Shown here in pieces: positions 1 through 40,738 of a stretch of 40,738 bases of DNA. Within the stretch, counting starts at the first letter, position 1, and every line of letters begins with the position of its first letter. Position numbers and translations under genes: made by a program. The DNA is from Paludibacteraceae bacterium (GTDB lineage: Bacteria; Bacteroidota; Bacteroidia; Bacteroidales; Paludibacteraceae), in the NCBI GenBank assembly GCA_017471285.1, contig JAFUUZ010000004.1, positions 1 through 40,738 of the forward strand, in the 5' to 3' direction. Under the pieces are notes generated by a model that made no database searches, was not told the DNA's origin, and worked only from the letters and a program-made list of their open reading frames with translations.

Positions 1-1
1 G

Positions 2-37
2 GGTGTCCTTCGTTGTGAAACGCGGGACACCGTTTTT
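2..37 (+). terminator. Intrinsic terminator at window edge
   Basis: A 7-bp stem, GGTGTCC at 2-8 with GGACACC at 25-31, is followed by GTTTTTT. It would end a transcript entering from outside the window. The motif GTGTCC recurs at 41-46 and 56-61, so alternative pairings with the same right arm are possible. Confidence 0.5.
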
Positions 38-91
38 TATGTGTCCAATCCAATAGTGTCCCATTAAAAATAAACAAAAACCAACAAAACC

Positions 92-213
92 CTTTGAGTG
101 CATTAGAAGCGATGCTTCTTATACAAATTGCTACTAAAAACTCCTTGTAAGCAAGTTTCCAGATAGTTTTTACTACCAATTTGTCAACTCTTACGAGCGA
201 AAAGCACTCAAAG
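92..213. other. Three-way-junction fold in a gap without a gene
   Basis: The gap 1-355 has no convincing gene but contains nested inverted repeats. An outer 10-bp arm pair (CTTTGAGTGC 92-101, GCACTCAAAG 204-213) encloses a hairpin (AGAAGC 105-110, GCTTCT 114-119) and a long 20-nt arm pair matching at 18 positions (123-142 with 165-184), whose tip holds CTTG-TAAG-CAAG. This is a closed three-helix junction. On the minus strand the outer arm is followed by a U-rich run (about 91-65), and a TACCTTTG box lies upstream at 293-300, so a minus-strand RNA of about 220 nt is possible. It could also be a small mobile element or recombination site. Confidence 0.45.
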
Positions 214-292
214 ACATAAACATAAAAAACATTTTCAGTTCTAATCGTCGCGCACGAAACGACCACGTAATGTCCTTTATATCAAGAGTATA

Positions 293-300
293 CAAAGGTA
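293..300 (-). promoter_or_regulatory. Candidate -7 box reading leftwards
   Basis: Read on the minus strand, 293-300 is TACCTTTG, a perfect Bacteroidetes -7 element. The expected TTTG about 20 bp further upstream is weak (TTAG at best), so this is tentative. It points into the folded sequence at 92-213. Confidence 0.3.
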
Positions 301-329
301 ATAAGTTATTTTTAATGAACACTAATGAT

Positions 330-357
330 AATTCATAATTCATAATTCATAATTGAT
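330..357 (+). repeat. Heptamer array before a start codon
   Basis: Three exact AATTCAT heptamers (330-350) are followed by a variant, AATTGAT (351-357), whose last two bases are the first two of the ATG at 356. Confidence 0.85.
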
Positions 358-622
358 GAAGGTATTACAAACAGAAATAAAAATTATCAACGAATTAGAA
401 GGTATGGCAAAGCGTATTGTTTTTAGTAAAAAAGAGTTGGCAAAGTCCATATCCCGCCAGTTGGGTGTGGCGATCAGTCCGAATGAGTTCGGCCGATGGC
501 TTCAGATCATGGACGAGACGAAAGGTATCCCCCATTACGACAAACTGAGCAAGACATTGGACGCGGAGCAGGTGCGCGCCGTGAGCGAATGGCTCGGATA
601 CGAGTTGGAAGAGGGGTTATAG
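356..622 (+). CDS. Hypothetical 88-residue protein
   Basis: I do not recognise a family. The open frame can begin at a TTG (353) or the adjacent ATG (356); ATG is preferred. The protein is soluble, charged and probably helical, with no signal peptide. A stretch around residues 25-75 (KKELAKSISRQLGV, then NEFGRWLQIM and ending SEWLGYEL) has the spacing of a small helix-turn-helix or DNA-binding fold, but this is only an impression. It lies between two structured non-coding stretches and upstream of the small-gene cluster at 1032-1980. A heptamer array abuts its start. Base composition rises from AT-rich at the start to GC-rich downstream, so the first codons may be derived from the repeat. Confidence 0.6.
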   Translation: MKVLQTEIKIINELEGMAKRIVFSKKELAKSISRQLGVAISPNEFGRWLQIMDETKGIPHYDKLSKTLDAEQVRAVSEWLGYELEEGL

Positions 623-624
623 GG

Positions 625-656
625 CTATCGTGCACTAAAAAGGGTTCTATCGTGCA
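625..656 (+). repeat. Short direct repeat CTATCGTGCA
   Basis: CTATCGTGCA occurs at 625-634 and 647-656, each preceded by an AGGG-type sequence, giving a ~22-bp spacing just after the stop of the first gene. Confidence 0.6.
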
Positions 657-672
657 GGAGGGATGCTGATGA

Positions 673-704
673 TTTGGTCAGTTCGCGGAAAAGCAGTAAT
701 TTTG
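673..704 (+). promoter_or_regulatory. Promoter of the structured leader
   Basis: TTTG at 673-676, a 20-bp spacer, then TAATTTTG at 697-704 match the Bacteroidetes sigma factor consensus exactly. Transcription should start near 711, about 320 nt before the next start codon, at the edge of the first 29-bp repeat. Confidence 0.65.
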
Positions 705-710
705 TCGTCG

Positions 711-1031
711 GAAGCGGCAATCCATGACTGCGTTACTGCGGGAGCCCTAATGGAGACACCGATTAATAAACAAGCGGCAATCCATGACTGCGTTACTGCG
801 TAACTTGTATAATGGTTGCGCTTCCTCCTCTTCCCACAGATTAAAATCTGCGGGAGCCCCGGGGAATCTTTCAATCAGATAGGATAATGAACCGAAGGAG
901 CGTCTATCGCCTTATCCTCAGTTCTGACGGTTCAAAAAGGGATAGATTGAAAGAGAGGCCGGCTAAATGAAGAAGGCTCGCGCAATGATGCGCGAGAAAA
1001 GCAAAACGTTAAACCTAAGACATTAACAACA
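711..1031 (+). ncRNA. Long structured leader or non-coding RNA
   Basis: The gap 623-1031 holds no credible gene. The RNA predicted from the promoter at 673-704 contains, in order, two 29-bp direct repeats (712-740, 772-800), a hairpin of CCCACAGATT and AATCTGCGGG (835-856, one mismatch), an outer pairing CTTTCAATC 868-876 with GATTGAAAG 945-953, an inner pairing AGGATAA 881-887 with TTATCCT 912-918, and GAACCG 889-894 with CGGTTC 928-933. The last two cross, so they form an H-type pseudoknot or two exclusive states. An 8-bp hairpin with an ATGA loop (977-996) follows, then an A-rich run to the ATG at 1032. It may be a leader that senses something, or an independent RNA. I do not recognise it as RNase P, SRP or tmRNA. 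Confidence 0.5.
712..800 (+). repeat. Two 29-bp direct repeats, 60-bp period
   Basis: The same 29 bases, beginning AAGCGGCAATCC and ending TTACTGCG, occur at 712-740 and 772-800 with a 31-bp unrelated spacer. Within the unit ACTGCG itself is repeated. The dimensions resemble CRISPR, but there are only two copies and no cas genes. Confidence 0.8.
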
Positions 1032-1355
1032 ATGGCAAAAATCACATTACACGGTATGTTTGCCCGTGTGAAGGGGAAATTCAACCGTTCGGAAACGTTG
1101 TATTTCAAACGCTGCAATTGCGGTAAGGAGCAATTGGGTGTGGATCTGCTTAATCCAGTAAAGAAGAGCAAGAACGCAAAAGTGCTTGCCTGTCAAGCCG
1201 CGATGAAAGCCGCCATAGAAGCGGCGAAAGAGGCTTTAGCCGATCCGACGCAGCGCGCGACGCTCGAAGAGGAGTTCGCGAAACAAAGCAAGTATGACAC
1301 GCTGCAGCAGTATGCCGTGGCGAAGAAGTATGTCAAACCTGATTTCGGAGGGTAA
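1032..1355 (+). CDS. Hypothetical 107-residue protein, Bacteroidales small-gene cluster
   Basis: A soluble protein without signal peptide or membrane segment. It starts MAKITLHGMFARVKGKF, then has two cysteines close together (CNCGK near residue 28), a basic centre, and an alanine-rich helical stretch (AAMKAAIEAAKEALADP, about residues 56-72), ending with a YDTLQQYAVAKKYV segment. The start is a clear ATG after an A-rich leader. Its layout parallels the protein at 1642-1980 (short beta start with a GK motif, K/R-rich middle, then PTQ or QDQ, a Q-K segment and TL or TM plus Y near the end), so the two may be distant paralogues. It sits downstream of a long structured leader. Function is unknown. 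A role tied to nucleic acid is suggested only by the charge. Confidence 0.7.
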   Translation: MAKITLHGMFARVKGKFNRSETLYFKRCNCGKEQLGVDLLNPVKKSKNAKVLACQAAMKAAIEAAKEALADPTQRATLEEEFAKQSKYDTLQQYAVAKKYVKPDFGG

Positions 1356-1360
1356 GTAAA

Positions 1361-1388
1361 AATTCATAATTAAAAATTCAAAATTATG
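1361..1388 (+). repeat. Heptamer array filling a gap
   Basis: Four AATTNNN heptamers (AATTCAT, AATTAAA, AATTCAA, AATTATG) make up most of the gap between the genes at 1032 and 1386. The last three bases of the fourth unit are the ATG of the following gene. Confidence 0.8.
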
Positions 1389-1583
1389 ACACGTAAAGAA
1401 ATCCTCAAGGTCGTGATCTCGGTGCTGATTGCCGCGCTGACGGCGCTCGCAGCCGGACTGGGACTGAGTTCGTGCAACGTGACGCGGACCATCACCACCA
1501 AGTCCGAGTACTGGCAGAAAGCCGACACTTCGGTCATCATCCAGACCAAAACGATCGAAACGTATGATGCGTCGAAGAAGTAG
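1386..1583 (+). CDS. Small membrane-anchored or lipoprotein, 'smalltalk'-like
   Basis: A 65-residue protein with a short charged start (MTRKEIL), one hydrophobic helix over about residues 8-27, and a lipobox-like GLSSC that places Cys30 as a possible lipidation site. The rest is a short polar tail rich in Thr and Lys. This matches the general form of the very small membrane proteins called smalltalk in Bacteroidales, which are usually near small DNA-binding proteins; the match is from memory of the motif and not proven. Its TAG stop is the first three bases of a C/G palindromic repeat (1581-1608). It sits between two small cytoplasmic genes, probably in one transcript. Confidence 0.65.
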   Translation: MTRKEILKVVISVLIAALTALAAGLGLSSCNVTRTITTKSEYWQKADTSVIIQTKTIETYDASKK

Positions 1584-1608
1584 CCCCCGCCCCCTAAAGG
1601 GGGAGAAA
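1581..1608 (+). repeat. C/G palindromic element supplying a stop codon
   Basis: Starts with the TAG stop of the previous gene, then a C-rich flank and the palindrome CCCCCT-AA-AGGGGG (1590-1603). The copy at 1978-2005 is nearly identical and starts at a stop codon in the same way. Confidence 0.8.
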
Positions 1609-1641
1609 AACCTATTATCAACCATTAAACCAAAATTAACT

Positions 1642-1980
1642 ATGGGAAAAGTAGTATTTGAAGACCCGATCCATCATATCTCGGGCAAGATTGCGAAGAA
1701 ATTTCGCACCATATACAACTACATGAAAGCAACGGGTCTGAAGTTCACCTCTGTTCGCGGGGAAAGGACCAGCCAGCCGAATGCTAAGGAACTGGCGCTC
1801 CGAGAGCGGTTCACCGAAGTAAGCGCGATGGTCCGCACCCGCCGCAAAGATCTGAACAAGATCTCACAAGACCAGCTGGACTTCATTGCCCAGAAGGACC
1901 TGGCTACCGGCAAGAAGACCATGCGAGCATACTTATGGAAAGTATGCGGCGAGGAGTATGATGCCGCTCATCAAGGGTAG
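1642..1980 (+). CDS. Hypothetical 112-residue protein, Bacteroidales small-gene cluster
   Basis: The open frame continues upstream to 1564, but those codons run through the palindromic repeat. The ATG at 1642, preceded by an A-rich AAAATTAACT leader, is the sensible start and gives MGKVVFEDPIHHISGKI. The protein is basic and probably mostly helical, without signal peptide. It has an RGERTSQPNAKELALRERF segment near the middle and an AYLWKVCGEEYD end. I have an impression that this family is widespread and uncharacterised in Bacteroidales, where similar proteins start with a GK-x(7)-HHISGKI type sequence. It looks distantly like the protein at 1032-1355. The TAG stop belongs to a second copy of the palindromic repeat. 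Confidence 0.7.
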   Translation: MGKVVFEDPIHHISGKIAKKFRTIYNYMKATGLKFTSVRGERTSQPNAKELALRERFTEVSAMVRTRRKDLNKISQDQLDFIAQKDLATGKKTMRAYLWKVCGEEYDAAHQG

Positions 1981-2005
1981 CCCCCAGCCCCTAAAGGGGG
2001 AGGAG
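1978..2005 (+). repeat. C/G palindromic element, second stop-supplying copy
   Basis: Begins with the TAG stop of the gene at 1642-1980, then CCCCCAGCCCCT, AA, and AGGGGG (arms 1988-1992 and 1995-1999). It is close in sequence to the copy at 1581-1608. Confidence 0.8.
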
Positions 2006-2018
2006 GAACAGGGAAGAG

Positions 2019-2031
2019 GCGGCAGAGCCGC
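2019..2031. other. Small GC hairpin
   Basis: GCGGC (2019-2023), loop AGA, GCCGC (2027-2031). It precedes the strong terminator at 2041. Confidence 0.4.
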
Positions 2032-2040
2032 TGTGTAACC

Positions 2041-2076
2041 AAGAGCGGGGCCCGCATCAGCGAGCCCCGCTCTTTT
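2041..2076 (+). terminator. Strong intrinsic terminator of the small-gene cluster
   Basis: An 11-bp perfect stem (AAGAGCGGGGC 2041-2051, GCCCCGCTCTT 2064-2074) with a T run on the plus strand. It ends the transcript of the genes at 1032-1980. The stem also lies downstream of the leftward gene at 2097 but has no T run in that direction. Confidence 0.85.
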
Positions 2077-2096
2077 GATTCACGAATCAGGGTTCA

Positions 2097-2228
2097 TTAC
2101 CACAACTTGCCTCCGCGAGGACGCGGAGCGGGAGTCGACGGAGTCGAGGGAGGACTAACCATAATTACGCCCGAGAAGTTTACCTGTGTTGCCTCTACAA
2201 GAGGCGTTACATACATTTTCTTTTCCAT
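2097..2228 (-). CDS. 43-residue peptide, Bacteroidales 'MEKK..PxVE' type
   Basis: A short open frame with an ATG at 2228 and a TAA at 2097-2099. The start (MEKKMYVTPLVEATQV) matches the form of very short Bacteroidales peptides that open M-x-K-K-x-Y-x-x-P-x-x-E, followed by a short hydrophobic segment (GVIM). The second half is a low-complexity tail rich in Pro, Ser and Thr, then RPRGG and an aromatic end (KLW). No signal peptide is present. It begins 35 bp after the stop of the large surface protein, in the same direction, separated only by a heptamer array, so cotranscription is likely. Such peptides are usually missed in annotation. Their function is not known to me. Confidence 0.55.
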   Translation of the reverse strand: MEKKMYVTPLVEATQVNFSGVIMVSPPSTPSTPAPRPRGGKLW

Positions 2229-2237
2229 ATCTTTTTT

Positions 2238-2265
2238 AGTTGTCAGTTTTCAGTTATCAGTAATC
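2238..2265 (-). repeat. Heptamer array at the stop of the surface protein gene
   Basis: On the minus strand the units are of the form ACTGANA (ACTGATA, ACTGAAA, ACTGACA), four units with variants. The TGA stop of the surface protein (2264-2266) overlaps the first unit. Confidence 0.8.
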
Positions 2266-5200
2266 ATTCTACTTTCTGGCCTGTGATGGTATAGAGGGCA
2301 CCATCACGGACGATATAGACTTGGTTATCTATGATAACCTTTTGGATTTGTAGTTTGTCATTTGTAGTTTGTGTTTGATCCACACCGGTGGTCACTGCCG
2401 GAGCATTGGACTGAATCAGTTTGATACCATACTCAGCATAGGTACCCTTATCCAGCGTGACGGTATAAGGACCGTATGCGAGATTCCAGATCGCGTTGCC
2501 GTTGCGGGTTACATACAGTTCCTGATTGTTCTGCATCTCCGTAGCCGAAGAGATCTGATAGGTTCCGTTCTCCGGAACAGAGATACCCAACGGATAGGTA
2601 GCGGTCTTGCCTACCGGAGCGGTGGTGTTGACACAGAGTTTCGCATTATAGCGGTTCACCCACATCTGCGCTACCTTGTTGCTGACCCCAGCCTTAGCGA
2701 GATCCAGACCGATGACATAGGTATCCTCCTTGTCTTCCAGAGTCTGGAGATAGATACGGTCTGTGCAACTCTCGCCGGCAGAGATCTGCACCTCATAGTA
2801 CGCATTGTCCACCACTGGAGCTACACGACGGCGAGGAGCACCGAAACCGGTATTATTTGCTTCTGCAACAACAGTCTTTGGATCTTTTACTTGGACAAAT
2901 ACCGGTTGACCGACAATCAGTTTATTATTTTTCATATCAATAGGATCATAGCTATCATCAACTGGTTTATATTTCTGTCCAAAGTTGGCTGTACCATATG
3001 TCTCAGCTTGGGCGTTGAGATAAGCATGATAGAGGGCAGGGTTAGCGATACCATTCCATCCTGCATCTATTACATTCGCAGACGAATGAGCATAGACGTT
3101 CAGTGAGGTAGTGAGAATCTGTCCATCTTTCTTCTTGAATCGTATAACATCTGCACCATTCACCATATAGATCATATAGAGTGTACCGGGTTGCATGATG
3201 CAGGTATTATTTTCGAAAGTCCAGTTGCTAGACGAAGCTCCGTTTGTTGCACGATCTTCACTATTGTAGGTCAATAGATAGAAATTAGAGTTGACAGATT
3301 GTTTAACTCCGTTAACGAAGATTCCGTCGGCTACAGAAACTTGCCACGGCACAGCCACTGCATACCATGTTTCTGCCTGAGCATTGATAGCCAGGTCGAA
3401 GTAAGCGTCGCCGGTCAAAGTAAGATAGTTAGCTCCTATCAGTTCACCGGAGGTTGCACCGTCGGAGGTAATAACGAGATCATGTTTGGTAGCAGGAGCA
3501 TTCAAGGTAACAGAGCCAGTAGCTGTAATCTCAAGATCCTCTGCTACTGCTGTAGCGCGGACCTCCGCGGAAAGAATAAGGTCTTCCGTAATAGTAACCT
3601 CTCCATAATCAGCTCCCGTTTTATTATCGCTCCATTTAACAAACTCATATCCGTCTGCCGGGATAGCTTGAATCGTCACTGATTCGCCTTCATCGTACGT
3701 ACCGGCACCAATGAGCGTAACTCCTGCAGGGATATTAGCCGAGAGCGTAACCGTATAACGGGTGTAGCGATTCTCCTCTCCTGAGAAGTATGGATAATAA
3801 GAAGCGTCTTCGGTTACAGTCTGAATCGTCTTGTTTGCGTCCAATCTATTCTTCCATACCATAGTATAGGTAGTATTGGCAGCCGGATCCTCTTTGGATA
3901 CCACCGGCGGGGTCGGCGTAGCACCATAAGGCAGAGACTCCGATTTCAGAATCTTTGTTTGGTTCTCATCATAGAAATCAATCGTATATTCTACCGGGTT
4001 CTCTGAATATTGCGCCACATAGATGGCATTGGTTGTAGCCGGAGCCAATGTCGGTTTCCAGCCTATAAAGGTATAAGAATATTCGCCAGTTGCCAGTTTT
4101 TCAGGTTCAGCACCTCCATATACAGGTGTTTCACCTGCCGGAGCCTCGTTTTGCACCTCTAACGTTGTACCATCATAATTCTTGAAGGTAATCACATGAG
4201 TAGAGGGCGGTTCGGGCAGCCAGGTGGCCGTATATGTCTGCTCTCCCACAACAGGACCGAGACCCGGTTCCCATTGGAGAATATATCCTGTACGAGTAGG
4301 AGCATTCTCGCAAACCGGCATCTCATCACGAGCGAGCAGATGTTTCTCTATCTCCATACCTCCGTCTTCCACAAAAGTAACCGTATATTTGATTTGTTTT
4401 TTCTCGTATGTAGCCGTGTAGGTCACATCACTCGTTACTTTACCTAACTCAGGAGACCAACCTGTGAAATCATAGGTATAATCAACATCCGCAGGACGAG
4501 TCGGGTTCGATCCGTTGTACTCAGCCATCGTACCGTAGGTGACGCGATACTCAACCTCCACGTCTTCGCCTTCACTTACATCATATTTGTACGATTTAAT
4601 AGGTGTGCCATCGTAATTTTGCCAAGTAATAACGAATGTCTTCTCTTTCCATTGTTCCTCAGCCTCGTCCCAATAATAATAGGTGTCATTCTCCGGATGA
4701 GTACAATGATAGAGGTTGTCCTTTTTCTCAACAGCCCACCACTGGCAATTCTCGGTCATCAGAATATATAGATTGCCTGCGGCATCGCTATAGGTGTGGG
4801 TTTCGGGATCAGCAGTCTTACCATTCGCTAAAGCCACATACTCTTGCGGTTTGGCATAGTATATGCCGCTGGCTTCATCATGAACGAAGCATCCTTCCAT
4901 CTTCAGTTTGGTCCACTTGCCACCCGTACCGTCTATATCGATATAGCAATATGAATCACCTGCTTCCGCGTTTCCTCCGGTCTTGACATAATCCGACTCG
5001 GCGGGTTCATCCAATTCGGGATGATTATTCAACCATGCGGAATAACAGATGGCTTCCTTACGAGTACTGCGTCCTTCCATCTGATTGATTTTTTCCGTAT
5101 AGTCTGCCGACTTAGCAGCCAGAGTAAACATAAATGTACCGGCATCCTCCACGGAAGAATAGATATTGGCTCCATGAGCCGTTGTATATACGTATCCACC

Positions 5201-8176
5201 GCGAGTATCAAAAGCGCCATGCACATTAACAGAAGCGCTTTTCAGTGGCTGACGCGTTGTAGGTGCACCGCCAAACACAGGCGAATATTGTAGCAGACGT
5301 GTAGGCTCACCATCGGCATAATTACCCCAATCACGGATATCATAGATAAATAAGGAACCACCCTTTACATCATCTTTCGGGTCTTCCGCACTAATCAGTA
5401 CTTTGGCTTCCTTATCCACCTCCACTTCGGACCCCGGGAGCAACTCTGTAGATTGCGTAAAGTCCATCTCACCGCTCAAAAGATGCAGCTTAAAGTTCAT
5501 CGTAATCGGCAAGAAATACTGGCCGGAATTCATGATCAGATTCTCCGGGAGCTGGACAGGTTCTTGTGCACCGGTTAAACCTTGTAATATCTCACCAATA
5601 GTTGATCCATTATTGCTGATGGGCAAATTTGATACTTGCGGCAGTAACGGTGAACTTACCAATGGAATTACCAAACTTCCGATATGTGCACCACTATTGA
5701 TCTCATATACCTGTTGATCTTTAGACGCATCATACCACTTGCGTACCCATGTATTCTCCGCATCCGCCATCTCATCCATGAGGAACATTGCTACGTCCCC
5801 TGTCTTACCGATGATCTGGATGTCATTCGCGCTCATGGTTATAGCGTTAAGTGCACTGACCGTAGTAGAAGCGACAAGAGACGAGCCCGGATGGTATTTA
5901 ACAGGTGCCTCCACGTTCTGGATAAAATACGTAGTCAGCGGGAAAATGGAATCTCCGGCAATCAGTCCGGTTCCTGAGAAAGCACCTCCCTTCCAGTCGC
6001 CCATCTGGAACAGCTCGCGTACCGTAGAACCGCGGCGAGCATCAATCTCTCCGGACGGTACATTATACTCTGCATCCTTATTATCCACATCTCCGGTAAC
6101 AAAACCCCATACGCGGAGCAAAGAATTATTCTGCAGAACCATTTTACTGCCTTGGTTCAGTTGCAAAAGTCCGTGAGGCCCGGATGGAGATCCGGTAAAG
6201 TTACCATCGGAGGTCAACTGCTTTCCACTAATCTCTATTGTGCCGTGGACATTCATGTTCACCCCGTTGCTGAAAATCAGCTTGCGGTAACACGAAGGTA
6301 TATTATAACTTTTCTCATGCTCTACCATTTGCGTTTCCGAACCTTGCTCTGCACTCATGGGAACGATTAGGGTAGCATTAGCCGGCAGAGTATAGTGTCC
6401 GGCAGGAAGCGTATAGTCATTGAGCATGATGATAGTGACTTTCTCGGTCGTATTATTGGCGTATGCCAATGCATCTTCCAAAGAGCTATAGGAGGTCGCT
6501 CCTATCCGGCAGATACTAACTCCCGCAGCCTTTGCCTGGGCATAATCACCGGCGAAATACTCATATCTTTCCCGATACTCTGCACCCGCCGTATTACGCC
6601 AAATCTGCTTGCCGGACACAGTCTGCATGTCAGAATTATTTGTCTGGAAATAGCCGGAGTTGAATGCGATACTGCCTTCTGCAAAGTTTGCCGGATCAAC
6701 GAACTTACCATTATTAACCGTCAGTGTTCCAGCTTCCTTTTTAAGCGCATATGCGCCGCCGCTTACAACAGCCAGTTTCTCTATCGTTGTTGTTGTACCT
6801 GCGGAACGGATACCGTATGTATCACCGGAGATCAGACCTTTCTTAACCAGAGCAGTTCCTCCGGTAATATCTACCGCCACATTGCCCTTGAACTCGCCGC
6901 CGTTGACTGTCAGTGTACCGCTGGACAACAAGCCGGCCTGGAACACACCATCCGTAGTGATCAAAGTGCCGCTATTGGTAGCAGCACCGGTGAAGGTTGC
7001 ACCATTCTGCTCTACTGTACCATTTATTCCGATATTCAGTGTGCCAAACGTGCCACCATTGAGAATCGCCTTTCCTCCGGTCACGCTTAACGCATTAGCC
7101 GAACCCCCATACGGGCTATATGCTATCGTTACATTGCCTCCGCTAACCTTCAGGGTATTAGACAGTGTAAAACCATTGAGGTCAAACGTGATATCCTTAC
7201 CTATCGTCACTTCGTCAGTATAATTGCCATTGAGTTTGATTATCGGTTTTTTATATCCGCGAATATCAACCGCCAATAACCCATCCAATGTAGTTATTCC
7301 TGCTTCTTTCTGCGTTTTACCATCATACAACAATGCTTCTGCTCCTGTAGCAGTCTTACGGGCATTGAGCGGTACATTGATAGCAATATTCGCCTTCGTT
7401 ACCAGTCGCAGTGTAGCAGAGTATTCTGCAGCATTTGCATTGGGAGCGGTAAACATCACAACAAGCGTTGCGGAATTGCCTTCAATCGTCAAATCCGAAG
7501 GAGTCCATGCATTTCCGTCCGCCGAGGACCAAGTACCGCCATTCTTAATCTCAGTAACTTCTGCGGCATTAAAGTCCGATTGGTCTATATCATTTCCGCT
7601 GAAGGTAAACGTGACTATTTGGGTACAAGTCGGTGCATCCCCGGACATAGTATTATCCCCGGAGAGACTGTATGCGGAAATACGGATCGGCTCGAAAGTA
7701 CCATAGATACTATACTCCTCCGTACCACCCTCTTCTGCCGATGTGTCGAATTTTCTCACATACTTGTAAGCGTCTGAATCTTGATGTTCTCCGCCGTCCA
7801 GATCTACGCCGCCGTTAGAAAAAGAATAGCCGGCAAAGTAATAACCGTCCTCGGCTTTTGCCCAGCACCAGAAAGGCACTTGCGCAACTTCCATTCCCTG
7901 CATTGTAACCGCCAAACCGGAAGTGCTCACATTAGAAGTTCCCTCCGTAAAAGAAGAATAATCTTTAGGTTCTGAATCCAGATTGGTAATATAGACTTTT
8001 CCACCTCCCGTGGACGAAGTCTTACCTGTTAATTTCGCTTTGTAGATGGGGTTCTTGAGAGCTTCCTTCGCCTCATTCGGCAGATCGCTCAGGTTTGCCC
8101 AGGCGGTATTAGTCCCGGCGAGGAGGCCGAGGAACACCATTGCGATTGATAAAAAACTTTTCTTTGTCATTTTCAT
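2264..8176 (-). CDS. Giant secreted surface protein with beta-helix and InlB-type repeats
   Basis: About 1970 residues from the ATG at 8176; the frame stays open upstream, but only this ATG gives a clean signal peptide (residues 1-27, ending NTAWA). Residues ~315-495 are Gly/Thr/Asn-rich short strands (repeated LTVNGG or ILNGGTFG forms), as in right-handed beta-helices. Residues ~1180-1470 hold four Listeria-Bacteroides (InlB B-type) repeats with the usual ITFKNYDGT start and YTATW-like end. A bacterial repeat domain follows at ~1474-1540 (VTLSANIPAG to GYEFVKWSD). The end (KVIIDNQVYIVRDGALYTITGQ) resembles the C-terminal tail of many Bacteroidales cell-surface proteins. Adhesion or surface display is inferred. 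It has its own promoter at 8267-8300, and a 43-residue peptide gene follows it. Confidence 0.85.
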   Translation of the reverse strand: MKMTKKSFLSIAMVFLGLLAGTNTAWANLSDLPNEAKEALKNPIYKAKLTGKTSSTGGGKVYITNLDSEPKDYSSFTEGTSNVSTSGLAVTMQGMEVAQVPFWCWAKAEDGYYFAGYSFSNGGVDLDGGEHQDSDAYKYVRKFDTSAEEGGTEEYSIYGTFEPIRISAYSLSGDNTMSGDAPTCTQIVTFTFSGNDIDQSDFNAAEVTEIKNGGTWSSADGNAWTPSDLTIEGNSATLVVMFTAPNANAAEYSATLRLVTKANIAINVPLNARKTATGAEALLYDGKTQKEAGITTLDGLLAVDIRGYKKPIIKLNGNYTDEVTIGKDITFDLNGFTLSNTLKVSGGNVTIAYSPYGGSANALSVTGGKAILNGGTFGTLNIGINGTVEQNGATFTGAATNSGTLITTDGVFQAGLLSSGTLTVNGGEFKGNVAVDITGGTALVKKGLISGDTYGIRSAGTTTTIEKLAVVSGGAYALKKEAGTLTVNNGKFVDPANFAEGSIAFNSGYFQTNNSDMQTVSGKQIWRNTAGAEYRERYEYFAGDYAQAKAAGVSICRIGATSYSSLEDALAYANNTTEKVTIIMLNDYTLPAGHYTLPANATLIVPMSAEQGSETQMVEHEKSYNIPSCYRKLIFSNGVNMNVHGTIEISGKQLTSDGNFTGSPSGPHGLLQLNQGSKMVLQNNSLLRVWGFVTGDVDNKDAEYNVPSGEIDARRGSTVRELFQMGDWKGGAFSGTGLIAGDSIFPLTTYFIQNVEAPVKYHPGSSLVASTTVSALNAITMSANDIQIIGKTGDVAMFLMDEMADAENTWVRKWYDASKDQQVYEINSGAHIGSLVIPLVSSPLLPQVSNLPISNNGSTIGEILQGLTGAQEPVQLPENLIMNSGQYFLPITMNFKLHLLSGEMDFTQSTELLPGSEVEVDKEAKVLISAEDPKDDVKGGSLFIYDIRDWGNYADGEPTRLLQYSPVFGGAPTTRQPLKSASVNVHGAFDTRGGYVYTTAHGANIYSSVEDAGTFMFTLAAKSADYTEKINQMEGRSTRKEAICYSAWLNNHPELDEPAESDYVKTGGNAEAGDSYCYIDIDGTGGKWTKLKMEGCFVHDEASGIYYAKPQEYVALANGKTADPETHTYSDAAGNLYILMTENCQWWAVEKKDNLYHCTHPENDTYYYWDEAEEQWKEKTFVITWQNYDGTPIKSYKYDVSEGEDVEVEYRVTYGTMAEYNGSNPTRPADVDYTYDFTGWSPELGKVTSDVTYTATYEKKQIKYTVTFVEDGGMEIEKHLLARDEMPVCENAPTRTGYILQWEPGLGPVVGEQTYTATWLPEPPSTHVITFKNYDGTTLEVQNEAPAGETPVYGGAEPEKLATGEYSYTFIGWKPTLAPATTNAIYVAQYSENPVEYTIDFYDENQTKILKSESLPYGATPTPPVVSKEDPAANTTYTMVWKNRLDANKTIQTVTEDASYYPYFSGEENRYTRYTVTLSANIPAGVTLIGAGTYDEGESVTIQAIPADGYEFVKWSDNKTGADYGEVTITEDLILSAEVRATAVAEDLEITATGSVTLNAPATKHDLVITSDGATSGELIGANYLTLTGDAYFDLAINAQAETWYAVAVPWQVSVADGIFVNGVKQSVNSNFYLLTYNSEDRATNGASSSNWTFENNTCIMQPGTLYMIYMVNGADVIRFKKKDGQILTTSLNVYAHSSANVIDAGWNGIANPALYHAYLNAQAETYGTANFGQKYKPVDDSYDPIDMKNNKLIVGQPVFVQVKDPKTVVAEANNTGFGAPRRRVAPVVDNAYYEVQISAGESCTDRIYLQTLEDKEDTYVIGLDLAKAGVSNKVAQMWVNRYNAKLCVNTTAPVGKTATYPLGISVPENGTYQISSATEMQNNQELYVTRNGNAIWNLAYGPYTVTLDKGTYAEYGIKLIQSNAPAVTTGVDQTQTTNDKLQIQKVIIDNQVYIVRDGALYTITGQKVE

Positions 8177-8266
8177 ATCTTTTGTTTTTAAATTAGCATC
8201 TCGCTTAGTCGCTGTTCCCCATGTATGCGCAAGCACGGATGCGGGCGCAGCACAGAAAAAGCGGTG

Positions 8267-8300
8267 CAAAGGTACTGCTTTTTTTTCAATCGTGCAAGAA
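8267..8300 (-). promoter_or_regulatory. Promoter of the surface protein gene
   Basis: On the minus strand TACCTTTG (8274-8267) is preceded by a 20-bp spacer with an A8 tract and by TTCTTG (8300-8295) as the -33 box. It predicts a leader of about 85 nt. Confidence 0.65.
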
Positions 8301-8335
8301 AAACGTGACTTTTTACACAAAAAATATCATTTTTT

Positions 8336-8366
8336 TTTGTAATTTCAGAAATTTGTAGTATCTTCG
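8336..8366 (+). promoter_or_regulatory. Promoter of menA
   Basis: TTTG at 8336-8339, 19 bp, then TATCTTCG at 8359-8366, 18 bp before the ATG of menA. The -7 box differs from consensus at one base. Confidence 0.6.
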
Positions 8367-8384
8367 CAGCCAAATTTAGACACT

Positions 8385-9254
8385 ATGAATCCATACATTC
8401 AATCATTACGTTTGCGGACATTGCCGCTATCGGTAGCAGGCATCATCTTAGGCGCGGGACTTGCCGGCGCCGAGTTAGGATTTGAGAACTGCGACAGTCA
8501 TTTCCTGCTCGTCTTCGGGCTGGCAGTTCTTACGGCGCTGAGTCTGCAGATACTGAGCAACCTGAGCAACGAGTTAGGCGACGCGCAGAAAGGTACGGAC
8601 GCCAACCAGCAGGAGCGCGCCGCATACGGATTGCAGAGCGGAAAGATCACAATCCGGCAAATGAAAGGCATGATCTGGCTGTTTTTGGGGCTGTCCGTAC
8701 TATTCGGCAGTGCATTGATTTACAGCGCGTTCGGCACTCTTTGGAGTATGCAAAGTCTAGGATTCCTCTTTCTTGGTCTGCTGGCAGTCTGCGGAGCGGT
8801 CTTTTACACCCTCGGAAAGCATAACTACGGGTACATCGGATTGGGCGATTTAGGGGTGTTTCTGTTCTTCGGATTGCTGAGTACGGCAGGTGCCTATTAT
8901 CTGGAGATGCAGAGACTGAGTTGGGAGGTCCTATGGTGCGGCGCAGCTATCGGTGCTCCGTGCGTAGGCGTGCTGAATCTCAATAACATACGTGACATGG
9001 CGAACGATCGCGCACACGGCAAGCGCACCTTCGCAAGCCTGCTCGGTCCCACCGGCGCACGGGTGTATCATTACTCCCTGTTGCTGTTCAGTCTGACGAC
9101 TTTCATCTGCCTCGGTCACTACTGGGTAGGGCTGATCGTTCCCGTTTGGGCATGGCATATACGGTATGTCGGCACGCATACCGAGAGGCTGGACAGACAG
9201 ATGCCCGTATTGATGTTCTCCACGCTGGCGATAGCGATACTGGCACTCATTTAG
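8385..9254 (+). CDS. menA: 1,4-dihydroxy-2-naphthoate polyprenyltransferase
   Basis: A 289-residue integral membrane prenyltransferase of the UbiA family that attaches the polyprenyl chain to 1,4-dihydroxy-2-naphthoate in menaquinone synthesis. The first aspartate-rich motif is seen at LSNELGDAQKGTDANQQER (about residues 63-82) and the second at NLNNIRDMANDRAHGKRTF (about residues 194-213); together these bind Mg2+ and prenyl diphosphate. The rest is about eight hydrophobic helices. The start MNPYIQSLRLRTLPLSVAG is typical of MenA. It stands alone, with its own promoter and a terminator that overlaps the next promoter. Menaquinone is the usual respiratory quinone of Bacteroidales. Confidence 0.93.
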   Translation: MNPYIQSLRLRTLPLSVAGIILGAGLAGAELGFENCDSHFLLVFGLAVLTALSLQILSNLSNELGDAQKGTDANQQERAAYGLQSGKITIRQMKGMIWLFLGLSVLFGSALIYSAFGTLWSMQSLGFLFLGLLAVCGAVFYTLGKHNYGYIGLGDLGVFLFFGLLSTAGAYYLEMQRLSWEVLWCGAAIGAPCVGVLNLNNIRDMANDRAHGKRTFASLLGPTGARVYHYSLLLFSLTTFICLGHYWVGLIVPVWAWHIRYVGTHTERLDRQMPVLMFSTLAIAILALI

Positions 9255-9262
9255 CAGAAAAT

Positions 9263-9276
9263 ACACATGAATGTGT
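9263..9276. other. Small hairpin after menA
   Basis: ACACAT (9263-9268), GA, ATGTGT (9271-9276), directly upstream of the terminator stem. Confidence 0.5.
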
Positions 9277-9278
9277 AA

Positions 9279-9314
9279 AAATTGACACTTTTATTTGCGA
9301 GTGTCAATTTTTTG
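9279..9314 (+). terminator. Terminator of menA overlapping the rmlA promoter
   Basis: A perfect 10-bp stem AAATTGACAC (9279-9288) and GTGTCAATTT (9301-9310), followed by TTTT. Its loop holds the -33 TTTG (9294-9297) of the next promoter. Confidence 0.75.
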
Positions 9315-9325
9315 TTGTATATTTG
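9294..9325 (+). promoter_or_regulatory. Promoter of rmlA
   Basis: TTTG at 9294-9297, 20 bp, TATATTTG at 9318-9325. It fits the consensus fully and lies inside and just after the menA terminator. Confidence 0.75.
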
Positions 9326-9384
9326 CAGCCGATAATGCAAATAACGCCATCCCGATAACGCAAACAACACAAACATTGACAGAT

Positions 9385-10347
9385 ATGAAAGGAATCATTT
9401 TAGCGGGCGGAAGTGCCACGCGTCTGTATCCACTGAGCAAAGCTATCAGCAAACAAATCATGCCGGTTTACGACAAGCCGATGATTTATTATCCGTTGAG
9501 TACCTTGATGTTAGCCGGTATCCGCGAGGTGCTGGTGATCAGTACGCCGCGGGACCTGCCGATGTTCGAAGAATTGCTGGGCGACGGCAGCCGGATAGGT
9601 ATGAAACTGAGCTACAAAGTGCAGAATGTGCCCAACGGGCTGGCGCAGGCTTTTGTATTAGGCAAGGATTTCCTGAACGGCGAGCCGGGATGTCTGATAT
9701 TGGGCGACAACATGTTCTACGGCCAGCATTTCGGCAGAATGCTGAAAGAGGCGGTTGCGACAGTCGAAAGCGGAAAGTCGAAAGATAAAAGCAGAGAGTC
9801 GAAAGCCGAAAGAGGCGGAGCGGTTATCTTCGGATACGAAGTAGCGGATCCGAGAGCCTACGGCGTAGTAGAGTTCAAAGAAGAAACCTCTCCCCAGCCC
9901 TCCCCTCAAGGGAGGGAGAATAGTTCCCAACTGATGGTTGTCAGTTTGGAGGAGAAACCGGCAGAGCCGAAGAGCAACTATGCGGTGCCGGGACTTTATT
10001 TCTACGACGAGACGGTATGCGAGAAAGCCGCCAACCTGCAACCCAGCGCCCGCGGAGAATACGAGATCACGGACCTGAACAAGCTATATTTAGAGGAAGG
10101 CACGCTGAGAGTGAAACTCTTCAGCCGCGGGTTTGCATGGCTGGACACGGGCAACTGCGACAGTCTGCTGGAGGCCGGTAATTTTATCGCTACCATCCAG
10201 AACCGGCAAGGATTCTACGTCAGCTGTATCGAAGAGATAGCCTGGCGCAACGGCTGGATCAGCACAGAGCAGTTAGCCCTGTTGGGCAAAGAGATGAAGA
10301 CCGCCTACGGACGCTATCTGGAGCGGCTGGCGGCGAAGGGGAGTTGA
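9385..10347 (+). CDS. rfbA: Glucose-1-phosphate thymidylyltransferase with two repeat-derived inserts
   Basis: Makes dTDP-glucose from dTTP and glucose-1-phosphate, the first step to dTDP-rhamnose for surface polysaccharide. Residues 1-30 (MKGIILAGGSATRLYPLSKAIS) hold the nucleotide-binding GGxGTRL-type loop, here with S-A in place of G-T; KQIMPVYDKPMIYYPLS and LILGDNMFYG follow. It is 320 residues against about 290 for the family. The excess matches two repeat-derived stretches: heptamers at 9763-9811 (residues ~127-142, a K/S/E-rich peptide) and a C/G palindrome at 9889-9930 (residues ~169-182, SPQPSPQGREN). Both lie between strands of the family fold, and the conserved SLEEKPAEPKSNYAVPGLYFYD resumes after them. 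The ATG at 9385 was chosen because the family starts MKGIILAGG. The TGA stop is inside the next heptamer array. The partner rmlB is 21 kb away. Confidence 0.92.
   Translation: MKGIILAGGSATRLYPLSKAISKQIMPVYDKPMIYYPLSTLMLAGIREVLVISTPRDLPMFEELLGDGSRIGMKLSYKVQNVPNGLAQAFVLGKDFLNGEPGCLILGDNMFYGQHFGRMLKEAVATVESGKSKDKSRESKAERGGAVIFGYEVADPRAYGVVEFKEETSPQPSPQGRENSSQLMVVSLEEKPAEPKSNYAVPGLYFYDETVCEKAANLQPSARGEYEITDLNKLYLEEGTLRVKLFSRGFAWLDTGNCDSLLEAGNFIATIQNRQGFYVSCIEEIAWRNGWISTEQLALLGKEMKTAYGRYLERLAAKGS
9763..9811 (+). repeat. Heptamer array inside rmlA
   Basis: Seven consecutive heptamers related to GTCGAAA (three exact copies; GCGGAAA, GCCGAAA, GATAAAA and GCAGAGA as variants). It is free of stops in the reading frame and encodes residues absent from most RmlA proteins. 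Confidence 0.85.
9889..9925 (+). repeat. C/G palindromic element inside rmlA
   Basis: A CCCCAG flank, then CCCTCCC (9898-9904), loop CTCAA, GGGAGGG (9910-9916) and a GAGAATAG tail. It is read in frame by rmlA. Confidence 0.85.
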
Positions 10348-10626
10348 TAGTTGATAGTTCTTATCTCGGCTAAGCCTCGAACGATCGGCTGAAGCCGTAT
10401 GGATAGTTGATAGTTGATAGTTCTTATCTCGGCTAAGCCTCGAACGATCGGCTGAAGCCGTATGGATAGTTGATAGTTGATAGTTGATAGTTGATAGTTC
10501 TTATCTCGGCTAAGCCTCGAACGATCGGCTGAAGCCGTATGGAGAGTTGAAAGTTGATAGTTGAAAGTTGAGAGTTGATAGTTGAGAGTTGACAGTTGAT
10601 AGTTGAGAGTTGAAAGTTGAAAGTTG
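10341..10626 (+). repeat. Composite array: 45-bp double-hairpin units and heptamers
   Basis: The 302-bp gap between rmlA and the sensor gene contains no gene. Three identical 45-bp units lie at 10358-10402, 10421-10465 and 10498-10542. Each holds TTCTTATCTCG, the small palindrome GGCT-A-AGCC, TCGAACGAT and the hairpin CGGCT-GA-AGCCG. They are separated by 18 and 32 bp made of GTTGATA heptamers, so spacing grows by whole heptamers. From 10543 to 10626 about twelve more heptamers follow, nearly all GTTGANA with the sixth base varying. No consensus promoter is visible, so the sensor gene may depend on read-through from rmlA. Confidence 0.9.
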
Positions 10627-10649
10627 TAAAACCGTAAAATTGTTACCGG

Positions 10650-13600
10650 ATGAAACGCTTCTTACTATTTCTCCTATTGTTCTTCGCCACGCTTGGCATG
10701 AGCGCGAAAGAACATTATGTAGTACAGCACTACAGTATCAAAGACGGCATGAGCCAGAACACCGTAATGGCGATCATGCAGGACAAGCAGGGGTTCATGT
10801 GGTTCGGCACATGGGACGGATTGAACCGGTTTGACGGATACAGGTTTGAGGTATTTAAGGCGATGAGCCAAGGCGAGGCGGCACAGGTGAACAACCGCGT
10901 GACGCTGATCTACGAAGACGAGGCGGAGCGCATATGGTGGAGCACCTATGACGGCCATTATTACCGTATCACTGCCGACCGCAAGAGCACGGTGGAGCAG
11001 CCTTTCGACAGTCTGCCGGAGGGAATGCTGGTGAAGATGAACGAGACGGAGAAGCGGACGAAAGTGGACTCCCGCGGCGTGATATGGCAGGCCGACGACT
11101 CCAACGGCATCATGCGGTACCGTTACGGCCAATGGAAACGGTTCACTCCGCCGTTAGACAGCCGCTACGCCGGAGGACTGCGATGGAACTTCTTCCTGCT
11201 GGAAGACAACCAGGGCCGCACATGGGTCAACCCGACAGGCGGCGGATGGAGTTATTACGACCCGGAGAAAGACGAGCTGGTCTATCCGATAGAGGGATTG
11301 ACCAATATGATCCACACCGCTTATCTGGACCGCGACGGCCAGATGTGGATAGCCACCTATGACGGCGGCGTGGATTGCGTGAACATGGACCCCACCCCTT
11401 ATCAGCTGCACGACATGCGGAAGAGCGCGCGCGATAATGGAGAGGTACGCGCGTTCGCGCTGAAGAAGGACGGCGAGATCGTGACGCTGGTGAAATCCGA
11501 GACCGCTATCTACTGCGCCATGGAGACCAGCCACGGGATGCTATACGGCACAAAAGGACGCGGACTCATCGACGCCAACGGAAAGACCATTCCTACCAGC
11601 CATCCGGATATATATGATATAGAAGAAGGAGTGGACGGCAGTCTGTATGTAGCCACCTACGGCGACGGCGTCAATATCCTGAAATGGAACGGAACAGGAT
11701 GGAGCCAGCCGGAGGTGATCGGTCAGGGTATGAAAGTACGCGACATAGAGATGGTGGACGACGACCTATGGTGCGGAACGACAACCGGTATCCTGCTCGT
11801 GAACACCAGCACCATGCGGAGTACCGTTATCCCGAGTTATGACATCCGCGCCATCTATTATGACGGACATGAGCGCTTATGGCTCGGTTCGTTCGGCGGC
11901 GGGTTGTTCACCCTTGCCCCAAAGGATCCCAAACTGGAGCTCACCCGCGTACAGACATTCCATGATATCATCCTGAGCTTGACGGGCGACGGCAAGAACC
12001 TATGGTTCACCTCGGAGAGCAATATCGCCCAGCTGAACCTGGAGACAGGCAACCTCTATTACTACGACGCGCTGGACGGCGAGCAGAACACCTATTTCAC
12101 GGAAGCGGAAGCGCTCCGTACGCCGGACGGACAGATCCTATTCGGCTATTCGAACGGTTACTGTTCGTTCGACCCCACACGCATCCGCCGCTCCACCTCC
12201 GTGCCGCCGATGCGGATCACACGTATCGAGGCGCAGGACGAAGAGCTGAGCGGCGACACCATCACCATCGCCCACGGAAGCAACGTGACGATCGAATATG
12301 CAGCGATGGATCTGACCGGGTCGCATAAGATCGTATATGCCTACAAGATGGACGGCATCGACAAAGAATGGCTCTACGCCAAGGAAGTGCGCCGCGTGAC
12401 ATACAACAACATGCGGCACGGGAGATATGTCTTCCATGTACGCTCCACCAACCGCGAAGGCAGCGACGTGGACAACGAGAAAACGCTGGTGATATACGTC
12501 GAGAAACCGACATGGCTGTCCTGGTGGGCGATCATGCTGTATATACTCGGACTGCTGATCATCATCGGTATTACGGCATACAGCGTAAGCATATACAATG
12601 AGTTGCGCCAGAAAGTGCTGGTAGAGCAGCAGGTGACGGATATCAAACTGCGGTTCTTCACCAATATCAGCCATGAGCTGCGCACGCCGCTGACCCTTAT
12701 CGTAGCACCGATAGAGAACATCCTGCAGAACGAGCGTATCAGCCAGAGCGTACGCAGCCAGCTGGAGATCGTGCAGAGCAACGGCCAGCGGATGTTGAGG
12801 ATGGTGAACCAGTTGCTGGAATTCCGCAAGGTGCAGAACCAGAAGATGAAACTCAAACTGAGACAGACGCTGCTGAGCGAACTGGTGGAAGAGACCAGTG
12901 CCAATTTCCGCAAAGAAGCCTACGACAAACATATTCATTTCGAGATAGAGAACCGCGCAGAAGACTCGACCGTATGGGTGGACCGCGAAAGGATGGATAC
13001 TATCCTGTGGAACCTGCTGAGCAATGCCTTCAAATTCACTCCGGCAGGCAAGTCCATCCGCGTGATCGTAGATTCCAAACCGGGGTTTGTGACACTCGCC
13101 GTACAGGACGAAGGCGTAGGTATCGCCCCGGACAAACGGAACGTACTGTTTGAGCGGTTCTCCAGCAATAACGAACTCAACAACACCGGCGTGACCGGCA
13201 CCGGCATCGGTATGAACCTGACCAAGGAACTGGTGGACCTCCATCACGGCTATATAGAGGTAGAGAGCGAGTTAGGCAAGGGTACCACTATCACGATCCT
13301 GCTTCATACCGGCAAGGAGCATTTCGGCAACGACGTGGAGTTTATCGCCGATGACGCCTCAGCCGTACAGACGGACACTCCGCCTACCTTCGAGGACAAA
13401 CTGGAGCTTTTGGAGCAGGAGCAGCAGGATAACACCCGGACCATTCTGGTGGTGGACGACAGCGCGGACATGCGCAATTTCCTGGCTAAGATACTGAGCC
13501 ATGACTACCACGTGGAAACCGCTGCGGACGGAGAAGAAGCAGAACATATCATCCGCACCAAGCCTATCGACCTGGTGGTAACGGACCTGATGATGCCTAA

Positions 13601-14207
13601 GATAGACGGGTTGGAACTCACGCAATTCATCAAGAAGAACCCGGACTTCGATTTCATACCCGTGATCCTGCTGACCGCCAAGACGGCTATTGAGAGCCGC
13701 CTGCAGGCACTGGAATACGGAGCGGACGACTACGTAACCAAGCCTTTCGAACCGGAATACCTGCGTGCGCGAGTACATAATATTCTTCTCCAGCGCGAAC
13801 AGCTGGAGCACAGCTACCGCCAGCGTCTGATGAGGCTGGAATCGCCCAAGACGGAAGAACCGATCCCCGGAGACACATTCCTCGCCAAACTGCTGGATGT
13901 GATGGAGCGGCAGATGGACAATAACACCCTGACCGTGGACGAACTGGTAGAAGAGATGGGCATGGGCAGGACTGTCTTCTTCAACAAACTGAAGAACATG
14001 ACCGGTCTCAGTCCGGTGGAGTTCATCCGCGAGATGCGTATCAAACGGGCGGCGCAGCTGCTCGAAGAACGGCAATACAACATCACGGAGGTCACCTACA
14101 TGGTAGGTATGAACGACAGCCGCTATTTCGCCAAATGTTTCAAGAACACCTACGGCGTCACACCGAGCGAATACCGTCGCACCGCGCAGGAAAAAGGAGG
14201 CAAATAG
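10650..14207 (+). CDS. Hybrid two-component system sensor-regulator (HTCS)
   Basis: A single 1185-residue protein that senses in the periplasm and regulates transcription in the cytoplasm. It has a signal peptide (1-~19), two seven-bladed propeller-type sensor regions (~25-520, repeated DGLNRFDGYRF or GxMWIATYDGGV forms), a Y_Y_Y domain (~540-610, ending RHGRYVFHVRSTNREG) and a transmembrane helix (~627-650). Then come a histidine kinase with SHELRTPLT (phospho-acceptor His675), N box NLLSNAFKF, DEGVGIAPD and GTGIGMNL; a receiver with Asp936-Asp937, phospho-acceptor Asp979 and Lys1031; and a C-terminal AraC helix-turn-helix ending GVTPSEYRR. HTCS proteins usually control polysaccharide use genes nearby. 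None are here; cell-envelope genes follow 6 bp downstream, so its target is unclear. Confidence 0.95.
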   Translation: MKRFLLFLLLFFATLGMSAKEHYVVQHYSIKDGMSQNTVMAIMQDKQGFMWFGTWDGLNRFDGYRFEVFKAMSQGEAAQVNNRVTLIYEDEAERIWWSTYDGHYYRITADRKSTVEQPFDSLPEGMLVKMNETEKRTKVDSRGVIWQADDSNGIMRYRYGQWKRFTPPLDSRYAGGLRWNFFLLEDNQGRTWVNPTGGGWSYYDPEKDELVYPIEGLTNMIHTAYLDRDGQMWIATYDGGVDCVNMDPTPYQLHDMRKSARDNGEVRAFALKKDGEIVTLVKSETAIYCAMETSHGMLYGTKGRGLIDANGKTIPTSHPDIYDIEEGVDGSLYVATYGDGVNILKWNGTGWSQPEVIGQGMKVRDIEMVDDDLWCGTTTGILLVNTSTMRSTVIPSYDIRAIYYDGHERLWLGSFGGGLFTLAPKDPKLELTRVQTFHDIILSLTGDGKNLWFTSESNIAQLNLETGNLYYYDALDGEQNTYFTEAEALRTPDGQILFGYSNGYCSFDPTRIRRSTSVPPMRITRIEAQDEELSGDTITIAHGSNVTIEYAAMDLTGSHKIVYAYKMDGIDKEWLYAKEVRRVTYNNMRHGRYVFHVRSTNREGSDVDNEKTLVIYVEKPTWLSWWAIMLYILGLLIIIGITAYSVSIYNELRQKVLVEQQVTDIKLRFFTNISHELRTPLTLIVAPIENILQNERISQSVRSQLEIVQSNGQRMLRMVNQLLEFRKVQNQKMKLKLRQTLLSELVEETSANFRKEAYDKHIHFEIENRAEDSTVWVDRERMDTILWNLLSNAFKFTPAGKSIRVIVDSKPGFVTLAVQDEGVGIAPDKRNVLFERFSSNNELNNTGVTGTGIGMNLTKELVDLHHGYIEVESELGKGTTITILLHTGKEHFGNDVEFIADDASAVQTDTPPTFEDKLELLEQEQQDNTRTILVVDDSADMRNFLAKILSHDYHVETAADGEEAEHIIRTKPIDLVVTDLMMPKIDGLELTQFIKKNPDFDFIPVILLTAKTAIESRLQALEYGADDYVTKPFEPEYLRARVHNILLQREQLEHSYRQRLMRLESPKTEEPIPGDTFLAKLLDVMERQMDNNTLTVDELVEEMGMGRTVFFNKLKNMTGLSPVEFIREMRIKRAAQLLEERQYNITEVTYMVGMNDSRYFAKCFKNTYGVTPSEYRRTAQEKGGK

Positions 14208-14213
14208 AAGCGT

Positions 14214-14735
14214 ATGAAAAGCGGAAAAATCATCCTGTGGTGTATCGCTATGCTGATAGCGGGATGCGGACCTCAGAACCCGCAGATCCCGAGCCAGCGC
14301 AAGAGTCGTCCGCCTGAGCCGGACAGCACCCAGTTGGCGGTCATGGAGCTGAACATGCAGTTAGCCCAGGCGGCGGACGAGCAGTTAGCCGCTCTGGTGC
14401 AGAAGCAAGAGGAGGCATACGCGCTGTATAACGGCGGCGCATGGGCTGCCATCATCGAGCGCGGAGACATAGACCGGCCTATGCCGAGAATGGGAGAGGA
14501 ATGTGCCGTACACCTGAAGGTCTTCGCGCTGGACGGACGGATGCTGGAGGACAGCGAAGGAACCTATTGTATCGGGAAGATGGAACTGCCTGCCGCCGTT
14601 GACACCAACATACGCGAATGGCACCACGGATGCCGGGTGAAGATGTATGCGCCCTGGTATTCCGCTTACGGGATAAGGGGGACCAGAAACATCCCTCCAT
14701 ATGAAAACGTACTAATTGAAATAGAGTTAAGATAA
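14214..14735 (+). CDS. FKBP-type peptidyl-prolyl isomerase-like lipoprotein
   Basis: A 173-residue lipoprotein. The signal ends at lipobox LIAGC with Cys18 as the lipidated residue. A helical, Gln/Ala-rich linker (~45-75) is followed by an FKBP-like domain (~90-173). The family signature is seen near the end: an acyl-chain-binding strand (RVKMYAPWYSAYG), then RNIPPYENVLIEIEL, equal to the AYGxxG-x-IPP-x-x-x-L-x-F-x-I-x-L pattern. The middle of the domain is short, and activity may be low or lost. It begins 6 bp after the sensor gene, and the next gene starts immediately after its stop. With the DUF4827 protein and glmM this is a gene group I recall as typical of Bacteroides. Confidence 0.8.
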   Translation: MKSGKIILWCIAMLIAGCGPQNPQIPSQRKSRPPEPDSTQLAVMELNMQLAQAADEQLAALVQKQEEAYALYNGGAWAAIIERGDIDRPMPRMGEECAVHLKVFALDGRMLEDSEGTYCIGKMELPAAVDTNIREWHHGCRVKMYAPWYSAYGIRGTRNIPPYENVLIEIELR

Positions 14736-15314
14736 ATGAAAAAGAGTATTTTATTATGGCTGATAGGGGTCGTGATCATCGCTGCGGGATGCAACAGCAA
14801 CACCTATTCCCGGCTCCGCGACAAAGAAGACAGACTGATTGCGAACTATCTCAGCCGGAACAACTACACGATTGTGACGGAAGAACCGGACGACAACCAT
14901 GTATGGGGAGAAAAAGAGTTCTACAAAGTGAAGGGAGTGGATAACCTCTATTTCCGCCTCATCTCGCGCGGCGACTCGGTGCTGGTTGACACCCTGAGCG
15001 ACGGCAAAAAGGACACCCTGGACCTGAGTATCGTAGCGAACGATGTTATTATCGCGCGGTACAAACGATGGGAACTGACAGAAAACGCCGATACACTCAG
15101 TTACTGGACTACCCTGGAGCAGGCTTATCCGTATGAATTCCATTATCTGAACACCACCGAATGCGAGGCTGTGGCATGGCATCTGGCTGTAGGACTGATG
15201 GAATATCCTAACTCCGTATGCGAGATTATCGTACCCAGCAAATTAGGTTTCTCCGCAGAGCAGAGCACCGTAACACCATATGCATATATTTTAAAAATCA
15301 ACGTAAAACCATGA
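14736..15314 (+). CDS. DUF4827-type lipoprotein
   Basis: A 192-residue lipoprotein (lipobox IIAAGC, Cys19). It has a short helical stretch (YSRLRDKEDRLIANYLSRNN, ~23-42) typical of the start of DUF4827 proteins, followed by a beta-rich domain that ends YAYILKINVK. The domain's end and its position next to an FKBP lipoprotein suggest that it is a divergent FKBP-like fold; this is inference. Its ATG follows the previous stop directly, and its TGA overlaps the ATG of glmM (ATGA), so the three genes are translationally coupled. The function is unknown, probably in the envelope. Confidence 0.75.
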   Translation: MKKSILLWLIGVVIIAAGCNSNTYSRLRDKEDRLIANYLSRNNYTIVTEEPDDNHVWGEKEFYKVKGVDNLYFRLISRGDSVLVDTLSDGKKDTLDLSIVANDVIIARYKRWELTENADTLSYWTTLEQAYPYEFHYLNTTECEAVAWHLAVGLMEYPNSVCEIIVPSKLGFSAEQSTVTPYAYILKINVKP

Positions 15315-16684
15315 GTTTAGTAAAAAGTATTTCCGGTATCCGCGGTACTATCGGCGGTCGTGTGGGAGAGGGTCTCAACCCGGTAGATATCGTTCGTTTC
15401 ACCGCCGCTTATGCTACGCAGCGCCGCGCTGCCATGCCGGAGAACAATAAGATTGTAGTAGGACGCGATGCGCGGTTGAGCGGACAGATGGTAGAACAGA
15501 TCGTCTGCGGCACCCTCATGGGAATGGGATATGATGTAGTGAACATCGGGCTGGCTACCACGCCGACTACCGAACTGGCTGTTACCGGCGAAAAAGCAGC
15601 GGGAGGTATCATCCTGACTGCCAGCCATAACCCCAAGCAATGGAACGCGCTCAAACTGCTGAACGAGAAAGGCGAGTTCCTGAATGATGCAGAAGGCAAA
15701 GGCGTATTAGCCATCGCAGAGAAAGAGGATTTCTGTTTCGCGGAAGTGGATGACCTGGGGCATATGACGAACAAAGACTATCTGCCCTACCATATAGAGC
15801 AGGTGCTGAAACTGAAACTGGTGGACACAGAGGCTATCAGAAAACATCATTTCACCGTAGCTGTCGATTGCGTCAACTCGGTGGGAGGATTAGCCATTCC
15901 GGCTATCTTACGAGCCGTAGGAGTGGAGAATATCATCGAACTGAACTGTACACCTGACGGACGTTTCCCGCATAACCCGGAACCGCTGCCACAGCATCTG
16001 ACCCAGATCAGCGATTTGCTCAAGAGCGGCAAAGCCGATGTCGGGTTTGTAGTGGACCCCGATGTGGACCGGTTAGCGATCATATGCGAGAACGGAGATA
16101 TGTTCGGCGAAGAATACACGCTGGTCAGCGTGGCTGATTATGTCCTGCGCCATACGCCGGGTAACACCGTCAGCAACATGTCTTCCACCCGTGCGCTGAG
16201 TGATGTGACTAAATCGCACGGCGGCGAATACAGCGCCAGCGCGGTAGGGGAAGTGAACGTGGTAGCGGAGATGAAACGCGTAGGTGCGGTCATCGGAGGA
16301 GAAGGAAACGGAGGAGTGATCTATCCCGAATGCCATTATGGAAGAGACGCCCTGGTAGGTATCGCGCTCTTCCTGAGTTATCTGGCACAACTCAACATCA
16401 AAGTGAGTGAACTCAGACGGACATTACCCGATTACTGCATCAGCAAGAACCGCATAGACCTGACTCCGGATACGGATGTAGATGCTATTCTGGCAAAGGT
16501 CAAAGAGCTGTATAAGAACGAGCGTGTGAATGACCGCGACGGAGTGAAGATTGATTTCGCGGACGGATGGGTTCACCTGCGCAAATCGAATACCGAGCCG
16601 ATCATACGTGTCTATTCCGAGGCAGCGACGATGGAAGAGGCAAACAGACTGGCACAGAGTGTAATGAAAGTAATCAGAGAGTAA
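15311..16684 (+). CDS. glmM: Phosphoglucosamine mutase
   Basis: Converts glucosamine-6-phosphate to glucosamine-1-phosphate for UDP-GlcNAc, the precursor of peptidoglycan and lipid A. A 457-residue alpha-D-phosphohexomutase. It shows the active-site TASHNP with phospho-Ser105, the metal loop VDPDVDRLA (~244-252), the sugar-binding loop EGNGGVIYP (~330) and the phosphate-binding SNTEPIIRVYSEA near the end. The start at 15311 was chosen because family members begin MSLVKSISGIRGTIGG and because it gives the ATGA overlap with the previous gene. The same reaction class includes phosphomannomutase; GlmM is favoured by sequence form and neighbours. lpxB, which uses UDP-GlcNAc-derived substrate, follows. 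Confidence 0.88.
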   Translation: MSLVKSISGIRGTIGGRVGEGLNPVDIVRFTAAYATQRRAAMPENNKIVVGRDARLSGQMVEQIVCGTLMGMGYDVVNIGLATTPTTELAVTGEKAAGGIILTASHNPKQWNALKLLNEKGEFLNDAEGKGVLAIAEKEDFCFAEVDDLGHMTNKDYLPYHIEQVLKLKLVDTEAIRKHHFTVAVDCVNSVGGLAIPAILRAVGVENIIELNCTPDGRFPHNPEPLPQHLTQISDLLKSGKADVGFVVDPDVDRLAIICENGDMFGEEYTLVSVADYVLRHTPGNTVSNMSSTRALSDVTKSHGGEYSASAVGEVNVVAEMKRVGAVIGGEGNGGVIYPECHYGRDALVGIALFLSYLAQLNIKVSELRRTLPDYCISKNRIDLTPDTDVDAILAKVKELYKNERVNDRDGVKIDFADGWVHLRKSNTEPIIRVYSEAATMEEANRLAQSVMKVIRE

Positions 16685-16720
16685 GCAAAGAGTAGAGCGG
16701 CTAACCTGTCTCTCAATGCC

Positions 16721-16753
16721 AGACAATAGCTAGACCATACCTAGACAATACCT
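16721..16753 (+). repeat. Three 11-bp repeats before lpxB
   Basis: Units AGACAATAGCT, AGACCATACCT and AGACAATACCT are adjacent in the 81-bp glmM-lpxB gap. Confidence 0.8.
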
Positions 16754-16765
16754 ATACTCTGCAGC

Positions 16766-17881
16766 ATGGCTAAGTATTACCTCATAGCAGGCGAAGCGTC
16801 CGGCGAGATGCACGCTGCCGCACTGATAAAACAGATGGCGGAGAGTGACCCTGAAGCGGTGTTCGCCGGAATGGGAGGAGACAGGATGAGTGCCGCCGGA
16901 TGCCGCCTGTACCGGCATATCCGGAACATGGCGTTTATGGGTTTCGCCGCGGTAATCAGCCATTGGCGCGAGGTGAGAGAGAACTTCCGCATCGCGCGGC
17001 AATCATTAGTGGAGGAAAAGCCGGATGTACTGATTCTCATTGATTACCCTTCCTTCAACCTGCGGATGGCGAAGTTCTGCCGACACCATCTGCCGCAAAC
17101 AAAAATATACTATTATATTCCGCCCAAAGTATGGGCATGGAAACGAAGGAGAATACACTCGATAGCACGCTTATGCGACGAGGTGCTCGGTATCTTCCCC
17201 TTCGAGCCAGGCTTCTATGCCCGATACGGCTATCGCTGCACGTATGTGGGCAACCCGACGGCAGAGGCCATTGACAGCCTCATGCCAAGGAGAAAGGGCG
17301 AAAAGGGAGAGAGACAAAAGATCATCGCCCTTCTCCCCGGCTCCCGTCCTACAGAGATCAGCCATTGCCTGCCGCGGATGACAGACGCCGCAAGGCGGTT
17401 CCGGGAATACAAGATTGTGGTATGCGCCGCGCCGAACATAGAGGATAGTTTCTATATTCCTTATTTACGCGCGGGCGAAACGCTCACGCGCGAGACCTAT
17501 GAGACCCTGAGGCATGCCTCTGCGGCTGTCGTCAATTCCGGTACGGCTACGCTCGAAACGGCATTGCTGGGTTGCCCGCAAGTGGCGGTGTATCATCTGG
17601 CATGCTCGAAAGGGATAGGTCTGATCCGCTCATGGGCGCAACCCCTGCTCTTCTCTATTCGTCATTTCACGCTGGTAAACATCATCTCCGGCAGGGAGGT
17701 CATCAGGGAATTTATAGCGGATGAGTTCACCGTAGAGAATATCACCCGTGAGATAGCACAGATCTTAACCGACGAGACCTATAAAAAAGAGATGCTCGCT
17801 TCTTACGAACATCTCCATTCTCTTCTGGGGTCTCTGCCCGCCTCTGCCACTGCAGCCCGGATCATCACATCGAGACCATAA
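16766..17881 (+). CDS. lpxB: Lipid-A-disaccharide synthase
   Basis: Joins UDP-2,3-diacylglucosamine and lipid X to make the lipid A disaccharide, at the inner face of the inner membrane. 371 residues, near the family length. It begins MAKYYLIAGEASGEMHAA (the family signature GEASGDxxGA with E-M-H here), then MGGDRM, MAFMGFAAVISHW, YYIPPKVWAWKRRR (~115-128), IIALLPGSRPTEI (~190-202) and NSGTATLETALLG (~254-266). A short K/E/R-rich stretch before IIALLPGSR (~173-187) is encoded by purine-rich repeat-like DNA and may be a small insert. Its last 17 bp overlap, tail to tail, the last bases of the minus-strand small membrane gene. Confidence 0.92.
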   Translation: MAKYYLIAGEASGEMHAAALIKQMAESDPEAVFAGMGGDRMSAAGCRLYRHIRNMAFMGFAAVISHWREVRENFRIARQSLVEEKPDVLILIDYPSFNLRMAKFCRHHLPQTKIYYYIPPKVWAWKRRRIHSIARLCDEVLGIFPFEPGFYARYGYRCTYVGNPTAEAIDSLMPRRKGEKGERQKIIALLPGSRPTEISHCLPRMTDAARRFREYKIVVCAAPNIEDSFYIPYLRAGETLTRETYETLRHASAAVVNSGTATLETALLGCPQVAVYHLACSKGIGLIRSWAQPLLFSIRHFTLVNIISGREVIREFIADEFTVENITREIAQILTDETYKKEMLASYEHLHSLLGSLPASATAARIITSRP

Positions 17882-18143
17882 GCGCCGCCAGTACATACGG
17901 CATAGCTCCGGCAAGCACTCCTTTGCTGAGTCTCCATGTATCTGTGGTATAGAAGACGAAGATCAGAGCCAGATCGGGAAAAACACTCACCAACAGCAGT
18001 TTGGCCAATACCCCGCCTGCTTGGAACTGCAATGTCTGCAGCGGATACCAGAGATTCATCACCTCGATATAGGTCAGTCCGAAAGCCGCCGGCAGCAGCA
18101 AGCCTATAAGGATTCCTATCCAATATCTGTCAAAGCGATCCAT
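17865..18143 (-). CDS. Small integral membrane protein downstream of surE
   Basis: A 92-residue protein of about three hydrophobic helices (residues ~8-28, ~42-62, ~72-92) beginning MDRFDRYWIGILIGLLLPAAF. The open frame continues upstream, but the ATG at 18143 is the one followed by a membrane protein, and it overlaps the end of surE by 14 bp, which implies coupling. I recall short membrane proteins of this kind beside surE and lpxB in other Bacteroidales, without a known function. Its end overlaps the end of lpxB on the opposite strand. Confidence 0.75.
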   Translation of the reverse strand: MDRFDRYWIGILIGLLLPAAFGLTYIEVMNLWYPLQTLQFQAGGVLAKLLLVSVFPDLALIFVFYTTDTWRLSKGVLAGAMPYVLAALMVSM

Positions 18144-18870
18144 AATCTGTCCAGTCCAAAGAAAGCGGCGTGATTGCCAGCAACTGGTGCTCCATCGCCC
18201 ATATATCCGTATCCGTGGCAGACGGTTCGTCATTCACAAAACAACCGCCGAGTTTCCAACCTTTCAGTACTCCTTCCGGCACCTGGTCCAGCGGAACCAA
18301 CTCGTTCGCCCAATGGCCCACGCATTGGCGTGTCCACCGGATTCCCTCTATTTCACCTTCCGGGGCGTTGATATTGAAAACCGTACGGGGAGCTATGCCC
18401 TCTTCATACAGATGCTGCGTCACCTCCACCAGGAAAGGCTGCAACCAATGCAGATCGACGTCCATGGCATGGCTGTCTATCGACCATCCTATTGCCGGAA
18501 TACCTTTCTCCGCTGCTACGAAACAAGCACCAATGGTACCGGAATACATTGCATTGACTGCCGCATTGGACCCGTGGTTGATACCGGAAACGACCAGATC
18601 TATCTGCGTGTCCGGGAAGATATATTCCCGGGCTATTTTGATACAGTCAGCCGGCGTGCCGTTCGTCACATAGACATCCGCCCCGTTGAGATCATGATCC
18701 TCTATACGCCGCACATAGATAGGGCTCTCCACTGTGATAGAAACAGCCTTACCGCTTCGCGGACCATCGGGACAAATAACGGTTACTTGCCCCAGTCTGG
18801 TCATTTCCTTGGCTAAGAGACGGATTCCGGCAGTGCCCCAACCGTCATCGTTAACTACTACGATGTTCAT
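18130..18870 (-). CDS. surE: 5'/3'-nucleotidase SurE
   Basis: A metal-dependent nucleoside monophosphatase linked in other bacteria to stationary-phase survival and stress. 246 residues. The metal ligands are all present: Asp8 and Asp9 (VNDDG), Ser39 (GPRSGK) and Asn98 (SGINHGSN). The substrate region VTNGTPADC (~68-76) and the tetramer-forming AMYSGTIGACFVAAEKGIP (~107-125) are also seen. It is the fourth gene of the rsfS-ftsH-M16 cluster, 10 bp after the protease gene, and its stop overlaps the start of the next gene. Confidence 0.93.
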   Translation of the reverse strand: MNIVVVNDDGWGTAGIRLLAKEMTRLGQVTVICPDGPRSGKAVSITVESPIYVRRIEDHDLNGADVYVTNGTPADCIKIAREYIFPDTQIDLVVSGINHGSNAAVNAMYSGTIGACFVAAEKGIPAIGWSIDSHAMDVDLHWLQPFLVEVTQHLYEEGIAPRTVFNINAPEGEIEGIRWTRQCVGHWANELVPLDQVPEGVLKGWKLGGCFVNDEPSATDTDIWAMEHQLLAITPLSLDWTDYGSL

Positions 18871-18880
18871 CTGTCATGCA

Positions 18881-21688
18881 TCAGTTTTCGGGAAACATTA
18901 CTACTTCCAGTACGTTACCGGCTTTCACAAGTTCCTTGAGCGTGTTTTGAACCGTCTCGGCGGTGATCGCCTCTACCGCTGCTTTATAATTGCGGATATT
19001 ATTCTCGCCGTACATATAGTACATATAAAGCGACTGGCGCCAATAACCATTCTTTTCCAGATCTTCCTGGAAATCCTTCAGCATCGATTCCTTCTCTTTC
19101 TGCAGGTCTGATGCCAGCGGACCGTTGGCGATAATCGAATCTACTTCCTCATAGATAATCTCCATCAGCCGCGCCTGTTTTTTAGGATCCGTATCGAACT
19201 GCATCAGCAGACCTGCCTCCGGAGCAGGCAGTATATTCATATAGCCGTAGGTTCCTACACCGTACGAACCGCCTTCACGCTCACGGATAGACTCCAGATA
19301 ACGCGTAGAGAGGATACGGCCGATCATCTCCATATTCAGATCGTTCGCCATCGAATAAGGCATGTCGTATGAGGTGAACTGGATACGGTTTGAAGCCGTT
19401 GTTGTCTCCATCGGACGGGTGAAATAGTTCTTCTGTCTGCCGGGCGCTACTGTCACATGATGGTCGATTATCTCTTCATGCCGGCATTTCTTGGTCTTCA
19501 ATCCGCCCAGCCACTGACAGAACAGATCCTTCACTTTCTGATCGTCCGGATTGATGTTTCCTACAAAGATGAAGGTGAAGTCAGCGGGGTTGGCAAAGCG
19601 TGCCTTATATACCTCAAGCGCTTTGTCCAGCGATATTTTCTCCAGCATCTCGTTATTCACCAGCACGGTACGCTCAGAATGGTTGGTACTCATCAACTGG
19701 ATCGAATCCGAGAACGCCGTCTTGGGATTCTTGTCACGGTTCGCCAGTTGGTTCTTCAGCAGCCCCATCATGGTCTCATAGGCTTGTTCATCGCGGCGCG
19801 GGGAAGTGAAATAGAGATATGTCAATTGCAGCATCGTCTCCAGATCCTTCACGGACGAAGAACCGTGCATCCGCTCTATATTCTCCGATATCTCGGGGTT
19901 GACGGACACCGTCTTACCTGTCAATGCTTTCTCCAACTGGGTGGCGTTGAACCGGCCTATACCGGACATACCGATGACCGATGTAGCCACTTGTGCCGAA
20001 GGCAGATCGGCGGTCTTAACCTGCGACAAACCGCCCTTCGAGAAGCCTTGCATCAAGATCTCGTCCGCCTTGAAATCCGTAGGATGGAAGACTACCTTGA
20101 TACCGTTAGAAAGCACCCATTCCGTAGCCTCTATATCCTCGTTGTAACGGAACGATTTGATTTTCCCTTTGCGCGGCAGTTTCTTCACCAGTTCGCTGTC
20201 AAAAGCCTCTTCTACCGGAGCTTCTATAGCCAATTCGCTCTGGTGCGCCAGCGAAGCAAGGATTGTTTCCTCGGAAGGGATATTCACGCCCTCTTTCTCG
20301 GGACCGGAGATCGCTACGGTGGGGTTGGCATGAATCAGCGATTTTGCCACGTTGTTCACCGTTTCGAGCGATACCATGGGCAGCACCGCCTGGGTGAATT
20401 CATATTCCCACTGTGCACCGGGCATGGATTCGCCATTCTCGAAATGCCGTATGCACTCACGCGCCAAAGTGATGTTCTTGCGGGTGTTGCGCTCGTTGTA
20501 ATACTTGTCCATCGCGTTCATCTTCTCGCTCTTCACGCGGTCTAACTCGCTCTGCGTAAAGCCGTAACGGTGCATCTTCTCCAACTGCAGCAACAGGTCG
20601 TTATAGGCTTCCGTCTCGCGTCCCTCTTTAGGAATGGACACTCCATAGAAAGCATCCATCTTTTTAGCCGCGGAACCGTAATAACACCCGGCTCCCGCAA
20701 AAGAAGCCTTCGGGTCAAGCGCCAACTCCGCAAAACGGTTGTCCAGCATGTCGCACACCAGTCCGCGCACAAGATTAAGCATATATTCCTGTGCCGTCCC
20801 TTGCAGTACCTGCGGTAATTGGTCGAACTTGTACTCTATCGTGATGCGGCTGCCCTGAGCCTCTTTGTCCGTCACGATAGCCACCAGAGGCTTGTCGTTA
20901 TGATTCACCGTATAGATAGGACGCTCGCCGTAATTCGTACGACGCGGCACATCCGCCCACAGCGATTTGATCTTCGCCTCGATGCTGTCCACGTTGATAT
21001 CACCTACTACGATGATAGCCTGGTTATCCGGGCCGTACCATTTATGATAATAGTCACGGAGTGCCTGATAATCAAAGTTATTGATTACGGCTGTATCCCC
21101 TATGACATCGCGTTTGGCATACTGCGTACCGGGGTACATCTTGGCGTTCATCTCTTTCCAGATACGGCGCTGCGCCGTGCGGCCCGTACGCCATTCCTCA
21201 AGAATCACTCCGCGTTCGGCATCTATCTCCTCCGGCAGAAGCAGCAAGCCGCAGCTCCAGTCGTGCATCACGAGCAAGGCGCTATCCACAATCCCGCTGC
21301 GATAAGTAGGCACATCCGAGAGACGATAGACCGTCTCGTCGATAGAGGTGTACGCATTGATGTTACCTCCGAAATTGACACCTACTGATTCAAAATAATT
21401 GATGATCCCTTTACCCGGGAAATGCTGCGTACCGTTAAACGCCATATGCTCCAGAAAATGGGCAAGACCGTTTTGATGATCCTCTTCGAGGATTGCACCT
21501 ACGGCTTGCGCGATATGGAACTCCGCACGTTGTTTGGGTTGTTCGTTGTGACGGATGTAGTAAGTCAATCCATTGTCCAGTTTGCCGTAGCGGACATCAG
21601 GATCCATCGGCAATTTCTCCGGTGCCTCTTGGGCGGACACCATTATTGCTGCGCTGAGCAGTAATAAGTTAAGCAGTAGTTTATTCAT
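18881..21688 (-). CDS. Secreted M16 family zinc protease (pitrilysin-like)
   Basis: A 935-residue M16 protease with a signal peptide (~1-19, ending MVSAQ). The inverted zinc motif HFLEH is at His77-x-x-Glu80-His81, and the third ligand Glu158 comes 76 residues later (AERGV), so the N-terminal domain is catalytic. The second half is the inactive M16 domain, with an R/Y region near the end (SIREREGGSYGVGTYGY, ~835-851). It is probably periplasmic and degrades peptides. The ATG at 21688 was chosen for the signal peptide; it overlaps the TAA of ftsH in ATGAATAA. Pairing a periplasmic protease with FtsH in one operon fits a shared role in envelope protein turnover. Confidence 0.92.
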   Translation of the reverse strand: MNKLLLNLLLLSAAIMVSAQEAPEKLPMDPDVRYGKLDNGLTYYIRHNEQPKQRAEFHIAQAVGAILEEDHQNGLAHFLEHMAFNGTQHFPGKGIINYFESVGVNFGGNINAYTSIDETVYRLSDVPTYRSGIVDSALLVMHDWSCGLLLLPEEIDAERGVILEEWRTGRTAQRRIWKEMNAKMYPGTQYAKRDVIGDTAVINNFDYQALRDYYHKWYGPDNQAIIVVGDINVDSIEAKIKSLWADVPRRTNYGERPIYTVNHNDKPLVAIVTDKEAQGSRITIEYKFDQLPQVLQGTAQEYMLNLVRGLVCDMLDNRFAELALDPKASFAGAGCYYGSAAKKMDAFYGVSIPKEGRETEAYNDLLLQLEKMHRYGFTQSELDRVKSEKMNAMDKYYNERNTRKNITLARECIRHFENGESMPGAQWEYEFTQAVLPMVSLETVNNVAKSLIHANPTVAISGPEKEGVNIPSEETILASLAHQSELAIEAPVEEAFDSELVKKLPRKGKIKSFRYNEDIEATEWVLSNGIKVVFHPTDFKADEILMQGFSKGGLSQVKTADLPSAQVATSVIGMSGIGRFNATQLEKALTGKTVSVNPEISENIERMHGSSSVKDLETMLQLTYLYFTSPRRDEQAYETMMGLLKNQLANRDKNPKTAFSDSIQLMSTNHSERTVLVNNEMLEKISLDKALEVYKARFANPADFTFIFVGNINPDDQKVKDLFCQWLGGLKTKKCRHEEIIDHHVTVAPGRQKNYFTRPMETTTASNRIQFTSYDMPYSMANDLNMEMIGRILSTRYLESIREREGGSYGVGTYGYMNILPAPEAGLLMQFDTDPKKQARLMEIIYEEVDSIIANGPLASDLQKEKESMLKDFQEDLEKNGYWRQSLYMYYMYGENNIRNYKAAVEAITAETVQNTLKELVKAGNVLEVVMFPEN

Positions 21689-23717
21689 TATTCTCTGTTG
21701 TTTGTGGTTTCTTCTTGCGCGGCGCGCGTTTCTTGGGTTTGGCAGCCTGCTCTGCCTCTGCGAGAGCGGCATTCGCCTCCAGCAGTTCGTCTCCGCGGCT
21801 TTTCCACGGACGGGGTCCTAAGATACGCTCTACATCTTCGGAGGTGATCACCTCGCGTTCGATGAGCAGCTGTGCTATCTGGTGATGACCGTCCGCATAG
21901 TCGGTCAGGATCTGTTTGGCGCGCGCCATCTGCTCGGCTATGATGCGCTGGGTCTCCGTATCTATCTTCGTTGCTGTCTGCTCCGAATAAGGTTTGGTGA
22001 ATCCATAGTCATAACGGCCGGTAGAATCATAGAAACTGACATCCTTCAGTTTGTCGCTCATGCCGTAATATGCCACCATGGCGTATGCTTGCTTGGTTGC
22101 GCGCTCCAGATCATTGAGTGCGCCGGTTGAAGTCTGGTTCAGGAACAGTTGTTCCGCCGCACGGCCTCCCAACAAGGAGCATAGTTCGTCGAGTATATGC
22201 TCTTCGTTGGTTAACTGCCGCTCTTCGGGCAGGTACCATGCCGCGCCGAGAGCCATACCGCGGGGAACAATCGTCACTTTCACCAGCGGATTTGCCCAAC
22301 GGAGCATCCAGCTGATAGTAGCATGGCCAGCCTCGTGATAGGCGATGGAGCGTTTCTCCTCTTCCGTCATGATCTTGTTCTTGCGCTCCAGACCTCCTAC
22401 GATGCGGTCCACCGCGTCCATGAAGTCCTGTTTGGTCACTTTCTTACGTCCGCCGCGGGCTGCTATCAGCGCGGCCTCGTTGCATACGTTCGCTATGTCG
22501 GCACCCGAGAAACCGGGGGTTTGTTTGCTCAGGAAATCAACATCTACGCTATCGTCTAACTTAATCGGGCGCAGATGAACAAGGAAGATCTCTTTGCGCT
22601 CCTGCAGGTCCGGCAGTTCCACATGTATCTGGCGGTCGAAACGTCCTGCGCGCAGCAATGCCGCGTCCAGTACATCCGCACGGTTGGTTGCCGCCAGAAT
22701 GATCACGCCGCTATTGGTGCCGAAGCCGTCCATCTCTGTCAGCAACTGGTTCAGCGTACTCTCGCGCTCATCATTGCCGCCCATCATCGTATTCTTCCCG
22801 CGGGCACGACCGATAGCGTCTATCTCATCAATGAAGATGATAGCCGGCGCTTTCTCTTTAGCCTGGCGGAAGAGGTCACGCACACGGCTGGCTCCTACGC
22901 CCACAAACATCTCTACGAAATCCGATCCGCTCATCGAGAAGAACGGTACGTTCGCTTCTCCGGCTACTGCTTTGGCGAGCAGGGTCTTTCCTGTTCCCGG
23001 AGGGCCTACAAGAAGAGCGCCTTTCGGTATCTTGGCTCCTATCTCTGTGTATTTCTTCGGGTTCTTCAGGAATTCGACTATTTCCTGTACTTCTTGTTTC
23101 GCCCCGTAGAGACCGGCCACATCCGCGAAGGTCACTTTGTCTTTCTTGTCCTTGTCGAACAGCTGCGCCTGCGCTTTGCCCACGCCGAAGATACCGCCGG
23201 GACCGCCGCCTGCTCCAATGCCGCGGCTCATATACACGAAGAACAGCACGATTAGCACAAAAGGAAGGATATTGACCAGGATAAGATACCAATAATCACG
23301 CGACTTGCTGTAAGTCACGTCGATAGCCACCTGGCCGTTCGCCTTGCGGGTGGCGTTCACGCCGTCCATATATTTGGAGAACTCCTCCACGGACGGCACC
23401 TGGGTTCTCAGAACTCCTTTCGCTTTCTCACCATCACCCTGCGTGCCGAAAACAAGCGTGTAGCTCTGAGGTTTGACCGTCGCCTTGGCCTGCATGTCGT
23501 CCGATACGTCTATCTTCTCTATCGCGCCGGCCTCGATATAGGCTGTCAGTTTGGTATAACTCAGTTCTTTGCTGGCGCCCTGACCCTCTTTGTCTCCGAA
23601 GAAATAAAAGCCTATCAGCGCGAACGCCATGGTATAGAACAATATACTCAGCCATCGGCGTCCACCTGACGGCTGTTTCCCTTGTTTGGGGGATTGATTG
23701 TTTTTCTTTTCTGCCAT
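21681..23717 (-). CDS. ftsH: ATP-dependent zinc metalloprotease FtsH
   Basis: Membrane-anchored AAA+ protease that degrades misfolded membrane proteins and regulatory proteins such as LpxC in other bacteria. 678 residues. TM1 is at ~22-40, a periplasmic domain at ~45-130, TM2 at ~138-160, Walker A GPPGTGKT with Lys244, Walker [12 protein letters not shown], the second region of homology ([21 protein letters not shown]) and the zinc site His461-Glu462-x-x-His465. The C-terminus is a Lys/Arg-rich tail. The family usually has 600-700 residues. It is second in the operon, 30 bp after rsfS. Confidence 0.96.
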
Positions 23718-23747
23718 AAATTCTCAAATCGTCTAATTCTCCAAATC

Positions 23748-24113
23748 TCAGATCACCTCCGGCAATTCTGTCACTTTCCCGTCCGCCCAGAGGTGCTCGA
23801 TGTCATAAAATGCGCGCGGCTCGCGCTGCATCACATGCACAAAAATTGTACCATAGTCCATCGCTATCCATTCGGCATTCTCCTGACCGGACACACTCAG
23901 CGGATGAACATGCGTCGTCGTGCGTACATAATCGTCTATCTCGTCCGCGATAGCCGACACCTGGGTGTTGCTCTGACCCTCGCAGATAAGCATCATCTCT
24001 ACCGGAGCCTCTTTGATCTTGCGCAGGTCGATAGTAACGATACGCTGACCCTTACGATTGCGGATTCCTTCAATAATGGTTTCTAATAATTTCTTGGTTG
24101 ACACTTCTTTCAT
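23748..24113 (-). CDS. rsfS: Ribosomal silencing factor RsfS
   Basis: Binds ribosomal protein uL14 and blocks subunit joining when nutrients are low. A 121-residue protein of the Iojap/DUF143 family: IVTIDLRKIKEAPVEMMLICEGQSNTQVSAIAD, VHPLSVSGQENAEWIAMDYGTIFVHVM, and FYDIEHLWAD are the conserved parts. The ATG at 24113 is the family start; the frame is open further upstream but over leader sequence. First gene of the operon, with a promoter at 24181-24212. rsfS followed by ftsH is an arrangement I recall in Bacteroides. Confidence 0.92.
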   Translation of the reverse strand: MKEVSTKKLLETIIEGIRNRKGQRIVTIDLRKIKEAPVEMMLICEGQSNTQVSAIADEIDDYVRTTTHVHPLSVSGQENAEWIAMDYGTIFVHVMQREPRAFYDIEHLWADGKVTELPEVI

Positions 24114-24180
24114 ATTGGTTTTTCTTTCTGTTTTTCCGTTTTTCTTTTTAGCAAATGCGCACATTACGCAATTTCGGGTG

Positions 24181-24212
24181 CAAAAATACAAAAATATTTT
24201 GATATGTGCAAA
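24181..24212 (-). promoter_or_regulatory. Promoter of the rsfS-ftsH operon
   Basis: On the minus strand TTTG (24212-24209), 20 bp, TATTTTTG (24188-24181). It overlaps the divergent promoter at 24198-24228. Confidence 0.7.
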
Positions 24213-24228
24213 TTTTGTTGTACCTTTG
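24198..24228 (+). promoter_or_regulatory. Promoter of the lipoprotein gene
   Basis: TTTG at 24198-24201, 19 bp, TACCTTTG at 24221-24228. Its -33 box lies in the spacer of the rsfS promoter on the other strand. Confidence 0.75.
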
Positions 24229-24252
24229 CGTACTTTTTAATCAAATTAACAC

Positions 24253-24708
24253 ATGAAACGATTGTTATTGGGTATCATGTGTCTCGCCCTGATGGCGGGA
24301 TGTAACAAACCCTCTCGCGTGGAGCAATACAGGGCGGAGAAACACCGCCAGGATAGTATCCGGCTATCGGAGCAGGTGAGAAGCATGGATTATTACCAGA
24401 CCACGCTGGACAGTCTCACGGCGCAGGCGGACAGTCTGACGGCTCTTTTTACGTATGAGAGAAACGAAAAATATCAGGATCATGGTTACTATGTAACCAG
24501 AGGGCGTGGCGGACTGCGTATTCTTGTACGGGATGACGGCAGGGAAATACTGATGTACAAAGACGGCAAAAGAGTGGAAGACACAAGCGATGAAATGCTC
24601 CCTCGGGCGCAGCATCTGCAGATCGTCATACGGGATATCAACGAACTGGAAAAACGTATCCGGAAAACTTCTCTCGAAATACAAAAATATCAAAAAAGAC
24701 TGCAATAA
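24253..24708 (+). CDS. Hypothetical coiled-coil lipoprotein
   Basis: A 151-residue lipoprotein (lipobox LMAGC, Cys17). It has a charged coiled-coil-like stretch (~22-65), a compact central beta region (YVTRGRGGLRILVRDDGREILMYKDGKRV, ~78-106) and a second helical stretch to the end (~120-151, INELEKRIRKTSLEIQKYQKRLQ). The family is not named with confidence; it looks like small Bacteroidales envelope lipoproteins of unknown function. It has its own promoter and, 57 bp after it, the next gene has another. Confidence 0.75.
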   Translation: MKRLLLGIMCLALMAGCNKPSRVEQYRAEKHRQDSIRLSEQVRSMDYYQTTLDSLTAQADSLTALFTYERNEKYQDHGYYVTRGRGGLRILVRDDGREILMYKDGKRVEDTSDEMLPRAQHLQIVIRDINELEKRIRKTSLEIQKYQKRLQ

Positions 24709-24740
24709 TTTGCATATATGCAAAAAAAGTAGTACTTTTG
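24709..24740 (+). promoter_or_regulatory. Promoter of the SRPBCC-psd genes, with overlapping palindrome
   Basis: TTTG at 24709-24712, 20 bp, TACTTTTG at 24733-24740. A perfect 16-bp palindrome, TTTGCATATATGCAAA (24709-24724), starts at the -33 box and could be an operator or the terminator stem of the previous gene. Confidence 0.7.
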
Positions 24741-24765
24741 TACCGTGAATTAAATTCCGATAAGT

Positions 24766-25197
24766 ATGAGCGAATCGAAATACGAAAGCAAAATCACTTC
24801 TGCGCCATGTACAGCCGCGCAGATTTATCGTGTGCTGAGTAATATGGAGAACCTTGAGCGCGTACGGGACTTGATACCGCAGGACAAAATCCAGGAGATG
24901 GAAATCAGCCCGGACCGCGTCCGGATGAAAGTGGACGGACTGGGGCAGAAAATAACCATCGCTATCGTGGACCGGATTGAAAACGATACGGTCAAGTTCG
25001 GGGCGGAAGGCATTCCGATGCAGGCTAATTTCTGGATCCAACTCAAGGAGCTGAACCCGACGGACACGCGCATCAAACTGACTGTCAAAGCGGACATCCC
25101 GATGATGTTCAAGTTTATGATAGAGAAAAAATTGCAACAAGGCCTGGATCAGGCGGCAGACATGCTGGCTCAGTTCCCTTATAGCCAGTGGAATTAA
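24766..25197 (+). CDS. SRPBCC-fold protein
   Basis: A 143-residue soluble protein with the pattern of the START/Bet v1-like (SRPBCC, polyketide cyclase type) fold: an opening strand, two helices (AAQIYRVLSNMENLERVRDLIP), alternating strands and a long C-terminal helix (MMFKFMIEKKLQQGLDQAADMLAQF, ~110-134). These proteins bind hydrophobic ligands; the ligand here is unknown. It is 10 bp upstream of psd, so a role near membrane lipids is possible but only inferred from position. Confidence 0.8.
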   Translation: MSESKYESKITSAPCTAAQIYRVLSNMENLERVRDLIPQDKIQEMEISPDRVRMKVDGLGQKITIAIVDRIENDTVKFGAEGIPMQANFWIQLKELNPTDTRIKLTVKADIPMMFKFMIEKKLQQGLDQAADMLAQFPYSQWN

Positions 25198-25207
25198 TCA
25201 TATCGTT

Positions 25208-25903
25208 ATGAAAAGACCAAGAATCCACAGAGAAGGACGCAACATGATTATCATCATCGTGTTGCTCCTGTTTATCATCAACATCCCGGTGTACATGTAT
25301 TTCTCCCACTGGGTGTTCGGCGTGACGCTGATTCTTACAGCCACGTTGCTGGTGTTTGTATCCTATTTCTTCCGCAATCCAGTACGGGTGCTGGAGATTG
25401 ATGACCCCAATTTCATCATTGCTCCTGCTGACGGACGGGTGGTGGTGGTTGAGCCGATGGAAGAGAACGAGTATTTCCACGAGCCTAAATTGCAGGTATC
25501 TATCTTCATGTCGCCCTTCAACGTACATGCCAACTGGTATCCTGTAGAGGGGAATATCATTGTTTCCGAGCACCAGAAAGGGCGTCATAAAGGAGCATGG
25601 CTTCCCAAATCCAGCACGGAGAACGAGCGCTCGCTTGTTGTGATCGAGACGCCGACGAAGGTACAGATCGCCGTGCGTCAGGTTGCCGGAGCTATGGCAA
25701 GACGTATCGTCACATACGCCAAACCCGGACATCAGGCGCATCGCAACACACACCTCGGCTTTATCAAACTCGGATCACGGGTGGATATGTATCTGCCGCT
25801 GAATACCGAGATGTACGTTGCTGTGGGAGAGTCCGTCCGGGGAAACGAGACCGTTATAGGACGGCTGCAGGAAGATCCGGCTATCAATACGAATGAAGAA
25901 TAA
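25208..25903 (+). CDS. psd: Phosphatidylserine decarboxylase (short, Bacteroidetes type)
   Basis: Converts phosphatidylserine to phosphatidylethanolamine at the inner membrane. 231 residues, the short type. Two hydrophobic segments lie at ~13-31 and ~37-55, then APADGRVVVV (Asp75) and FMSPFNVHANWYPVEG (His108). The self-cleavage site is LGS with Gly189-Ser190, where cleavage leaves a pyruvoyl group on the new alpha chain. It is in the SRPBCC transcript, 18 bp before deoC. The phosphatidylserine synthase gene often found beside it is not in the window. Confidence 0.93.
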   Translation: MKRPRIHREGRNMIIIIVLLLFIINIPVYMYFSHWVFGVTLILTATLLVFVSYFFRNPVRVLEIDDPNFIIAPADGRVVVVEPMEENEYFHEPKLQVSIFMSPFNVHANWYPVEGNIIVSEHQKGRHKGAWLPKSSTENERSLVVIETPTKVQIAVRQVAGAMARRIVTYAKPGHQAHRNTHLGFIKLGSRVDMYLPLNTEMYVAVGESVRGNETVIGRLQEDPAINTNEE

Positions 25904-25921
25904 TTTAACAACTATACAACC

Positions 25922-26800
25922 ATGAATTTTGACGAATTATTTGCGCAGTACCCCTGCCCGTTTACCGATGAGCAAGTCAAGGCTCAAGTAGCAGAAATCG
26001 AAGCAAAACACTTCGACGAGAACAATAACGTGGAGGTTTGGAAAGAGTGTCTCCACCAGATCGACTATACCACCCTTTCCGCCGATGACACGATCGCCAA
26101 GGTAGAGAAGATGGCGAATGCGGTCAATAATTTCGAGAAAGACTTCCCCGGTATTCCGAATGTAGCGGCTATCTGCGTTTATCCCGCAATGGCGGAATAT
26201 GTGCGCGGCGCGCTCAAAGACCCCAAATTCAATATCGCGTGCGTCAGCGGCGGTTTTCCCGCTTCCCAGACCTTCCTAGAGGTCAAAGTGGCGGAAACGG
26301 CTATGGCTATCAAAGCCGGAGCTACGGAGATTGATATTGTGCTGAGCGTGGGTAAGTTCCTGGAGGGCAACTATCAGGAGTGCTTCGACGAGATTAGCGA
26401 ACTGAAAGCCGTTTGCGGAGACAAGCACCTCAAAGTGATCCTCGAAACAGGTCTGCTTAAAACGGCAGAGAACATTTGGAAAGCATCCATCCTCTCTATG
26501 TCGGCGGGATGTGACTTCATCAAGACTTCTACCGGTAAGATTGCCGTGAACGCAACGCCGGAGGCTACCTTTGTCATGTGTCACGCTATCAAGGCATGGC
26601 GCGAGAAAACGGGTATCAAGATGGGTTATAAGCCTGCCGGAGGAGTCTCCACTACCGAAGAGGCAGTGCAGCATTTCACACTCGTCAAAGAGATTCTGGG
26701 CGAGGAATGGCTCAACAATGAATCATTCCGTTTCGGAGCTTCACGCCTCGCCAACAACTTACTCTCTTCCATCGTTGGAAAAGAAACCAAATATTTTTAG
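25922..26800 (+). CDS. deoC: Deoxyribose-phosphate aldolase
   Basis: Splits 2-deoxyribose-5-phosphate to glyceraldehyde-3-phosphate and acetaldehyde in deoxynucleoside use. 292 residues, class I aldolase. The Schiff-base lysine is Lys201 in CDFIKTSTGK; the second active-site lysine is in MGYKPAGGVST (~239-249). Other landmarks: CVYPAM (~83-88), SGGFPAS and ATEIDIVLSVGKFLEG. Its TAG stop overlaps the first base of a GTCGAAA heptamer array that fills the whole gap to the next gene. Confidence 0.95.
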   Translation: MNFDELFAQYPCPFTDEQVKAQVAEIEAKHFDENNNVEVWKECLHQIDYTTLSADDTIAKVEKMANAVNNFEKDFPGIPNVAAICVYPAMAEYVRGALKDPKFNIACVSGGFPASQTFLEVKVAETAMAIKAGATEIDIVLSVGKFLEGNYQECFDEISELKAVCGDKHLKVILETGLLKTAENIWKASILSMSAGCDFIKTSTGKIAVNATPEATFVMCHAIKAWREKTGIKMGYKPAGGVSTTEEAVQHFTLVKEILGEEWLNNESFRFGASRLANNLLSSIVGKETKYF

Positions 26801-26827
26801 TCGAAAGACAAAAGTCGAAAGTCGAAA
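26800..26827 (+). repeat. Heptamer array that is the entire gap
   Basis: Four heptamers (GTCGAAA, the variant GACAAAA, then GTCGAAA twice). The first shares its G with the TAG of deoC; one base after the last unit is the ATG of the next gene. Confidence 0.85.
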
Positions 26828-26828
26828 G

Positions 26829-29180
26829 ATGAATAAGATTCTAAGCAAGAGATTTTTCTCTCCCAATGTAGCGGAACTTGTTGTAGAAGCTCCGCTCATT
26901 GCGCGTAGTCGGCGCGCCGGTCATTTCGTCATCATCCGCGTGGACGCTATGTCCGAACGCGTGCCTCTGACTATCGCCGGAGCGGATATAGAGAAAGGCA
27001 CTATTACGCTGGTGGTACAGCAGGTAGGTGCCTCCACCCATAAGTTACTGGCGATGGAGCCGGGAGAATGTCTGCATGACATAGTAGGACCTCTCGGACG
27101 CGCTACGCGTATAGAGAAATACGGTACGGTCGTATGCGCCTGCGGAGGCGTGGGAGCCGCTCCTATGCTGCCTATCGCCGAGGCGCTCAAGAAAGCCGGA
27201 AACAGGGTCATCACGGTTCTCGCGGCGCGGAACAAAGACCTGCTTATCCTTCGGGACGAACTGGCGAAATGGTCCGATGAAGTGATTATCATGACCGATG
27301 ACGGCTCGATGGGCAAACAGGGTGTCGTTACCGTAGGAGTGGAAGAAGTCATCAACCGCGAGACCGTGAATAAATGTATCACGATCGGTCCGGCTATCAT
27401 GATGAAGTTCGTTGCGCTCACTACCGCCAAATATAATATCCCTACCGAGGCATCGCTCAACACCATCATGGTGGACGGAACAGGTATGTGCGGCGCGTGC
27501 CGCGTGACGGTTGGCGGTAAGACCAAGTTCGTATGCGTGGACGGACCGGAGTTTGACGCCCATCAAGTGGACTGGACGGAGATGCTCAGCCGCATGAAAT
27601 CCTACAAAGCCGAGGAGACGGAGGCGCTGGAGCAATACCAAATCAGACTGGCGAGACACAAGCGAGAGACTACCGAATCGGGAGTAAATAAAGGGCAAAC
27701 CGAGGGTAATGAGGGATCAAAAGCATTCCCGAAGCCCGAACCTTTTACCGGTACAGCGAAGGACCGCGTGGCCATTCCGCGCGTACAGATGCCGGAGCTG
27801 CGTCCGGAGGTGCGTGTGAAGAGCCTGCGCGAAGAGGTGAACCAGGGTCTGACCTTTGAGCAAGCGATCACAGAGAGCCACCGGTGCCTCAACTGCAAGA
27901 ACCCGACATGCGTACAAGGCTGTCCGGTGAATATACATATTCCGGGCTTCATCAAGAAACTCGAGGAAGGAGATATCCTCGGTGCAGCTGCCGTCATCAA
28001 GGAGAGTTCGTCGCTGCCTGCTGTCTGCGGACGTGTATGCCCGCAGGAGAAACAATGCGAGAGCCAGTGTATCCATCTCAAGATGGGGCATCCGGCGGTT
28101 GCTATCGGCTACCTCGAGCGCTTCGTAGCGGACTACGCCAATGCGCAAACAAACCTCACCCCAACCCTCTCCTCAAGAGAGGGGGCTTCTCCCTTGAGGG
28201 GAGACGGGAGTGGGGTTTCTAAGATTGCCGTTGTTGGTTCCGGTCCTGCGGGACTCACTTTCGCCGGAGACGCTGCCAAATACGGATACGAAGTGCATGT
28301 GTTCGAAGCATTGCATGAGATCGGCGGTGTGCTCAAATACGGTATTCCCGAGTTCCGTCTGCCGAACGCTATCGTTGATAAAGAGATCGACGGTCTGCGG
28401 GCTCTGGGCGTACAGTTCCATACGGACACTATCATCGGCAAGACGATCTCCGTCAAGGAGCTGGAGGAGCAGGGCTTCAAAGGCATCTTCGTCGGTTCGG
28501 GAGCCGGGCTGCCGCGATTTATGAATATACCGGGAGAGAACCTCAACGGTGTGCTCTCCTGCAACGAATACCTCACGCGCGTCAACCTCATGGACGCCTC
28601 CAACCCTGCTACCGACACGCCCCTCCTGTACGGCAAGAACGTGATTGTCGTTGGCGGAGGTAACACCGCCATGGATGCAGTGCGTACGGCTAAGAGACTC
28701 GGAGCGGAGCACGCGATGATCGTTTACCGCCGCAGCGAAGAAGAGATGCCGGCGCGTATCGAAGAGGTCAAGCATGCCAAGGAAGAAGGCATTGAGTTCA
28801 TGACCCTCCATAACCCGGTTGAGTACCACGCCGACGAGAACGGACGTGTGTGCGAAGCGGTGCTGCAGGTGATGGAGCTGGGCGAACCGGACGAATCGGG
28901 TCGCCGCAGTCCGGTGCCCGTAGAGGGAAAGACCCTCACGATACCGACCGATCTGGTTATCGTTGCGGTAGGCGTCTCGCCGAACCCGCTTATCCCTTCT
29001 TCCGTGGAAGGACTGGAGATCAGCAAGAAAGGTACGATCGTGGTGAACGAAGGAATGCAGTCCGCTATCCCTACCCTTTTCGCAGGCGGAGACATCGTCC
29101 GCGGAGGAGCTACGGTCATTCTGGCTATGTCCGACGGACGAAAAGCCGCCAAAGCCATGCATGAGTACTTGGAGAGTTGA
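26829..29180 (+). CDS. Fused NfnA-NfnB-type flavoprotein (DHOD-B-like plus NADPH glutamate synthase small-subunit-like)
   Basis: A 783-residue fusion. Residues 1-~275 are the ferredoxin-NADP reductase-like half (NfnA, also SudB or PyrK-like), with [2Fe-2S] ligands Cys221, Cys224 and Cys236 in MCGACRVTVGGKTKFVC. A linker follows to ~330. Residues ~345-783 are the GltD/NfnB-like half, with two clusters of cysteines for [4Fe-4S] (CLNCKNPTCVQGCPV from Cys353; CGRVCPQEKQCESQC), an FAD site (VVGSGPAGL, ~468) and an NADPH site (VVGGGNTAMDAV). NfnAB-type enzymes move electrons between NADH, NADPH and ferredoxin. Fused forms occur in Bacteroides, where they are often labelled as glutamate synthase. 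A C/G repeat element encodes ~440-464. The ATG at 26829 was chosen because upstream codons run through heptamers and deoC. Confidence 0.9.
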   Translation: MNKILSKRFFSPNVAELVVEAPLIARSRRAGHFVIIRVDAMSERVPLTIAGADIEKGTITLVVQQVGASTHKLLAMEPGECLHDIVGPLGRATRIEKYGTVVCACGGVGAAPMLPIAEALKKAGNRVITVLAARNKDLLILRDELAKWSDEVIIMTDDGSMGKQGVVTVGVEEVINRETVNKCITIGPAIMMKFVALTTAKYNIPTEASLNTIMVDGTGMCGACRVTVGGKTKFVCVDGPEFDAHQVDWTEMLSRMKSYKAEETEALEQYQIRLARHKRETTESGVNKGQTEGNEGSKAFPKPEPFTGTAKDRVAIPRVQMPELRPEVRVKSLREEVNQGLTFEQAITESHRCLNCKNPTCVQGCPVNIHIPGFIKKLEEGDILGAAAVIKESSSLPAVCGRVCPQEKQCESQCIHLKMGHPAVAIGYLERFVADYANAQTNLTPTLSSREGASPLRGDGSGVSKIAVVGSGPAGLTFAGDAAKYGYEVHVFEALHEIGGVLKYGIPEFRLPNAIVDKEIDGLRALGVQFHTDTIIGKTISVKELEEQGFKGIFVGSGAGLPRFMNIPGENLNGVLSCNEYLTRVNLMDASNPATDTPLLYGKNVIVVGGGNTAMDAVRTAKRLGAEHAMIVYRRSEEEMPARIEEVKHAKEEGIEFMTLHNPVEYHADENGRVCEAVLQVMELGEPDESGRRSPVPVEGKTLTIPTDLVIVAVGVSPNPLIPSSVEGLEISKKGTIVVNEGMQSAIPTLFAGGDIVRGGATVILAMSDGRKAAKAMHEYLES
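28151..28218 (+). repeat. Two-hairpin C/G element in frame in the fusion gene
   Basis: CCCTCTC-CTCAA-GAGAGGG (28165-28183) and TCTCCC-TTGAG-GGGAGA (28188-28204) lie side by side within an outer pairing of AAACC..CAC with GTGGGGTTT. It encodes about 24 residues between the Fe-S region and the FAD-binding KIAVVGSGPAG. Confidence 0.85.
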
Positions 29181-29217
29181 TAGTTGATAGTTGATAGTTG
29201 AAAGAAGTTGAAAGTTT
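29176..29217 (+). repeat. Heptamer array between nfn fusion and dacB
   Basis: Three GTTGATA, then GTTGAAA, a GAA break and another GTTGAAA. The first unit holds the TGA stop of the fusion gene, and the last holds the TTG proposed as the dacB start. Confidence 0.85.
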
Positions 29218-30590
29218 TAGCAGCGATATTACTGTCGGTTAACTTCCTGACAAGCCACCCTATAACGGGGCAGGCGAATATGTCCGTATTCGTGCAGAAC
29301 ATGAATACGGGGGAAGTGATCGATAGTTACCGTCCGGAGCATGTGGTGCCGCCTGCTTCCGTCATGAAACTGCTCACCACCGGCGCTGCGCTGGAGACGC
29401 TCGGGCCCGGATTCCGTTTTCCTACTATTCTCGAATATAACGGAGTGATAGAGAACGGTATTCTCAAAGGGGATCTGTATATCCGCGGAGGTTGTGACCC
29501 TTCGCTGGGATGGAAAGGGCGTACCGCGTTTCTGGACAAATGGGTAAAGGCCATTCAGGCTGCCGGCATCCGGCGGATTGACGGAGCGGTCATTGCCGAT
29601 ATGACCATGCTGGACGGCGAGGCGCAGAACCCCAACTGGCTCTGCGAGGACGCAGGGAACTACTACGCTCCCGGTATCTTCGCGCTCAACTACTACGGCA
29701 ACACGATGAATATCGTGCTGCAGAGCGGCGAACCGGGGTCTGTTGCCAAGGTTATCAAAACCGAACCCGCGGTGGAGGATGTCTATTTCATCAACCATAT
29801 CCGGTGCGACAAGATCAGTTATGACGGGGCTTTCGTGAGCGGACTGCCTTACAGCCGCGAGCGGTATCTGACAGGAGCCGTTCCGTCCAACCTCGGTACG
29901 TTCGGCGTCAAAGGCGACCTGCCTAACCCCGGACTGTTGCTGGCGCGACACCTCACTACAAGACTCAGAGAGGCAGGGATAGCAGTCAAACGCGATGCCT
30001 CCTATATGGCGGATTACAACCCGCTCACTCCGGCGCGGAACGAACTGTATATCCATTATTCCGAGCCGCTGTCCGAGATCATCAAGGAGACGAACGTCAA
30101 CAGCAACAACCTTTATGCGGAGGCGCTCTTCCGCTATCTGGGCACGCGCTATACCTTGCCCGGCTCGATCCATAACAGCCAGGACCTGCTGCGCGACTAC
30201 TGGCGGAGGAGAGGGGTCAAGATACAGAACGCCATTATAAAAGACGGCTGCGGACTGGCGCCGCAGGATGCAGTATCCGCCAAGACCTTTGTGCAACTGC
30301 TGACGATCATGTCGCACAGCGAGAACAAAGAGGCATGGATAGCTTCGCTTCCTGTCAGCGGACAGACCGGCACGCTCAAGACGCTCTGTCCGGGAACGGA
30401 ACTGGAAGGACGCATCCACGCCAAGAGCGGAACCATCGCCGGAACAAAGAACTTCGCAGGATACATAGACATGCCTAACGGCGACACGTGGGTCTTTGCT
30501 ATCCTCATCAACTCCGCTCCGGGCAAAGCCAAGAACATACAAACCGTAATCCAACAATACCTGTTAGATGTATATAGAGCGCACCGATAG
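29208..30590 (+). CDS. dacB: D-alanyl-D-alanine carboxypeptidase/endopeptidase (PBP4 type)
   Basis: Trims or cuts peptidoglycan cross-links in the periplasm. 460 residues from a TTG start. The upstream in-frame stop is at 29199-29201, and no ATG occurs before residue 25, so only the TTG at 29208 gives a signal peptide (MKVLAAILLSVNFLTSHPITGQA). The serine protease motifs are complete: Ser51-x-x-Lys54 (ASVMK), Ser299-Asn300-Asn301 and Lys406-Ser407-Gly408-Thr409 (AKSGT). Length and the long insert between the first and second motif match the S13 family. Its end overlaps birA by 23 bp, so the two are coupled. Confidence 0.9.
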   Translation: MKVLAAILLSVNFLTSHPITGQANMSVFVQNMNTGEVIDSYRPEHVVPPASVMKLLTTGAALETLGPGFRFPTILEYNGVIENGILKGDLYIRGGCDPSLGWKGRTAFLDKWVKAIQAAGIRRIDGAVIADMTMLDGEAQNPNWLCEDAGNYYAPGIFALNYYGNTMNIVLQSGEPGSVAKVIKTEPAVEDVYFINHIRCDKISYDGAFVSGLPYSRERYLTGAVPSNLGTFGVKGDLPNPGLLLARHLTTRLREAGIAVKRDASYMADYNPLTPARNELYIHYSEPLSEIIKETNVNSNNLYAEALFRYLGTRYTLPGSIHNSQDLLRDYWRRRGVKIQNAIIKDGCGLAPQDAVSAKTFVQLLTIMSHSENKEAWIASLPVSGQTGTLKTLCPGTELEGRIHAKSGTIAGTKNFAGYIDMPNGDTWVFAILINSAPGKAKNIQTVIQQYLLDVYRAHR

Positions 30591-31380
30591 TACCAACACC
30601 CTGATGAAGGAGATGATCGCCAAAGGAGAATGGCAAGCAGGCGAAGAATACCTCTATACAGGCTTTCAAACGGCAGGCAGAGGCCAGAGCGGAAACGGAT
30701 GGGAGAGCGAAGAAGGAAAGAACCTGCTGTGCTCGATCTTAATCAGCCGTCAGCCATCAGCTGTCAGAAGTCAGCCTTTTTACCTCAATGTAGCGGTTTC
30801 CGTGGCGGTACACGAAGTAATCCGGTCTGTACTCTGTCAGCAAAGCGGTCTGTATTCTGTCAGCGAAGCGGTCTCAATCAAATGGCCCAACGACATCTAT
30901 TATGGAGACAAGAAGATAGCAGGCATATTGATAGAAAATGCCCTCTTCGGCAGCGAACTGAAATACGCCGTTGCAGGCATAGGGCTGAATGTGAACCAGA
31001 CGGAGTGGCTCTCCAATGCCCCCAACCCCGTCTCCATGCGACAGATCAGCGGAGAGGAGTATCACATCCATGAGTTGATGAGAACGCTGATGGACGAGAT
31101 ACACACCGTCCTCGCCATGGAGAGCGAAGAAGTGTGGAGCTACTACCGCGCGCACATCTATCGCAAAGACGGTTTTTGGCCGTTCGTAGAAAGAGAAGTG
31201 AGTATTGCGCCCACCACGAACTACTCCCCCTCTCTTGAAGAGAGGGACGGGGAGAGGTTAGAACGACCTATCTTCCTCGCGAAGATTGAAAATGTGCGGA
31301 CAGATGGAGAACTTGAGCTTCGGGACCAAGACGGCAATCTGCGTACCTACCACTTCAAACAAGTGAGATATGTAATCTGA
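30568..31380 (+). CDS. birA: Biotin-[acetyl-CoA-carboxylase] ligase with three repeat-derived inserts
   Basis: Attaches biotin to the carboxyl carrier protein. 270 residues, without the DNA-binding domain of the E. coli protein. Biotin and ATP site: TDSTN (~7-11), FQTAGRGQSGNGWES (~34-48), then IKWPNDIYYGDKKIAGILIEN (~106-126) and VAGIGLNVNQ (~134-143). Three stretches derive from repeats: five heptamers at 30743-30777 (residues ~59-70), a 23-bp duplication at 30823-30875 (~86-103) and a C/G palindrome at 31219-31260 (~218-231). The catalytic motifs are intact, and the inserts fall between them, so the enzyme is probably active. The ATG overlaps the end of dacB. Confidence 0.92.
   Translation: MYIERTDSTNTLMKEMIAKGEWQAGEEYLYTGFQTAGRGQSGNGWESEEGKNLLCSILISRQPSAVRSQPFYLNVAVSVAVHEVIRSVLCQQSGLYSVSEAVSIKWPNDIYYGDKKIAGILIENALFGSELKYAVAGIGLNVNQTEWLSNAPNPVSMRQISGEEYHIHELMRTLMDEIHTVLAMESEEVWSYYRAHIYRKDGFWPFVEREVSIAPTTNYSPSLEERDGERLERPIFLAKIENVRTDGELELRDQDGNLRTYHFKQVRYVI
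30743..30777 (+). repeat. Heptamer array inside birA
   Basis: Five adjacent units TCAGNNN (CCG, CCA, CTG, AAG, CCT as the variable part). On the opposite strand this reads as CTGA-containing units, the same form as the intergenic arrays. Confidence 0.85.
30823..30875 (+). repeat. 23-bp tandem duplication inside birA
   Basis: Two near-identical 23-bp units (two base differences) plus a partial third. Each is a 16-bp part GTCAGCRAAGCGGTCT joined to a heptamer GTAYTCT. The 16-bp core is also in the glycosyltransferase gene at 34847-34910. Confidence 0.85.
31219..31260 (+). repeat. C/G palindromic element inside birA
   Basis: CCCTCTCTT (31228-31236) with AAGAGAGGG (31238-31246), flanked by CTCCCC and GGGGAG. 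Read in frame. Confidence 0.85.
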
Positions 31381-31408
31381 AAATGAATAAATGATAAAAT
31401 AAATGACC

Positions 31409-31431
31409 CATACGACGAAGTAGATCGTATG
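31409..31431 (+). promoter_or_regulatory. Hairpin covering an rmlB start candidate
   Basis: CATACGA (31409-31415) pairs with TCGTATG (31425-31431). The second arm contains the first in-frame ATG (31429), so the hairpin would hide it and favour the later ATGs, or control access. Confidence 0.45.
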
Positions 31432-31464
31432 AACAAAGTGAATAAAGAAATGGTAAATGAAAAA

Positions 31465-32601
31465 ATGGTAAATGCTATTATCATCACCGGCGGAGCCGGA
31501 TTTATCGGAAGCCATGTAGTACGGCTGTTTGTGAACAAATACCCCGACTACCGGATTATCAATGTGGACAAACTGACTTATGCAGGCAACCTCGCTAACC
31601 TCAAGGACATCGAGGACAAGCCTAATTACCGCTTCGTGCGCGCGGACATCTGCGATTTCGACACTATCTATGCGCTGATGCAGGAGGAGCATGTGACGGG
31701 TGTGATCCATCTGGCGGCGGAGAGCCATGTGGACCGCTCCATCAAGGACCCCGTCACTTTCGCCCGCACCAACGTCATGGGCACGCTCTCCATGCTGCAA
31801 GCCGCCAAATTGTACTGGGAGTCGCTGCCGGAGAAATACGAGGGCAAACGGTTCTACCATATCTCGACCGACGAGGTCTATGGTGCGTTGCAAATGACCC
31901 ATCCGGAGGGTATCAAGCCGCCGTTCACCACCAAGGCGTCCTCCTCGGAGCACCACCTCGCCTACGGTGAGAATTTCTTCTACGAGACCACCAAATACAA
32001 CCCTCACTCGCCCTACTCCGCTTCGAAGGCATCGAGCGACCATTTCGTGCGCGCTTTCCATGACACCTATGGCATGCCGACAATCGTCACCAACTGCTCC
32101 AATAACTACGGTCCCTACCAGTTCCCGGAGAAACTGATTCCGCTCTTCATCAATAATATCCGTCACCGCAAGCCGCTGCCTGTCTATGGCAAGGGCGAGA
32201 ACGTGCGCGACTGGCTCTACGTGGAAGACCACGCACGGGCGATTGACCTCATCTTCCACAAAGGCACGATCGCCGAGACCTATAATATCGGCGGTTTCAA
32301 CGAGTGGAAGAATATCGACATCATCAAAACGGTTATCAAGACTGTGGACCGCCTCCTCGGTCGTCCCGATGGTGCGGACCTCGACCTCATCACGTTCGTC
32401 ACCGACCGCGCGGGACACGATATGCGCTATGCTATCGACTCCACCAAACTGCAAAAAGAACTCGGCTGGGAGCCGAGCCTGCAGTTCGAAGAAGGTATCG
32501 AGAAGACCGTCCGCTGGTATCTGGACAATCAGGCATGGCTGGACAACATCACCTCCGGCGAGTACGAGAAATACTACGAAGAGATGTACAAAAACCGCTG
32601 A
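31465..32601 (+). CDS. rfbB: dTDP-glucose 4,6-dehydratase
   Basis: Second step of dTDP-rhamnose synthesis: dTDP-glucose to dTDP-4-keto-6-deoxyglucose. An extended short-chain dehydrogenase with NAD+ site GGAGFIGSH near the start, TDEVYG with the catalytic Thr-Asp-Glu, and YSASKAS with Tyr and Lys. Three ATGs are in frame: 31429, 31450 and 31465. The last gives MVNAIIITGGAGFIG, the best match to family starts; the earlier two add 12 or 5 residues encoded by an AATGGTAAATG repeat. From 31465 the protein has 378 residues. The terminator stem begins within the last codons. It follows birA by about 85 bp and is separated from rfbA by 21 kb. Confidence 0.94.
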   Translation: MVNAIIITGGAGFIGSHVVRLFVNKYPDYRIINVDKLTYAGNLANLKDIEDKPNYRFVRADICDFDTIYALMQEEHVTGVIHLAAESHVDRSIKDPVTFARTNVMGTLSMLQAAKLYWESLPEKYEGKRFYHISTDEVYGALQMTHPEGIKPPFTTKASSSEHHLAYGENFFYETTKYNPHSPYSASKASSDHFVRAFHDTYGMPTIVTNCSNNYGPYQFPEKLIPLFINNIRHRKPLPVYGKGENVRDWLYVEDHARAIDLIFHKGTIAETYNIGGFNEWKNIDIIKTVIKTVDRLLGRPDGADLDLITFVTDRAGHDMRYAIDSTKLQKELGWEPSLQFEEGIEKTVRWYLDNQAWLDNITSGEYEKYYEEMYKNR

Positions 32602-32617
32602 TCAAACAGCGGTTTTT
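32591..32617 (+). terminator. Intrinsic terminator of the rfbB transcript
   Basis: AAAACCGCTG (32591-32600), loop ATCAAA, CAGCGGTTTT (32607-32616), T run. The stop codon (32599-32601) is in the stem-loop. Confidence 0.88.
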
Positions 32618-32625
32618 TGTTGCTC

Positions 32626-32658
32626 CTAAATGAGTGCTAAATGAGTCGTAAATGACCA
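32626..32658 (+). repeat. Three 11-bp repeats after rfbB
   Basis: CTAAATGAGTG, CTAAATGAGTC and GTAAATGACCA are adjacent. The rest of the 245-bp gap 32602-32846 shows no gene, only two terminators. Confidence 0.75.
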
Positions 32659-32806
32659 GTGAGTAAATTAGCACTCATCACTTTCAATGTTTGTGGCACC
32701 GTTGGGCTCTATGACTGGCTCACTGGCTGCTTTGTTGTTATTGCACGCGATAAACATTCCGGACATCATCAGGTATATTTCGTTTGACGCTGCAAAATTA
32801 CACAAA

Positions 32807-32840
32807 AAAAATGACATACGCAAAAACGTACGTCATTTTT
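32807..32840 (-). terminator. Terminator of the AraC regulator gene
   Basis: In the minus-strand RNA a 13-bp stem (AAAATGACGTACG with CGTATGTCATTTT, one G-U pair) is followed by a U run. The mismatch disappears only in that direction, which supports minus-strand use. Confidence 0.75.
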
Positions 32841-32846
32841 TAGCAA

Positions 32847-33692
32847 TTACGCATTCCTGTAGGCCTTGGGAGTGACGCCGACGCGGGATTTGAAGAAGCG
32901 GTTGAAGAATGCCACATTGTCAAAGCCGAGGCTCAGGGCGATCTCTTTCACCTGCAAGTTCGTGATCTTGAGTTGCGACTTGGCGTCCGTGATAATAGCC
33001 TCGATGATAATATCCCCGGCGGTTCTGTCGCCTACCGATTTGATCGTGGAGCAGAGGTGCGGCAGGGTGATGCGCATAGCCTCGGCATACTGGCTGACAT
33101 GATGCCATTCCTGGTAGTGCTTCAGCACCAACTGGCAGTAATCCTGATAGATCTCCGTCTTACGGTCCATCGGCTTGACCAGATACTCCTCCTGCTCATG
33201 CGCATATTTGGCATAACTGGTACGGAGCAGATTGAAGACGTGCACCATCTTCTCGGTGTCCAGCATGGACGGCTCCGCATTGAGCGCAGCGATAATAGTG
33301 TCGTACATCGAGCATAACACTTTCGCGTGGTTCTCACTCACGTTCAACTTGGGGGAATGCAACTGCAAGGCGGAAAGCGACATCTTATTATTCACGGTAT
33401 ATTTCTCCAGGAACGAACTGCCGAATACAATCCAATACACCAGCGCATCATCCGAGAACTCGCGTATCAGCAGAAAACTGCCGGGTTCGAGCAATAACAC
33501 ATCGTTCGCCTTGAAATCATATTCGGTCACATTGATCGTAGCATGAGCCGTCCCTCGTACCAAAAGGGCATACACACCGCATTTGATCTTACACGGATAC
33601 CGTCCGTACTCGTTCATCAGTTTACCACTCGCGTCTCCGATCATATAGTCCCCGTAAGGACAGTCAACAATAGGGATATTATTCTCTTTCAT
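32847..33692 (-). CDS. AraC family transcriptional regulator
   Basis: A 281-residue regulator. The N-terminal half (~10-150) has the strand pattern of a cupin-like AraC ligand domain (NDVLLLEPGSFLLIREFSDDALVYWIVFGS). The C-terminal ~100 residues form the double helix-turn-helix, ending KEIALSLGFDNVAFFNRFFKSRVGVTPKAYRN. The ATG at 33692 was chosen over an upstream one, because the promoter at 33719-33750 lies between them. It stands alone with its own promoter and terminator, so it is an independent regulator; its targets are not evident. Nearby envelope genes are candidates only by position. Confidence 0.9.
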   Translation of the reverse strand: MKENNIPIVDCPYGDYMIGDASGKLMNEYGRYPCKIKCGVYALLVRGTAHATINVTEYDFKANDVLLLEPGSFLLIREFSDDALVYWIVFGSSFLEKYTVNNKMSLSALQLHSPKLNVSENHAKVLCSMYDTIIAALNAEPSMLDTEKMVHVFNLLRTSYAKYAHEQEEYLVKPMDRKTEIYQDYCQLVLKHYQEWHHVSQYAEAMRITLPHLCSTIKSVGDRTAGDIIIEAIITDAKSQLKITNLQVKEIALSLGFDNVAFFNRFFKSRVGVTPKAYRNA

Positions 33693-33718
33693 CTTAATAA
33701 AAGTATTAAAATTCGGTG

Positions 33719-33750
33719 CAAAGATACTACTTTTTTTTGAAACACACAAA
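33719..33750 (-). promoter_or_regulatory. Promoter of the AraC regulator gene
   Basis: On the minus strand TTTG (33750-33747), 20 bp including A8, TATCTTTG (33726-33719), followed by CACC. Confidence 0.75.
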
Positions 33751-33770
33751 TATTCGTGCATTTTTATAGC

Positions 33771-33804
33771 GCAAAAAAAAGAAGAACCACTGTCGTGATT
33801 CTTC
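33771..33804 (-). terminator. Terminator of rpsT
   Basis: In the minus-strand RNA GAAGAA-U-CAC, loop GACA, GUG-G-UUCUUC is followed by eight U. The stem occupies 33781-33804. Confidence 0.75.
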
Positions 33805-33829
33805 CATTGACCTGTTTGCGTTTCCTGAA

Positions 33830-34084
33830 TTACGCCATTTTGTTTACAAAACGAGCCAGTTTCGATTTGAGATTAGCGGCTTTGTTTACATGGATAATGT
33901 GGCGCTTAGCCAGTTTATCGAGCATCGAGCTAACCTTAGGCAGAGCAGCAGCTGCTGCAGCTTTGTCGGTAGTCTTGCGCAAGTCACGCACAGCATTACG
34001 TGCGGTTTTTGCATAATAATGATTGTGTGCCTTGCGTGCTGCCGTTTGGCGGATACGCTTCAAAGAGCTTTTATGATTTGCCAT
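33830..34084 (-). CDS. rpsT: 30S ribosomal protein S20
   Basis: A primary 16S rRNA-binding protein of the small subunit. 84 residues, beginning [21 protein letters not shown] and very rich in Lys, Arg and Ala, with three long helices as expected for bS20. It lies in the same direction as tRNA-Glu, 118 bp downstream of it, without a clear promoter in between, so both probably share the promoter at 34419-34450. Its leader contains a heptamer array. Confidence 0.95.
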
Positions 34085-34103
34085 CTTTGTTGTTTGTTTT
34101 TGC

Positions 34104-34138
34104 CTTCAGCTTCCGGCTATCAGCCTTCAGCCCCGGCG
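34104..34138 (-). repeat. Heptamer array in the rpsT leader
   Basis: On the plus strand five adjacent units including CTTCAGC (twice), TATCAGC, TTCCGGC and CCCGGCG. On the minus strand these are GCTGAAG or GCTGATA forms. Confidence 0.65.
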
Positions 34139-34172
34139 GTTTAGTAATATCCCTTGGCGATGAGAGGAAAAG

Positions 34173-34384
34173 CCTCGGGACGTGACTTTAGGGAAGGTCT
34201 TGTAGTGCCAAGGGGAATCGAACCCCTATTGCAAGAATGAAAATCTTGAGTACTAACCGTTATACGATGGCACCTCGCGTTCGGCAACAAGCGTGCATTT
34301 GTCCATACCGCTCCGCTTAATGGACGGGCAACTTGTGCCTCCGCTCTTCGGTCCGCAAACACTTCGTTAGTTCACGTCCCGAGG
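34173..34384. repeat. 13-bp inverted repeat around tRNA-Glu
   Basis: CCTCGGGACGTGA (34173-34185) and its exact reverse complement (34372-34384) flank the tRNA gene, 17 bp from its 3' end and 97 bp from its 5' end. The stretch 34275-34418 between promoter and tRNA contains no gene, only this arm and a weaker GTCCAT/ATGGAC hairpin. Confidence 0.7.
34203..34274 (-). tRNA. tRNA-Glu (anticodon TTC)
   Basis: A 72-nt cloverleaf on the minus strand. The acceptor is GGTGCCA with TGGCACT (first pair G-U), the D arm has AACGGTTAG, the anticodon arm CAAGA-TTTTCAT-TCTTG gives TTC (34241-34239), and the T arm is AGGGG-TTCGATT-CCCCT. The discriminator is A, and the CCA is not encoded, as usual in Bacteroidetes. 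Confidence 0.95.
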
Positions 34385-34418
34385 GAACCATTCGGAGTGC
34401 ATGGGAGAAAAGCGGGTG

Positions 34419-34450
34419 CAAAAGTACTGCTTTTTTTTGGAATACGCAAA
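34419..34450 (-). promoter_or_regulatory. Promoter of tRNA-Glu-rpsT
   Basis: On the minus strand TTTG (34450-34447), 20 bp including A8, TACTTTTG (34426-34419), followed by CACC. Confidence 0.75.
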
Positions 34451-34465
34451 TATTTTTGCATTTTT

Positions 34466-35533
34466 TTACAAAAAAGCGTTATTTTGTTTAATCCATGTGG
34501 CTAAATACTCTTGTTCCGGCTGTCCCGGAGTAGGAATAAACTCAATGGAAGCCCCACCCGACCTCCCCATAGAGGGGAGGAGAGAGAGTGCCTCCAGATC
34601 CATGATGGTGGAATAACCGGAACGGACGATGATATGTTTGGCACCCTTCAGCGCAGCAGCCAATTCGGCATCACTCAGATACGGGACGAGGGTGATTGTA
34701 CCGCGTTTGATACGGGTATTGGGACGATTCAACAATCCCTGGACGATCAGCACATTCTCTTCCGCATCAGCGTATCGCCGTACCAACTCCCGTTCCAACA
34801 TCGTCCGCTGCGGCTCCAGCCCGCTGAGGACGGCGACGATGGCATAAGACCGTTGCGCTGTAGGATCGTTGCGTTGTAAGACCGTTTCACTGTTAGACCG
34901 CTTCGCTGTAAGACTAAAGCGGCTCAGGGGACCGATATAAGACAAGGTACAAAGGGACGATGTACGATGTACGAAGGATTTTTGAGGATGCCCCAATTCG
35001 CCGCTCAGGCTCTTTTCCTGTTCCTCATAGTCCGGCACCCACACCTTATTATACCGCGTGTATATACGTGCGTGCATGCGTGCGGCGAGCGGTTCCAGCC
35101 ACCGCCAGCCTTTCGGCAGCATGATATGCAACTGATGGGTGATATAGATGGTGATGGGAAAGCCCCCCTCGGTCCCCCCATGAAGGGGGGAAGATGTATA
35201 GAGCCCGAAGCGGTTGTCGGATACCACTTGGTCTATCTGCTCCTCGCGCAAGAGAGATTGCAGCATCACATGGTCCTTGTATGCCCATAGAGCGAGCTTC
35301 GGTAATGCCTTTACCATCGCCAGGACCTGACTCCTGCCTTTGCCGTACCGCAGGTTCAAGGGTGCCAGACAGACGTACCGCTGTTTCGGGAAATGCCGCC
35401 GCAGCAGGGTCAGACTCTCGCCGTCACCACCCAGAATCACTTCGTGCCCCTCGTCCAGAAAACGCTGAACAAGCGGCACACAACGGCTGGCATGACCCAG
35501 TCCCCAATTCAATGGCGCTACGAGAACCTTCAT
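34466..35533 (-). CDS. GT28-like glycosyltransferase with four repeat-derived inserts
   Basis: 355 residues with the form of MurG/GT28-like glycosyltransferases: MKVLVAPLNWGLGHASRCVPLVQRF at the start (glycine-rich acceptor loop), EGHEVILGGDG, VVSDNRFGLY (~98-107), IYITHQL, and in the C-terminal half HIIVRSGYSTIMDLEAL plus IPTPGQPEQEYLA (nucleotide-sugar site). The substrate is unknown; surface glycan or glycolipid synthesis is inferred. Four stretches are repeat-derived and in frame: a C/G palindrome (residues ~111-124), heptamers (~186-196), four 16-bp units (~208-229) and another palindrome (~317-328). The last sits right between the conserved glycine-rich helix and the IPTPGQ loop. Either the protein tolerates this or it is no longer active. 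It follows the radical SAM gene by 27 bp, a gap made mostly of heptamers. Confidence 0.82.
   Translation of the reverse strand: MKVLVAPLNWGLGHASRCVPLVQRFLDEGHEVILGGDGESLTLLRRHFPKQRYVCLAPLNLRYGKGRSQVLAMVKALPKLALWAYKDHVMLQSLLREEQIDQVVSDNRFGLYTSSPLHGGTEGGFPITIYITHQLHIMLPKGWRWLEPLAARMHARIYTRYNKVWVPDYEEQEKSLSGELGHPQKSFVHRTSSLCTLSYIGPLSRFSLTAKRSNSETVLQRNDPTAQRSYAIVAVLSGLEPQRTMLERELVRRYADAEENVLIVQGLLNRPNTRIKRGTITLVPYLSDAELAAALKGAKHIIVRSGYSTIMDLEALSLLPSMGRSGGASIEFIPTPGQPEQEYLATWIKQNNAFL
34551..34582 (-). repeat. C/G palindromic element near the 3' end of the glycosyltransferase gene
   Basis: CCTCCCC (34562-34568), loop ATAGA, GGGGAGG (34574-34580), with a GCCCCACCCG flank at 34551-34560. Confidence 0.85.
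34847..34910 (-). repeat. Four 16-bp tandem units inside the glycosyltransferase gene
   Basis: Four 16-bp units (34847, 34863, 34879 and 34895). In the gene's sense the last one reads TACAGCGAAGCGGTCT; the others differ at one to five bases. The core matches the 16-bp part of the birA duplication. Confidence 0.85.
34954..34974 (-). repeat. Heptamers inside the glycosyltransferase gene
   Basis: Three units (GGGACGA, TGTACGA twice on the plus strand), with weaker related sequence towards 34945. In the gene's sense TCGTACA. Confidence 0.75.
35161..35196 (-). repeat. C/G palindromic element inside the glycosyltransferase gene
   Basis: CCCCCC (35174-35179), loop ATGAA, GGGGGG (35185-35190), with an AGCCCCCC flank at 35161-35168. 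Confidence 0.85.
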
Positions 35534-35535
35534 CA

Positions 35536-35556
35536 GTGAAAACTGAATAATGACTG
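35536..35556 (-). repeat. Heptamers between the radical SAM and glycosyltransferase genes
   Basis: GTGAAAA, CTGAATA and ATGACTG are adjacent, with TGA at exact 7-base spacing. They fill most of the 27-bp gap. Confidence 0.7.
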
Positions 35557-35560
35557 TTTT

Positions 35561-36340
35561 TTATGCGCTGATGATAACATCATATCCTTTATTTATCAGC
35601 GGCATAGCGATACGCTCCATCTCCTCGCGGGAGATTTTCTCCAGATGCTCCTCCGGCGTCTTGCGGTCGATGACATAGATCATAACCTGTTTCGGCTGCA
35701 GTTGCGCAACGGCGCGATACCATGCCTCCAGCTCCTCCTGCGTGGTGTTATCTATGACCTCTCCGTCATGAGAGCCGCGGAGGAAACAGGTCTGCAGCGT
35801 AAAATCACCGTTGAACACCGACAGCCATTCTATGATTTTCTCCACCGTCAGTCCGCTGTTGACCGGCCTGTCTATACGCCGCATCATCTCGTCCGTACCG
35901 GCATCCAGTTTGAGAATCCGGTTGTCGCACAGCCGCAGCGCCTGCACCACATCCTGCCTGCCCAGTTGGGTGGAATTGGACAGCACACTCACTTTGGCGG
36001 ACGGACAATAGCGGTCCCGCAAAGCGCAGGTATCCTGGATGATACCCAAGAAATCCGGATGGAGCGTCGGTTCCCCGTTGCCGGAGAAAGTGATGACATC
36101 AAGACCGGTACCATTCGGACAAGTACCATTTACTATTTGATTCAATTTCGTCTCCAGTGCCTGCCGCACTTCTTCACGTGCCGGCAGGAGAGGATGGTCC
36201 ACTCTCTCGTTCCATCCGCACTCGCAATAGACGCAATCAAACGTGCATAACTTATGCTCCAGCGGCATGATCTCCATGCCCAGGCTCGTGCCTAAACGGC
36301 GGCTGTGGATAGGCCCGTATGCAATCTCACCGAATAACAT
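35561..36340 (-). CDS. Radical SAM protein
   Basis: A 259-residue radical SAM enzyme. The [4Fe-4S] motif is CTFDCVYC (Cys-x3-Cys-x2-Cys, ~33-40), followed by VITFSGNGEPTLHPDF (~82-97), the GGE-like motif that positions SAM, and later LKLDAGTDEMMRRIDRP and the end VIDRKTPEEHLEKISREEME. It resembles the short radical SAM family found beside Bacteroidetes housekeeping genes whose substrate is not established. The start MLFGEIAYGPIHSRRLGTSLG is typical of that family. A small NGTCPNGTG stretch (~71-79) is encoded by a 15-bp near-repeat and may be another micro-insert. It follows dnaG by 33 bp. Confidence 0.85.
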   Translation of the reverse strand: MLFGEIAYGPIHSRRLGTSLGMEIMPLEHKLCTFDCVYCECGWNERVDHPLLPAREEVRQALETKLNQIVNGTCPNGTGLDVITFSGNGEPTLHPDFLGIIQDTCALRDRYCPSAKVSVLSNSTQLGRQDVVQALRLCDNRILKLDAGTDEMMRRIDRPVNSGLTVEKIIEWLSVFNGDFTLQTCFLRGSHDGEVIDNTTQEELEAWYRAVAQLQPKQVMIYVIDRKTPEEHLEKISREEMERIAMPLINKGYDVIISA

Positions 36341-36344
36341 CTCC

Positions 36345-36386
36345 TCTAATCTCTAAACACTAAACTCTAAACACTAAACACTAATC
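36345..36386 (-). repeat. Heptamer array across the dnaG stop
   Basis: Six units on the plus strand of the form WCTAAAC or WCTAATC. On the minus strand GTTTAGN; the TAG of dnaG (36374-36376) is in one unit, and the array runs on to the next gene. Confidence 0.85.
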
Positions 36387-38350
36387 ACCCTGTTCCCCAG
36401 AATCTTGCAGATCTCGTTCCGCGCTTTGATAAGCTCCGGCTGATGCGCCAGAATCTGCATCTGGCGGTCTATATCATTATTCGCCTGCGCATCCTTCAGC
36501 CCCTCCTCCAACTCGGCTATCTGGATATTGATTACCGTCAGCTTAATCTCGTATAACAATTGCGTCACCAGTTCGCCGAGGCGGTCCTCAAAATCCGCTG
36601 ACGCAAACTGATATTTCTCGGCTATCATATCTATGGCGATAGCGCTTATCAGCGGATCGGGGTGGAACTTGAAGAACTGCTCCGCCTTGAATCCTTCGTC
36701 CTTGCAATGCCGTTTGAACTCGTCCATTATCTGTTGGAACACTTCATACGGCGGCTTGATCTCGTCTTGTTCGAGCGTGTAGATAATCACTTCGCCGATA
36801 CTGTACACCACCCCTTCTACCTCTATGGGACGCTCGCCATAACGCACCAATAATTGCAGCAGGTTATAATAGTTTTTCTCCAGCTGGCTCTTTGGCGTTA
36901 TCTGCGGACGCTGCGGATGGACCGGTTTGACCGCCACCTCTGCTATCGGTTCCGGACTTGTGCTCTCCGGTTCCCGGGTCTCTGCCTCTGCCGCCTGCTC
37001 TTCCTGCTTACGGTGTTCCTCCATCCGTTTGCGGCGCAGTTTGATCACTTCATTGGTCAGTATCTGTTCCCCTATATGCAGCCTCTCCGCACAATCTTTG
37101 ATATAGACCTGGCGCGTGATCATATCCGGGATGATAGCAATGGAAGCCGTGATATCCTTTATCAGCGCAGCGCGTTTCTGCGGGTTGTCACCGGCATCGT
37201 TGCTGAGCAAGGCGGATTTGAAGCGGATGAAATCAGTCTTGTTCGCCTCGATATACCGGATAAACTCCGTAGAGTCGTGGTTCTGCGCGTAGCTGTCCGG
37301 GTCTTCTCCGTCCGGCAGCAGCACCACATTGACGTTGAACCCTTCCTCCAGAAACATGTCTATTCCTCGCAGCGCCGCATGAATACCTGCCGCATCACCG
37401 TCATAGAGCACCGTGATATTGGAGGTGAACCGCTGTATCAGCCGTATCTGCGGCTTGGTCAGCGCCGTGCCGCCGCTCGCCACCACATTCTCTATCCCGC
37501 TCTGGTGCATCGAGATCACGTCCATCTGGCCTTCTACCAGATAGCACATGTCCGCACGGGAGATAGCCTGCTTGGCTTGGAAGAGACCGTACAACTCGTT
37601 GGTCTTGGAATAGATGATGGAGTCCGGCGAGTTGACGTATTTGCCTACGTTCTCTTTCTTCTTCAATATACGTCCGGCGAAAGCGACGGGCTTGCCGCTG
37701 ACGGTGAAGATAGGGAACATCACGCGGTCGCGGAAACGGTCATACAGCCGGCCGTCTTCGCTCTTGCCTACCACTCCTACACCGATCTTGGTATCTACAT
37801 CATTGACGATAAACTCCTCCTTGAATCCTTTCTCCTTCAGCGCTTTCGCCAGCGGGTTGCCTTTCTCCGGCGAATAGCCGAGCTGGAACTTGCGGATGAT
37901 ATCGTCGCGCAGACCGCGTTCGCGGAAATAGCCCAGACCGATAGCCTGTCCCTCCGGCGTGTCCCATAACTGGGACTGAAACCATTTGTTGGCGAAATCA
38001 TTGACCACAAACATGGACTCGCGGTTATCCTGCCGCTGCTGTTCCTCCGCCGTCATCTCGCGTTCCTCCACCTCGATATGGTATTTCTTGCCCAGCTGTT
38101 TCACCGCCTCGACGAACGTACACTGCTCTATCTCCATGATGAACTTGAGTGCATGTCCGCTGGCTCCGCAGCCGAAACATTTGTATATACCCTTGGAGGG
38201 ACTGACAGTAAAAGACCCTGTCTTTTCCGTATGGAAAGGACAGAGTCCGATAAGGTTCGCTCCGCGTTTGCGGAGTGTTACATAGTCGCTGACAACCTCT
38301 TCTATCTTAGCCGCAGCAAAAATCCTATCTATCGTTTCTCTCGGAATCAT
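36374..38350 (-). CDS. dnaG: DNA primase
   Basis: Makes RNA primers at the replication fork. 658 residues. Zinc-binding domain Cys37-x2-His40-x17-Cys58-x2-Cys61 (CPFH to CFGC); toprim catalytic core with Glu273 (LVEGQMDVI) and Asp317/Asp319 (LYDGDAAGIHA), then DGEDPDSY; and a C-terminal helicase-binding domain (~500-658). A Glu/Gln/Pro-rich linker is at ~465-510. The ATG at 38350 fits the family start MIPRETIDRIF; the open frame runs 30 codons further up over a hairpin. The last few codons and the stop lie in a heptamer array. Confidence 0.96.
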   Translation of the reverse strand: MIPRETIDRIFAAAKIEEVVSDYVTLRKRGANLIGLCPFHTEKTGSFTVSPSKGIYKCFGCGASGHALKFIMEIEQCTFVEAVKQLGKKYHIEVEEREMTAEEQQRQDNRESMFVVNDFANKWFQSQLWDTPEGQAIGLGYFRERGLRDDIIRKFQLGYSPEKGNPLAKALKEKGFKEEFIVNDVDTKIGVGVVGKSEDGRLYDRFRDRVMFPIFTVSGKPVAFAGRILKKKENVGKYVNSPDSIIYSKTNELYGLFQAKQAISRADMCYLVEGQMDVISMHQSGIENVVASGGTALTKPQIRLIQRFTSNITVLYDGDAAGIHAALRGIDMFLEEGFNVNVVLLPDGEDPDSYAQNHDSTEFIRYIEANKTDFIRFKSALLSNDAGDNPQKRAALIKDITASIAIIPDMITRQVYIKDCAERLHIGEQILTNEVIKLRRKRMEEHRKQEEQAAEAETREPESTSPEPIAEVAVKPVHPQRPQITPKSQLEKNYYNLLQLLVRYGERPIEVEGVVYSIGEVIIYTLEQDEIKPPYEVFQQIMDEFKRHCKDEGFKAEQFFKFHPDPLISAIAIDMIAEKYQFASADFEDRLGELVTQLLYEIKLTVINIQIAELEEGLKDAQANNDIDRQMQILAHQPELIKARNEICKILGNRVISV

Positions 38351-38368
38351 TCTGCATACCCGGAGCGT

Positions 38369-38387
38369 CTTCCCGCTAATCGGGAAG
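38369..38387 (-). other. Hairpin in the dnaG leader
   Basis: CTTCCCG (38369-38375), loop CTAAT, CGGGAAG (38381-38387), about 20 nt before the dnaG start. It has no T run, so it is probably not a terminator; it may be a control or processing site. Confidence 0.5.
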
Positions 38388-38414
38388 AGCGGTCTCCACC
38401 TAGTAGGGTTATTA

Positions 38415-39152
38415 TTAATCTTGGTACCATAAATAAACACCGACTTTGATATTCCATTGATCCAGCCGGCCGCGGGTATGGTTACCGTTCTCGAAATCGC
38501 GGTTCTTATACGGGTTGATCAGACCGAAATCATATCCTCCGCGCAGGAAATAACGTTTGTATTGGAATCCGGCACCCACGCCCCATGTCACATTCAGACG
38601 GCGCAGGTTTTCATCGTTGACAGTTGTTTTATAGGCGCTGTTTCTGGGACCATAAGTAGTGGTGATATCGCCCGTATAGAGATCCTCTTCACGCCTGTCC
38701 TGACGCATATCGAAAGTCAGACCGCACTGGAGGGTAGGACCGGTATAGAGCATCAGATAGGTCTCTTTGGCTATCTCGAACTTATACTGCCAGTCCACAA
38801 ACAGCTCCAGTTCCTGATACGTGATCAGCTGGCGTCCCTGCGGGTATTTGCCGTAAGAGGCATTGATTGATTTCCACCCTCCGTTGGATACGCCGAACGT
38901 ATAGTTCAAACCGATGGAGGTTCCGAAACCGGCAATGATACTGCCGTCATACACCACACCTACCTTGAAACCGTTCATCTTCACCACATGGCTCAGCGAG
39001 TCTTTCGCATACGAAGGATTATCCGGGCTGTTGAGCCGCAATATCGGCTGCGCCCATCCTATCTGCAGACCGAATCCCTGTTTGGGCAGATCAACGGCGA
39101 ACACACCTGCTGCCACACAGGCCAAAATCACTGTTAAAAAAACTTTCTTCAT
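38415..39152 (-). CDS. Outer-membrane beta-barrel protein
   Basis: 245 residues. Signal peptide ~1-19 (MKKVFLTVILACVAAGVFA). The rest is alternating strands with aromatic residues at strand ends (FGLQIGWAQPIL, IGLNYTFGV, LYTGPTLQCGLTF, WGVGAGFQYKRYFLRGGYDFGL) and a terminal strand ending with an aromatic residue (KVGVYLWYQD), as in small porin-like barrels. The start at 39152 has an AGGAG sequence 7 bases upstream, a rare Shine-Dalgarno-like site here. The role is unknown. It lies between the OstA-like gene and dnaG. Confidence 0.85.
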   Translation of the reverse strand: MKKVFLTVILACVAAGVFAVDLPKQGFGLQIGWAQPILRLNSPDNPSYAKDSLSHVVKMNGFKVGVVYDGSIIAGFGTSIGLNYTFGVSNGGWKSINASYGKYPQGRQLITYQELELFVDWQYKFEIAKETYLMLYTGPTLQCGLTFDMRQDRREEDLYTGDITTTYGPRNSAYKTTVNDENLRRLNVTWGVGAGFQYKRYFLRGGYDFGLINPYKNRDFENGNHTRGRLDQWNIKVGVYLWYQD

Positions 39153-39171
39153 ATATCTTCTCCTTTCATTT

Positions 39172-39212
39172 TTCTTATCTCGCTCTGCTCGAACGATTAT
39201 TGCTACGCAATT
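39172..39212 (+). repeat. Divergent copy of the double-hairpin unit
   Basis: TTCTTATCTCG and CTCGAACGAT are shared with the 45-bp units at 10358-10542, but the loops differ: CTCTG in the first, and ATTGC-TAC-GCAAT as the second hairpin. Confidence 0.75.
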
Positions 39213-39232
39213 TTCACCTTTCATTTTTCACC
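39211..39232 (-). repeat. Heptamers at the OstA-like stop
   Basis: On the minus strand GTGAAAA, ATGAAAG and GTGAAAA. The TGA stop of the OstA-like gene (39214-39216) is in the last one. Confidence 0.7.
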
Positions 39233-40738
39233 TTCCGGAACACATCCTGCGCGTCCGTGGGTCTCACCTCTGCCGCCCAGAAGAAAAGCGCCAGACGGTC
39301 GCCTCCGCTCGGGATCTGGTCCATCGGATAGAGCACTCCCGTCGTCTCTTTCGTAAAACGCATATGGTGCATCTGCCGGTCTTCTATATACATCCGGACG
39401 AAACTGCTCTCCGTCGTGTTCAGCCCCACATAGTCGCCGCCGTCTTCTTTGGCGTAGTAGATGGTCAGCGCATTGCCGCTCATGTCGATGATATCCAGCT
39501 CTCCGTCTTTGATATAGGCGGTCACTTCCTTTCCGCTCATCTGGTTGTAATAGTCGATCGAGTCCTCCATCACGCATAGCGCCTTCCCCACTCCGTACAG
39601 GTGCTCCACTGCGCCGTTGACGATGTAAATCGTCATGCTGTCCGCCGATATCTGCTGGTTCTCGTTCCAGCAGATCGGATGGATATACAGATGCATCGTG
39701 GAGTCGGACCCCAGATATACCATCGAGTCGCACACCATTTGCGCGTCGTTCCGGTACACCCGTACGCCGTAATGCCCGCGTACGCGGCGGTAGGTGCTGT
39801 CCAGCAAGGCGGAATCGGTATAATGCAGCTCCTCCGTAAACAGCGTGTCCGCGTGGATATACGTGATATGCGCGGTGTCCGACCAGTCCACCATCAGCGC
39901 GCTGTCGGTGGCATAACCGCGGCTGTTCTCCTCCCACATCTGCCCGTACTCGCCGTAGAGGGTTGCTTCGTGGGTGGAGTCGCGCATCTCCATCCTGCCC
40001 AGTATCTCTCCGAAACCGATTCGCTTGTCGTAGTAGATTGTATCGCCGGTCATGAACCTGCCGTCGGAATGGTGTACGACAGACCGGTCAAGCAGCATGG
40101 ATTGTTCGTTATCGGTGTTGTACCATCCGCGGGAGGAATGGATATCCGTCTCTTCCTCGTAGATGATTTCTGTCGGGCTGATGATATCCGCAATCTTGGT
40201 GTCGGTGTTGTAAAGCATCGTGTCGCTCGTCAGCACGAACTTCGGGTTGACCAGTTTCACCCCGTCGCTGAACACGGCTTGCTTGGTGTTCGGACGGTAG
40301 TTGCCGCGAAGGGAAGTCAGGGTGTTGAGCGAGTCCTGCACTTCGCCGCCGGTCCAGTAATACGCAACACCTGCCGCGCGGTCGTAGTTCATACTGTCCG
40401 TCGTCAGGATCGTCGGATTGCCGTCTTTGCGGCCGTGGATCAGTTTCACATGACGGCGTAATCGCGCAAGCTTGGTGTTCCCGTCGTAAAACAGCTTGTC
40501 GCCGAAACCCTCCAGCGTATCGCCTTGCACAAAACGCACATGACCGAAAGCATCCAGCGAATTTGTCTTCTCGTAGAAATAGGCGCTGTCGCAATACATC
40601 AGCATTTCGTCATGGCGGAAGAGGACATTGCCCTTCAGAATCTGCGCATCCGATAGCCTCTCCTGGTCAAACTGCAGGTTGTTTGCACGCTCCAGATACA
40701 CCATCGTCTGGGAAATTGAAAATTGAAAATTGAAAATT
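39214..40738 (-). CDS. OstA-like organic solvent tolerance/LPS transport protein, partial
   Basis: A protein of the OstA (LptA/LptD N-domain) type: repeated short strands with G-x-V-x-F and D-x-A-Y-F-Y patterns (ILKGNVLFRHDEMLMYCDSAYFYE, ~21-44 from the first Met), TLEGFGDKLFYDGNTKLARLRR and later DSMVYLGSDSTMHLY. Such proteins carry or shape lipopolysaccharide in the periplasm. The first Met in the window is at 40704, but no signal peptide follows it, and the frame is open to the window edge through a heptamer array (40708-40738), so the true start is probably outside the window. At least 496 residues are present. Confidence 0.85.
   Translation of the reverse strand, partial: IFNFQFSISQTMVYLERANNLQFDQERLSDAQILKGNVLFRHDEMLMYCDSAYFYEKTNSLDAFGHVRFVQGDTLEGFGDKLFYDGNTKLARLRRHVKLIHGRKDGNPTILTTDSMNYDRAAGVAYYWTGGEVQDSLNTLTSLRGNYRPNTKQAVFSDGVKLVNPKFVLTSDTMLYNTDTKIADIISPTEIIYEEETDIHSSRGWYNTDNEQSMLLDRSVVHHSDGRFMTGDTIYYDKRIGFGEILGRMEMRDSTHEATLYGEYGQMWEENSRGYATDSALMVDWSDTAHITYIHADTLFTEELHYTDSALLDSTYRRVRGHYGVRVYRNDAQMVCDSMVYLGSDSTMHLYIHPICWNENQQISADSMTIYIVNGAVEHLYGVGKALCVMEDSIDYYNQMSGKEVTAYIKDGELDIIDMSGNALTIYYAKEDGGDYVGLNTTESSFVRMYIEDRQMHHMRFTKETTGVLYPMDQIPSGGDRLALFFWAAEVRPTDAQDVFRKVKNER
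40708..40738 (-). repeat. Heptamer array at the window edge
   Basis: ATTGAAA units on the plus strand (AATTTTC in the sense of the OstA-like gene), at least four, running off the end of the window. Confidence 0.8.

Follow-up and report, generated by a model that had tools for sequence, protein, structure and literature searches.

Heptamer arrays and palindromic elements in the window

The window, a stretch of 40,738 nt (contig JAFUUZ010000004.1) from a member of the Paludibacteraceae, one of a group of uncultured gut-type bacteria, carries tandem arrays of seven-base units and palindromic elements both between and inside genes. Arrays were detected with Tandem Repeats Finder (score 30) and with our own stricter scan, and genes were modelled with our own hexamer-based script rather than a standard annotator, start positions being especially uncertain. 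Beyond the window, arrays were surveyed in 587 kb of its own genome (G000, a 55% complete assembly), including a subset of 408 kb not chosen for repeats, and in comparison sets of ten congeners (40 kb each), 20 further ones (up to 20 kb each) and 37 genomes for unit and element counts. At the gathering threshold, one tRNA was the sole Rfam match in the window, which contains the following features:

328..354, unstranded: heptamer array (ATAATTC), ending one base ahead of the start codon at 356
1353..1386, unstranded: degenerate heptamer/14-mer array abutting the ATG at 1386, an ORF not called by our script
2233..2266, minus strand: heptamers TTACTGA, TAACTGA and AAACTGA directly 3' of the stop of gene 2264–8236 (minus strand AATGA TTACTGA TAACTGA AAACTGA)
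9758..9812, plus strand: GTCGAAA-type array inside the RfbA-like gene 9385–10347, a net gain of 14 amino acids (42 nt) relative to most near congeners
9890..9922, plus strand: palindromic REP-like insert, in frame in the same RfbA-like gene; most congeners examined are without the extra residues
10342..10626, plus strand: composite of AGTTGAN heptamer arrays and a 44-bp palindromic element in three identical copies; the first heptamer of the composite (AGTTGAT) supplies the stop TGA at 10345–10347
10360..10403, plus strand: 44-bp palindromic element, copy 1
10423..10466, plus strand: 44-bp palindromic element, copy 2
10500..10543, plus strand: 44-bp palindromic element, copy 3
26799..26828, plus strand: heptamer spacer (AGTCGAA) from the stop TAG 26798–26800 to the ATG at 26829, reading TCGAAAG, ACAAAAG, TCGAAAG and TCGAAAG after the TAG
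29175..29214, plus strand: heptamer spacer (AGTTGAT/A) supplying the TGA 29178–29180, with an imperfect run up to the TTG start at 29208
30743..30776, plus strand: heptamers (TCAGCCN) inside gene 30568–31380
34957..34974, minus strand: heptamers (TCGTACA on the minus strand) inside gene 34466–35533
35534..35560, minus strand: degenerate heptamer-like spacer, under the detection threshold
36344..36388, minus strand: heptamer array (GTTTAGW) supplying the stop of gene 36374–38440
39174..39227, minus strand: variant of the palindromic element (CTTATCTC..TCGAACGAT at 39174–39197, plus strand), then about three heptamers (GGTGAAA, AATGAAA and GGTGAAA on the minus strand) supplying the stop at 39214; array under thresholds
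40713..40738, unstranded: array of AAATTGA heptamers where the contig ends

All six stop codons that the initial annotation had assigned to heptamers (2264, 10345, 26798, 29178, 36374 and 39214) lay in or directly at one in our gene models, with varying support: Tandem Repeats Finder placed an array no more than 2 nt from five of them and none at 39214, and the stricter scan retained arrays over two (29178 and 36374). The contacts proposed for start codons held for 26829, which abuts an array, and for 1386, which abuts the degenerate 14-mer array, but 356 lies one base beyond its array and 29208 lies 6 nt beyond the strict array, in its imperfect continuation. Among the gaps described as nothing but heptamers, 26801–26828 consists of exactly four, but 29181–29207 is impure (one 10-nt step) and 35534–35560 was not reported by Tandem Repeats Finder at score 30. 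The proposed common form RYTGANA fits many units but misses CTAAACA, ATAATTC, TCAGCCN and ACGATGT. The GTCGAAA and TCAGCCN arrays inside genes were present as described, and the TCGTACN array comprises 2.6 units.

The 44-bp element occurs in 14 copies in the 587 kb, 12 of them identical, as a dispersed palindrome of the REP type, a description that applies to this passenger element and not to the heptamer arrays themselves. GTTGA is found in the left flank of 12 of the 14 copies and in the right flank of 12. The folding signal of the single strand was modest (z −2.0), since 12 of 200 shuffles folded equally well. The core, CTTATCTC..TCGAACGAT, is present in 32 of 37 genomes, and its inner stem is mostly complementary (24 and 27 of 29 distinct sequences). 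A period-7 run lay within 60 nt of the core in 11 of 13 copies of the GGCTAAGCC subfamily of G000, compared to 3 of 33 distinct copies outside it, and a similar composite of palindrome and heptamers was recognized by eye in another genome (G007, L329).

Period, stop codons and reading frames

Seven was the dominant short tandem period, and the arrays belong to the class of heptanucleotide repeats that exceed chance. The 587 kb contained 87 strong self-match runs at period 7, compared to 1, 0 and 0 in Markov-3 controls; periods 8 and 11 also exceeded controls and were several-fold rarer. Among periods 2–21, strong runs in the window were found only at 7 (6), 14 (3) and 21 (1), with none in ten Markov-2 controls. 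Exact arrays of at least three copies in the 408 kb numbered 15 at period 7 (none in five controls) and 0–3 at periods 5, 6 and 8–12, and the ten congeners had 42 at period 7, 23 at its multiple 14 and, as the next most frequent, 12 at period 11. Sequence of like composition was thus essentially array-free, and the equal frequency in random sequence that the initial annotation had named as evidence against its reading was not found. Occurrence was patchy, with two of the ten congeners array-free in 40 kb and 12 of the 20 further ones array-free in up to 20 kb; G033 and G034 are examples of array-rich congeners, G026 and G035 of array-poor ones.

Among the arrays of the unbiased 408 kb that were not wholly coding, 10 of 24 covered a stop codon, whereas random placement in non-coding DNA gave 1.5 (maximum 5 in 300 placements); the corresponding figure for the ten congeners was 10 of 20 (null 2.0, maximum 6). 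The claim that heptamers have shaped gene ends and spacers is therefore supported in both samples. TGA made up 18 of 27 array-covered stops and 194 of 764 stops elsewhere (P 1e-5). Period-11 arrays were not enriched at stops (1 vs 1.6 expected), indicating that the effect is not generic to repeats; for period-8 arrays the very small numbers were 3 vs 0.8 expected. The enrichment found at gene ends (stops), whose absence the initial annotation had likewise named as counter-evidence, did not extend to overlap with start codons, which was near the null (2 vs 1.7 expected in G000, 4 vs 2.0 in the congeners), and starts within 3 nt of an array numbered 7 vs 1.9 expected in G000 and 5 vs 2.3, no clear excess, in the congeners. 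Start codons are hence enriched at most weakly and were rejected as the main target, overlap being at chance level and abutment weak.

Junction arrays in the full sample lay between co-directional genes in 43 cases and convergent genes in six, with none between divergent genes and eight at edges; of the 49 arrays that could be assigned, none fell in a divergent gap (P 0.0005 by gap length). Arrays that did not cover a stop were sense in 17 and antisense in 8 cases in G000 (P = 0.11), and 21 and 10 with the congeners included (P = 0.07). Because 7 leaves a remainder of 1 over 3, arrays of at least three units present the unit in all three frames; this arithmetic, correctly noted in the initial annotation, is the core of the frame filter. 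About a third to half of the arrays were intragenic, stop-free and in frame (20 of 44 unbiased arrays lay wholly inside genes), in varied, recognized and largely housekeeping enzymes. In phase-variation contingency loci, repeats switch surface or virulence genes through frame changes. A loop of a DegT protein compared across 19 genomes was in frame in all: eight fillers had a lag-7 identity of 0.74–0.94, two were weaker (lag 7 best, 0.53 and 0.47), four were palindromic, four sites were empty and one filler was neither. TatC was a poor test of insertion, its loop being variable among the congeners examined.

Orthologous sites and unit dialects

At orthologous junctions and enzyme loops, sister species hold heptamer arrays of other units, or none. 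The junction 29180/29208 contains heptamers of differing units in several species and a tight GTGA-type overlap in others, and related arrays were found at the junction 26798–26800/26829 in G033 and at the junction of gene 36374–38440 in G021. Even the closest genome pairs are different species (86–95% identity) with few arrays in common, and no 7-nt change in copy number was seen directly. The suggestion that the repeats act as a system was not upheld, given the arrays wholly inside genes, the same junctions without arrays in sister species and the absence of a significant strand bias in arrays not covering a stop. Orthologous arrays shared units in 4 of 21 cases, compared to 4 of 117 other cross-species pairs, indicating that some were inherited and re-edited, not born anew. 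Local birth of units from the empty site was unsupported: units matched their own empty orthologous site at 5.12 and other empty sites at 5.05 (7 better, 5 worse; n = 12).

Array pairs shared units more often within a genome (11.5%) than between genomes (3.4%; 0 of 500 permutations), as they did in the congeners alone (11.3% vs 2.8%; 0 of 2000 permutations). The G000 sample held 69 unit classes, each one-base variant counted, of which the AGTTGAT class was the commonest. Counting overlapping matches, exact 18-mers of AGTTGAT gave 22 matches in G000 and at most eight in any other genome, those of GTCCATT occurred in 7 of 37 genomes, and those of AGCCAAA and GGTTATT were confined to G015 and G003, respectively. 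Units also resembled the downstream start region (5.41 vs 4.79 of 7, n = 32), a significant but small effect that is partly one of adjacency.

Origin of the arrays and relation to known repeats

We consider it fairly probable that lineage-specific duplication in 7-nt steps and exchange between arrays, sieved by translation, best accounts for the arrays. The lineages would have a strong, ongoing bent toward making and keeping tandem arrays of 7-nt period, presumably because DNA duplicates in tandem, or slips, seven nucleotides at a time, and array DNA exchanged between loci of one genome may have given rise to the species dialects. An array with a sense-strand stop closes every frame and would be tolerated at gene ends, where the upstream gene would use the first stop and the downstream gene would begin at or after the last unit, leaving the copy number free to change harmlessly; an array without a sense stop is open in every frame and would be tolerated as an in-frame loop filler. 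Such tolerance, combined with the reading-frame filter, explains the pattern, and most arrays are probably nearly neutral.

A role of the arrays as selected termination and re-initiation signals appears unlikely. Many units contain NTGA (TTGA, GTGA, ATGA), in which a stop and a start overlap, in every frame, so that ribosomes could end one gene and restart at the next at any copy number, and the phylum makes little use of Shine-Dalgarno sites. The excess of co-directional over divergent junctions (43 to 0), the bias of NTGA toward the sense strand (26 of 43 arrays, with six biased toward the antisense strand), and the starts close to arrays in the unbiased G000 sequence are in line with this. 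On the other side, these junctions work array-free in sister species, no significant strand bias is seen among arrays that leave stops uncovered, 20 of 44 arrays lie inside genes and starts are overlapped no more often than by chance. We are similarly doubtful that mobile palindromes of the REP or MITE kind spread the heptamers, which would serve as their tails or landing pads. The GTTGA flanks of the 44-bp element, its widespread core with a mostly complementary inner stem, the composite in G007 and the shared occupation of the DegT loop by palindromes and heptamers argue for it; against it, core copies outside the GGCTAAGCC subfamily are seldom near a period-7 run and many catalogued arrays have no such element. 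A Y1/RAYT transposase as the driver found no support in match counts across the 37 genomes: Y1_Tnp had one weak match in the 55% complete G000, any match in 16 genomes and a match over the cut-off in 12, and the genome with the strongest match (G026) was array-free in 40 kb.

Quite improbable, in our view, is a dedicated activity, acting in trans, that would write or copy repeats of 7 nt with a species-preferred unit, by telomere-like addition or by a genome-wide homogenising exchange machinery; the machine would then set the period and the species dialect would lie in the sequence, with gene ends and enzyme loops tolerating the products. A telomerase-like short-template enzyme whose template varies by species would fit the constant unit length, the species-biased units and the occurrence at unrelated sites, but 69 unit classes, even with one-base variants counted, are many for one template, and we regard it as highly improbable. 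The probability of chance, base composition or an assembly artefact is close to negligible. Assembly does suffer at arrays, which make up 0.5% of bases yet are found no more than 10 nt from 4 of the 62 contig ends in the sample, but composition-matched controls contained 0–1 arrays, ruling out chance and composition as the cause, public MAGs from several projects had a like array density (9 in 77 kb) and in-gene copies are in frame.

Duplication, exchange and sieving by translation thus remain the preferred reading, under which a simple mutational habit of fixed step 7 would rewrite gene boundaries and protein loops genus-wide. One junction or loop with different arrays, or none, across sister species would provide natural replicates, making testable why 7 is favoured as a repeat step in bacteria and how far mutation pressure, rather than selection, sets the length of loops, the choice of stop codon and the spacing of genes. 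Rickettsia palindromic elements are fixed families inserted in frame within protein genes, and like them the repeats described here lie in frame in protein genes, as changing short-unit tandem arrays beside palindromes. REP/BIME elements, associated with RAYT transposases, are dispersed palindromes that the palindrome of the composite resembles; unlike in those systems, a REP-associated transposase set was not identified here and the core mostly occurs outside heptamer arrays, one G000 subfamily excepted.

Heptamer repeats as such are already known, including in Bacteroidetes. Passages of MacGregor (2015, PMC4679880) describe TAACTGA direct repeats in marine Beggiatoaceae, some Cyanobacteria and five Bacteroidetes, located intergenically near starts, with forward-sense stops in all frames (the three-frame arithmetic is already made there), 13 sets overlapping an upstream stop, and reverse copies inside ORFs, where they mostly fall at the edge of the protein or in ORFs for hypothetical proteins. 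The same passages report that in two Bacteroidetes these intergenic regions also hold heptamer repeats of other sequence, with shorter, repeat-free regions in relatives, and they describe indels of mostly 7-nt steps between two Cyanothece strains, and, in the main TAACTGA genome, one dominating sequence whose one-base variants are rarely repeated. Both systems have tandem seven-base units between genes, and one array of the window contains TAACTGA, but that unit does not dominate here: a single genome has many unit classes, with species dialects and in-frame arrays within conserved domains. An excess of heptanucleotides among long simple repeats was found by Mrazek et al. 2007 (cited in portions of PMC4679880 and PMC4692102), who proposed that 7 nt is the stretch interacting with DNA polymerase (via PMC4679880). 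Extracts of PMC4692102 describe GGGAATC and GGGGAYT heptamers of Xanthomonas and Nostoc with period 7 and an intergenic bias, their length and sequence varying between the same genes of related Xanthomonas. As far as these extracts go, that preferred period, the bias and the variation are shared with our arrays, but those units are G-rich and were studied as G-quadruplex formers, whereas ours are mostly AT-rich with a stop content tied to location. What is new is a period that stays fixed as the units change, along with the species dialects and the recurrent in-frame filling of loops; we found no account of many-unit heptamer dialects in Bacteroidales in the open-licence PMC literature. Some long arrays vary in one column with six positions fixed (AGTTGA|N; 8 of 40 with P < 0.05, five below 0.01), which plain slippage and random mutation do not predict and duplicated variant units may.

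Heptamer arrays in the genome and its relatives

Repeats were detected by scanning for self-matches at every lag in 40 stretches of the genome (G000; 1.55 Mb, 87 contigs, 55% complete) plus the window, which is its contig C19; in these 587 kb a hexamer script called 467 genes (87.6% coding). Thirty-two of the stretches (408 kb, termed unbiased) were selected without regard to arrays. At the protein level, the best matches in the genome collection were MAGs, several from rumen or reticulum, labelled uncultured Bacteroidales or Paludibacteraceae. Only period 7 (6 arrays) and two multiples of it, 14 (3) and 21 (1), gave strong self-match runs in the window, and ten Markov-2 controls of the window contained none. 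The 7-base periodicity held across the whole sample and does not reflect composition: 87 arrays had period 7, against 1, 0 and 0 in three Markov-3 controls. Other periods up to 13 gave 0–13 arrays (8 at period 8, 13 at period 11), and periods 14, 15 and 21 gave 58, 20 and 34. Exact arrays of at least three copies in the unbiased stretches numbered 15 at period 7 (none in five Markov-4 controls) and 0–3 at periods 5, 6 and 8–12; period 4 stood at control level. Locus L051 also carries period-8 (TCCTAGGT) and period-11 (CGACGGTCAAC) arrays at 3961–3983 and 4834–4876.

In ten congeners (40 kb each), period 7 accounted for 42 arrays and periods 14, 11 and 8 for 23, 12 and 7, with no period-7 array in the 40 kb of either G026 or G035. 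Twenty additional congeners, sampled at no more than 20 kb apiece (347 kb in total), held 16 arrays in 8 genomes. Elsewhere, arrays numbered 2 in 256 kb from 20 genomes that belong to other families in the order, 11 in 623 kb from 66 other Bacteroidales loci and 9 in 77 kb from the eight nearest MAG loci.

A heptanucleotide excess is already described in PMC4679880, as are TAACTGA repeats that place stops in every frame and other heptamer repeats in Bacteroidetes with repeat-free relatives. Two other papers report G-rich heptamers (PMC4692102) and an enrichment of some repeats with 6–9-bp units in prokaryotic phyla, Bacteroidota being repeat-dense overall (PMC12699852); passages of PMC4060949 contain nothing on heptamers. 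New relative to this ground are a period that stays constant while the unit turns over, species dialects of units, and conserved enzyme loops that are repeatedly filled in frame.

Arrays at gene ends

In the unbiased stretches, where 14% of the DNA is non-coding, 20 of 44 arrays were wholly intragenic, and array density was about 7-fold higher outside genes. All but one of the remaining 24 (at a contig edge) lay between co-directional genes. The initial annotation had proposed that arrays supply stop codons, and this was borne out: 10 of the 24 covered a stop, against 1.5 expected from random placement in non-coding DNA (300 trials, maximum 5). Likewise, 22 of the 42 arrays in the ten congeners were intragenic and 10 of the other 20 covered a stop (2.0 expected, null maximum 6). 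Period-11 arrays showed no enrichment at stops. Pooled over G000 and congeners, TGA made up 18 of 27 array-covered stops and 194 of the 764 remaining ones (P 1e-5). The full G000 sample contained 43 co-directional and 6 convergent arrays and 8 at edges; divergent gaps held 0 of 49 (P 0.0005, judged by gap length), while the congeners had 1 of 20 there (P 0.04). That arrays also adjoin starts stood in part. Starts within 3 nt of an array exceeded chance in G000 (7 vs 1.9 expected), with no clear excess in congeners (5 vs 2.3), and starts were covered at chance level in both (2 vs 1.7 and 4 vs 2.0).

Since three units show the heptamer in all frames, a stop-bearing array closes any entering ORF and a stop-free array can sit within one. 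Stop triplets were commoner on the sense strand at 32 of the 43 co-directional G000 sites and on the antisense strand at 8, with 3 ties. Sixteen of these arrays cover a stop, and 15 of them are sense-rich and 1 a tie, a balance that is nearly inevitable. The remainder split 17 to 8 (P 0.11), or 21 to 10 once congeners are added (P 0.07), and the frame rule is therefore a filter and no proof of a signal. The view that arrays shape gene ends and spacers was supported by the enrichment over stops; the strand balance and the large intragenic share do not support their acting as a system. Selection of arrays for termination and re-initiation at some junctions is possible. The simplest account combines recurrent creation of 7-nt arrays, some exchange within the genome and a translational sieve: tandem arrays would arise again and again, those of one genome would exchange some DNA, and translation would sieve which survive. 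Counting against this account, a test for local origin of the units failed, the one-variable-column pattern reached P < 0.05 in 8 of 40 arrays, and the 7-nt step itself was not seen directly.

Unit turnover and arrays inside genes

Units were shared by 11.5% of array pairs within a genome and 3.4% between genomes (0 of 500 permutations of the labels); when only congeners were compared, the figures were 11.3% and 2.8% (0 of 2000). In a search for exact 18-mers in 37 genomes, counting overlapping matches, AGTTGAT occurred in 9 genomes (22 in G000, 0–8 elsewhere), GTCCATT in 7 (five with 10–17, two with 3 and 1), GGTTATT in G003 only (3) and AGCCAAA in G015 only (4). Reversed patterns gave 0 for GTCCATT and AGCCAAA in the 37 genomes and 1 each in G003, G006 and G034 for GGTTATT; the AGTTGAT control is uninformative, as this unit reads nearly alike backwards.

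Between the TGA stop at 29178–29180 and the start at 29208, runs differed by species (AGTTGAT, TTTGACA, AATTGTG, AATTTTT, AACGGTT, GCTAATA, CATAAAT; units by eye), and other species had a tight GTGA-type overlap. Among 134 junction-by-species cells at syntenic co-directional junctions, 52 were tight, 18 had period 7, 6 period 8, 1 period 11 and 57 were other. Orthologous-site array pairs had a common unit in 4 of 21 cases versus 4 of 117 other cross-species pairs; thus some arrays are inherited, and most of those compared have switched unit. G015 and G029 (85.6% identity) had one array identical, one similar and several replaced or missing.

Thirty intragenic arrays in 27 proteins (25 with Pfam matches at E 1e-5) encode short heptad peptides, e.g. 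NYQLSTINYQLST; by coordinate comparison, 13 lie fully and 2 partly within the best Pfam stretch.

Domains fully containing an array
BipA-type GTPase, receiver domain, TatC, GcpE, Ala_racemase_N
AMP-binding (two), DegT, glycosyltransferase 4, M49 peptidase, LD-carboxypeptidase
FAD-dependent protein; 2-hydroxyacid dehydrogenase (domain match discontinuous)

DegT had a match in all 37 genomes searched; 19 loci (G000 and 18 congeners) were taken as the same protein, and the weaker, paralogue-like matches were left out. The loop between DAAQAIDSYY and PLGSIGHLA was in frame in all 19, with filler lengths over the empty state in multiples of 3, mostly not 7. Four loci lacked filler (G030, G025, G002, G009) and eight had fillers of differing units with lag-7 identity of 0.74–0.94 (G000, G003, G029, G004, G012, G021, G026, G015). 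Lag 7 was still the best of lags 4–12 in the weaker fillers of G007 (0.53) and G032 (0.47), and not in G006. Fillers were palindromic by eye in G035, G019, G033 and G028. The last two (L284, L286) carry an identical 78-nt palindromic insert although their proteins are 81% and 78% matches to G000; either the insert was transferred recently or one of the MAGs is contaminated.

The window's RfbA-like protein (gene 9385–10347) is 14 residues (42 nt) of GTCGAAA-type heptamers longer than most near congeners (30 loci aligned). This loop is tolerant, since G016, G005 and G012 bear long inserts of a different kind there. A second insert derives from a palindromic repeat, where G021, G035 and G009 are also longer.

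Palindromic elements and duplicated segments

Palindromic and duplicated features of the window
1372–1460, small ORF with heptamer leader AAAATTCAAAATTATGACACG
1580–1610, 1980–2005, 9890–9922 and 28160–28222, CCCCAGCCC..GGGAGGG-type palindromic repeats, some of them intragenic (RfbA-like gene; gene 26829–29180)
10360–10543, dispersed palindromic element, with three copies of a 44-bp element
39174–39197, dispersed palindromic element

A core of CTTATCTC-stem-TCGAACGAT with variable stem-loop occurred genus-wide, in 32 of 37 genomes (reversed control, once). Its inner stems differ in sequence and are largely complementary: of 29 distinct inner sequences from the loci sampled, 24 and 27 had complementary bases at the two outer positions. 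None of the window copies matched Rfam at the gathering threshold. A period-7 run lay within 60 nt of 11 of 13 distinct copies in the G000 GGCTAAGCC subfamily versus 3 of 33 outside it. The 44-bp sequence had 14 copies in the 587-kb sample (12 identical, one with a mismatch, one contig-cut), flanked by GTTGA in 12 of 14 on the left and 12 of 14 on the right; the other flanks were contig-cut or one-base variants (AATTGAA, AGTCGAA). Clear 7-nt periodicity (identity of at least 0.7 across some 30 nt) was present in 9 left and 6 right flanks, and the joint AGTT / 42 bp / GA-N-AGTTGA preserves heptamer register (42 = 6 x 7).

The small ORF and its leader recur near-identically in L046 (4766–4917), suggesting a segment that is mobile or has been duplicated. 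Two contigs (L035 17522–19973, L040 5116–7567) have some 2.4 kb of near-identical sequence in common, through either overlap in the assembly or recent duplication. The sole Y1_Tnp-domain protein found in G000 (L179, contig C52; 367 aa) has neighbours resembling, by eye, a type I restriction-modification set.
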